Virus record (IMG/VR): IMGVR_UViG_3300025141_000424
Coordinates: 1 to 32,899 of that record
Reading direction: 5' to 3' (one strand)
Origin: a virus
Length of the DNA: 32,899 nucleotides
Shown here in pieces: positions 1 to 32,899 of the stretch; the first letter of the stretch is position 1, and each line of letters opens with the position of its first letter. The notes under the pieces were generated by a model that was not told the origin of the DNA, ran no database searches, and saw only the letters and a program-made list of their open reading frames with translations. The translations under genes were made by a program, and so were the position numbers.

Positions 1-786
1 ATGCTAATAGAGACAGTACCTGCACTTTCACCTATTGGTTCTGGTGAAGACGATTCTGCTATGTTTGATCTAATGGAAAAAGAGCAGGGTTCAAAGCATA
101 TCACCCGTGTACATGTTTATGACGAAAGAGCAGCTGCTAACAGCGATGCAAAGTTTTATCAACAGCTTATTGAAGGTTTGGGAATAATGAAAATATCAGG
201 TGGTAGCGTGCCTGCTGACAATGAAAAAATTAGCGAGTCAGGTGTAGGATCTGAACCTATATTTGTAAAAGAAAAGCTTGAAGATCAGGATATAAATGGT
301 GAAAAAAGGGAAGAAGAAGTAGTTGTTGTTAACGCAGAAAGTATTACGACAGAAGATCTCAAAGATAAAATAAAGGACTACTTTCCAAACGTTACATTTG
401 GAAGTAATAATTCAACGGTTAAATCTTTATCTTTTCAAAGCAGTACTAGCGGTGATGTTAATAATGTATTGCTTTTAAATTCATTAAATAATAAGAAATC
501 AGGAACACCATCAAGAACTGATCTAGTAGACCAAGAAGACGTAAGAGTAATACCTTCAACAGTTACTCTAAATTGCATGGGTTTACCGGTAATACAACGA
601 GGTAATCAAATATATATTGATACGGGTACAGGTACTACACTAGATAATATTTATACAGTAACAAATGTTACTCATAATATTGGTCCTGGTGACTTCAGTA
701 CTAGTCTTACGCTTACTTGTACAAATCAAGGTGATACAGATTCACTTAGAGACAAAATTAGAGTAGCAGAAGGCTTAAAAGGTTGA
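1..786 (+). CDS. Baseplate hub / tail protein, C-terminal part (5' end probably outside window)
   Basis: The frame is open from the first base, so the ATG at base 1 may be an internal Met; the product is probably cut by the window edge. 261 residues are visible. The middle (about 75-180) is low-complexity and acidic/Ser-Asn rich. The last 75 residues form a compact beta-rich segment: PVIQRGNQIYIDTGTGTTLD, then YTVTNVTHNIGPGDFSTSL. A G-x-x-I-x-I-D-x-G-T-G loop followed by Y-x-V-x-x-V-x-H-x-I-x-x-G-x-F-x-T is what I associate with the C-terminal part of phage baseplate hub / late-control-D type tail proteins, where it helps form the barrel at the tail tip. That is family resemblance from memory; the N-terminal half is unassigned. 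A sigma70-like promoter for the next gene overlaps its stop codon. Confidence 0.5.
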   Translation: MLIETVPALSPIGSGEDDSAMFDLMEKEQGSKHITRVHVYDERAAANSDAKFYQQLIEGLGIMKISGGSVPADNEKISESGVGSEPIFVKEKLEDQDINGEKREEEVVVVNAESITTEDLKDKIKDYFPNVTFGSNNSTVKSLSFQSSTSGDVNNVLLLNSLNNKKSGTPSRTDLVDQEDVRVIPSTVTLNCMGLPVIQRGNQIYIDTGTGTTLDNIYTVTNVTHNIGPGDFSTSLTLTCTNQGDTDSLRDKIRVAEGLKG

Positions 787-811
787 AAATTTATAATTTC
801 TTTTGTATAAT
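783..811 (+). promoter_or_regulatory. Sigma70-like promoter of the polymerase gene
   Basis: TTGAAA (783-788), a 17-bp spacer and a perfect TATAAT (806-811) lie upstream of the ATG at 829. The -35 box overlaps the stop of the tail gene. The predicted start near 818 leaves only an AAGGAG Shine-Dalgarno leader. This is one of only two promoters here with a recognisable -35 box, so host RNA polymerase probably reads it early. Confidence 0.6.
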
Positions 812-828
812 ATAAAAAAGGAGTTATT

Positions 829-1899
829 ATGAAAATTGTTTTATCTAGAAACATTACCGGCCTAACACGTGATATAACATACAATACGACTAGCAAGAGT
901 GTTGATACGAATTGTGATACATTCTGGAAAGATGATCGTGTAATTTGTCTCATGAAATATGTAAAAATGAATGAATACAAAAGACTAGATTTAAAGTATA
1001 AGCAGTTGTTAAAAACATTAAAAATAGAAGATTCAAATATAAACTGGGGATCATTGCTTGGCAAGCAAAAGATACAATACAAATTCATCAAATTGATGGA
1101 TGATATAGGTAATATTGATTTTGATGAATATTCGAAAAAGCATTTACCAAATCGTCTTAAGCTATTTGAAAGATTGTGTAATTTTGCATACAAAGATGAA
1201 AAGAAAAGAGCTCTAGTTTATAATCATAATAAAATATTAACCGGTCGTGCTAGTGTAGAACGTGGCTTTAATTTAATGACGTTAAAGAAGGCTGAACGGA
1301 AAAACTTGCAATCAATGCAACAAGGTGGAGCAATAATAGAGATTGACATTAAATCTTTAGAGCCTCGCTTATACTTATTTTTGATTAAAAATATTGATGT
1401 CGAGGATGCTTATTCACATTTACTTACAAATGTATTAGGATATGCTGTTGGTGATATTGAAAGAAAAGATATAAAATTAGCAATGATATCCATTCTATAT
1501 GGAGCTAGTGTGCATAAAATTAGAAAAATAACAAAACTTAAGACAAGTGATATAAAGAAAATACGAGAATACCTAGACGTAGAAGCATTGCAAAATAAAG
1601 TAATTAAAGAGTTTGATGAAAAAGGTTACTTTGAAAATGCTTACGGTAGAAAAATATATTCAAAAAATGCACCGGTAAATTATTATATTCAGTCTACTGC
1701 TGCTGATTTTTCATGTTTAGTCTATGAACAACTATTAAGTAAGCTTCCTGAATACGGTATTAATTTAATCGGTGTTATTCATGATGCTATAATCTTAGAT
1801 GTTAGAAAAGACTTGATAAATGATGTTTTATCGATAACTTCTTGTGTGGAACCGATAATTAATAACACAGCATATTTTAAAACGGAAAGACATAGCTAA
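829..1899 (+). CDS. polA: Family A DNA polymerase, short form: palm and fingers only
   Basis: A 356-residue polymerase that carries the family A catalytic motifs but is far shorter than Pol I or T7 polymerase. TGRAS (138-142) leads into the fingers. Motif A is EIDIKSLEPR (171-180; metal ligand D173). Motif B is RKDIKLAMISILYG (212-225; K216, Y224). A QSTAAD stretch (288-293) matches the family's Q-G-T-A-A-D. Motif C is VIHDAIILDV (316-325; D319), where the residue after the Asp is Ala, not the usual Glu. The first ~130 residues match no exonuclease motif I can see, so 3'-5' proofreading is absent or on another gene, as I recall for the split polymerase of phage RM378. A strong AAAAAAGGAG precedes the ATG. 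It overlaps the next start by one base and opens the replication cluster. Confidence 0.85.
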   Translation: MKIVLSRNITGLTRDITYNTTSKSVDTNCDTFWKDDRVICLMKYVKMNEYKRLDLKYKQLLKTLKIEDSNINWGSLLGKQKIQYKFIKLMDDIGNIDFDEYSKKHLPNRLKLFERLCNFAYKDEKKRALVYNHNKILTGRASVERGFNLMTLKKAERKNLQSMQQGGAIIEIDIKSLEPRLYLFLIKNIDVEDAYSHLLTNVLGYAVGDIERKDIKLAMISILYGASVHKIRKITKLKTSDIKKIREYLDVEALQNKVIKEFDEKGYFENAYGRKIYSKNAPVNYYIQSTAADFSCLVYEQLLSKLPEYGINLIGVIHDAIILDVRKDLINDVLSITSCVEPIINNTAYFKTERHS

Positions 1900-2417
1900 T
1901 GAGTGTTACATCAGGAAGTTCAAATAAGAATAGACTTAAAATGGGAGCAGGATTTGTAGGTGGCGGCCCAAGCCCAATACTGAATCCAAGAAATATTTCG
2001 CTATCAGGGTATTCAGGATCTCCTAGGTATTCAGCCGACAGCATGTTTTCAATTTATACCGGTGCTAAAAAAGCAATTGAAGAAATCGATGAAGAATCAG
2101 GGGATGAAGAAATGAAAGAAATTGAAAAGACACTTGTTGCAGAAGCTAGCATTAGAAAGATTTTTAAAAAGCAGCTTATCATTCATGAAGCAGAGCTTAG
2201 AGAAGTAGCCCAGCTAATTAGAATTATTCCGACAGCTATAAGTGCTTATAACATGATTGATGAAGATGAAGATGAAAAAAATGAAGAGCAAGATGTTGAT
2301 GAAATGTCAACAGTAGCCGGCTCCCTAGGCGGAGGTGGCGGTTATACCGGACCATTGTCAGGAAGTAAGCATGATTTAGAAAAGATGCGCAAAGTAGGAT
2401 ATGGCGCAAAATATTAA
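1899..2417 (+). CDS. Unknown Gly-rich acidic protein between polymerase and SSB
   Basis: 172 residues, not recognised. The start overlaps the polymerase stop (TAATG), so the two are translationally coupled. Three parts are visible: a Gly/Ser/Pro-rich N-terminus (1-50, including GAGFVGGGPSPILNP), a charged helical middle (60-120) predicted to be coiled, and a flexible C-terminus with an acidic run (about 122-135) followed by a five-glycine stretch. There are no cysteines, membrane segments or enzyme motifs. The Gly-rich ends and helical core look more like a virion or scaffold-associated protein than a replication enzyme, although its neighbours are replication genes; this is inference. Confidence 0.7.
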   Translation: MSVTSGSSNKNRLKMGAGFVGGGPSPILNPRNISLSGYSGSPRYSADSMFSIYTGAKKAIEEIDEESGDEEMKEIEKTLVAEASIRKIFKKQLIIHEAELREVAQLIRIIPTAISAYNMIDEDEDEKNEEQDVDEMSTVAGSLGGGGGYTGPLSGSKHDLEKMRKVGYGAKY

Positions 2418-2468
2418 ATTATTTTTATAAAAATATTGTAGATTTATTAATATCGCATTATTATTAAT

Positions 2469-2500
2469 TTGCACCTTAACAAATAAGCGTTGCAAGTTAA
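2469..2500 (+). promoter_or_regulatory. Possible H-type mRNA pseudoknot in the gp32-like leader
   Basis: Two interleaved complementary pairs lie just upstream of the SSB gene. TTGCA (2469-2473) pairs with TGCAA (2491-2495), and TTAAC (2476-2480) pairs with GTTAA (2496-2500). The order S1-S2-S1'-S2', with a 2-nt first loop, a 10-nt second loop and directly abutting 3' strands, is H-type pseudoknot geometry. An AU-rich unstructured stretch (2501-2509) then leads to GGAG (2510-2513). T4 gene 32 is autoregulated by such a pseudoknot upstream of its ribosome-binding site. The stems are only 5 bp each and AT-rich, so chance is a real alternative. Confidence 0.4.
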
Positions 2501-2520
2501 ATTTTAAAAGGAGATAATAA

Positions 2521-3309
2521 ATGCCTATCGATTTTGACGCAATTAAGCGTAAATTAGAAAAACTTCAAGGTAATTCAAGAAGTCAATCCACAATGTGGAA
2601 ACCCACTGAAGGTGAGGAATCAACAGTTCGCTTGCTTTCTTTTCCAGATAATGATGGACAACCGTTCAAAGAACTGATGTTCTATTACAATATTCCAGGT
2701 CAAAGAGGACTATTGGCACCATATCAATTCGGAAAGAAAGATCCAATTCAAGAGCTTATCACAAAGCTTCGAGATGATGGAACAAAAGAGAGCTATGAGT
2801 TGGCTAAGAAACTTTATCCAAAGATGAGATGCTATGCAGCAGTTATCGTCAGAGGAGAAGAAGATAAGGGTGTGCAACTCTGGGGATTTGGAAAAACCGT
2901 ATATCAAAAACTATTAGGTATTATGCTTGATGAAGATTATGGTGATATTACAGATCCTAAGGAAGGACGAGATGTCAAAGTAATTTGTACAAAAAGTCCT
3001 GGACAGCAGTGGGCGACTACTGAAGTAATGCCTCGAGGTAAAGCAACGCCTCTTTCTAAGAATAAATCGGATATCAAAGAATGGAACGGAAATATTCCAA
3101 ACGTTCTAGATATTTTTAGTTGCAAGTCGTATGATGAGCTAAGTAAAATCGTTAATGATTGGTTAGCAGGTGATGATGAAAAAGAAGAAGAGGAGTGGGG
3201 AACATCTGGAAATAAAACAGAAACTGTAAACCCAACGTCTCAATTTGGAAAATCAACACAAAAGTCGTACAGTAATATTGATGATGCATTTGCAGATTTG
3301 ATTGACTAA
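2521..3309 (+). CDS. Single-stranded DNA-binding protein, T4 gp32-like
   Basis: 262 residues. It begins with a basic helical N-terminus (MPIDFDAIKRKLEKLQG), which in gp32 mediates cooperative binding. A core then runs from WKPTEGEESTVRLLSFPDN (27-45) through aromatic/basic strands (FKELMFYYNIPGQ, YAAVIVRG, VQLWGFGKTVYQKLL). The tail is acidic (DDEKEEEEWG near 218-227) and ends in DDAFADLID; such tails on phage and bacterial SSBs recruit partner proteins. I see no cysteine cluster like the T4 zinc site, so it is probably metal-free, as in several distant gp32 homologues. It would coat ssDNA and organise the recombinase, helicase and polymerase encoded around it. AAAAGGAG precedes the ATG, tandem terminators follow, and the leader may hold an autoregulatory pseudoknot. 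Confidence 0.8.
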   Translation: MPIDFDAIKRKLEKLQGNSRSQSTMWKPTEGEESTVRLLSFPDNDGQPFKELMFYYNIPGQRGLLAPYQFGKKDPIQELITKLRDDGTKESYELAKKLYPKMRCYAAVIVRGEEDKGVQLWGFGKTVYQKLLGIMLDEDYGDITDPKEGRDVKVICTKSPGQQWATTEVMPRGKATPLSKNKSDIKEWNGNIPNVLDIFSCKSYDELSKIVNDWLAGDDEKEEEEWGTSGNKTETVNPTSQFGKSTQKSYSNIDDAFADLID

Positions 3310-3311
3310 AT

Positions 3312-3330
3312 AGACATTTATGTCTTTTTT
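3312..3330 (+). terminator. Weak intrinsic terminator after the SSB gene
   Basis: Inverted repeat AGACAT (3312-3317) / ATGTCT (3320-3325) with a very short loop, followed by five more T (3326-3330). It sits 2 nt after the SSB stop codon and is the first of two tandem terminators. Confidence 0.5.
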
Positions 3331-3332
3331 AT

Positions 3333-3366
3333 AAAGCACACCAATTGGTGTGCTTTTTTTATTTTT
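3333..3366 (+). terminator. Strong intrinsic terminator, second of a tandem pair
   Basis: AAAGCACACC (3333-3342) and GGTGTGCTTT (3347-3356) form a perfect 10-bp stem with an AATT loop, followed by a T-rich tail (3354-3366). It isolates the SSB transcript from the recombinase gene, which has its own promoter. Confidence 0.85.
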
Positions 3367-3383
3367 AGCATGTAAAAATGAAC

Positions 3384-3413
3384 TTGATGCATTACAATAT
3401 TAATGTTAATATT
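3384..3413 (+). promoter_or_regulatory. Promoter and overlapping palindrome upstream of the recombinase gene
   Basis: TTGATG (3384-3389), a 17-bp spacer and TAATAT (3407-3412) fit a sigma70-like promoter just after the tandem terminators. A perfect inverted repeat, AATATTAA-TG-TTAATATT (3396-3413), overlaps the -10 box. That could be an operator for a dimeric regulator or an accident of AT-richness. AGAGAGG follows ahead of the ATG at 3428. Confidence 0.45.
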
Positions 3414-3427
3414 TCAAGAGAGGTAAC

Positions 3428-4591
3428 ATGGCTAAAGATAATTTTACAGCTGATTTAATCAAATCGCTGAACAGGGAGAGTGGATCAAGAGTTGCATACA
3501 ACTTATCTGAAGATGAAGCACCAACCACAGTAAAGCGCTGGATTAGTACAGGATCTAGACTTCTAGACTATATCTGCTCCAATCGAAGAGGCGGTGGACT
3601 TCCAGAAGGTAGGATTGTAGAAATATTTGGACCGCCATCGATTGGCAAGAGTCACATAGCAACTCAGATTGCAAGAAGCACACAAAAGTCTGATGGTATT
3701 GTGGTCTACATAGATACTGAAAACGCAACATCTGTAGAAAACTTAGGAATGCTAGGGGTCGATGTGTCAACAAGATTTGTGTATGTTGATACACATTGCA
3801 CAGAAGAGGTACTAAGCATTGCTGAAAAGACAATTCTTAAAGCAAAAGCACTGGACAAAGATATACCGGTAACTATTATATGGGACTCTGTTGCTGCATC
3901 TTCGCCAAAAGCAGAATTACTCGGTGATTACGATAAAGAGTCTATAGGCTTACAAGCACGTGCTATATCAAAAGGAATGAGAAAGATTACAGGTGTAATA
4001 GGTCAAACTAATACACTTTTCGTTATATTAAATCAAATACGTACAAAAATAGGGGTTATGTATGGAGATCCTACTACTACCCCCGGAGGCAAGGCAATAC
4101 CTTTTCACTCGTCTATACGAATTAAGCTGGGGGCCGGCCAACAAATCAAAGAAGGGGACGATGTAATCGGAATTAATGTATCAGCAAAAACAATCAAGTG
4201 TAAGGTTGCACCTCCTTTTAGAACTGCAAACTTCCAGATACATTTTGGTAAAGGAATTGTTGAACACGAGGAGGTATTTGATGTTTTAAGAAAACACGGA
4301 TCTGATACATGCGGAGAGTATGACGTGCATGTTGCAGGATCAGGTCAGTGGAAGACACTTACTGTTGCAGAACTTGAAACAGGTGAGGTTATTATTGAAA
4401 AGAAGTTTAGAAAGAAAGAGTTTAATGATATAATAACACATAAAGAATACAGGCCTTATGTTGAAGCACTTTTAGAAAAGGCAATGGTTAAAATAATGGG
4501 CGATCCAAATAACTTTAATCTAGACCCGGAATCATATGAAGAAGTACGTGCACTGTCAGATGAATTAGAGGTATTTGACCCGGAGGATTAA
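3428..4591 (+). CDS. recA: RecA-family strand-exchange recombinase (UvsX role)
   Basis: 387 residues with the complete RecA core. Walker A is GPPSIGKS (68-75). The YIDTENA segment (94-100) holds the conserved acidic residues, and Walker B is VTIIWDSVAA (148-157). Loop L2 follows NQIRTKIGVMYGDP (202-215) and TTPGGKAIPF (217-226), which is closer to cellular RecA than to T4 UvsX. The C-terminal part (from about 250, CKVAPPFRTANFQIHFGKGI) matches RecA, then extends about 110 residues with no motif I recognise and an acidic end. It would form ATP-dependent filaments on ssDNA displaced from the gp32-like protein and drive recombination-dependent replication and repair. It has its own promoter, and its stop lies 1 nt before the nuclease start, so the 3428-9444 genes probably form one operon. 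Confidence 0.9.
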   Translation: MAKDNFTADLIKSLNRESGSRVAYNLSEDEAPTTVKRWISTGSRLLDYICSNRRGGGLPEGRIVEIFGPPSIGKSHIATQIARSTQKSDGIVVYIDTENATSVENLGMLGVDVSTRFVYVDTHCTEEVLSIAEKTILKAKALDKDIPVTIIWDSVAASSPKAELLGDYDKESIGLQARAISKGMRKITGVIGQTNTLFVILNQIRTKIGVMYGDPTTTPGGKAIPFHSSIRIKLGAGQQIKEGDDVIGINVSAKTIKCKVAPPFRTANFQIHFGKGIVEHEEVFDVLRKHGSDTCGEYDVHVAGSGQWKTLTVAELETGEVIIEKKFRKKEFNDIITHKEYRPYVEALLEKAMVKIMGDPNNFNLDPESYEEVRALSDELEVFDPED

Positions 4592-4592
4592 T

Positions 4593-5552
4593 ATGGAAAA
4601 AACACTAATAGTTGACGGGCTTAATTTGTTTACTAGACACTATACAGCTCACCCTGCAATGAATGCAAATGGTGAGCAAATAGGTGGTATTGTTGGATTT
4701 TATTATACAGTCATAGACAAAGTTGAAAAATTTAAACCTGATAAGACAGTAATTGTTTGGGAGGGTGGAGGATCTAAAAGAAAACGTGATTTATATAGCG
4801 ATTATAAAAAGAAGAGTCGGCCTCAAAGAATGAATAGATATTATGAAGATATTCCTGATTCTATTCAAAACAGGAATTTTCAACTTAAGCTGCTTATAAA
4901 TCTTATGTCAAAACTTCCCATCAAGCAAATTTATGTAGAAGATTGCGAAGCTGATGATGTCATAGGTTATATGTCAACTTATAAACTAGCTGATGATATA
5001 AAATTAATTATTTCTTCAGATCATGATTTTTATCAGTTAATTAATGACAAGACGCGCATCTGGTCACCAACACTAAAAGCACTAGTTGACAAACAAAAAG
5101 TAATAGATAGGTATGATATACACCCTAATAACTTTTGTCTTGCGAAGTGCATTGTTGGTGACCCATCAGACAATATTAAGGGAGCACCTGGCGTGGGATT
5201 TAAAACTCTAGCAAAACATTTCAGTGAATTTCAAAGTGATCAGGAATGTACTATAGATCAGCTTTTAGAATCATGCAATGGTAAATATCAAGAAAAAGAA
5301 TTAAAGGCGTTCAGAAGCATTCTGGACAACGCAGATACAATTAAAAGAAACTGGAGACTAGTTCTTTTAGATATGCAAAATTTATCACATCAACAGATAG
5401 TAAAAGTTAACAACATAATTGAAAATGATGATGAAAAAATTGATAAAATGGGAATGATGAGATTATTATTAAAAAATGGCATACAAAATTTAAATGTTGA
5501 AAAAGGGTTCTTGACATTTAAAATCAATAAATTAAACAAAGGTAACCAATGA
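4593..5552 (+). CDS. 5'-3' exonuclease / flap endonuclease (T4 RNase H role)
   Basis: 319 residues from the ATG at 4593, chosen over an upstream TTG because GGAGG (4582-4586) is correctly spaced. PIN/FEN motifs appear in order: LIVDGLNLF (5-13, D8), the basic arch segment around SKRKRDLYSDYKKKSRP (61-77), EDCEADDVIGYM (116-127, metal ligands E119, D121, D122), SSDHDFYQLI (141-150, D143, D145) and the helix-three-turn-helix GDPSDNIKGAPGVGFKTLAK (189-208, D193). The set of acidic ligands looks complete. It would remove RNA primers and 5' flaps on the lagging strand, supplying the 5' nuclease that the short polymerase lacks. The stop overlaps the helicase start (ATGA). A basic C-terminal region may bind the SSB; that is inference. 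Confidence 0.88.
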   Translation: MEKTLIVDGLNLFTRHYTAHPAMNANGEQIGGIVGFYYTVIDKVEKFKPDKTVIVWEGGGSKRKRDLYSDYKKKSRPQRMNRYYEDIPDSIQNRNFQLKLLINLMSKLPIKQIYVEDCEADDVIGYMSTYKLADDIKLIISSDHDFYQLINDKTRIWSPTLKALVDKQKVIDRYDIHPNNFCLAKCIVGDPSDNIKGAPGVGFKTLAKHFSEFQSDQECTIDQLLESCNGKYQEKELKAFRSILDNADTIKRNWRLVLLDMQNLSHQQIVKVNNIIENDDEKIDKMGMMRLLLKNGIQNLNVEKGFLTFKINKLNKGNQ

Positions 5553-6925
5553 TGAATGCACAACCACAATACTTTTCAAAATACGGAAAACAATTTCAAG
5601 AAAAAATATTTCAGTCTTTGTTGAATGATCATAGATGGGCAGCACAAATGCTAGAAGTCATGACGCCTAAATACTTTGATATACGATATCTTGAGTATTT
5701 AGCACAAAAATATTTTGATTTCTATAACCACTATAAAACTTTTCCAACGATGCAGCTAATTGTAACGATGATTAAAGAAGAATTAAGGGAAGGCACAGAT
5801 ATAATTCTTAGAGATCAAATAATAGAATATTTAATGAGAATCAAAGCAAACCCTGATGCAGGTGATCTGCATTATGTTAAAGATAAGTCACTTGACTTTT
5901 GTAAAAAGCAAGCACTAAAGGAAGCGCTAGAGGAGTCTGTCAAGGCGATTGCATCGGAACAATATGAGTCTGTTGTTGGAATTATGAAAGAAGCAATATC
6001 TAGAGGGAATCCATCATCACTCGGGCATGATTTCTTTAATGATTATGAAGCTCGTTTTCTTAAAGAAAACAGAACGGCATGCCCGACAGGCATACCTCAT
6101 TTAGATAAAAAATCAGTGTTGAATGGTGGGTTAGGAAAAGGTGAAATTGGTGTTGTCACAGCTCCGACAGGTGTGGGTAAATCACACTGGTTGGTAGCAA
6201 TGGGTGCTGCTGCACTTCGAAGAGGTAAAAATGTTATTCACTATACTTTTGAATTATCAGAAACAATTGTGGGTACAAGATATGATAGTAATTTATGCTC
6301 TATTAACTCAAGTGATGTCATAGAGAAAAAAGAAGAAATTCTTAATTTTTACGAAAAAGAAAGTTTTGGTAGATTAATTATTAAAGAGTATCCAACGGGA
6401 TCAGCGTCGGTAATAACACTCAGGAATCATATTGAAAAGTTGATGATGAAATCATTTACTCCTCATTTAATCATCATTGACTATGCTGATATCATGAGAT
6501 CTACTAGAAAATATGACTCATTGAGGCATGAACTTAAACTTATTTATGAGGAGTTGCGAAATATGGCTATGGAGATGAGAGTACCAATCTGGACAGCATC
6601 CCAAGCCAATAGAGAAGCATCAAATGCACAAGTCGTTGGTTTAGAAAATATGTCAGAAGCATATGGTAAGGCTATGGTTGCAGATGTTGTAATATCAATA
6701 TCTCGAAAGCCAATGGAAAAAGCGTCAGGGGACGGTAGACTATTTGTTGCAAAAAACCGAGCAGGAAGAGATGGTATACTTTTTCCAATCAAGATAGACA
6801 CATCAATGTCTAAAATAAAAGTAGTAGAAAATGCATCTGAAATGACCCTAGAAACTGCTGTAAAAAGCGATAATACAAATATGAAAAATTTATTAAAAAC
6901 TAAGTGGAAAGAAATTAACGGCTAA
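5549..6925 (+). CDS. Replicative DNA helicase, DnaB/gp41 family
   Basis: 458 residues. The N-terminal domain (1-160) is helical, as in DnaB-family helicases. A linker leads to the RecA-like motor, beginning with the typical CPTGIPHLDKKSVLNGGLGKGE region (from 178). Walker A is APTGVGKS (205-212), Walker B is LIIIDYADI (307-315, D311), and TASQANREA (349-357) is the motif 3 segment with its Gln. RKPMEKASG and KNRAGRDG further on match the DnaB arginine region. It should form a hexamer that unwinds the fork 5'-3'. No primase domain is fused, so a separate primase must lie elsewhere. Two ATGs are possible (5549 and 5552); either is coupled to the preceding nuclease gene through a 4-nt overlap. 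Confidence 0.9.
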   Translation: MMNAQPQYFSKYGKQFQEKIFQSLLNDHRWAAQMLEVMTPKYFDIRYLEYLAQKYFDFYNHYKTFPTMQLIVTMIKEELREGTDIILRDQIIEYLMRIKANPDAGDLHYVKDKSLDFCKKQALKEALEESVKAIASEQYESVVGIMKEAISRGNPSSLGHDFFNDYEARFLKENRTACPTGIPHLDKKSVLNGGLGKGEIGVVTAPTGVGKSHWLVAMGAAALRRGKNVIHYTFELSETIVGTRYDSNLCSINSSDVIEKKEEILNFYEKESFGRLIIKEYPTGSASVITLRNHIEKLMMKSFTPHLIIIDYADIMRSTRKYDSLRHELKLIYEELRNMAMEMRVPIWTASQANREASNAQVVGLENMSEAYGKAMVADVVISISRKPMEKASGDGRLFVAKNRAGRDGILFPIKIDTSMSKIKVVENASEMTLETAVKSDNTNMKNLLKTKWKEING

Positions 6926-6936
6926 CAGGGGGTAAA

Positions 6937-9444
6937 ATGGCAAAAACATATAGTGCAGAACAAGCGAGAGCAGAGACTTTAGAGTATTTTGGTGGTGATG
7001 AGTTAGCAACTAGTGTATTTTTAAATAAATACGCTTTACAAGATAAAGAAGGTAATTATCTAGAAACTAATCCTAATATGATGCACAAACGAATTGCAGG
7101 AGAACTAGCAAGAATAGAGGCTAAATATCCTAATCCAATGAATCGTCATGAGATATATGGTTTACTTAAAGACTTTAAATATATCGTACCACAAGGTTCA
7201 CCAATGAGTGGTATAGGAAATGAAGCAAAAATACAGTCACTTTCAAATTGCTTTGTAGTGGAGGCACCTCATGATTCATATGCAGGAATACTTAAAACAG
7301 ACCAAGAACTCGCTCAGATTGCTAAAAGAAGAGGTGGGATTGGTTTTGACATATCAACTATTAGACCTCGTGGGCTTTCCACTGCTAACGCTGCTAAAAC
7401 TACAGACGGTATCGAGGTCTTTATGGAAAGATTCTCTAACACATGCCGTGAGGTTGCACAAGGAGGAAGAAGAGGAGCACTAATGCTCACTATATCCGTG
7501 CATCACCCGCAAGTCATGGACTTCATTAAAATTAAGCGCGATCTAAAAAAAGTAACAGGTGCTAATATTTCAGTACGCGTTACGGATGAATTTATGGAAG
7601 CAGTTAAGCTTGGTCAGCGATATGAACAAAGATGGCCGGTAGATTCCATAGAACCAGAAATTGTGAATACTGATATTTATGCAATAGAAGTGTGGAATGC
7701 ACTTATAGAAGGTGCTCATGCATCTGCTGAACCAGGTGTCTTATTTTGGGATACAGCAAAAAGAATGACGCCTGCAGATATATACGAACATGAAGGTTTT
7801 GGGTCAGTATCAACTAATCCTTGCGGTGAGATTATCTTGTCACCTTATGACAGCTGTCGATTAATGCTTATTAATTTAACAAGCTTTGTTGAAAATCCCT
7901 GGACACCAGAAGCAAGATTTGATTATGGTAAGTTTGGATCTGTTGCTGTTAAAGCTCAGAGGTTAATGGATGATATGATTGACTTGGAAATCGAGCAGGT
8001 TGATAAGATACTAGCAAAGATAGATGGTGATCCAGAGCCTGATGAAGTCAAATATTATGAGCGAAATCTTTGGAAGCGTATTAGAGATGTTGCTTTAAAA
8101 GGTAGAAGAACTGGTTTAGGAATCACCGGTCTTGGTGATACACTAGCAATGATCAACATACAGTATGGATCAGACAAATCTATTGAAACTGTTGAAGAAA
8201 TTTACAAGTGGTTAGCTGTCAACTCTTATGAAACTTCAATAAAACTGGCAAAAGAGCGAGGAGCGTTTCCTATTTTTAACTACAATTTAGAACAGAATCA
8301 TCCTTTTTTAGACAGAGTTATTGGTCAAGTTGATGTACACATTAAGGAAATGTATAAAAAGTATGGTCGTAGAAACATATCCAACACAACAACAGCACCT
8401 GCGGGATCTGTTTCTTGTCTAACTCAAACAACAAGCGGTATCGAGCCGGCATTTATGCTTTATTACAAAAGACGAAAGAAAGTTCAAGGTGATGAAGAAG
8501 TAACATTTATCGACGATGTAGGTGATAAGTGGACAGAATTTAATGTCTACCATCACGCTTTTAAGCAGTGGCTAGATACACATGATGAGCGCTTATGGGA
8601 TGGACCTGACCATGCTATAGCAGAGAGTCCTTACGCAGGAGCTACTGCTAATGAAATTGACTGGCGAGCTAAAGTTAAATTACAAGCTGCAGCACAGAAG
8701 TGGATCTGTCATGCAATATCAAACACCACAAATTTACCTGCTGATGTGAGTATATCAACAGTTCAAGATATTTACATGATGGGTTGGGAGCTTGGTTGTA
8801 AGGGCATCACAGTATATCGAGATGGATCGAGAAGTGGTGTTCTTGTAAGTGCTGATGATAAACCTAATCAGAAATTTACACGTGTTGATATGCCGTTTTC
8901 TGATGTTTCTGCACCTAAACGACCTGAAGAGCTTGATTGTGAAATACATCATGCTAATATTAAAGGTGAAAAATGGACAATTCTTATCGGGTTACTCCAG
9001 GGGCGCCCATATGAGGTTATAGGAGGTCTTAGTCAATACGTAGAGATACCAAAGAAACATAAATATGGTAAAATAAGGCGAAGACCAAGAAAGCTGGCCT
9101 TGTCCAAATACGACCTCTTTTGTGGTGAAGGCGAAGATGAATTTGTGATTAAAGATGTTGTTGCTGTATTTGATAACCCTAATCATAGCGGCTATACTAG
9201 ATTTATATCTTTAAGTCTTAGACATGGAGCACCAATTCAATATGTAGTTGAACAACTTCATAAGGATAAAGAAGCCGATATGTTTTCTTTTTCAAAGGTA
9301 ATTGCTAGATGTCTCAAGAAATATATCCCTGATGGCACAGTTGGCGGTGACAAGGATTGTACTTCTTGCGGTGCACAAGATTCACTTGTTTATCAAGAAG
9401 GATGTGTAACATGCAAATCTTGTGGTACAGGTAAATGCGGTTAA
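6937..9444 (+). CDS. nrdJ: Class II (adenosylcobalamin-dependent) ribonucleotide reductase
   Basis: 835 residues, typical length for a single-chain class II enzyme. It converts ribonucleotides to deoxyribonucleotides using a B12-derived radical and no oxygen-dependent small subunit. SNCFVV (103-108) holds the first redox Cys (C105). RRGGIGFDISTIRPRG (131-146) and GGRRGALML (176-184) follow. NPCGE (294-298) supplies the radical Cys C296 with N294 and E298, and C307, eleven residues on, is the second redox Cys. TTAPAGSVSCL and SGIEPAF line the active site. The C-terminus (about 805-835) has the Cys-rich GCVTCKSCGTGKC shuttle typical of NrdJ. No intein interrupts it. It needs cobalamin from the host or environment, and no nrdA/nrdB or glutaredoxin is nearby. 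A GGGGG Shine-Dalgarno sits 11 nt after the helicase stop, and an intrinsic terminator follows. Confidence 0.93.
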   Translation: MAKTYSAEQARAETLEYFGGDELATSVFLNKYALQDKEGNYLETNPNMMHKRIAGELARIEAKYPNPMNRHEIYGLLKDFKYIVPQGSPMSGIGNEAKIQSLSNCFVVEAPHDSYAGILKTDQELAQIAKRRGGIGFDISTIRPRGLSTANAAKTTDGIEVFMERFSNTCREVAQGGRRGALMLTISVHHPQVMDFIKIKRDLKKVTGANISVRVTDEFMEAVKLGQRYEQRWPVDSIEPEIVNTDIYAIEVWNALIEGAHASAEPGVLFWDTAKRMTPADIYEHEGFGSVSTNPCGEIILSPYDSCRLMLINLTSFVENPWTPEARFDYGKFGSVAVKAQRLMDDMIDLEIEQVDKILAKIDGDPEPDEVKYYERNLWKRIRDVALKGRRTGLGITGLGDTLAMINIQYGSDKSIETVEEIYKWLAVNSYETSIKLAKERGAFPIFNYNLEQNHPFLDRVIGQVDVHIKEMYKKYGRRNISNTTTAPAGSVSCLTQTTSGIEPAFMLYYKRRKKVQGDEEVTFIDDVGDKWTEFNVYHHAFKQWLDTHDERLWDGPDHAIAESPYAGATANEIDWRAKVKLQAAAQKWICHAISNTTNLPADVSISTVQDIYMMGWELGCKGITVYRDGSRSGVLVSADDKPNQKFTRVDMPFSDVSAPKRPEELDCEIHHANIKGEKWTILIGLLQGRPYEVIGGLSQYVEIPKKHKYGKIRRRPRKLALSKYDLFCGEGEDEFVIKDVVAVFDNPNHSGYTRFISLSLRHGAPIQYVVEQLHKDKEADMFSFSKVIARCLKKYIPDGTVGGDKDCTSCGAQDSLVYQEGCVTCKSCGTGKCG

Positions 9445-9460
9445 GATAAAATTATAAAAT

Positions 9461-9512
9461 GATAATGTTATTTCCTTTTAACAGTAGATAATTATTGTTA
9501 AAAGGATTTTTT
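9461..9512 (+). promoter_or_regulatory. -10 box, terminator-like hairpin with buried Shine-Dalgarno, T run
   Basis: GATAAT (9461-9466) is followed by 6 nt and then a hairpin: TCCTTTTAACA (9473-9483) pairs perfectly with TGTTAAAAGGA (9496-9506). Four more inner pairs, two of them G-U, close on a 4-nt loop. Six T (9507-9512) run directly into the ATG at 9513. The structure can terminate the reductase transcript. Its 3' arm also contains the AAAAGGA that must serve as the Shine-Dalgarno, so the folded RNA hides the ribosome site. The leader at 28017-28071 has the same geometry. Confidence 0.65.
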
Positions 9513-10256
9513 ATGAGAATAACGAGAAGCCAGCTCAGAAATTTAATTCTTGAAGCTACAATCGATTATATAGATAATGACGGCAAAAGAATAGCAGTAA
9601 ATGCTGACGGTGTATTGGGAAACAATAATTTAAGATTGCAGTTACAAGGTTACTACAATGATGTCTATGATGAAAAACTTAAGCACCAACAGAAGATTAT
9701 GAGTGGGCAGTATCCAGATCTAGCTAAAGAGCTAGCTCATAAAGGGTCATATTATCAAGCAATGGATGACTTTAAAGAGTACTTGGAAAATACAGTAACT
9801 TCTAAATATGGCAACAACTCTACTATTAAATTTGGAGAACAAGATTTTATTGATGAACAACCAAGTGAATTTATAACATTGAGTGACATTATTTCAAATA
9901 TAGACTCAGATAAGATCAAGTACAAATCTAAATTTAGAGATTTTCCCGATCCAAAGAGAGGAGAATCTAGTGTAGATTATAATGATCATGAACCTTTAGA
10001 GTTCAAGGCTGAACCTATTACACCTGAAGACGAGTTGCAGCAAGCACAGCGACTATCAGATATTGAACAGCGAAGACGAGAGCTAGGCAGTGATTTAAGT
10101 TTTATGTTTGATAAAACAGTCCCCCGGGCTGACTATCCAGATGAGACAACTACACCAAAAGGTTATAAGAGTCTAGAAGATTTAATGGCAGAAGAAGAAC
10201 CGCCTACTTGGATGAATAATAATTCTGACAAAACTGAGCCTCCGCAAGGTCGATAG
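9513..10256 (+). CDS. Unknown protein with N-terminal capsid-targeting-like tag
   Basis: 247 residues from the ATG at 9513; an in-frame TTG at 9495 lies inside the hairpin and is rejected. It begins MRITRSQLRNLILEA, the tag shared with six other proteins of this window, whose end fits a T4-type prohead protease site (I-L-E before A). The rest is hydrophilic and helical with no recognised domain: a Lys/Gln-rich stretch (40-100), acidic segments, and a Pro/Thr-rich C-terminus (PPTWMNNNSDKTEPPQGR). There are no cysteines or membrane segments. I infer a packaged internal head protein whose function is unknown. The TAG stop abuts, with zero spacing, the stop of the convergent minus-strand gene. 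Confidence 0.7.
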   Translation: MRITRSQLRNLILEATIDYIDNDGKRIAVNADGVLGNNNLRLQLQGYYNDVYDEKLKHQQKIMSGQYPDLAKELAHKGSYYQAMDDFKEYLENTVTSKYGNNSTIKFGEQDFIDEQPSEFITLSDIISNIDSDKIKYKSKFRDFPDPKRGESSVDYNDHEPLEFKAEPITPEDELQQAQRLSDIEQRRRELGSDLSFMFDKTVPRADYPDETTTPKGYKSLEDLMAEEEPPTWMNNNSDKTEPPQGR

Positions 10257-10703
10257 CTAATAACTGCTTGTCCCAAGCAACTTATCAATCAATGGGAGTC
10301 TGACACCCCAGTTTAGATGTTGATTTTTTCCCATGTGATGTTCGTAATGCCACGGGAGCCATTTTTTGCCCCAGCTAGTACTGATATGCGAAATTTTGTG
10401 AAGTATATAATAAGAAGTAACTGACCATAAAACTGCTACAAAAAAATACGGCGCAAATAAAAGTACTGGTATGTGACAAACTAAAGTTAAAATAAGAGAC
10501 AAAACTTCAAATTTACTACTAAGTAGATTCTCATAACTTTTGTCATACATTTTATTTTTTCTAGAAATATTATGATGACTTTTAAAATGATTTCGAAATA
10601 GTTTTTTAAATCGTTTTTTATCATGTAGTAAGTATCTATGGGCTATATACTCAAGTATATGTCCGTATAACCAGCCTAATGCAAACTGCAATATAGCTCC
10701 CAT
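10257..10703 (-). CDS. Fatty-acid-hydroxylase-superfamily membrane protein
   Basis: 148 residues on the minus strand. The histidine clusters of membrane di-iron hydroxylases/desaturases are present in order: HRYLLH (22-27), HFKSHH (39-44), LHKISH (101-106, H102 and H106), and HYEHH (119-123) followed by GKNQHLNWG (125-133). Hydrophobic segments lie at about 4-20, 66-90 and 90-102, so it should be integral to the membrane. The family (sterol desaturase / fatty acid hydroxylase / carotenoid hydroxylase) adds hydroxyls or double bonds to lipids with two irons and oxygen. At 148 residues it is near the minimal length. AAGGTGG (10711-10717 on the complement) precedes the ATG. It is the only gene against the grain, which suggests an acquired host-derived gene. 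Substrate unknown; remodelling of host membrane lipid or pigment is inference. Confidence 0.75.
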   Translation of the reverse strand: MGAILQFALGWLYGHILEYIAHRYLLHDKKRFKKLFRNHFKSHHNISRKNKMYDKSYENLLSSKFEVLSLILTLVCHIPVLLFAPYFFVAVLWSVTSYYILHKISHISTSWGKKWLPWHYEHHMGKNQHLNWGVRLPLIDKLLGTSSY

Positions 10704-10766
10704 CTATTTACCACCTTAATATTACCTATACAATTACCAATGAAACATGTAAATATTAATTAAAAG

Positions 10767-10776
10767 TATTATAATA
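10767..10776. promoter_or_regulatory. Palindromic TATTATAATA -10 element in the divergent region
   Basis: TATTATAATA is its own reverse complement and holds a TATAAT hexamer on both strands. It lies 31 nt upstream of the protease ATG (10807) and 64 nt upstream of the minus-strand hydroxylase ATG (10703). I find no -35 box 16-18 nt away in either direction. The same 10-mer occurs at 26523-26532, and a 9-nt match at 28014-28022, each ahead of a gene. Confidence 0.45.
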
Positions 10777-10806
10777 AGAATACACAATTTAAAAAGGAGA
10801 TAAGTT

Positions 10807-11409
10807 ATGCGTTGGAAATTTGAACAGTCATCACTAATTAAGGAGATTGAGTTGCATAGAAATCCTGTAATCATTAAAGTTAATAAATTCACAGAAGATT
10901 CAGCAAAAGAATTTTCTGATAAAATGGCACTAGCACATAATACTGGACAAAAAATAATTCCTGTCGTTATTGATTCTTATGGTGGGAGAGTATACTCGCT
11001 TCTATCAATGATATCAGAGATTAAGAATTCTGAACTTCCTGTTGCTACAATTGTCCAAGGAAAAGCTATGAGTTGCGGTGCTATATTGTTTTCTTTTGGC
11101 GAAGAAGGATTAAGATACATGGATCCTGATGCAACTGTCATGATCCATGATGTGTCAGCAGGTGCTATAGGCAAAATAGAAGAGATGAAAGTATCAACAG
11201 AAGAAGCAGAACGATTAAACAATAAAGTGTTTAAAATGATGGCTAGGAATATCGGAAAATCAGATGAGTATTTTCTTAAAAAAATTCATACAAAAGGGCA
11301 TGCAGATTGGTATCTTGATGCTAAAGAAGCAAAGAAAATCGGCTTGGCAAATCAGCTAAGAGTACCAATACTTTCAATTAATGTCAGTGTTGATGTAGAT
11401 TTTGAGTAA
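10807..11409 (+). CDS. ClpP-like serine protease (S14 fold)
   Basis: 200 residues, the length of a ClpP monomer. The core begins PVVIDSYGGRVYSLLSMISEI (52-72), the oxyanion Gly region of ClpP. The nucleophile is S89 in GKAMSCGAIL, the His is H114 in VMIHDVSAG, and the Asp is D167 in ADWYLDAKEAKKIGL, so the triad is intact. The ClpP-type N-terminal loop that docks ClpX/ClpA is not evident. ClpP-like enzymes in phages may mature the prohead or act on host proteins; this gene lies between two genes carrying the putative capsid-targeting tag, so a maturation role is tempting but unproven. AAAAAGGAG precedes the ATG, and a TATAAT without a -35 box lies upstream. Confidence 0.82.
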   Translation: MRWKFEQSSLIKEIELHRNPVIIKVNKFTEDSAKEFSDKMALAHNTGQKIIPVVIDSYGGRVYSLLSMISEIKNSELPVATIVQGKAMSCGAILFSFGEEGLRYMDPDATVMIHDVSAGAIGKIEEMKVSTEEAERLNNKVFKMMARNIGKSDEYFLKKIHTKGHADWYLDAKEAKKIGLANQLRVPILSINVSVDVDFE

Positions 11410-11450
11410 GTTCTTGTCAGGTGTAATAATTATAGAAAGGAGCAATATTT

Positions 11451-12140
11451 ATGAAGTTAACACTGAAACAACTCAGGCGACTAATAAGTGAGTCTACAAA
11501 TCTAGATCGAAAAATTATTGCATTTTATCCAGGGCGATATCAGCCCATGGGCAGGCATCATAAGGCAACTTATGACTGGATGGTTTCGAAATTTGGAGAA
11601 GAAAACTCATTCATAGTTACATCAGATAAGGTTTGTATGCCTGACTCACCTCTTTGCTTTAGAGATAAAAAACAAATCGCTATGGCAATAGGTGTTCCTG
11701 AAAGTGCAATTCAACAAGAAAAAATCATGTATGCTCCCGCAATGTTTAGTGTCATGAAAGATAAAGATCCAAATGACTATGCAGTTGTAATTGTAGTAGG
11801 TGAAAAAGACATGAAGCCTTCTTTAGATCCAAAGACAGGTAAGGTTGAGCCACCTAGATTTGTCAAGGGAAAATCTCTAGACGGTTTTAAGCGTGATGGA
11901 ACTCCAAAATATTTTAAGTCTTTTGTCGAAGGTGAGCCCTTAGAAAGTTTTGACAAACATGGGTATGTCATTGTTGCACCCCATCAAGAAATTGATCTTG
12001 GTGGTAAAGAAATGTCCGGATCTAGTCTTAGAGCATTTTTACCAGACGCTGTGGATCAGGACTTCGAAGACATATTAGGCATAACAGATCCTGAAACAAT
12101 TGAAATGATGCGACAACGAATTAGAGGTGATAATGGATAA
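11451..12140 (+). CDS. HIGH-family nucleotidyltransferase with N-terminal capsid-targeting-like tag
   Basis: 229 residues. Residues 1-14 are the tag MKLTLKQLRRLISE, followed by S15, the expected P1' position. The enzyme starts at about 21: IIAFYPGRYQPMGRHHKAT (22-40) is the nucleotide-binding segment of the NMN adenylyl-/cytidylyltransferase superfamily, with GRHH in place of the usual HxGH. VVIVVGEKD (112-120) is the second strand, and MSGSSLRAF (188-196) is the I-S-G-T-x-x-R motif. These enzymes transfer AMP or CMP to a phosphate acceptor (NMN, pantetheine phosphate, sugar or glycerol phosphate); the acceptor cannot be read here. An insert of about 50 residues (125-175) separates the two halves. 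I recall T4-like marine phages with CTS-tagged proteins of this type. AAAGGAG precedes the ATG; the stop overlaps the amidase gene. Confidence 0.8.
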   Translation: MKLTLKQLRRLISESTNLDRKIIAFYPGRYQPMGRHHKATYDWMVSKFGEENSFIVTSDKVCMPDSPLCFRDKKQIAMAIGVPESAIQQEKIMYAPAMFSVMKDKDPNDYAVVIVVGEKDMKPSLDPKTGKVEPPRFVKGKSLDGFKRDGTPKYFKSFVEGEPLESFDKHGYVIVAPHQEIDLGGKEMSGSSLRAFLPDAVDQDFEDILGITDPETIEMMRQRIRGDNG

Positions 12141-13026
12141 AGTATTTTATAATCAAAGCTCAGCTTCAAATCTTGGATGGGATCCGTCTTGGTTTGGTGA
12201 AAAAGAGTTTGACGATGATCTAACAAAAGCAATTGCTAAATGGCAAAAAAAGAATGGATTGAAAGCTGATGGGTTATGTGGTCCCGGGACTTACAGAAGG
12301 GTATATACCGAACGTGAAAATGATATAGGTCGATATATACCTTTCGATGTTAAGAAAAAGGACAAAGCATACATCGTGCACAGAGGATCATTCCTGCCCA
12401 TCAAATGGGATAAAGTTGTATTGTGGGATGATGATGGAGGCTTAAAGTTAGGTGCAGGAAAATACACACCTTACTTTACTGAGAGAAAAATAGATTTTTT
12501 TGTCAATCACTGGGATGTATGTCTTAATAGTGAAAGCTGTGTAAGAGTCTTAAACAAAAGAGGTATATCAGTTCATTTTGCAATCGATAACGATGGAACA
12601 ATATATCAGCTTATCGACACAAACCATGCTGCATGGCATGCCGGATCTAAAAAGTGGAATCATAGTTCTATTGGCGTTGAATTAACAAACGCATATTATC
12701 CTAAGTATCAGAACTGGTATACAAAAAATGGCTTTGGTGAACGTCCGTTAATATCTGATGAATACGTGCACGGCCGAGAAATGGATCCCTTCTTAGGGTT
12801 TTACGATGTACAATTAGAAGCACTCAAAGCTCTTTGGGCAGCATGTCATGAAGGAATTGGCATACCGCTAAAATGCCCATTAGATAATGATGGAAATACT
12901 CTTAAGAAAGTTTCAACATCAGCTGCAGCAAATCGTTTTAAAGGTTTTGTGAGTCACTATCATTTAACTAAACGAAAAATTGACTGTGCGGGATTGGATA
13001 TAAATAAGATGCTAAAAGAAATCTAA
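12133..13026 (+). CDS. Endolysin: N-acetylmuramoyl-L-alanine amidase with peptidoglycan-binding domain
   Basis: 297 residues from the ATG at 12133, preceded by AGAGGTG; it overlaps the previous gene by 8 nt. Residues about 20-58 form a peptidoglycan-binding module (DLTKAIAKWQKKNGLKADGL, then CGPGTYRRVY). The amidase_2/T7-lysozyme-type catalytic domain follows: FFVNHWDV (122-129) with zinc ligand H126, HFAIDNDGTIYQLIDTNHAA (148-167), WHAGSKKWNHSSIGVEL (168-184), and SHYHLTKRKIDCAG (274-287), where H275 or H277 and C285 complete the zinc site. It would cut the bond between muramic acid and the peptide stem to lyse the host. There is no signal peptide, so export needs a holin or tail delivery, and no clear holin is adjacent. 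A module-plus-amidase order is common in endolysins of Gram-negative hosts' phages. Confidence 0.9.
   Translation: MDKVFYNQSSASNLGWDPSWFGEKEFDDDLTKAIAKWQKKNGLKADGLCGPGTYRRVYTERENDIGRYIPFDVKKKDKAYIVHRGSFLPIKWDKVVLWDDDGGLKLGAGKYTPYFTERKIDFFVNHWDVCLNSESCVRVLNKRGISVHFAIDNDGTIYQLIDTNHAAWHAGSKKWNHSSIGVELTNAYYPKYQNWYTKNGFGERPLISDEYVHGREMDPFLGFYDVQLEALKALWAACHEGIGIPLKCPLDNDGNTLKKVSTSAAANRFKGFVSHYHLTKRKIDCAGLDINKMLKEI
12999..13006 (+). promoter_or_regulatory. Possible T4-type late promoter ahead of the virion block
   Basis: TATAAATA is identical to the T4 late promoter core. It lies in the last codons of the endolysin gene, 103 nt upstream of the first large structural gene. In an AT-rich genome the 8-mer occurs by chance: other copies fall inside genes near 14126 and 23699. 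Confidence 0.2.
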
Positions 13027-13108
13027 TTGAGATTTAACTTACCGAGCAGAATAATTATTATTTAGTAAGATTTTTTACAATCTTTGTTTTGTTGCGTTTT
13101 AGGTTAGT

Positions 13109-16100
13109 ATGTCAGCTGTTAGAGTTTTAGAGTCTACAGGTTCAAGTGGCTCATTGCAATTATCGGATGGTAGCGGTGGGTTTCTATCGGGCAGTATAGT
13201 AGGCAATGGTGTCTTGATCAATCAAGCTAATACTGTGTTCCAGCTAACTGGAACAATTGGGACAGCAGAAGATGGTACTTATACAGACGGTTTATTTACT
13301 GATTTTACAACTACGACACCTGTTGGTACTGCTGTAGATAGATTTAATGAAGTGCTTAAAGCACTTGCACCAGCACCGGCACCAGATCTAGATGATATAA
13401 ATTCAGAGCAAACAGGCACAACTGTTTATTTGTCTTTTGGCGCAAGCAACAACCAGTCATCAGCAACCCCTGCTTATGTAAGTGTAGGAACTTCAGCGGG
13501 ATTAGGTTCAGCAGTAGATGTTAACGGCATATATCAAGTTGCAACAAGTAGCAACAATATAAGATTAGGAGCATTTAAACTAGATACACACGTAACTGGA
13601 GTTTTAAATGCTGATATAGCTGCTAATAGTCAAGGAAACAACATACAAAACTATCCCGACTTTTCTTTTGGTAATGGAGAAGTAGGCACACTAAGACTAG
13701 ATATAAACGGAACCGGTTCATATGATATCGATTTAACTTCAGTTTTAATTGGGTCAGGAGGTTCAGGATTAGGCACTGGATCTTATAAAGATGCGAATGG
13801 ATCAGGGTTTGTATTTTTATCTACACCTACAACGGGGACATTTTCAAATGGAAACCCTTTCAATTCATTCAAACACAGAACAGGAAAATTTGTTGTAGCA
13901 CACCAAAGTCAAAGAAATGGTTGGAACTATGCAAGAGTGCAGCATATACTCGGTAGTTCTACAGTGACTACAAACTATATTGAATGGGTTAATGACAATA
14001 ATGGCGATGCATTAGCAGCATCAGGTCAAGGGATGGTATTTACAGGATCAGGCTCGATCTACATGTCAGGTATTAAGTATTTTAGATCCGGATCAGGTAA
14101 ATATACTGTCAATATAGATAATGCATATAAATATGTCTATAGCAATACACCTATTGATTTTACTACGTCAACATCAGCAGATCACACATCAAACGCTGGT
14201 TTTAATATGCCTGACAGTGCTATGCCGACAATTGATACTGGCGCCGGAGAGACCCAAACAAAACAGATACAAATAGCAACTTCTAGTAACGTAACTGTAT
14301 CAGACCCGGGATACTTTTTAAATGGAACAATATCAGCTAATACTACAGTTACACACCCGCTTAAGTCTAACTTAACAAATGGTGGATCAGCTTCAACAAA
14401 TCAAATACTTTGTTATAATAGCTCTGATAATAGCACTACTATAAATGAAACATTTCGAGGTGAAGACTTTAGAATAGTATCGAGTTCTTATGATACACAA
14501 GGCGACGTATCAGGAGGAACGTGGGATTCAGAAATTCACATGACAGGCTCAAACACTGTCTATCTAAACGGCTTGCAATTTTATAGAGAGCAGCTTAGAT
14601 CTCCTAAGCAAACTGCAAATGGTGGAAACTTTTCTACTTTAACAAATGGACCTGCAGGCAATCCAAACTATTCTGGTATTAGTGGATTAAGAACGTTTTA
14701 CAGAAAATTCCAGAACGGTGGCGATTCTGTTAGAGATTTTTCTTATACACTAACAGGAACTGGTATAATAGAAGATGCAGGAACAACAATAGGCTCTGAC
14801 GATAAATTCAGAGTATTCTTTAAATTACCTAGCAATGGCACAGACAATTCAGGCTGGATGGATGCAGCAACACAATTCATATATAGTCAGACATCAGATA
14901 ATGACGGTGGCCGAATTGGACCAACTTTTGATGACAACTTGTCTGGAGGCGCAACTAATCACTTTTCTTTAGGGACTGGATCAATAGCAAATGGTGACTT
15001 TGTTCTTGCAAGAATTGAAGCAGACTCTAACTGGACAGGTAATATTGAAAATATGTCAGTATCTTTTGGCGCTGTAGGTACTGTCGAAGCTGCTCCAAAT
15101 GTTAATAATATAGACATAGATACTGCAGGTGATGCTGCTAATTTAAGCTTTGGCGCAAGTTATCCAAAAAGTCCATTCGTAAATGTAGGAACAATAGCCG
15201 GAAATTCAGCCACTGATGTTAATCAAAATTATCAGGTTGCAGGAAATCGATATGGTGTATTTGGTCCGACAATTAACGCAAAAGTTGGAACTATTAATGA
15301 AACAACAACAGGAACACCAGGTTCTGGAAAAGAGAATTATCCAGACAATGCTTTCGGTGGCGGTAACGGTAACCTGGGCACATTAAAGCTTTTTGTAAAT
15401 AATGATTCAACGCCAATACACACTACAGATCTTTCATCATTTGGCTCTGGTAATTCGCTAACTGACGGATCAGGTTTTAATTTATCTGCAGCGGCAGCAG
15501 GCGAAGACACTGACGACTTACCTGATTATACAAAATTTTATAGAACAGGCACATATACGATAGCTTCAGGATCACAGCAAGACGGTTGGAATTATGCAAA
15601 AGTTGTTCATACAGTTGGAGGTTCCGATAGCACATCAACATATGTTGAGTGGGTTAATGACATATCAAACCCAACACTAACATTTTCTCAAGTAACAATC
15701 GGCAACTTTGGATCTAATTCTACAACTGCACTATCAGGTGTCAAGTATTTTGTTAATCCTTCTGGTTCTTTTAGAATGAGAGCATCCAGCTTTTATAAGA
15801 CAGTATACAGCAATGGAGCGAGTGCTATAAGCTTTCCATCTCCTGACAAAGCTACTATAACAGAAATTACTGGGTCCGGTGTAGGTTTGCAAATAAGAAA
15901 AGTTGCAGGAACAAGTATGGGGATGCCGCTACTAAATACAGGTGTTGCAAATGCTTTTGATTCTGACTTAGTTATAACAGCATCTTTTACATTTGATCGT
16001 AACAGCTCGATTCCTGGCGGTACAGCGTATACAGCAGCAGTTACCGGTAGGGTTAATCACCCGTTGAAGGGTGATCAAACGGCATCAACATCAACAAGCA

Positions 16101-16804
16101 ATCAAGTACTGGTAAAAGATTCAATTTCAGTTACGTCTACAAATCTTATAGAATCATTCGATGATGAGGACAAACGATTACCTACAGATGTTTACACTGA
16201 TCAGACCAGTGTTTCTAGCGCAAATTATAATAGCACAGTCTCACTAAATGGTGGGAATGCTGCGTATAATACTGGGCTGATAGTTTATAATGGAAAACTT
16301 AGGTCACCGCAAAATGCAGGTCTTGGAAGCGATCTAGGTGATTTTAGAGATGTTTCTGAATCGGGACCACTGGAAGCGCCTATAGGTAATCCTGATTATA
16401 GCAGTCTATCAACATCAACAAGAGTTTATTATAGATGGTTCCAAAATCCAAACGTGGCGTCTAAATCTAATTTCAGTATCAATATAAATGGTACCGGTAC
16501 AATTGTACCAAGTACTACTGCATTAACAGGTAATAACTTTAGAGTGTTTATGAAAATACCCTTAACCGGTGCATCAATGAGTACTGGCTATATGGATCTA
16601 GCTGCACCTTTTCAAACTGGGCAATATGCAGATGATGACGGGTGCTTAGACGGATCATTAACAAGCAATATAAGCGGTGGAGCATCAAACAACGGAACAT
16701 TTGGTGTAAAGTCTGTCGATCAAAATGAATATATAGTTATAAAGATTGTTGCAGACAAAACGTGGTCTGGTAATATTGACTCTATCACTCTTTCATGGTC
16801 GTAA
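13109..16804 (+). CDS. Large tail/fibre structural protein with internal tandem duplication
   Basis: 1231 residues, rich in Ser, Thr, Gly and Asn and almost free of Cys, a typical beta-structured virion protein. About 92 N-terminal residues, ending in a Pro-Ala hinge (APAPAPD), are followed by two copies of a ~560-residue unit (about 93-655 and 663-1231). Paired landmarks are LSFGAS/LSFGAS; GWNYARVQHILG/GWNYAKVVHTVG; YIEWVND/YVEWVND; LSGVKYF in copy 2 with MSGIKYF in copy 1; LRSP; GNPNYS/GNPDYS; FRVFFKLP/FRVFMKIP; NLSGGAT/NISGGAS; and NWTGNIENMSVSFG/TWSGNIDSITLSWS. The copies have diverged widely, so the duplication is old. Such units probably form tail-fibre or whisker shafts or receptor-contacting domains; that is inference. 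The start has only a weak Shine-Dalgarno (TTTTAGG). The next gene begins 9 nt after the stop. Confidence 0.75.
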   Translation: MSAVRVLESTGSSGSLQLSDGSGGFLSGSIVGNGVLINQANTVFQLTGTIGTAEDGTYTDGLFTDFTTTTPVGTAVDRFNEVLKALAPAPAPDLDDINSEQTGTTVYLSFGASNNQSSATPAYVSVGTSAGLGSAVDVNGIYQVATSSNNIRLGAFKLDTHVTGVLNADIAANSQGNNIQNYPDFSFGNGEVGTLRLDINGTGSYDIDLTSVLIGSGGSGLGTGSYKDANGSGFVFLSTPTTGTFSNGNPFNSFKHRTGKFVVAHQSQRNGWNYARVQHILGSSTVTTNYIEWVNDNNGDALAASGQGMVFTGSGSIYMSGIKYFRSGSGKYTVNIDNAYKYVYSNTPIDFTTSTSADHTSNAGFNMPDSAMPTIDTGAGETQTKQIQIATSSNVTVSDPGYFLNGTISANTTVTHPLKSNLTNGGSASTNQILCYNSSDNSTTINETFRGEDFRIVSSSYDTQGDVSGGTWDSEIHMTGSNTVYLNGLQFYREQLRSPKQTANGGNFSTLTNGPAGNPNYSGISGLRTFYRKFQNGGDSVRDFSYTLTGTGIIEDAGTTIGSDDKFRVFFKLPSNGTDNSGWMDAATQFIYSQTSDNDGGRIGPTFDDNLSGGATNHFSLGTGSIANGDFVLARIEADSNWTGNIENMSVSFGAVGTVEAAPNVNNIDIDTAGDAANLSFGASYPKSPFVNVGTIAGNSATDVNQNYQVAGNRYGVFGPTINAKVGTINETTTGTPGSGKENYPDNAFGGGNGNLGTLKLFVNNDSTPIHTTDLSSFGSGNSLTDGSGFNLSAAAAGEDTDDLPDYTKFYRTGTYTIASGSQQDGWNYAKVVHTVGGSDSTSTYVEWVNDISNPTLTFSQVTIGNFGSNSTTALSGVKYFVNPSGSFRMRASSFYKTVYSNGASAISFPSPDKATITEITGSGVGLQIRKVAGTSMGMPLLNTGVANAFDSDLVITASFTFDRNSSIPGGTAYTAAVTGRVNHPLKGDQTASTSTSNQVLVKDSISVTSTNLIESFDDEDKRLPTDVYTDQTSVSSANYNSTVSLNGGNAAYNTGLIVYNGKLRSPQNAGLGSDLGDFRDVSESGPLEAPIGNPDYSSLSTSTRVYYRWFQNPNVASKSNFSININGTGTIVPSTTALTGNNFRVFMKIPLTGASMSTGYMDLAAPFQTGQYADDDGCLDGSLTSNISGGASNNGTFGVKSVDQNEYIVIKIVADKTWSGNIDSITLSWS
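13385..15073 (+). repeat. Protein-level tandem duplication, copy 1
   Basis: Encodes residues about 93-655 of the 1231-residue structural protein. It aligns by eye with the second copy along its whole length, including the sequence of landmarks from LSFGAS to GNIENMSVSFG. Similarity is at protein level; the DNA has diverged. Confidence 0.75.
15095..16801 (+). repeat. Protein-level tandem duplication, copy 2
   Basis: Encodes residues about 663-1231 of the structural protein, from PNVNNIDIDTAGD to the C-terminal GNIDSITLSWS. It starts a few codons after the end of copy 1, so the duplication is tandem with a minimal linker. Confidence 0.75.
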
Positions 16805-16813
16805 GGATAAGAT

Positions 16814-17944
16814 ATGGCTTATAGCGCAAAAACAGAAAGACTGATATCAATAAAAAAGTTATCTGGTAAAGCGCAAACTTCTAACGATAAAGGTTTAATT
16901 AACGAAGGTTTGCCGTCAGGTGTAACAATAAGTTACGAGACTGTTTTTGGTGAACCGGTTCCTATTACAGCAGATCAAGGTGCAAATGCACTATATGCAA
17001 TTCTCACAGGGTCTGGTATAACAGGAAATGGTCAGGTTGAATATTTAAGATTCCAATCTAATTTTATTGCAGGAACAGTTGACAGCAGCGGCGGCCGCCA
17101 AGGTTTCCAGCTTAAACTTCCAGCAGATTACGAAGCCAACTCTAAAAATCCACTAGCAGGAACATATCCATTCATAAACAATCAAACCGTTAATATTACA
17201 TCAGGGGCACTGCAATTAATTCCTCCTTCATTTGCAATTGGATATGAAGCTAGACCGTATTACGGTGGTAATACAACAAAAGATAGCGGTGATAGAATAT
17301 TCTTAACAGATGTTAGAGACTGGTATATTGACTATTTTAATGGTGTTTTCTTCCAGCAAGATCCTCCTGGATCTGGTGACCATAATGACAATCCTGATTT
17401 TGTTCAAGGATACTTATATATAGGCAAGTTTCTGTCAGCATCACTTGCTGATGCTGGTGGAGGCTCTGCAGCCGGCGCAAATACACAGGTTCAATTTAAC
17501 GACGGCGGTTCAGCATTTGGCGCTAGCTCTAATTTTACATTTAATAAAACAACTAACACAGTCAAGACAAGTAACTTAACTGGCTCTTTGACAAAACTAG
17601 TAGATGGAACTAGTTATCTTGTTGCAGGTAATAGTATATCCATAACTTCACAGTCAAACGGATCGATACTATTATCAGCGCCTAATTTTGTTTTTAACGA
17701 ATTAATGACAGGTGCTGCTAACGGAACTAATACAAAATTTACTTTAAGTAAAACACCCACAGCAAATAAAAATGTATCAGTCTTCGTTAATGGTCAATTG
17801 CAAACACCAGCAACATCAATAACAGGGGCACCCTTCCAAGACTATTCAGTTACAGGATCAGTGGTATTTTTTATAACAGCTTCTATGCCACCAGAAGGTT
17901 CAATAATGATGGCAAACTACACAACAAACGATAACGTAACATAG
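16814..17944 (+). CDS. Tail structural protein with C-terminal FVNGQ domain
   Basis: 376 residues, beta-rich, almost without Cys. Residues 1-210 form an unrecognised domain (PPSFAIGYEARPYYGG, then DVRDWYIDYFNGVFFQQDP). A glycine linker GGGSAAGA leads to NTQVQFNDGGSAFGASSNFT (about 223-242), a stretch I have often seen at this place in phage tail-fibre proteins. The last 70 residues include VSVFVNGQLQTP and DYSVTGSVVFFITASMPPEG, a small domain also found at the C-terminus of the 625-residue protein encoded at 18363. It is probably part of the tail fibre or a fibre-attachment piece. Spacing to the preceding structural gene is 9 nt, with AAGGATAAG as ribosome site, so both are likely co-transcribed. 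Confidence 0.65.
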   Translation: MAYSAKTERLISIKKLSGKAQTSNDKGLINEGLPSGVTISYETVFGEPVPITADQGANALYAILTGSGITGNGQVEYLRFQSNFIAGTVDSSGGRQGFQLKLPADYEANSKNPLAGTYPFINNQTVNITSGALQLIPPSFAIGYEARPYYGGNTTKDSGDRIFLTDVRDWYIDYFNGVFFQQDPPGSGDHNDNPDFVQGYLYIGKFLSASLADAGGGSAAGANTQVQFNDGGSAFGASSNFTFNKTTNTVKTSNLTGSLTKLVDGTSYLVAGNSISITSQSNGSILLSAPNFVFNELMTGAANGTNTKFTLSKTPTANKNVSVFVNGQLQTPATSITGAPFQDYSVTGSVVFFITASMPPEGSIMMANYTTNDNVT

Positions 17945-17957
17945 AAAGGCGATAGTT

Positions 17958-18188
17958 ATGATCATGACAAAAACATTTCAGACTTCTGATATCGGTGTAG
18001 CCGCTTACGTTATGATGCGTGGGCTAAAACTTAAGTCTGCAACAAAAGAGCATAGAGGCAGATTTTTATTTATATTTGAAGATCAAAATGATGAAGGACA
18101 AAAACTTTCAGTTGATTTTGTAAATAGCGAAGCAGCACTCTTCGATGCACACATTAAGAATCTAAAAAATATTTTGTATAAGTCTTAA
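17958..18188 (+). CDS. Small conserved-type protein, DUF5659-like
   Basis: 76 residues from the ATG at 17958, 8 nt after AAAGG. The layout TFQTSDIGVAAYVMMRGLKL, then GRFLFIFED and VDFVNSEAALFDAHIKNLK, resembles small proteins I know as DUF5659: a helix 'F-x-T-x-D-x-x-x-A-A-Y', a beta hairpin with F-x-F-x-D, then a C-terminal helix. Function is unknown for that family. It ends the fibre operon; a weak hairpin follows. An in-frame second ATG at 17964 could also serve as start. Confidence 0.6.
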   Translation: MIMTKTFQTSDIGVAAYVMMRGLKLKSATKEHRGRFLFIFEDQNDEGQKLSVDFVNSEAALFDAHIKNLKNILYKS

Positions 18189-18205
18189 TTGTTAAGATAA
18201 TTAGT

Positions 18206-18236
18206 TATGAACTTGATATATAAGTTCGTATTTCAA
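18206..18236 (+). terminator. Weak terminator-like hairpin after the fibre operon
   Basis: TATGAACTT (18206-18214) pairs with AAGTTCGTA (18222-18230) over 9 bp with one G-U pair and a 7-nt loop, followed by the short TTTC-AATT rather than a proper T tract. Termination is possible but inefficient. Confidence 0.3.
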
Positions 18237-18362
18237 TTGGATCGAGTGTAACTCTCTAATTTTTAAAATAAGTTTTGTTTTTCTGTAGTTTTGTTGATAT
18301 TTAAGTTATGTAATTTAAACATAAAGCCAATGACAATGACACAAACAAATTAAGGAGAAATA
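18237..18362 (+). promoter_or_regulatory. Leader region of the 625-residue virion gene
   Basis: This is part of the largest non-coding gap (18189-18362, 174 nt). It holds no ORF. The inverted repeat TTATGT (18306-18311) / ACATAA (18319-18324) with a 7-nt loop lies 39 nt upstream of the ATG, and AAGGAG (18352-18357) is the ribosome site. No convincing -10/-35 pair is seen, but a leader this long plus a strong terminator downstream suggests an independent, heavily transcribed unit. Confidence 0.3.
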
Positions 18363-20240
18363 ATGGCTAATCCAAGAACACAAATTCGTCAACAGCAACT
18401 TACGGGTTCGACTGTAGACATTAAGGCACGACTTGACAATACTGCCACAATTAACAACAATCAACCTGGGCTTGCTTCTGCACTAACAGGATCTTCACAG
18501 CTAGATCTTTTTGGTTACGTAGGTGCTGCACTGCACAGAATTCACGGTGCTGCCAGTGACGAGCCTTTTAACAATCAAGCAGGTGAATTATCTGACGGTG
18601 CTCAAGTACGTGTTAAATATACTAATGGTGGTGATACAACAATCCGAGGTGACGGTGGGGCAATAGATCTTACTATTAACGATTCTCTAGTAAGAGCACA
18701 TGATAATTTTCAAGTTGACGGTGATACGACGATATTAGGAAATTTAAAAGTAACTGGAGATACCACTACAACTTATATCACATCATCAGTTGTAGAATTT
18801 CAAGATCCTATGATGGTCACAAACGCTGCAGACATGTCAACAGCAGAAAATGTTGCAAAAGCAAGAAAAGCCGGTACTTCTTTCTTAAGTGCTTCTGCTG
18901 ATATTGAAGCTGCTGCAGGTACACAAGGATATGATTATGGTGTGCTTGGTAAACGTGCACTAGGCTACTCTGCTGGTGCAGGTGCTTCTAATAGTGCTGG
19001 TCAAGCTGCTAGCGCAATTAAGTCTAGAGGTCATATGCTCGAAGGTGCAAACCTTGTATTTGAAGATACAGGCAATACTAAGATCGGTGCTCCTTTAGGT
19101 GTATTTAAGACAACAGCGCTTGGTAGTACTATCGACGATACCGGTACTGCACAAACTCTTACCTTGGATACAGTACCACGTCCGGGTGTAAATCCAGCTG
19201 ATTTACTTGGAGCACACTTGGGTGCTTATGTTTTATTGTCATCATCTCACGCTCCCGCAGAGTGGCCAAAACGATTTGGTGTAATCCAATCTGCTAATCC
19301 AGCAACCAACGAAGTTACAATTAAGCCACTTATATCTACTGAGACATATGATGGTCTTGGATTATCTGGTAATATACAACAACCAGCCATGCAAGACGGC
19401 AGAGGTTCTATTCAGTTGCTTTCTGCATATGCTGGAACTATTTTCGATAAGGAAGAGTACGAATTTCATCACGCAGCTGCTGCTATCACCGGTTCTGGTG
19501 ATAACAAGTTCATTTCAGGTTCAGCAAACGTCATGCTCTATGGTGGTGTTAAATCTGCTAGAATGGCACTAATGGAAAATAATGTCATATCCGGATCGAG
19601 AAATGTTGGTCAGTTTGACTGGGTTCCTGAAGCTACAGGTGCAACAAAGGCATATGTTACACTTAAGTCGATTGATAGCGAAGATTTGCTTCTCAAGTCA
19701 GCTGGTGATCTCATATTAAGTGGTACGTCTGCTGTTCAATTTGTTACAAACAATGGTGGTTCAATAACTCTTCCTGCTGCTGATGGAACGGTAGATCAAG
19801 TAATGATAACAAACGGTGCTGGAGCTTTGAGCTTTGATGACGTAGGTAATCTAATTCCTGCTCTTGCGCGCTCTGTGTTTAAGGTCAAGACAGGTGTTTC
19901 AATTGCTGCTGGTTTGAATAGTCTTATCTTGACAGGTGCTTTGGCCTCTGCTGTTGATGACTCTGAACATTTCGTCCAGCTACAAACTGCGGGTGTTGAT
20001 TCTAACATTGCTGATAAGATCAACGAATTAACAGATGTACAACTTTTTAACAGAGTCTCAGTATTTGTTAACGGTCAGCTTCTTGCGAGTGGATCTGGAA
20101 CAGCTGCTGGTGTCACAGCAGGTGCTGATTATACACTTAAGCGTATTAATGCATCAGTACCTCCTCAAATCTCTGGTTCGTTTGCTTTCGATCTTGAAGA
20201 AGATGATATCATCACAATCGTTGCTCAAGCAGTTAGCTAA
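18363..20240 (+). CDS. Major-type tail/fibre structural protein, separately terminated
   Basis: 625 residues, Ala/Gly/Ser/Thr-rich. It begins MANPRTQIRQQQLTGSTVD. Residues about 118-145 (FQVDGDTTILGNLKVTGDTT) are the 'V-x-G-x-x-T-I-x-G-N-L-x-V-x-G' strands common in phage fibre and tail-adhesin proteins, followed by a helical Ala-rich stretch (170-220). The C-terminus carries the FVNGQLLASG ... ADYTL ... DDIITIVAQA domain also present at the end of the 17944 protein. Codon use differs from its neighbours: GCT, GGT and CTT are frequent and the base composition is less AT-rich, as in highly expressed genes. With its own leader and the strongest terminator after it, this looks like an abundant virion protein. 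The exact virion location cannot be read. Confidence 0.65.
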   Translation: MANPRTQIRQQQLTGSTVDIKARLDNTATINNNQPGLASALTGSSQLDLFGYVGAALHRIHGAASDEPFNNQAGELSDGAQVRVKYTNGGDTTIRGDGGAIDLTINDSLVRAHDNFQVDGDTTILGNLKVTGDTTTTYITSSVVEFQDPMMVTNAADMSTAENVAKARKAGTSFLSASADIEAAAGTQGYDYGVLGKRALGYSAGAGASNSAGQAASAIKSRGHMLEGANLVFEDTGNTKIGAPLGVFKTTALGSTIDDTGTAQTLTLDTVPRPGVNPADLLGAHLGAYVLLSSSHAPAEWPKRFGVIQSANPATNEVTIKPLISTETYDGLGLSGNIQQPAMQDGRGSIQLLSAYAGTIFDKEEYEFHHAAAAITGSGDNKFISGSANVMLYGGVKSARMALMENNVISGSRNVGQFDWVPEATGATKAYVTLKSIDSEDLLLKSAGDLILSGTSAVQFVTNNGGSITLPAADGTVDQVMITNGAGALSFDDVGNLIPALARSVFKVKTGVSIAAGLNSLILTGALASAVDDSEHFVQLQTAGVDSNIADKINELTDVQLFNRVSVFVNGQLLASGSGTAAGVTAGADYTLKRINASVPPQISGSFAFDLEEDDIITIVAQAVS

Positions 20241-20265
20241 AAGTTAACAGCTTAGGATTTTAATT

Positions 20266-20300
20266 AAAGAACACGGTTTACGAATCGTGTTCTTTTTTTT
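20266..20300 (+). terminator. Strong intrinsic terminator
   Basis: AAAGAACACGGTT (20266-20278) pairs with AATCGTGTTCTTT (20283-20295), 13 bp with one G-U pair and a TACG loop. A run of eight T (20293-20300) overlaps the end of the stem. It lies 25 nt after the stop of the 625-residue virion protein. Confidence 0.88.
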
Positions 20301-20325
20301 ATAATTGATTTATTTTGGAGGTATC

Positions 20326-20664
20326 ATGGAGATAAAATTAGAAGATCTTAAAAATTATAAAGTTGATGAAAACAAAGTTGTCACTCCTGCTGATGTCAAG
20401 CATATTGAAAACTATAGACAGCTTATTAAATTTTTTGAGAGCGCACTAACAGATGCGACGCACGAAGGAAAGACAGACTTTCCAAAGCTATTAGGGGCTA
20501 GTATTCAGTGCATACGTTATCTTGACGGGATTGTAAGTAGCTATGACATAGAACTTTTATCTACAAGAAATGCAAATAGCTTAATTGACACCATAATTAA
20601 GAATAATACACCCATAATAATGGGAAACGAAGAATCGGAACAAGACCTAAAAAGCAAAGAATAA
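20326..20664 (+). CDS. Unknown small helical protein
   Basis: 112 residues from the ATG at 20326; TGGAGG (20316-20321) supports this start over an in-frame TTG at 20305. The sequence is charged and mostly helical (MEIKLEDLKNYKVDENKVV, then KHIENYRQLIKFFESAL), with one Cys and an acidic tail EESEQDLKSKE. It has no membrane segment and no motif I recognise. It follows a strong terminator and begins a run of small, tightly packed virion-type genes. Confidence 0.65.
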   Translation: MEIKLEDLKNYKVDENKVVTPADVKHIENYRQLIKFFESALTDATHEGKTDFPKLLGASIQCIRYLDGIVSSYDIELLSTRNANSLIDTIIKNNTPIIMGNEESEQDLKSKE

Positions 20665-20700
20665 TTGGCACACGACCACCTAGCTTGAAAGAGAGAAGAA

Positions 20701-21138
20701 ATGCCCGACGCGCAAGTAAAATTAGTAAAGACAGTAAATTTCGGAAAAGGTCTTGCTGACCGTGTCGGTAATGTGTTTTATTCTATCTACGACTCTTTGG
20801 GATCATCTGACACATTTAGGTTGAGTACCGGTATATATCAATTAGGCACCGGCACAGGCGTCTACGGCGCACAACTCACGCTGAATCAATCGTTTAGTGG
20901 CTCAATTCTTTGGGAGGTCACGGCTTCAAACGGTAACATAGTTTTTGCCAATGAAGAAGTTGAAACTGATCAGAAAGTGACAAGACACTTTACAAATGGT
21001 CGATGGCTTATTGATGAGAATACACACGAAATGATATTCTATCAAGAGGACAACACAACAGAAATGGGAAGATTTGATCTTAAAGACAAAGATGGGTCTG
21101 CAGCTTTTCAAGATGTTTTTGAACGGACAAGAAAGTAG
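20701..21138 (+). CDS. Small tail accessory protein
   Basis: 145 residues. The N-terminus (VKLVKTVNFGKGLADRVGNV) and an early beta region precede the part I recognise: TNGRWLIDENTHEMIFYQED and NTTEMGRFDLKDKDG (about 99-135). The pattern G-x-W-x-I-x-x-N-x-x-x-M-I-F-Y, then T-E-x-x-R-F-D/N-L, followed by a C-terminal E-R-T/V-R is common in small tail proteins of phage structural operons. The exact role is unknown. The gene directly abuts the next start (TAG-ATG). The ribosome site is GAGAGAAG. Confidence 0.6.
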   Translation: MPDAQVKLVKTVNFGKGLADRVGNVFYSIYDSLGSSDTFRLSTGIYQLGTGTGVYGAQLTLNQSFSGSILWEVTASNGNIVFANEEVETDQKVTRHFTNGRWLIDENTHEMIFYQEDNTTEMGRFDLKDKDGSAAFQDVFERTRK

Positions 21139-21480
21139 ATGTCTGTTTCTCCAATCGTTACACGAGGAATGGGTATAAGTCAGGCACTAGTTACACAAGG
21201 TTTTAGACCTGCGATTGTTGTTGTTGTTGCTGAGAGAATTAGACGTCGCAGAAGAGGTGAGGATGACGCTGATGATGATAGTGAATATGATGAATATAAA
21301 ATATCAGCATTTCTTGTTGAAGTTAATGGAAAAGAATTTGAGAATCCGATAATTAGTAAGGTCGAAAGAATATTTGAGACGCATGTTAAAACAAAAGTAG
21401 ATGCAGACCCAACAGAAGTCAAACATAAAAAGAATAAAGATTTTAGAGTTTGGGTATCAGGATTAAAAATTAGGAGATAA
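21139..21480 (+). CDS. Small virion-type protein (VTRGMG N-terminus)
   Basis: 113 residues. The start SVSPIVTRGMGISQALVTQG is a pattern I know from short phage tail/structural proteins ('I-V-T-R-G-L-G ... L-I-T-x-G-F'), followed by a hydrophobic VVVVAE and a basic run RIRRRRR (33-39). An acidic run (EDDADDD, 41-47) comes right after. The C-terminal half has alternating strands and many Lys/Glu. Lys/Arg and Asp/Glu blocks this close suggest an interaction surface; no enzymatic motif is present. It starts at the base after the previous stop, with no clear Shine-Dalgarno, so translation is probably coupled. Confidence 0.6.
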   Translation: MSVSPIVTRGMGISQALVTQGFRPAIVVVVAERIRRRRRGEDDADDDSEYDEYKISAFLVEVNGKEFENPIISKVERIFETHVKTKVDADPTEVKHKKNKDFRVWVSGLKIRR

Positions 21481-21481
21481 G

Positions 21482-21991
21482 ATGACCCCTGTTGATTTGA
21501 TGTTAGATGAAGATAATGAATTAAGATTTAAGGTAAACATTACCAGTTCTAGACCAGGAGAATCTTCTTGCCGACTTATGATAGAATCAGGAGGCGTTCA
21601 ATACGGTTTTAAAGGATCAGCAACTACAGATGGTGAGATATCTGTTACAATACCTCCGTTAAAAAACATATTGAATGAAGGTATATACGAAACAAAATTA
21701 GAAGTCATAGTTGATGACAAGCTATTTGTTCCACTCGAAATGAAGATAAATTTAGAAAAATCAGTTGCAGTCACAGCTGAAGCGGTTATTCGGACGCCTA
21801 AAAAGCAAAAAGTTGAAGCATCTGCTGTTCTTGTGGAAGCACCAAGAGTTTTGAAAAATCCTAAGTATCATAAACAACAACCTGAACAACAAGATAAAAA
21901 AGAAAAGATTGAAGAAAATAATGAGACAGTGACACTAAGCTCAAAGCAAATTCTTGACTTAATTAAACAAATCAAAAGCAATAAGGGTTAA
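21482..21991 (+). CDS. Unknown beta-domain protein with charged tail, virion block
   Basis: 169 residues. Residues 1-95 look like one beta-sandwich (LRFKVNITSSRPGESSCRLM, YETKLEVIVDDKLFVPLEMK). A linker rich in Lys, Glu and Gln (105-150) follows, with a terminal helix KQILDLIKQIKSNKG. I associate this kind of sequence with T4-like scaffold or head-accessory proteins of marine phages, but cannot place it. GGAG 8 nt upstream supports the start. Two small genes follow in the same operon. Confidence 0.6.
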   Translation: MTPVDLMLDEDNELRFKVNITSSRPGESSCRLMIESGGVQYGFKGSATTDGEISVTIPPLKNILNEGIYETKLEVIVDDKLFVPLEMKINLEKSVAVTAEAVIRTPKKQKVEASAVLVEAPRVLKNPKYHKQQPEQQDKKEKIEENNETVTLSSKQILDLIKQIKSNKG

Positions 21992-21993
21992 AA

Positions 21994-22200
21994 ATGATTG
22001 AAAATATACTAACACTATATCTTGCAATAGCAGCAGCAACTTATATTAATTTAGTATGCAGTAATTTTCTTTACTTAGCAATTAGATTCGGCATCAATAA
22101 CAAAGATCGCGCTAAGATTGATAAAAAGGTTGAAGTTTTGAACGATTCTAAAAAGTATTCTATTGCCTGGCCTTATGTTTTATACTTGTTATTAAGATAA
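21994..22200 (+). CDS. Small membrane protein
   Basis: 68 residues. A hydrophobic segment spans about 4-32 (LTLYLAIAAATYINLVCSNF), a basic loop lies at 33-45, and a second shorter hydrophobic stretch (PYVLYLLLR) is at the C-terminus. Size and layout would suit a holin or an accessory lysis protein, but it lies far from the endolysin and lacks any signature, so the role stays open. Spacing is 2 nt after the previous stop and 0 nt before the next start. Confidence 0.55.
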   Translation: MIENILTLYLAIAAATYINLVCSNFLYLAIRFGINNKDRAKIDKKVEVLNDSKKYSIAWPYVLYLLLR

Positions 22201-22956
22201 ATGTACAATCAAAAGTATGTTCTTTTAGTAACAGAAATTCGATCACTGATGCAAACCCATAAAGCACTTAAGGAAGTCGTTGAATCAGCAGAGGCAGACT
22301 TACGCTGGAGGTTAGCAGAGCTGTACAAGACAGTCAATCAAGAAGATGAACAAAAGTATATCGATCTGTCTGGCATGCAAGGTTTTCTAACTACAACAGA
22401 AACAAAACTTGAATTGAAAAAAACTTCTAGAGAACAATCACCTAACACGCAGTCAAGAATGTTAGATCAACAAGGCTCTAGTAAAAAAGAACCCGACCAG
22501 CCATGGGCAAAGTCATTATACCGACGTGCAGTTAAACGTTGTCATCCCGACACTATTAGGGTTAATGACAAAGAGTATAAAGAAGAACTAGTTGCAATCT
22601 ATAAAGACATTACAGAAGCTTACAGTAATAACATATTAGACGAATTAATGGTTGAAACGTACAAGGTGTTTGTCAAACCTAAAGAGATAATAGCCGAACA
22701 AATCCAGATATTGGAGGCTTCATCTAAAAATTGTAAAAAAGAAATGGCGGTATTATATCAGACAAAAGGTTACACATGGTCTGCACTTACAGAAGAAGAA
22801 AAAGAGTTATTTTTAGTTAATTTTATGAAACAACAGGGTATCAGATTTGTTGACAAGTTTAAAATTAAAGAAGTACTAAGCAGGAAGCCAAAGGCAAGAA
22901 AAGCAGGAGAGCGACCTAAAAATAATTTAAGAGAGCGTGTAAAAGGTAAAAAATAG
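22201..22956 (+). CDS. J-domain (DnaJ-like) protein
   Basis: 251 residues. A helical N-terminus (1-75, probably coiled coil) and a Ser/Gln-rich linker precede a J-domain fragment at about 102-145: LYRRAVKRCHPDTIR, with H115-P116-D117, the motif that stimulates the ATPase of DnaK/Hsp70, then the acidic helix VAIYKDITEAYSNN. The C-terminus (150-251) is charged and helical, ending in a very basic tail (KPKARKAGERPKNNLRERVK). There are no zinc-finger or G/F-rich regions, so it is a type III J-protein that would bring host DnaK to a phage client, perhaps during assembly or replication. It starts immediately after the previous stop, with a weak ribosome site. Confidence 0.75.
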   Translation: MYNQKYVLLVTEIRSLMQTHKALKEVVESAEADLRWRLAELYKTVNQEDEQKYIDLSGMQGFLTTTETKLELKKTSREQSPNTQSRMLDQQGSSKKEPDQPWAKSLYRRAVKRCHPDTIRVNDKEYKEELVAIYKDITEAYSNNILDELMVETYKVFVKPKEIIAEQIQILEASSKNCKKEMAVLYQTKGYTWSALTEEEKELFLVNFMKQQGIRFVDKFKIKEVLSRKPKARKAGERPKNNLRERVKGKK

Positions 22957-22959
22957 TTG

Positions 22960-22965
22960 TATAAT
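22960..22965 (+). promoter_or_regulatory. TATAAT -10 element of the nucleotide cluster
   Basis: TTGTATAATGC with TATAAT at 22960-22965, 31 nt upstream of the ATG at 22997. The J-domain stop codon (22954-22956) lies just before it. I find no -35 box at the standard distance, as with the other -10-only sites in this window. Confidence 0.4.
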
Positions 22966-22996
22966 GCTTTAGAATACTATTCTTAAAGGAGAAAAT

Positions 22997-23224
22997 ATGA
23001 CTTATCAATTATCAGATCAAATCATTGCAGAGGTATCTAGACTTCTTCAAGTTGCTATTTTAACTGGGACTGACGTTGTTGACAATCTTAGACTTTTAGA
23101 AGTCCAAGAAGATTCAGGACAAGAAGGTATCTTAGTTTTAACTGATGCTTATACAGAACGTGCTGAGAGCAATATTAATAAAATGTTGTCAGAAGTACAA
23201 GGTGGAAGAGGTGAAGATGAGTAG
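22997..23224 (+). CDS. Conserved-type small phage protein, unknown function
   Basis: 75 residues with strong AAAGGAG. The sequence (MTYQLSDQIIAEVSRLLQVA, ILTGTDVVDNLRLLEV) is helical then beta. I recall similar short proteins in large marine phages ('L-L-Q-x-A-I-L-T-G-T-D-V-x-D-N-L-R'), where function is also unknown. It ends in a charged EVQGGRGEDE tail; the gene for the NTP-pyrophosphatase-like protein starts inside its last codons. Confidence 0.65.
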   Translation: MTYQLSDQIIAEVSRLLQVAILTGTDVVDNLRLLEVQEDSGQEGILVLTDAYTERAESNINKMLSEVQGGRGEDE

Positions 23225-23609
23225 TGATGCAGTATTCCAAGATCGACTTAAACAAATATTTTTTTTACGTAAGGCTTTTATAAAACAACTTAAAACAACA
23301 ATACCCACAGCAATGCCTGAGGATATTGACCCTACGTCAAAAGAAGGACAGCAGTATCTTAGAGACTTAGCTTTGCATGGTGTCGAAGAAATGTTTGAGG
23401 CTTTACAGCATCTTAAAAACTGGAAGTCGCATAGACAAACTGATATGGGAGGGACTTTTAATCGAGAGGACTTCTTAGAAGAAATGGTAGACGCCTTTAA
23501 CTACTTTTTCGCATTGATGATTAACTTAGAAGTTAGTGACGATGAATTTTATGAGGCATTTTTAAAGAAGCACGATATAATTATAGATAGACTTAAAACA
23601 GGTTACTAA
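23217..23609 (+). CDS. All-alpha NTP pyrophosphatase (dimeric dUTPase/MazG-like)
   Basis: 130 residues from the ATG at 23217, which follows AGAGG and overlaps the upstream gene by 8 nt. The family's metal motifs are visible: E57-E58-M-F-E61 (an E-E-x-x-E helix in HGVEEMFEALQHLKNWK) and E89-M-V-D92 (E-x-x-D in FLEEMVDAFNYFFALMI). Most such phage proteins hydrolyse dUTP or other noncanonical dNTPs to the monophosphate plus pyrophosphate. With ThyX-like and MazG-HAD genes beside it, the likely purpose is to make dUMP and keep uracil out of DNA, or to trim the host nucleotide pool. Confidence 0.75.
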   Translation: MSSDAVFQDRLKQIFFLRKAFIKQLKTTIPTAMPEDIDPTSKEGQQYLRDLALHGVEEMFEALQHLKNWKSHRQTDMGGTFNREDFLEEMVDAFNYFFALMINLEVSDDEFYEAFLKKHDIIIDRLKTGY

Positions 23610-23863
23610 TGGCAGAACTTATTGTTACTTCAAGTTTGGATCAAATTGACAAATATAAATTTTGTAATGTTGCACAGTTGCGCAGTATTATAAAAGGTAT
23701 AAATAAATCTAAACTTACTGGCGAAATAGTATTCCCAAAAGATGGTACTATCTTATTTACAGATGTTGATACACATGCAGTTATCAATGTCTGCAGGGAT
23801 TATAATGAGCTACAACAAGGAGTAACACATGAAAAACCTATTCTCGGTTCAAAAGAAATTTAA
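23609..23863 (+). CDS. Unknown small protein in the nucleotide cluster
   Basis: 84 residues. The start overlaps the previous stop (TAATG), and its last 35 nt overlap the following MazG-HAD gene in another frame. A short helix (VAQLRSIIKGINKSKLTGEI) is followed by a beta stretch with KDGTILFTDVDTHAVINV. There is no recognised motif or transmembrane segment. The 35-nt overlap is retained because the downstream gene has a good AAGGAG at 23817-23822 within this frame. Confidence 0.6.
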   Translation: MAELIVTSSLDQIDKYKFCNVAQLRSIIKGINKSKLTGEIVFPKDGTILFTDVDTHAVINVCRDYNELQQGVTHEKPILGSKEI

Positions 23864-24743
23864 TCAAAAGCTTTACGGCAATAACGTAACAGATAAAGAA
23901 AAAGCAGAAATAACAAAGACACTTTCTCTATGCTTACATTCAGAAGTATCTGAATTAATGCAGTCGGTGACATTTAAAGATCACCACATTCAAACTGACA
24001 ACATAGACAAAGTTAAAATGTTATTTGAGTCTGTTGATGTTATCAGATACGTTATTGCCATTTTAAATCTAAATGATATTAATGCAGATGAATTTATTAG
24101 AGCTTATGCAGATAAAGATGTCTATCTAAACAGCTTAGATAAAGACCAAAAGTCTTGGGACGGTAAGCAAAAAGTTGTAATTGTAGATATTGATGACGTT
24201 CTTTCAGAGTTTCGTGTCCATTTTGCTAGACATCTTAATAAAGAGTACAATCTTTATCCTGACGTTGAAGGCGAAGAATACTATTTTATTACTGCATTAG
24301 CAAAACTTGATTTAAATCCTGAGGAAGTTTTTGAGAGATTTACAGATCAAGGTGGATTTAGAGATATTCCTGTTGTTGAAGGTGCAATTGAAATGTTGCA
24401 AAGCATTCATGATCGTGGTTACTGGATACAATTGTTAACAGCACGCCCTGAAGAAAATCTTAAATGTTTTCATGACACATATTTCTGGTTAAATAAAAAC
24501 AATATTCCTTATGATGCATTAGCATTTAGTAATGAAAAATTTAGATGGTGTGCAAAGTCAAGATACTATGATGCAGGAAAGATTGAATTTGCAATTGATG
24601 ATGCGCCTAAACATGTTGCTGAGTATGCAAAACACGGAATATTCTGCTACATGCCTAAAAAGAATTACAATAAAGAAATCAGGGGTATGGCAAAAACTAG
24701 CACTTACCCTTATCCAAAAGATATATTCCAAGGCTGCTTTTAA
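23829..24743 (+). CDS. Fusion: MazG-like NTP pyrophosphatase + HAD phosphatase (nucleotidase)
   Basis: 304 residues. The N-terminal ~100 residues form an all-alpha NTP pyrophosphatase: HSEVSEL (37-43, E39 and E42) and ESVDVIRYVI (67-76, E67 and D70) supply the E-x-x-E / E-x-x-D metal site. A short linker KSWDGKQK leads to a HAD phosphatase with motif I VVIVDIDDV (117-125; nucleophile D120, D122), motif II LLTARP (202-207; T204), a Lys candidate in RWCAKS (K243), and motif IV FAIDDAPKHV (255-264; D257, D258). The cap and layout resemble 5'(3')-deoxyribonucleotidases. In one chain it could take a (d)NTP to the monophosphate and then to the nucleoside. Such a fusion is unusual; substrates are inferred. 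Confidence 0.75.
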   Translation: MKNLFSVQKKFNQKLYGNNVTDKEKAEITKTLSLCLHSEVSELMQSVTFKDHHIQTDNIDKVKMLFESVDVIRYVIAILNLNDINADEFIRAYADKDVYLNSLDKDQKSWDGKQKVVIVDIDDVLSEFRVHFARHLNKEYNLYPDVEGEEYYFITALAKLDLNPEEVFERFTDQGGFRDIPVVEGAIEMLQSIHDRGYWIQLLTARPEENLKCFHDTYFWLNKNNIPYDALAFSNEKFRWCAKSRYYDAGKIEFAIDDAPKHVAEYAKHGIFCYMPKKNYNKEIRGMAKTSTYPYPKDIFQGCF

Positions 24744-24801
24744 TTGTAAAAGCAACGCATTACAAATTATTATTTAAAAGTTAAAAACTAAAGGAGGCTA
24801 A

Positions 24802-25800
24802 ATGCCACAAAACAAAAATTTAAAACCAATTGAACTACCTATGGTGCTTAAGTTTAATCAAGGACCAAAAACTGAGTTTCATAATAACTTAGCACATTTA
24901 AAAGTAGAACTAGTAGATCATCCAACAAGAGACCAAGCAGTTAATGTTGCATGGCAGTATGTTAAAGCAACGTGGGCGGATCATCCAGATGATACAAACC
25001 CAACCATGATGAACAAGCAACACGCACGTAGAGAATATTCTAGAAATCTAGAAGATGTACTAAACTTTCGTGCCTTACCTACACCAATGGAGTGTCTAGG
25101 CTTCACATTTAAATTGTCAGGTTTGTCATTTCAAGAAGTCACACATATTATTCGACATCGAGCAGGTTCTTTTGCTGCACAATGCACTGGTGATCGTGAC
25201 CTAAGAGACGACCCTGCTGTAATCCCAGAAGCTGTACAGAATTCACCGGAATTTCTTGAACGGTGGAAAAGGTTAGTCTTAGAATCAAAGCAGCTCTACG
25301 TTGATATGTGTGACTCTAAAGCTGTATCTATGATGGATGCAAGAATGATACTTCCAAAAGCAATGACATCATTTTATTTAATGCGTCTTAATCTTAAAGA
25401 TTTGTTAGGTTTTATTGCACAGCGTCAAGATATGCAGATACAACCTGCAGCTGACAATCTACTTGCTGCATACATGGCACGTGAAGTTTTGAAGGTCCTG
25501 CCTGAAGCTTCTTCACGTATTAATTTCAATAAGCCTGATATGCACTATGTAAAAACTTTCCGTGTGCCTGATGGTAAAGGTGGGTTTACTTCGCGAGGTA
25601 CAAATCTGTATTGGCCAGAACCAAAGAATGATCTATTCGAGTATCATCCCGATGATTCAATATATCAAGCACGACGCGAAGATATAAATGGTACAAATAA
25701 GCCAGACGCACCAACAATATTTGAACAACTTTGGGACGAAACATACGAAGATATTGCACAATTAAAATATCAATACAATCAATTTATGGGGAGAGAATAA
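24802..25800 (+). CDS. thyX: ThyX-like flavin-dependent thymidylate synthase with altered signature
   Basis: 332 residues, longer than typical ThyX (210-250). The ThyX motif appears as HIIRHRAGSFAAQCTGDRD (115-133): R118-H119-R120 and S123 match R-H-R-x-x-S, but the N and the second S of R-H-R-x-x-S-x-N-x-x-S-x-R are replaced (A125, C128) and spacing to the last Arg differs. The second half has ARMILPKAMTS (180-190) and LNLKDLLGFIAQRQD (196-210), as in ThyX. About 80 N-terminal and 60 C-terminal residues are extra. ThyX uses FAD and methylene-THF to methylate dUMP. The changes at the substrate-binding/catalytic loop leave open a base-modifying relative, such as a hydroxymethyl transfer. Strong AAAGGAGG precedes the ATG. 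Confidence 0.72.
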   Translation: MPQNKNLKPIELPMVLKFNQGPKTEFHNNLAHLKVELVDHPTRDQAVNVAWQYVKATWADHPDDTNPTMMNKQHARREYSRNLEDVLNFRALPTPMECLGFTFKLSGLSFQEVTHIIRHRAGSFAAQCTGDRDLRDDPAVIPEAVQNSPEFLERWKRLVLESKQLYVDMCDSKAVSMMDARMILPKAMTSFYLMRLNLKDLLGFIAQRQDMQIQPAADNLLAAYMAREVLKVLPEASSRINFNKPDMHYVKTFRVPDGKGGFTSRGTNLYWPEPKNDLFEYHPDDSIYQARREDINGTNKPDAPTIFEQLWDETYEDIAQLKYQYNQFMGRE

Positions 25801-26249
25801 TGAGTTTAGGAAAAGTTTATTTAGCAAGCGGGTGGTTTTCACCTGAGTGGTTAGAAGAAGTAGAAAATATCAAAGAGGTACTTGAAACATATCAAGTCAG
25901 ATACTTTTCGCCCAAAGATGAAAATCTGTGTCAACCTGATGCAGAGGACTCAATTCAGAATCAGATCTTTGAAGGCAACATCAAACACCTTCACGAGTCA
26001 GACTGGATGATTTGTAACACGAGAAACAAGGATATGGGTTCTATTTTTGAAGCAGGCTATATGAATAGTCTAGAAAAGCCAATTGTATATTTTTGCGATG
26101 GTCTTCCTGCAGGTGCACAGTTTAATTTAATGTTAGCTGCTAGCGGTGTTAAAGTTTGTCGATCTCTAGCAGAGCTGGATGATTACATTAAAAGATGCGT
26201 CTTCGAGAATACATTGCTTGTTGAAAGGTACGAGGGTGAAATAGAATAG
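25800..26249 (+). CDS. Nucleoside 2-deoxyribosyltransferase-like protein
   Basis: 149 residues from the ATG at 25800, overlapping the ThyX stop (TAATG) with GGGGAG upstream. The fold signature is KVYLASGWFSPEW (5-17), a central D68 in HESDWMIC, and the catalytic segment KDMGSIFEAGYM (77-88), where E84 is the nucleophile position of the family (D-x-G-[TS]-x-x-E-x-G-[YF]). VYFCDG and AQFNLMLAASG complete the pattern. These enzymes exchange bases on deoxyribose or hydrolyse deoxynucleoside monophosphates. Coupled to ThyX and the pyrophosphatases, it fits salvage or scavenging of deoxynucleotides, or production of a modified nucleotide. Confidence 0.78.
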   Translation: MSLGKVYLASGWFSPEWLEEVENIKEVLETYQVRYFSPKDENLCQPDAEDSIQNQIFEGNIKHLHESDWMICNTRNKDMGSIFEAGYMNSLEKPIVYFCDGLPAGAQFNLMLAASGVKVCRSLAELDDYIKRCVFENTLLVERYEGEIE

Positions 26250-26288
26250 TAATATTCTTTGATCATAGATAGGTATTTAAAGGGCATT

Positions 26289-26495
26289 GTGGAAATTGGT
26301 ATTACTTTAGTTGTTATAAAGTCACAAGGATTTTTTAAAGAAGGCATGACCTTTACATGCATTGGCATCAAAGGAGATTGCGCCTATCTATGGTCACATG
26401 ATCAAACATTTTCAACATATGAAATTAAAGTCAATTTAGATGTTATTAAAAGTATAATGCGCCAGCAAGATTATAGAATTTTAGGCTTTAAATAA
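26289..26495 (+). CDS. Unknown small protein, GTG start
   Basis: 68 residues from the GTG at 26289, preferred because AAAGGG ends 4 nt upstream; a TTG at 26259 would add ten residues but has no ribosome site. The sequence is beta-rich (GMTFTCIGIKGDCAYLWSHD, then FSTYEIKVNLDVIKS), suggesting a small barrel. No motif is recognised. It ends just before the TATTATAATA element of the protease gene. Confidence 0.5.
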   Translation: MEIGITLVVIKSQGFFKEGMTFTCIGIKGDCAYLWSHDQTFSTYEIKVNLDVIKSIMRQQDYRILGFK

Positions 26496-26522
26496 CTTAA
26501 GCGTGCATATTTTTAAAAGTCT

Positions 26523-26532
26523 TATTATAATA
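26523..26532 (+). promoter_or_regulatory. TATTATAATA -10 element of the metzincin gene
   Basis: The same 10-mer as at 10767-10776, 17 nt upstream of the ATG at 26550. AAAGGAG (26538-26544) is so close that the transcript would begin almost at the Shine-Dalgarno. No -35 box is seen at 16-18 nt. Confidence 0.45.
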
Positions 26533-26549
26533 GTATTAAAGGAGTTAAT

Positions 26550-27002
26550 ATGATTATTTTAGGGCTTTTAATTTTTACTGTCAATGCTAGTGATCCAAAA
26601 GTATCAAGTTGGATATCTACGCCTGACATTCTTTTATGTAGTGATAGCAGTGTCAACATTAAAGATCTTTCTATTGCAATTGATTTCTGGGAGCAGAGAG
26701 GTTTTAGGTTCGGAAAAATTAGTAAAGAAGATAATTGCGACGACTATCATCGTGGCTATATTAAATTTATAGGCGATGAAGATCTAGAAAGCGGATATCT
26801 GGGAATGACTGAAATCTACGAATATGGCAATCAACATAAGACAATAACATCAGCATATATTGAGATATCTGATAGGCAGTCAGACAATCTAATATTGCTA
26901 GCACATGAGTTAGGACATTCGTTGGGTTATAACCATGGGCACAATAAGAATAGCGTAATGTATAGTAATATAAAACAAGTTAATATTAAAATAAGGAGAT
27001 AA
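26550..27002 (+). CDS. Exported matrixin-like zinc metalloprotease (metzincin)
   Basis: 150 residues. The N-terminus MIILGLLIFTVNAS is a short signal peptide, with likely cleavage after A13. The catalytic site is AHELGHSLGYNHGH (118-131): H119-E120-x-x-H123-x-x-x-x-x-H129, the metzincin zinc motif with its Gly, followed by the Met-turn SVMY (M137). Two Cys (C30, C63) could form a disulfide in the periplasm. It is a minimal catalytic domain without a propeptide or substrate-binding module. It could be exported from the infected cell to cut envelope or surface proteins, or be part of the virion; neither is shown by sequence. AAAGGAG and a TATAAT element lie just upstream; 1 nt separates it from the epimerase gene. 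Confidence 0.8.
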   Translation: MIILGLLIFTVNASDPKVSSWISTPDILLCSDSSVNIKDLSIAIDFWEQRGFRFGKISKEDNCDDYHRGYIKFIGDEDLESGYLGMTEIYEYGNQHKTITSAYIEISDRQSDNLILLAHELGHSLGYNHGHNKNSVMYSNIKQVNIKIRR

Positions 27003-27003
27003 T

Positions 27004-27999
27004 ATGAGAGCTTTTATAACAGGTGAAGAGGGATTCATTGGAAAAAATTTAAAATTATATGGAGGCCCAGGTATTAAAGTAATATCAGGAATTCATAGTA
27101 AAAATGATGAGGCAGCTTTCGTCTCTCAATATTCAACTGATAAAGGCGAACCTTGTATACATAGAAATAATGAAGAGTCATGGCAGGCATTTTTTGAAGT
27201 CAATGAAATTGATGTTATTATACACAATGCCGCTGTTGTTGGTACAGACGTCGTTGCGCTTAACTCTAAAGAGTCAACACTGACAAATGTCCAGGGTACA
27301 TATAATATATGTCGTGCTGCTAAAAAAGCAGGAATTCCTATTTGTTATATTGGAACAACTGTTATTTATGATACACAAAAATTTCAAGAGTCTATTATAA
27401 TAGAAGATGACTTAAGAGGACCCACAACACTGTACGGATGTCAAAAACTTTGCAGTGAAGACATTGTTAAAAGTCAGTCTTGTGACTGGATGATCGTCAG
27501 ACCTCTTTTTGCATATGGCGGAGAAGGTGACATGAATTCTCTAATTGCAAAAACAATATATGCAGCTTTAAATGAAAAAGAACAAATTGATATGTTCTTA
27601 GACCCAGATAAAGTCAAAGACTATATGCATGTTAGTGATTTCTGCAGAGGGGTATGGGCTTGCATCAAAGAAGAATTGTGGGGTGACGACTGGAATATAG
27701 CATCAGAAAACCCATACACAACTTGGGAAATTGTCAAAATCATTGAAGATGTCATAGGTAGAGATATTAGCAATGTTATTAAATGGTATCCAAAAACTGA
27801 CTACCTAGGCAATCACAAATTAAGCTCAAATAAGCTTAAGACTATAATTAATTGGAAACCACAGATATCACTTAGGGCAGGAATTAAAATGTCTTACGAA
27901 AGCATACTGAATTCAAAAAGCTATAATCCGTTGACACATTTGGAAGAAGCAGACGATCGGAATATTGATTTAACTGAGTACTTTCCAGACATACAATAA
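27004..27999 (+). CDS. NAD(P)-dependent epimerase/dehydratase (extended SDR)
   Basis: 331 residues. The dinucleotide loop is AFITGEEGFIGKNL (3-16; G7, G10, G13). VIIHNAAVVGTD (71-82) is the N-A-A segment, and IGTTVIYDTQ (116-125) gives the Ser/Thr. Y144 and K148 in LYGCQKLCSED are the catalytic Y-x-x-x-K. MIVRPLFAYGGEG (about 162-174) and DYMHVSDFCRG follow, as in GDP-fucose synthase/dTDP-sugar reductases. It likely epimerises or reduces a nucleotide sugar (exact sugar unknown), which in phages usually serves surface-glycan or DNA-glycan modification; no glycosyltransferase is in the window. AAGGAG precedes the ATG, 1 nt after the metzincin stop. Confidence 0.8.
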   Translation: MRAFITGEEGFIGKNLKLYGGPGIKVISGIHSKNDEAAFVSQYSTDKGEPCIHRNNEESWQAFFEVNEIDVIIHNAAVVGTDVVALNSKESTLTNVQGTYNICRAAKKAGIPICYIGTTVIYDTQKFQESIIIEDDLRGPTTLYGCQKLCSEDIVKSQSCDWMIVRPLFAYGGEGDMNSLIAKTIYAALNEKEQIDMFLDPDKVKDYMHVSDFCRGVWACIKEELWGDDWNIASENPYTTWEIVKIIEDVIGRDISNVIKWYPKTDYLGNHKLSSNKLKTIINWKPQISLRAGIKMSYESILNSKSYNPLTHLEEADDRNIDLTEYFPDIQ

Positions 28000-28016
28000 A
28001 ATTATTTAAGTTCTAT

Positions 28017-28071
28017 TATAATCTTAACACTCCCAGCATATATTTATACTGTATATGCTGGGAGTTTTTTA
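28017..28071 (+). promoter_or_regulatory. -10 box, terminator-like hairpin with buried Shine-Dalgarno, T run
   Basis: TATAAT (28017-28022, within TATTATAAT) is followed by 6 nt and a hairpin: ACTCCCAGCATATAT (28029-28043) pairs with GTATATGCTGGGAGT (28051-28065), 14 Watson-Crick pairs plus one G-U around a 7-nt loop. A run of T (28065-28070) ends one base before the ATG at 28072. The GGGAG in the 3' arm is the only Shine-Dalgarno, so it is buried when folded. The hairpin can terminate the epimerase transcript, and RNA started at this promoter would begin at the hairpin base. Confidence 0.7.
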
Positions 28072-29427
28072 ATGAAAATAACAAGAAGACAATTAAGAAG
28101 ATTGATGGAAGCTTACGTAGCTGATGTTGCAGGTACATCAATCGCACCCAAAACTGGGGCAGAAATGGGAATCTTTCCACCCGAAAGTATGAATTTTAAA
28201 GGGCGCATAGAAAAATTAATAGAAGTCGGAATAAATGCTGTAGGTGACTATAATTTCCAGCTATATAATCAATATCAGCCGGCAAAACATAAAGAATCGC
28301 TTAAACACTTATTTTCAAATCTGAATGATGAAGAAAGTATAGTTCAAGGTGTTGATTTAGGGATGCAATTAGATCTTTTTGAACGTGATGTACCTGCATT
28401 AGAAAAACTCGCGCTACAAGCAATATTTGCTGCACAAGACTATCAAGGTTTAATTAGCGATATTACTGACTACTTAAAGAATTCTCGTACTGATAGCATC
28501 TACTACACTAATTCTAACTGGAACCCGCAAGAACCTTTAATGCCTAAAGATTTTGTTGACCTTCTTATTAAAGAATCTTTAAAACTTTATCTTCGCATGT
28601 ATGAAAATTTTATCGAAGAAGGTCAGTTTGACCACGGCAATTGGGGGCGCAGCATGGGTGGGTACCCTGGAATGTCATGGCTGAATTTAAACTACATAGC
28701 TACAGGAAATCAATCACAAGCAGGGCAATGGAATCAAAACATGATCCGGATCATAATGCAACCCATCTACGATGAAGAACAGATGAATGCTGGAATAACA
28801 TCAGAGCAACAAATCGACCCTAAACAAGCCTACATAGAGGGGGACAACCCGTTTGTAGTTATGAAGTTTACTATTGGTTGTGACCATGAAGGATCAGAAG
28901 ATATGTATGGTGTAGCTTGGGAGGAACTAATGGGAGTTATTGATGATGAATATGCTGTGTTTGTCACTACTCAAAAAGAAATAGATGGCTATGGAGGTAA
29001 TGAATACGAGTCTACTTTTATTGTGGTTGCAGGTACTTTGTCTGAGTATGAAGTCACGTCAGTATCTGAATTAAATGATTGGTTAGAAAAGCGAATATTC
29101 GAAGCTGAAAATCGCTTCTCTTCAGATGGTTTTAATCGCCCTTGTGGCATGTCATACGATCAATATCAGGAAGAAGTACTTTATACTAATATTAAAGAGT
29201 TGGGTGAAGTAATCTTAGCTGTTGCTAGCGAAAGAGGTTATGGCGCTAAACAAGTAGAAGCATTGCGAAGTTTAATAGCTTCTGATCAATCATCAAATGA
29301 ATATTATAGAGAAGAGTTAGCTGCTGTAATGGCAATATATTCAGACATGCTAGGATTTACAACAGATCTAGAAGATTCTATAGTGAATGAGACAGGAATA
29401 TCAATAGATGATTTTTTTAATCAATAA
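28072..29427 (+). CDS. Unknown protein with N-terminal capsid-targeting-like tag, 451 residues
   Basis: First gene of the tagged operon. It starts MKITRRQLRRLMEA; the tag ends L-M-E before A, one residue shorter than the others. The body is mixed alpha/beta and acidic, with many aromatic residues, and contains a Trp/Gly-rich part (FDHGNWGRSMGGYPGMSWLN, about 187-206), a beta region around GCDHEGSEDMYGVAWEELMG, and a helical C-terminus (about 355-451). No enzymatic motif or known domain is recognised. Translation depends on a Shine-Dalgarno held in the hairpin at 28029-28065. It is likely the main cargo protein of this operon if the tag works as proposed. Confidence 0.7.
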   Translation: MKITRRQLRRLMEAYVADVAGTSIAPKTGAEMGIFPPESMNFKGRIEKLIEVGINAVGDYNFQLYNQYQPAKHKESLKHLFSNLNDEESIVQGVDLGMQLDLFERDVPALEKLALQAIFAAQDYQGLISDITDYLKNSRTDSIYYTNSNWNPQEPLMPKDFVDLLIKESLKLYLRMYENFIEEGQFDHGNWGRSMGGYPGMSWLNLNYIATGNQSQAGQWNQNMIRIIMQPIYDEEQMNAGITSEQQIDPKQAYIEGDNPFVVMKFTIGCDHEGSEDMYGVAWEELMGVIDDEYAVFVTTQKEIDGYGGNEYESTFIVVAGTLSEYEVTSVSELNDWLEKRIFEAENRFSSDGFNRPCGMSYDQYQEEVLYTNIKELGEVILAVASERGYGAKQVEALRSLIASDQSSNEYYREELAAVMAIYSDMLGFTTDLEDSIVNETGISIDDFFNQ

Positions 29428-29448
29428 TAACATTACAAGGATATTTTA

Positions 29449-29937
29449 ATGAAGATAACAAAAGAACAGTTAAGAAAATTAATATTAGAGGCAGCTCATG
29501 ATGATGAAGGAGTGTCTGAAGAAGAATATGAGCCTCTATCACGAGATCAAGAGGATAAACTAAGCAAGTTGCTTAACCCAGACCATATTGGTCAAGCAGC
29601 GTCACTAGCAACTACAATTGCAGGCCCTGACGCTTTTTCAAAACTAGTGAAAACAACCCTGGAAAGAAATGAAGTACTTGAAAATCGATTGACAGATAAT
29701 ATGTTTCATGATATTGAAAACATTGTAATGGACATATTCAATAGGGGCTTAAATAGTGTGCAAATTACAATTTCCAATCAGGAAGGCTTATTGAACATGG
29801 AAGACACAGGAATTACAGAAGATGAGGAACATGAAATATACATGGAATTAATATCTGGTGTTAGACAAAACATTAGAATCGGAATTGAAAATGCAATTGT
29901 TCAAACATTAGTTGCTATGACAGGAGGCAGTCAGTAA
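29449..29937 (+). CDS. Unknown protein with N-terminal capsid-targeting-like tag, 162 residues
   Basis: Starts MKITKEQLRKLILEA (I-L-E before A). The next part is acidic (HDDEGVSEEEYEPLSRDQED), followed by helices (LSKLLNPDHIGQAASLATTI and IENIVMDIFNRGLNSVQIT). There is no Cys and no recognised domain. A pI well below neutral fits a small internal head protein only weakly, as T4 internal proteins are basic. It lies 21 nt after the previous stop with AAGGATA as ribosome site, and 1 nt before the next gene. Confidence 0.68.
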   Translation: MKITKEQLRKLILEAAHDDEGVSEEEYEPLSRDQEDKLSKLLNPDHIGQAASLATTIAGPDAFSKLVKTTLERNEVLENRLTDNMFHDIENIVMDIFNRGLNSVQITISNQEGLLNMEDTGITEDEEHEIYMELISGVRQNIRIGIENAIVQTLVAMTGGSQ

Positions 29938-29938
29938 T

Positions 29939-30646
29939 ATGAAAATAACAAGAAGACAATTGAGACGATTAATTAGTGAAGCTATAACTGATACAAAGAA
30001 AGGTGCACTAGGTCAAATTCCTTACAGAGATCCTGGGGCAGAAATCAGATCTAACTTAAGCCCAGAACAATTGGAAAAATTTGATACTCTTAAAGATACA
30101 GAACCTGCAGTAAGAGACTCAATTGCATCTGGGCTAGGTTATGAAGGCGAATTTTTCGGAGATGACGAATTTGACTTTAAAGCAAAAATGGCAGCGCAAG
30201 ATCCAGACGAAAAAGTGTATCAAATGATGTATCGTTACATCAACACAGAGCGCATTAACGTTAATCACAAGGCACAGCAATTTTACGCTGCAGGTTATAA
30301 TGACATGGCTGACAGCTATGATAAAGTTGAAATATTTTTAAGTGAGCTTCTAAAGCAAAACTTGGCACCTGTACCTGCGTTGGATGCAATATTTAATAAG
30401 ATATCACAATTACAGTCGAGTGAAAGAAAATCGACGTCAGCATATATTTTGCAATCAATTATGGAAAGTCTAGCACGTGAGGCAGTCCGACTGAACTATA
30501 TAGTTGATGAGCAAATTTCTCGAAAATATTTAGGTGATGCAGGCTCTAATCCATTTGACGATTACATGAATCAACTTTTCAAAGATCATCCCGGTATACC
30601 AGAAGATAATCCTGTCGATCCTACTCGAAAGCGGCGTTTTAAATAG
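29939..30646 (+). CDS. Unknown protein with N-terminal capsid-targeting-like tag, 235 residues
   Basis: Starts MKITRRQLRRLISEA, the closest in this window to the T4 tag end (I-S-E before A). The rest is helical and acidic: repeated Asp/Glu-rich turns, FDFKAKMAAQDPDEKVYQMM at about 78-97, and a C-terminal basic tail DPTRKRRFK. No domain is recognised. The first 26 nt of its coding sequence are nearly identical to those of the 28072, 30654 and 32219 genes. AGGAGG lies 12 nt upstream inside the preceding gene. Confidence 0.68.
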   Translation: MKITRRQLRRLISEAITDTKKGALGQIPYRDPGAEIRSNLSPEQLEKFDTLKDTEPAVRDSIASGLGYEGEFFGDDEFDFKAKMAAQDPDEKVYQMMYRYINTERINVNHKAQQFYAAGYNDMADSYDKVEIFLSELLKQNLAPVPALDAIFNKISQLQSSERKSTSAYILQSIMESLAREAVRLNYIVDEQISRKYLGDAGSNPFDDYMNQLFKDHPGIPEDNPVDPTRKRRFK

Positions 30647-30653
30647 GTGCATT

Positions 30654-32219
30654 ATGAAAATAACAAGAAAACAATTAAGAAGATTAATAGAAGGTTCAGT
30701 TAGCAAGCGCGGTGACTATGTTATGCCTGTTGAAGATCCGATTGAAGATCCGATTGCAGGTTTAGACTATAATGATGAACAAAAGCCAAAAATAAAAATG
30801 ATGGCAATGTCAGATGATGAGCAAAATCAAGTGCATGCAAATTTTATTGCAGATATAGGCGGGCATGAAGATACTGATCGATTTGGCGCAGATACATTTA
30901 GTAAAAAGGTACAAGCATATGATTTAGACGTTAATCTGTTAAAAAAGGATATGGATCTAGATAGTGCAATTGCCAAAGCTTGTCAATTCTGGATATACGA
31001 GCACAAGGATGAGCTATCATATTATGATCATATTGATCAAGATAATTCTAGAAAGTATGCTGACTATATGATAGAATTATATGGTGGTGATCAAGCTGTT
31101 GCTAATAAAATTAAAGTGCATACGACAGCAGTTTTAGACAAAAGAATTAAAAGCCTCATCAAAATATCAAATTCTGCAGCACCTGTGCCTTCTGTTGATG
31201 AAAAAGTTGCGAAATATGAGGCTGCCAAGAAGTTATTTTCAACAGATCATAATAACCCAATAGTCGAAGAGCATATACTTTTTAAGCTTTACAGCGTTTT
31301 GTATCCGTTTTATTTTGATTGGAAATCATACTATGAAGAAGAACAAGGTTATGACATGAGTAATCCAGAACATGTAAAGCGTTATAAAGAGAATATTTCA
31401 ACATTTAAGGAAGGTAAAGTTAGACTAACAAGAGGGAAATTAAGAAGATTAATAGAATCGTTTATCGCTGGAGATGATGCTAGTGACCCGGATAATGTAC
31501 AAACTGCTAAAAAAGCTTTTCGAGGTCTGAGCAAGAAAGCAGCAAAGTCCATTGACGATTACAGAACCAGCGTTGGAAAATCTAAAATAGGCCGAGACAT
31601 GGTTTTTTCTAAGGATCCTGAAACAGCACAACAAGGTATTGAGTTAGGCTTTGATAGAGCTCCGGAGGAATTTACAGATTATGAAAAGACTGCAAAGGAT
31701 ATCCCAAGGATAGATCGAAGGACAGATAGACCCTTGGATAAGCATGACGCACTTCTTAAGGCAAAATACGGTCAAGGGCAAGGCTTAGGCGAAGTTTATA
31801 GTTTAGTAGTCAAAGACAACACGGGAAAAGAAGTTTTAATACCTATTATCGATGATCACTCATCGGAAGTAAAAAAGCGCGGTGAAGGCATACCTGAAAT
31901 GTCAATGTTTGATATATTAGATACGTATCGACGCGTTAAACACGCAGAGATGCTAATTAAAAATTCTGACTTAGAGAATGATGACTTTTCAATTCCCCCT
32001 GAACAGTATGGTTATAGCCTGCTCCAGTACAATGCAACTGATGATCTAGAGGGCTATTACATTGATTTATTAGAAGATCATGTTTGGGAAGTATTATCAT
32101 CCCCACCATATAATTACGATTATAAAGATGTACAAAACTTTCCCTACCATAAAATGAGAATCGAACCTCATCATAAAGAATTAGAAGCCGCTTTAACTTT
32201 TGCATCCGGATTGGCGTAA
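30654..32219 (+). CDS. Unknown protein with two capsid-targeting-like tags (possible polyprotein)
   Basis: 521 residues. The N-terminus MKITRKQLRRLIEGS is one tag (L-I-E before G). A second copy, VRLTRGKLRRLIES, sits at residues 256-269 (L-I-E before S). The segment between (16-255) is helical and acidic. The part after (270-521) is another unrecognised domain with DPETAQQGIELGFDRAPEEF and VYSLVVKDNTGKEVLIPIID. A short DNA repeat gives the sequence VEDPIEDPIAG near residue 26. The simplest reading is a fusion of two once-separate tagged proteins, still cleavable at the second tag. The stop overlaps the next start (TAATG). Confidence 0.7.
   Translation: MKITRKQLRRLIEGSVSKRGDYVMPVEDPIEDPIAGLDYNDEQKPKIKMMAMSDDEQNQVHANFIADIGGHEDTDRFGADTFSKKVQAYDLDVNLLKKDMDLDSAIAKACQFWIYEHKDELSYYDHIDQDNSRKYADYMIELYGGDQAVANKIKVHTTAVLDKRIKSLIKISNSAAPVPSVDEKVAKYEAAKKLFSTDHNNPIVEEHILFKLYSVLYPFYFDWKSYYEEEQGYDMSNPEHVKRYKENISTFKEGKVRLTRGKLRRLIESFIAGDDASDPDNVQTAKKAFRGLSKKAAKSIDDYRTSVGKSKIGRDMVFSKDPETAQQGIELGFDRAPEEFTDYEKTAKDIPRIDRRTDRPLDKHDALLKAKYGQGQGLGEVYSLVVKDNTGKEVLIPIIDDHSSEVKKRGEGIPEMSMFDILDTYRRVKHAEMLIKNSDLENDDFSIPPEQYGYSLLQYNATDDLEGYYIDLLEDHVWEVLSSPPYNYDYKDVQNFPYHKMRIEPHHKELEAALTFASGLA
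30732..30755 (+). repeat. Short tandem repeat, 12 nt x 2
   Basis: GAAGATCCGATT occurs twice back to back (30732-30743 and 30744-30755), giving E-D-P-I twice near the N-terminus of the 521-residue protein. It looks like a recent slippage or duplication. Confidence 0.8.
31419..31460 (+). repeat. Internal copy of the capsid-targeting-like tag
   Basis: This in-frame segment inside the 521-residue gene encodes VRLTRGKLRRLIES (residues 256-269). The DNA carries the stretch AAATTAAGAAGATTAATAGA, nearly matching the 5' ends of the genes at 30654 and 32219. There is no ATG or Shine-Dalgarno here, so it is not a separate start. Confidence 0.75.
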
Positions 32220-32899
32220 TGAAAATAACAAGAAAACAATTAAGAAGATTAATGTCAGAATCATTCATTGGCGCACCTGATGGAACAGTTTACACACCCA
32301 AGACAAAGAAGGCTCATAGCGAAGAAGGTGAGGCTTTTGGTGGTGGGTCTGCTGATGAGATGGATATTCCTGTAGTATACGGTGAAGATCACACCAAAGA
32401 GGCAACGCCTAAACTTTACGGTATTTTGACTCGTAACTGGCATGAGATACATAGTTTTCACAAGAAAGGACCGTATATATATAAAACGCTTATGAATCCA
32501 GATACAGATCCGGACAATAAAAAATATTTTCTATCTCTCCTTTGGCAGAGCGAAATTATTACAGCCAAGGCACTTGAAGACGCAAGCCTTGAGATTGACC
32601 TGCTAACGTCACCAGACTTTAAAGATTTTAGGGATCAGTCAGCAGAAAGACTAGAGAAAAAACATCAAAGAGAAATATTTGGAGACATTAAAAAACAGCG
32701 CGAGCTTTATAAAAACCCAGAATATGTAAAGTGGGCAAAGAAACAAATAGACAAAGTTGTTGATGGTGGTTTTGAGTATTTCAAAGATGCAATCGAAGAG
32801 CAATTCTTTTATCACATGCATGATCACAAAAGACAAAAGCTATCTAATTTTGATTACAATCCAGACGAAGGAATACATCCGGAAAATTTTGCATCTCTG
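32219..32899 (+). CDS. Unknown protein with N-terminal capsid-targeting-like tag (3' end outside window)
   Basis: The frame is open for 227 codons to the window edge. It starts MKITRKQLRRLMSES (M-S-E before S) at an ATG that overlaps the previous stop by one base. The body has a Gly/Thr-rich early part (GAPDGTVYTPKTKK), then helices rich in Lys/Glu (RLEKKHQREIFGDIKKQREL) and His near the visible end (FFYHMHDHKRQ). No domain is recognised. It is the fifth consecutive tagged gene of the operon; the operon may continue beyond the window. Confidence 0.7.
   Translation, partial: MKITRKQLRRLMSESFIGAPDGTVYTPKTKKAHSEEGEAFGGGSADEMDIPVVYGEDHTKEATPKLYGILTRNWHEIHSFHKKGPYIYKTLMNPDTDPDNKKYFLSLLWQSEIITAKALEDASLEIDLLTSPDFKDFRDQSAERLEKKHQREIFGDIKKQRELYKNPEYVKWAKKQIDKVVDGGFEYFKDAIEEQFFYHMHDHKRQKLSNFDYNPDEGIHPENFASL

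Follow-up and report, generated by a model that had tools for sequence, protein, structure and literature searches.

A shared N-terminal tag resembling capsid-targeting propeptides on unrelated proteins of uncultured T4-type phages

In phage T4, propeptides of 10-19 residues target proteins to the core, and the prohead protease gp21 cuts after the motif L/I-X-E (PMC9026906). The internal proteins of T-even phages, of which at least 10 have been reported, are diverse, share only their N-terminal leader and were found by it; each of the T4 proteins Ip1-3 blocks a different type IV restriction enzyme (PMC12373910). In the giant phage SPN3US, N-terminal propeptides of head proteins are cut after glutamate by a gp21-related protease, two of them being 20 and 24 residues long and the others 111-254 (PMC10052503).

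We analysed 32,899 nt of viral DNA (IMG/VR record IMGVR_UViG_3300025141_000424, positions 1 to 32,899; hereafter the window), a fragment of an uncultured T4-type phage without head genes. As in T4 capsid targeting, a short N-terminal leader ending in L/I-x-E is common to unrelated proteins, and relatives of the window encode a gp21-type protease and a gp23-type capsid protein. As in the T-even internal proteins, which in contrast come from cultured coliphages, the tagged proteins are diverse and have only this leader in common. The leader itself is another sequence: the T4 leader MKTYQEFIAE (letters taken from a preliminary description of the window) differs by inspection at most positions from the consensus of 106 loci, MK[IL]Txx[QK]LRx[LI]I, and we thus class the tagged proteins as working like T4 internal proteins, not as their homologues. 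Further differences from T4 are the 20-30 tagged genes in five of six relatives, versus three internal proteins in T4, the ORFs holding two or three tags, the enzyme-like nature of some cargo, and packaging, which we infer here. As far as the available part of the SPN3US report goes (PMC10052503), no single short leader common to many unrelated genes is described for that phage. In five other viral contigs (L421-L425, S77 protease in 2/5 records), nucleotidyltransferase and ligase-like proteins open with MKFDxLVNE or MITFxQFLxE before GG, with ends resembling the tag; these leaders represent another dialect with a putative capsid-targeting role.

The tag adds a new dialect to T4's capsid-targeting system and expands that system greatly; we found no description of it in the literature searched. 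The shared N-terminus is, with good confidence, a capsid-targeting propeptide cut by a gp21-type (S77) prohead protease, its cargo probably being injected.

Tagged genes of the window and their products

The preliminary description reported seven unrelated proteins with one shared N-terminus, and we recovered all seven, starting at 9513, 11451, 28072, 29449, 29939, 30654 and 32219. They open with variants of MKITRRQLRRLIxE followed by A, S or G, all on the + strand. The first two tags are MRITRSQLRNLILE (9513..9554, gene 9513..10256), with a predicted cut before A, and MKLTLKQLRRLISE (11451..11492, gene 11451..12140), with a predicted cut before S. Three more, each with a predicted cut before A, are MKITRRQLRRLME (28072..28110, gene 28072..29427), MKITKEQLRKLILE (29449..29490, gene 29449..29937) and MKITRRQLRRLISE (29939..29980, gene 29939..30646). 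The tag MKITRKQLRRLIE (30654..30692, gene 30654..32219) would be cut before G, and MKITRKQLRRLMSE (32219..32260), on a gene truncated by the contig end, before S. An eighth copy, absent from the earlier account, is VRLTRGKLRRLIE before S, on the + strand at 31419..31457, in frame inside ORF 30654..32219; a relative (L061:8420) likewise has one N-terminal and one internal tag. The published gp21 motif, L/I-X-E, ends six of the seven window leaders, and the seventh, at 32219, has M at P3. An [ILM]-x-E whose E is residue 13 or 14 and is followed by A, S or G is true of all seven window copies but not of the wider family, where the tag often extends beyond residue 14 (LIKEE...) and [LIVMF]-x-E recurs at 18, 19, 21 or 22.

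The seven proteins had no convincing family match in PHROG or Pfam, and 120 tagged proteins scanned had almost no family in common. Gene 9513..10256 has a 98.8% identical copy in another contig (L238), where it likewise follows the ribonucleotide reductase gene; only 12/80 loci around the reductase gene had a tag by pattern nearby (14 tags), so tagged genes at this position are not general. The product of 11451..12140 (+ strand) is probably a nucleotidyltransferase of the NMN/NaMN adenylyltransferase type, as suggested by its homologues, which match PF01467 (6.8e-8 in L422, 0.021 in L238), and by a low-confidence structure model whose best fold matches are NaMN adenylyltransferases. The protein itself had no Pfam match, its best PHROG match reached just E=0.19, and a PDB sequence search returned nothing credible. 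For 28072..29427, IMG/VR yielded no relative; two stretches matched a peptide pattern, neither of them confirmed. A cargo family with other leaders marks the expected junction: its tagged forms read LLE before GGxAGHM, and the untagged form in G018 begins M-GGAAGHM, exactly at the expected cut.

Distribution of the tag

The tag is a phage family and not a product of chance. Its strict DNA form matched 38 stretches of viral contigs and none of 84,980 bacterial and archaeal genomes, a form that could miss diverged copies; the mainly non-phage distribution that the preliminary description had named as speaking against its reading was thus not seen with this pattern. A degenerate pattern recovered 30/30 tested tagged records (reversed control, 0/30) and 0/28 viral contigs chosen by neutral DNA patterns. 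A profile of the tag retained, at E<=0.01, 203 of 9,550 candidate N-termini, which include several starts per gene and, among the 203, part of the profile's training set; none of the same N-termini was retained after shuffling. The reversed-pattern, shuffled and neutral-contig controls rule out chance or an ORF artefact. Six related contigs carried 6-30 tagged genes each.

Among annotated phages (50,697 records), three tblastn searches with short tag-like peptides, of low power and therefore no proof of absence from cultured phages, each gave only LR756508.1, weakly. LR756511.1 holds the best annotated relative of the ClpP-type protein encoded in the window and gave no pattern match to the tag; of its 153 ORFs, 15 showed the site at residues 8-25, 5 at 40-57 and 10 at 70-87.

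The exit motif, the prohead protease and competing readings

Among 310 non-redundant tagged proteins, 150 had [LIVMF]-x-E before [AGS] with E at residues 12-32, versus a mean of 61 over 200 shuffles (sd 7.5, maximum 87); the same motif was found in 29/310 tagged proteins at residues 35-55 and in 356/2,250 untagged ORFs. The other 160/310 had no exit with a small P1' residue at 12-32. The motif [LIVMF]-x-E had its E at residue 14 in 272/310, with more peaks at 18, 19, 21 and 22; the tag pattern demanded a hydrophobic residue at 12 and so in part dictated P3 of the residue-14 site. This exit matches the gp21 motif known from T4 (PMC9026906) and the motif at the presumed capsid cut of the tagged phages: the capsid proteins examined, 15 from 14 tagged records, all had [LV]-x-E before [AS] after one conserved stretch, a comparison that left out G029, whose capsid protein has its N-terminal part off the contig. 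In LR756511.1, untagged by pattern, the capsid site reads FNE before I.

Both things that the preliminary description proposed to look for, a protease of gp21 type and additional tagged genes, were found in related genomes, but neither S77 nor gp23 was found in the 32.9 kb of the window. The core genes of the window are 50-81% identical to those of G018 and G006, and both of these belong to the 13 records with an S77 protease among the 14 tagged IMG/VR records in which a capsid gene of T4 gp23 type is present. In neutral viral contigs S77 was present in 4/28, three of them over the cut-off. Both genes were missing from 16/30 tagged IMG/VR records, long ones (G003, G012, G021) included; these records may be fragments. 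The GE-x-DHP and SSRG motifs were kept in 8/8 aligned S77 proteins. When mapped onto the S77 tree (13 tagged genomes), the tag dialect, defined by whether residues 5-6 are basic, required one change, a value as low as observed being reached in 3 and 2 of 500 shuffles; tag dialect and protease are co-inherited. The earlier reading as a packaging and processing tag thus gains support from the exit motif, the S77 and tagged genes of relatives, the matching capsid motif and the lack of a bacterial or archaeal match to the strict pattern.

The competing reading that survives best, which we still consider unlikely, is that the tag is an uncut helix directing proteins to some other structure of the phage (the replication compartment, a membrane or the tail), L/I-x-E being a mere feature of a charged amphipathic helix. 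It would fit the 170/272 members of LIKEE type, with E and not a small residue after E14, and cutting of the tag is indeed our inference; however, LIKEE members tend toward a further exit at 18-22 (partly judged by eye), A and G are about twofold enriched after [LIVMF]-x-E at 18-30 with no such excess at 45 and beyond, and the capsid proteins of the tagged phages carry the same motif. It would also fit gene position, since tagged genes do not generally lie beside head genes. Those within 12 kb of head genes were 20/20 in G026 (7.0 expected), 7 in G006 (4.4), 8 in G018 (4.3), 2/6 in G027 (1.4) and 0/28 in G016 (4.3), and we dropped clustering as support, it being clear in G026 only. The T4-type late promoter TATAAAT[AG] lay within 120 bases upstream of 1/116 tagged genes; TATAAATA preceded none of five capsid genes (0/5) either, and the promoter is thus uninformative on expression time.

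That conservation acts on a DNA or RNA element (a translation starter or recombination seam), with the peptide incidental, appears very improbable. Codon agreement among tags is higher than codon usage predicts, both within a genome (0.598 vs 0.386 in the window, falling after the tag to 0.357 vs 0.449 predicted) and across loci (0.489 vs 0.354), in favour of such an element. Arg9 is nevertheless encoded over the 106 loci by AGA (62), CGT (12), CGA (9), AGG (4) and CGC (4), conservation of the peptide thus extends to positions at which the DNA varies, and internal tags preserve the peptide away from any start. We rejected as hardly credible that the tag marks proteins for degradation or processing by a ClpP-type protease whose gene sits between the tagged genes at 9513 and 11451 (10807..11409; PF00574, 1.1e-25; PHROG 94 'head maturation protease', 9.4e-23; conserved in G003, G006, G016 and G018), because co-occurrence is too loose, with a ClpP match in just 8/14 tagged IMG/VR records with gp23, and tags and S77 without one in G005, G014, G023, G026, G027 and G030, some of which are fragments.

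Proposed delivery system and its significance

With the tag as a capsid-targeting propeptide, its basic amphipathic helix would bind the prohead core during assembly, drawing the attached protein inside. The S77 protease would then cut after the terminal [ILM]-x-E, as with the capsid propeptide, freeing mature cargo next to the DNA, and the cargo would probably be injected with the genome and be active at the start of infection. A broader picture, to which we give slightly less than even chances, is that of a large, so far unrecognised group of uncultured T4-type phages with a general system of protein delivery, based on one interchangeable leader whose DNA has spread from gene to gene and whose lineage dialects are inherited along with the head protease; it would load 20-30 different proteins per genome, including enzymes such as a nucleotidyltransferase of NAD-synthesis type, some of them as tandem-tag precursors split by the prohead protease into several mature cargos. 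Past base 32,899, the genome of the window's phage is predicted to hold S77, gp23 and additional tagged genes.

If the propeptide reading is true, the tag makes it possible to identify the proteins inside the head of an uncultured phage by sequence alone, and hundreds of orphan genes become a testable list of probable early effectors or counter-defence proteins. There would then be new short capsid-loading signals along with their own proteases, and T4's three internal proteins would be a minor example of a broad delivery system.

Leader-bearing proteins of the window

The preliminary description had reported one leader on seven proteins of the window, a virus record of 32,899 bases, and this was confirmed: seven ORFs carry it, each time with Glu followed by Ala, Ser or Gly. 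The tags are MRITRSQLRNLILE, then A (ORF at 9513), MKLTLKQLRRLISE, then S (11451), MKITRRQLRRLME, then A (28072), MKITKEQLRKLILE, then A (29449), MKITRRQLRRLISE, then A (29939), MKITRKQLRRLIE, then G (30654), and MKITRKQLRRLMSE, then S (32219, interrupted by the contig end). An eighth copy, VRLTRGKLRRLIE, then S, lies at base 31419, in frame within ORF 30654..32219. None of the seven proteins had a convincing match in Pfam or PHROG, the best for 11451 being a cytidyltransferase PHROG (E=0.19). This protein shares 46% identity with a tagged L238 protein (leader MRITHRQLMRLIKE, then SA) and 34-38% with proteins of L422, L424 and L425; PF01467 was detected in L422 (6.8e-8), L421 (3.5e-11) and L238 (0.021). 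The top fold matches of its low-confidence model (pLDDT 60, pTM 0.56) were NaMN adenylyltransferases (5llt, E 3.2e-4).

The window also encodes a ClpP/S14-type protease located between two tagged genes (10807..11409, +; PF00574, 1.1e-25; PHROG 94 'head maturation protease', 9.4e-23), 53% identical to its counterpart in the 595-kb phage record LR756511.1, a fatty-acid-hydroxylase-like gene with neighbours on the other strand (10257..10703, -; PF04116, 1.1e-11), a small matrixin-like metalloprotease (26550..27002, +; PF00413, 3.1e-7), and an amidase with a peptidoglycan-binding domain (12127..13026, +; PF01510, 2.2e-17; PF01471, 5.4e-6), a candidate endolysin.

Distribution and evolution of the leader

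A motif occurring mainly outside phages, which would have spoken against a packaging tag, was not seen: the strict codon-degenerate pattern matched 38 viral stretches among IMG/VR contigs and none of 84,980 bacterial and archaeal genomes. A looser pattern gave at least 119 IMG/VR matches. In 30 tagged records, picked from pattern matches and chiefly longer contigs, the degenerate pattern was present in 30/30 and a reversed control in 0/30; it was also absent from 28 neutral contigs (those of at least 34 kb out of 92 listed for two neutral DNA patterns). With a profile trained on 310 non-redundant tagged proteins (from 327), the search for further tagged genes succeeded, yielding at E<=0.05, some training members included, 29 unique tagged genes in G003, 30 in G006, 28 in G016, 25 in G018, 20 in G026, 6 in G027 and 7 in the window; shuffled N-termini gave no match at E<=0.01.

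The window resembles tagged records G018 and G006 in its recombinase (74% identity), helicase (68-69%), reductase (71%), thymidylate synthase (81%) and exonuclease (50-51%), and the three share gene order, as judged from 20-kb tiles; their tagged genes are mostly unshared. Directly behind the reductase gene, L238 carries the window's own tagged gene (98.8% identity) and L237 and L240 carry different ones, a tag being detected by pattern near this gene in only 12 of 80 loci. Among the genomes compared, tagged genes cluster around head genes in G026 only.

Residues 2-14 are 59% identical across 106 loci (one leader each), themselves collected by pattern, with the consensus K2, L/I3, T4, Q/K7, L8, R/K9, I/L11, I12, E14. 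Arg9 codons vary (AGA 62, CGT 12, CGA 9, AGG 4, CGC 4), and codon agreement across loci exceeds the codon-usage expectation (0.489 vs 0.354). Compared within a single genome, agreement in the window is 0.598 vs 0.386 expected within the leader and 0.357 vs 0.449 past it. The excess is limited to the leader within the window, G018, G016 and G006, and extends beyond residue 15 in G026, G003 and, weakly, G027. Leader DNA thus seems to have been copied or converted from gene to gene.

Exit motif, prohead protease and capsid proteins

Leaders of the short window type stop at residue 13/14. In the longer type (LIKEE...) there are extra [LIVMF]-x-E peaks, with Glu at 18, 19, 21 and 22 (37, 27, 64 and 56 of 310). 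This exit before a small residue, with Glu at 12-32, occurs in 150/310 tagged proteins, leaving 160 without, and at 35-55 in 29/310; it was found in 356/2,250 untagged ORFs, some of them spurious, and in a mean of 61 (sd 7.5, max 87) over 200 shuffles of the 310. Because the pattern demanded a hydrophobic residue at 12, it partly predetermined P3 of the site at residue 14; the glutamate of that site and the later sites were not imposed.

T4 gp21 cleaves after L/I-X-E (PMC9026906). The gp21-type protease S77 (PF03420) was detected in 15/33 records (13/30 tagged IMG/VR records, LR756511.1 and the phage record LR756508.1) and gp23-type capsid protein (PF07068) in 16/33 (14 tagged records and the same two); 16/30 tagged records had neither. 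S77 accompanied gp23 in 13/14 tagged records, the exception, G029, having its gp23 match at the contig end. Among neutral contigs, shorter on average than tagged ones, 4/28 had S77, 3 above cut-off. The protease anticipated by the preliminary description is present in 13/30 tagged records, including G018 and G006, which also encode gp23, but absent from the window, where neither PF03420 nor PF07068 was found and head genes are lacking. All eight aligned S77 proteins retain the GE-x-DHP and SSRG motifs, which we take to hold the catalytic residues.

Behind a conserved L[LM]ENQ stretch, [LV]-x-E/[AS] (slash, predicted cut) occurs in 15/15 capsid proteins of 14 tagged records (LR756508.1 and 13 from IMG/VR, one of which holds two copies), for example QVLRE/AN, QLLKE/ST and QLVQE/AT; LR756511.1, without a leader by pattern, has FNE/I at this position. 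We infer that it is the capsid cut site because it precedes the domain aligning to T4 gp23 (G018 vs 6uzc, 9.1e-31). G016 holds a tandem pair of very similar gp23-type genes (139110..141020 and 141082..142965).

The S77 tree separates, with one change, leaders mainly basic at residues 5-6 (7 genomes) from others (6); 3 and 2 of 500 shuffles were equally low and branch support was 92/91, in a sample where three genomes contributed one leader each, two contributed two, G006 was assigned on a 56% basic majority, and the G024 and G028 proteases are identical. Tag-like helices ending LAE/G or IKE/G start small genes at or near S77 in G018 (42446), G006 (152872, -), G016 (135443) and G027 (116013). 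They scored non-significantly against the tag profile; possibly they encode prohead core proteins and gave rise to the tag.

Putative cargo proteins and proposed route

Among the 120 longest of the 310 tagged proteins, the Pfam families YkuD, YkuD_2, RNase_T, Rv2179c-like, DUF285, Rep_fac_C and DUF2408 had one member each, and 20 of the 21 PHROGs matched had a single member. The leader of a zeta-toxin-type kinase-domain protein in G003 matched the profile non-significantly. The L422-L425 proteins start MKFDxLVNE, and the ligase-like (KxDG) protein beside them starts MITFxQFLxE or similar, then GGVAGHM; these leaders differ from the window tag and are alike at their endings. An untagged relative of the ligase-like protein in G018 (1.5e-48 to that of G027) starts M-GGAAGHM, at the predicted cut position, a single-family case with non-MKIT leaders. 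Untagged relatives of a tagged protein of L044, L052 and L068 align mostly from tagged-form residues 25-32. A 989-residue open frame, L137:3528-6494, combines a nucleotidyltransferase domain (PF01467, 1.9e-4), a small domain seen behind a tag in L005, and a ligase-like domain with LLLKE/GG just ahead.

Tag-like cores lying over 40 residues into the frame were found in 22/3,915 distinct ORFs (reversed sequences, 2 matches), ten having an N-terminal tag as well (six by pattern, four by eye) and one, in L013, three tags; at least two of the 22 look like chance, and most others may be mis-called starts. The two-tag window ORF 30654 is 39% identical over 133 residues to L061:8420, where a leader is likewise joined by an internal tag, the latter recognised by eye; the record of this relative (G014) has S77. 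Such an ORF could plausibly be a precursor split into two cargos.

In T4, N-terminal propeptides of 10-19 residues direct internal proteins to the prohead core, the first ten of IPIII being sufficient (PMC9026906), and these proteins are injected (PMC12373910 and PMC3012670). We infer all four steps of the most likely route from T4: the leader helix would dock on the prohead core, the tagged protein would be enclosed while the shell forms, S77 would cleave at the glutamate of the exit motif, and finally the cargo would depart together with the DNA. Points that count against this reading are the lack of head genes in the window, the 16/30 tagged records with neither S77 nor gp23, the 160/310 tagged proteins in which no small-residue exit falls at 12-32, and the restriction of head-gene clustering to G026. 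T4 and T-even internal proteins are likewise diverse with a common N-terminal leader (PMC12373910); each of Ip1-3 inhibits a different type IV restriction enzyme, and the three share only their leader (PMC12373910; PMC3012670). At least ten T-even internal proteins were already found via the leader (PMC12373910), and the kind of system is therefore already known. We found no description of the present leaders in the mainly open-access literature, with few preprints, on T4, P1 and giant phages; the leader sequences, how many of them a genome carries, their tandem occurrence and the group of phages seem to be new.

What the first reader, a model, noticed from the sequence alone, without database searches (positions are those of the whole stretch)
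11451..12140. An enzyme carrying the tag: nucleotidyltransferase predicted to be packaged in the head
The tag precedes a HIGH-superfamily nucleotidyltransferase (GRYQPMGRHH and SGSSLRA motifs). If the tag works as proposed, the phage delivers an AMP- or CMP-transferring enzyme with its DNA, comparable in principle to the injected T4 Alt ADP-ribosyltransferase. A pre-made enzyme could act on host NAD or another cofactor before phage transcription starts. The usual HxGH is changed to GRHH.
Basis: partly seen in the sequence, partly recalled or inferred. Interest (0 to 1): 0.66.

Follow-up and report, generated by a model that had tools for sequence, protein, structure and literature searches.

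The report
Phage enzyme with head-packaging tag
A marine virus of bacteria encodes a small nucleotide-transferring enzyme whose first 14 residues look like an address label that loads proteins into the virus head and is then cut off, so the enzyme is probably injected into the host with the viral DNA, as related enzymes of ocean cyanophages seem to be.

Summary
ORF 11451-12140 starts MKLTLKQLRRLISE|S and continues as a HIGH-fold nucleotidyltransferase (AlphaFold pLDDT 90). Seven window ORFs carry the tag, against none in 20 shuffles. GRHH is not a local mutation: GxHH is the consensus of a large uncultured viral family (about 82 of 88 homologues). The head-packaging reading gains indirect support. 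The tag ends in [LI]xE, the T4 gp21 cleavage motif, and keeps it when its position slips. Of 16 tag-bearing contigs over 100 kb, 14 encode gp21. In 12 of those 14, a small ORF just after gp21 has a tag-like N-terminus. The ClpP-endolysin gap that holds this enzyme holds six tagged ORFs in a 273-kb relative with gp21. Related cyanophage cytidylyltransferases (T4-GC190; profile E 1e-7) were detected in virions (PMC3037559; another, ORF154, in PMC10665884), and those read here start with a T4-type targeting sequence (MKKFSAFLNE|A; T4 IPIII MKTYQEFIAE|A). Against it: 40 of 88 homologues start directly at the enzyme, including one in a tag-bearing phage; no virion data exist for this tag; substrate and activity are unknown. 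Most relatives are fused to ligase-like domains. Verdict: probably head cargo, a new variant of a known kind.

The parts
11451..12140 (+). Tagged HIGH-fold nucleotidyltransferase ORF, 229 aa
   Evidence: AF2 model pLDDT 90.2, pTM 0.84
11436..11442 (+). Shine-Dalgarno-like AAAGGAG that supports the ATG at 11451, hence the tag being translated
   Evidence: sequence
11451..11492 (+). N-terminal tag MKLTLKQLRRLISE; predicted cut after Glu14 (I-S-E|S)
   Evidence: tag profile score 33.9 bits; helix 5-19 in the model; [LI]xE conservation
11529..11561 (+). PGRYQPMGRHH motif (HxGH position, here GRHH)
   Evidence: alignment A2; family consensus GxHH
11793..11810 (+). VVGEKD motif; Gly117, Lys119 and Asp120 invariant in the family
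12015..12035 (+). SGSSLRA motif (S-x-S/T-x-x-R, C-terminal nucleotide-binding motif of the superfamily)
9513..10256 (+). Tagged ORF MRITRSQLRNLILE|A, 247 aa, unknown function
10807..11409 (+). ClpP-fold protease just upstream; conserved left border of the cargo interval
   Evidence: PF00574 E 1e-25; 56% to L102 ClpP
12133..13026 (+). Endolysin (amidase_2 plus peptidoglycan-binding domain), overlaps the enzyme's stop; right border of the cargo interval
   Evidence: PF01510 E 2e-17; 48% to L102 and 58% to L085
28072..29427 (+). Tagged ORF MKITRRQLRRLME|A, 451 aa
29449..29937 (+). Tagged ORF MKITKEQLRKLILE|A, 162 aa
29939..30646 (+). Tagged ORF MKITRRQLRRLISE|A, 235 aa
30654..32219 (+). Tagged ORF MKITRKQLRRLIE|G, 521 aa, with a second internal tag copy at 31419 (VRLTRGKLRRLIE|S)
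32219..32899 (+). Tagged ORF MKITRKQLRRLMSE|S, runs off the contig end

Best explanation
The ORF encodes a head-cargo enzyme of a T4-like marine phage. The first 14 residues (MKLTLKQLRRLISE) act like a T4 capsid-targeting sequence: an amphipathic helix that binds the prohead core. The phage's gp21-type prohead protease (inferred; not in this 33-kb fragment) then cuts after Glu14 at I-S-E|S, leaving a 215-residue enzyme inside the head to be injected with the DNA. The mature part is a HIGH-fold nucleotidyltransferase closest to NMN and pantetheine-phosphate adenylyltransferases, of a viral clade with GxHH in place of HxGH. It probably transfers a nucleotide to a small phosphorylated cofactor or nucleic-acid end, in partnership with a covalent ligase-like nucleotidyltransferase that is fused or adjacent in most relatives. 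Shown by sequence: tag, motif, fold, synteny, partner domains. Shown experimentally by others, for related cyanophage enzymes only: presence in virions. Inferred: cleavage, packaging and injection of this protein, and its chemistry.
For: (1) In 344 tags chosen on residues 2-10 only, 98% carry [LI]xE within the first 25 residues. Of 41 without Glu14, 36 keep [LI]xE at a shifted position, against 2-15% in control windows. T4 gp21 cleaves after L/I-X-E (PMC9026906). (2) gp21 (PF03420) is found in 14 of 16 tag contigs over 100 kb and in 0 of 14 control genomes. (3) In 12 of those 14, the first or second ORF after gp21 has a tag-like N-terminus, often the best score in the module; in a 484-kb phage tagged ORFs flank gp21. 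(4) Synteny: RNR-ClpP-[six tagged ORFs]-endolysin in G009, a 273-kb contig with gp21, matches RNR-ClpP-[this enzyme]-endolysin here. (5) Capsid proteins of tag phages share a conserved LLRE|A/S near residue 63, the same consensus. (6) T4-GC190 cytidylyltransferases, found in S-SM1 virions (PMC3037559), are homologous to this family (hhalign E 1e-7). Those read here start MKKFSAFLNE|A, MKKFSTFISE|A or MITFHVFITE|A, like T4 ipIII MKTYQEFIAE|A. A cytidylyltransferase (ORF154) was also found in S-CREM2 virions (PMC10665884). (7) In relatives the gene lies 9-18 kb from gp21 in most contigs with both. Short N-terminal extensions contain [LI]xE in 25 of 28, and the partner domain is preceded by [LI]xE|GG in 38 of 44.
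Against: 40 of 88 homologues start directly at the domain. The only other tag-bearing genome found with the enzyme (G003) encodes it without the tag and far from its head module. No virion proteomics exist for any phage with this tag, and the literature search for tag strings found nothing. gp21 and head genes lie outside the 33-kb window, so their presence in this phage is inferred. The post-gp21 ORFs are one homologous family, so (3) is one evolutionary observation, not twelve. Authors of PMC10665884 warn that virion detection may reflect CsCl carry-over. The first catalytic His of HxGH is absent, so activity is unproven.
Confidence: 0.66

Rival explanations
1. The enzyme works only inside the infected cell (for example NAD salvage or RNA-end repair late or early in infection), and the tag serves another purpose such as recruiting it to a phage assembly or replication site; no packaging takes place.
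For: Many homologues lack any N-terminal extension; a tag-bearing phage has an untagged copy; weak similarity to NadM-type NMN adenylyltransferases that phages use for NAD salvage (PMC9503650).
Against: The tag carries the gp21 cleavage motif with position-independent conservation and recurs next to gp21; related cyanophage enzymes are found in virions; no NadV or other NAD-salvage gene was recognised in the window.
Confidence: 0.2
2. The protein is packaged but catalytically dead: the HIGH fold with GxHH has been kept as a structural core or scaffold-filling protein.
For: First His and Gly of HxGH are absent across the clade; T4 internal proteins and core proteins include non-enzymes (PMC9026906).
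Against: The other nucleotide-binding motifs are strongly conserved over 30-50% identity: GR-x-QP, His37, GxKD, S-x-S/T-x-x-R; the domain is nearly always coupled to a second nucleotidyltransferase.
Confidence: 0.1
3. The tag-enzyme junction in this contig is an assembly accident or recent chance fusion without function.
For: No second homologue with this exact tag was found among about 90 homologues.
Against: Single continuous ORF with a Shine-Dalgarno sequence; six other tagged ORFs in the same contig; the syntenic slot holds tagged genes in a relative.
Confidence: 0.04

Closest known systems
T4-GC190 cytidylyltransferases of T4-like cyanophages (Syn19, S-ShM2, S-SM1 and others)
   Same: Homologous HIGH-fold domain (hhalign prob 94%, E 1e-7); in most subfamily members read here an N-terminal 10-residue T4-type CTS ending [LI]xE|A; detected in S-SM1 virions (PMC3037559); often next to a DUF6267 ligase-like gene.
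   Different: TxGH instead of GxHH; another tag type; extra N- and C-terminal regions; identity too low for BLAST recognition. P-HM1's and RaK2's members have no such N-terminus.
T4 internal proteins IPII/IPIII and Alt (capsid-targeting sequence plus gp21 cleavage)
   Same: Short N-terminal propeptide ending in L/I-X-E with Ala/Ser after the cut; enzyme as injected cargo (Alt).
   Different: Tag sequence is unrelated at residue level (MKITRRQLRRIIKEE against MKTYQEFIAE) and longer (14 against 10); enzyme class differs; packaging not shown.
NadM-type and archaeal NMN adenylyltransferases (2qjt, 1f9a, 4yp7); pantetheine-phosphate adenylyltransferase (3pxu)
   Same: Fold (VIA Z 10-11), GRF-x-P and S-x-S/T-x-x-R motifs; best profile matches in the PDB (E 7e-4 and 9e-4 for NMN adenylyltransferases).
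   Different: HxGH replaced by GxHH; large insertion around aa 120-170; identity about 15%; activity untested.
Microcystis phage Mel-JY01 'cytidylyltransferase like protein' (WWT39297.1)
   Same: Closest named homologue (30%), GIHH, gene 9.8 kb from the prohead protease.
   Different: 639 aa, fused to a KxDG ligase-like domain; different N-terminus.

Membership tests
HIGH superfamily nucleotidyltransferases (PF01467 fold) | Rossmann-like HIGH fold | tested here: met
   AF2 model pLDDT 90; PPAT/NadD/NadM/NMNAT at VIA Z 9-11, 150-160 residues, rmsd about 3.4
HIGH superfamily nucleotidyltransferases (PF01467 fold) | HxGH catalytic signature | tested here: not met
   GRHH; only the last His and the preceding GR-x-QP are kept; GxHH in most of the clade, HxGH only in the L001-L005/L007 branch. 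It is therefore described as a derived HIGH-fold homologue, not filed as a canonical HxGH enzyme
HIGH superfamily nucleotidyltransferases (PF01467 fold) | C-terminal S-x-S/T-x-x-R motif | tested here: met
   SGSSLR in the window, MSGTxLR consensus, Arg194 invariant
NMN adenylyltransferase (NadM type) | Sequence membership by curated profile | tested here: not met
   No Pfam or NCBIfam match for the window protein; only weak family-profile similarity, E 7e-4
NMN adenylyltransferase (NadM type) | ATP:NMN adenylyl transfer | not testable with these tools
   needs a biochemical assay
T4-type capsid-targeted internal proteins | Short N-terminal propeptide ending in L/I-X-E | tested here: met
   RLISE|S in the window; 98% of 344 tags carry [LI]xE; shifted-site control
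T4-type capsid-targeted internal proteins | gp21-type prohead protease in the same genome | tested here: inconclusive
   Not in this 33-kb fragment; present in 14/16 large tag contigs including syntenic G009
T4-type capsid-targeted internal proteins | Propeptide shared with core or other head proteins | tested here: inconclusive
   Tag-like N-terminus on the ORF after gp21 in 12/14 tag genomes, but the role of that ORF is unknown and this phage's head genes were not seen
T4-type capsid-targeted internal proteins | Presence in the virion | not testable with these tools
   no virion data for any phage with this tag
T4-GC190 virion cytidylyltransferases | Sequence homology | tested here: met
   hhalign A3 against A9: prob 94.3, E 1e-7, 158 columns
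T4-GC190 virion cytidylyltransferases | TxGH signature and T4-like 10-residue CTS | tested here: not met
   GRHH and a different 14-residue tag

The most novel reading that the evidence does not exclude
A large uncultured branch of T4-like marine phages uses one portable 14-residue label (MKITRRQLRRIIKE|) to load many different proteins per genome into the head. A nucleotidyltransferase plus a covalent ligase-like partner would be a conserved, injected two-enzyme kit, separated by gp21 cuts at [LI]xE|GG, that repairs or modifies nucleic-acid ends or cofactors the moment the DNA enters.
Probability: 0.35. Interest if true: 0.82.

Novelty: new variant of a known kind. Interest (0 to 1): 0.62.

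Why it matters
If the tag is a capsid-targeting signal, the injected proteome of many uncultured marine phages can be read straight from sequence, and hundreds of 'hypothetical' genes become candidate early effectors. It would also explain why cyanophage virions contain a cytidylyltransferase: it is deliberate cargo with a T4-style propeptide, part of a conserved pair with a ligase-like protein (DUF6267). That makes a testable question out of what these phages do to host cofactors or nucleic acids before their own transcription starts.

Tried and rejected
Chance match of the tag: rejected (0 hits in 20 shuffles and in the reversed sequence). GRHH as a one-off catalytic mutation: rejected. ClpP-fold neighbour as the head protease that cuts the tag: considered, not favoured, because tag genomes carry a separate gp21 in the head module and the ClpP gene lies with RNR and endolysin. 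Recurrence of each relative's own N-terminus on other proteins of its locus: a gapless comparison gave mostly noise, with only weak leads (L004 MHLNFDNLVDLILNE). Literature search for the tag strings: no paper. Pfam, PHROGs and NCBIfam for the window enzyme: no match. PDB profile search with the ligase-like partner: no match; Foldseek gave only weak RNA-ligase hits (2vug, 1xdn, E 0.03-0.05), so 'ligase-like' rests mainly on KxDG / EGhV / K-hTG motifs. Cargo survey: of the 150 longest tagged proteins few hit Pfam (L,D-transpeptidase, SLT, GH19, RNase_T); no further nucleotidyltransferase.

Full report
Observation. The ORF at 11451-12140 is real and starts at an ATG behind AAAGGAG, so the tag is in frame and likely translated. 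Its first residues, MKLTLKQLRRLISES, are shared by six other ORFs of the window (9513, 28072, 29449, 29939, 30654, 32219), and a degenerate second copy lies inside the 30654 ORF. A tag profile finds seven starts over 20 bits in the window, none in 20 codon-block shuffles or in the reversed sequence, and two in 854 kb of loci that encode relatives of the enzyme.

What the enzyme is. The window protein has no Pfam, PHROGs or NCBIfam hit, but relatives at 30-47% identity hit PF01467, cytidylyltransferase-like. An AlphaFold model from a 29-sequence alignment has mean pLDDT 90.2 and pTM 0.84, with the tag as helix 5-19 ahead of a Rossmann-like domain. Structure comparison places it among HIGH-fold adenylyltransferases without preference: PPAT Z 11.2, NadM Z 10.3, archaeal NMNAT Z 10.3, NadD Z 10.6. 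By profile, the best PDB matches are NadM (E 7e-4) and archaeal NMNAT (E 9e-4), then PPAT. Of 88 homologous ORFs in viral contigs, about 82 have GxHH or SxHH at the HxGH position and only the L001-L005 and L007 branch has canonical HxGH. GRHH is therefore a clade signature; the last His, GR-x-QP, GxKD and S-x-S/T-x-x-R are kept.

Company it keeps. Most homologues are 550-950 aa fusions with a second domain that has KxDG, EGhV and K-hTG motifs of covalent nucleotidyltransferases (ligases): either a GGxxGHMxHP family or PF19782 DUF6267. Foldseek gives weak RNA-ligase hits for that domain and a PDB profile search finds none, so the ligase label is motif-based. In cultured cyanophages the same two parts are neighbouring genes, DUF6267 (T4-GC71) and cytidylyltransferase (T4-GC190), present in hundreds of records. 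The window's enzyme stands alone; no partner is in this 33-kb fragment.

What the tag is. A degenerate DNA pattern found the tag at ORF starts in well over 100 stretches of marine viral contigs before the scan hit its limit. To avoid circularity, 344 tags were chosen on residues 2-10 alone: 98% then have [LI]xE within the first 25 residues, mostly ending at residue 14. In the 41 without Glu14, 36 keep [LI]xE at a shifted position, against 2-15% in control windows. Conservation thus follows the motif L/I-X-E, the cleavage motif of T4 gp21 (PMC9026906). Fourteen of 16 tag contigs over 100 kb contain gp21 (PF03420) and none of 14 control genomes does. In 12 of these 14, the first or second ORF after gp21 begins with a tag-like sequence such as MSKITKNDLKGIVKECLIEILAEG. 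These ORFs are one family, so this counts as one independent observation. In the 484-kb phage LR756508 tagged ORFs flank the protease. The major capsid proteins of these contigs share a conserved LLRE|A/S about 63 residues in. I infer that the tag is a capsid-targeting sequence of a type different from T4's.

Why this enzyme is probably cargo. In contig G009 (273 kb, with gp21) the order RNR end - ClpP - six tagged ORFs - endolysin matches the window's RNR - ClpP - tagged enzyme - endolysin, with 60, 56 and 48% identity for the borders; the enzyme sits in a slot for tagged cargo. T4-GC190 cytidylyltransferases are homologous to it (hhalign E 1e-7) and were detected in purified virions of S-SM1 (PMC3037559); a cytidylyltransferase (ORF154) was also detected in S-CREM2 virions (PMC10665884), whose authors themselves caution about carry-over. 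I read the N-termini of this subfamily: MKKFSAFLNE|A, MKKFSTFISE|A, MRSFLTFLTE|A, MKKFSAFLSE|A, MITFHVFITE|A, against T4 ipII/ipIII MKTYQEFIAE|A. Positions 4, 7, 8 and 10, which amber-suppressor work in T4 implicated in targeting and processing (PMC9026906), agree. The S-SM1 protein itself was not read here, and the P-HM1 and RaK2 members have no such N-terminus. In relatives of the window enzyme, 25 of 28 distinct short N-terminal extensions contain [LI]xE. The ligase-like domain is preceded by [LI]xE|GG in 38 of 44 cases, whether internal or N-terminal, while a few versions start directly with M-GG. The gene lies 9-18 kb from gp21 in most relatives with both.

Against. Forty of 88 homologues start directly at the domain, and the one other tag-bearing genome with the enzyme (G003) encodes it untagged and more than 100 kb from gp21 on its contig. 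It is not decisive, because fusion proteins and other propeptides may do the same job in those lineages. No virion data exist for this tag, gp21 of this phage has not been seen, and activity with GxHH is untested.

Mechanism, with likelihoods. Tag is a capsid-targeting propeptide: about 0.75. This enzyme is packaged and trimmed: about 0.66. It is catalytically active: about 0.8. It acts as an NMN-type adenylyltransferase: about 0.35. One testable coupling is that the ligase-like partner uses NAD+ and the nucleotidyltransferase recycles the released NMN; this is speculation.

Verdict. A new variant of a known kind: virion-carried cytidylyltransferase-like enzymes are already documented in cyanophages, but the tag, the GxHH clade and the cleavage-site architecture were not found in the literature searched here.

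Noticed in passing
window 30654-32219, second tag at 31419: A 521-aa tagged ORF carries a second tag copy (VRLTRGKLRRLIES) in the middle, as if two tagged proteins were fused; similar internal copies occur in L033, L037, L107 and L120.
   Followed up: partly
L085:4989-5840: A tagged ORF carries a DnaQ-like exonuclease domain (WIFFDTETMG); other tagged proteins in the 150-protein survey match L,D-transpeptidase, SLT and GH19 domains: further candidate head-delivered enzymes.
   Followed up: partly
L186:6690-9401: One relative of the enzyme is a 904-aa fusion that also contains a SET methyltransferase-like domain (PF00856 E 2e-8), unusual for a phage.
   Followed up: no
window 26550-27002: Small secreted-looking matrixin-type metalloprotease (PF00413 E 3e-7) with HELGHSLGYNH motif.
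   Followed up: no
window 10257-10703 (-): Fatty-acid-hydroxylase-like membrane protein (PF04116 E 1e-11) on the opposite strand, between two tagged-gene positions.
   Followed up: no
L235 14269/16261 and L236 14110/16082: Two tandem major-capsid-like ORFs with nearly identical N-termini in each of two large tag-bearing contigs.
   Followed up: no
L002-L005, L001: Stand-alone ligase-like proteins begin MITFAQFLLE|GG or MMTFKQFLLE|GG, very close to the T4 internal-protein targeting sequence; they may themselves be injected.
   Followed up: partly
window 829-1899 with 2521, 3428, 5549: A DNA polymerase A C-terminal-type ORF sits next to gp32-, RecA/UvsX- and DnaB-like genes, a mix unlike T4's family B polymerase.
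   Followed up: no
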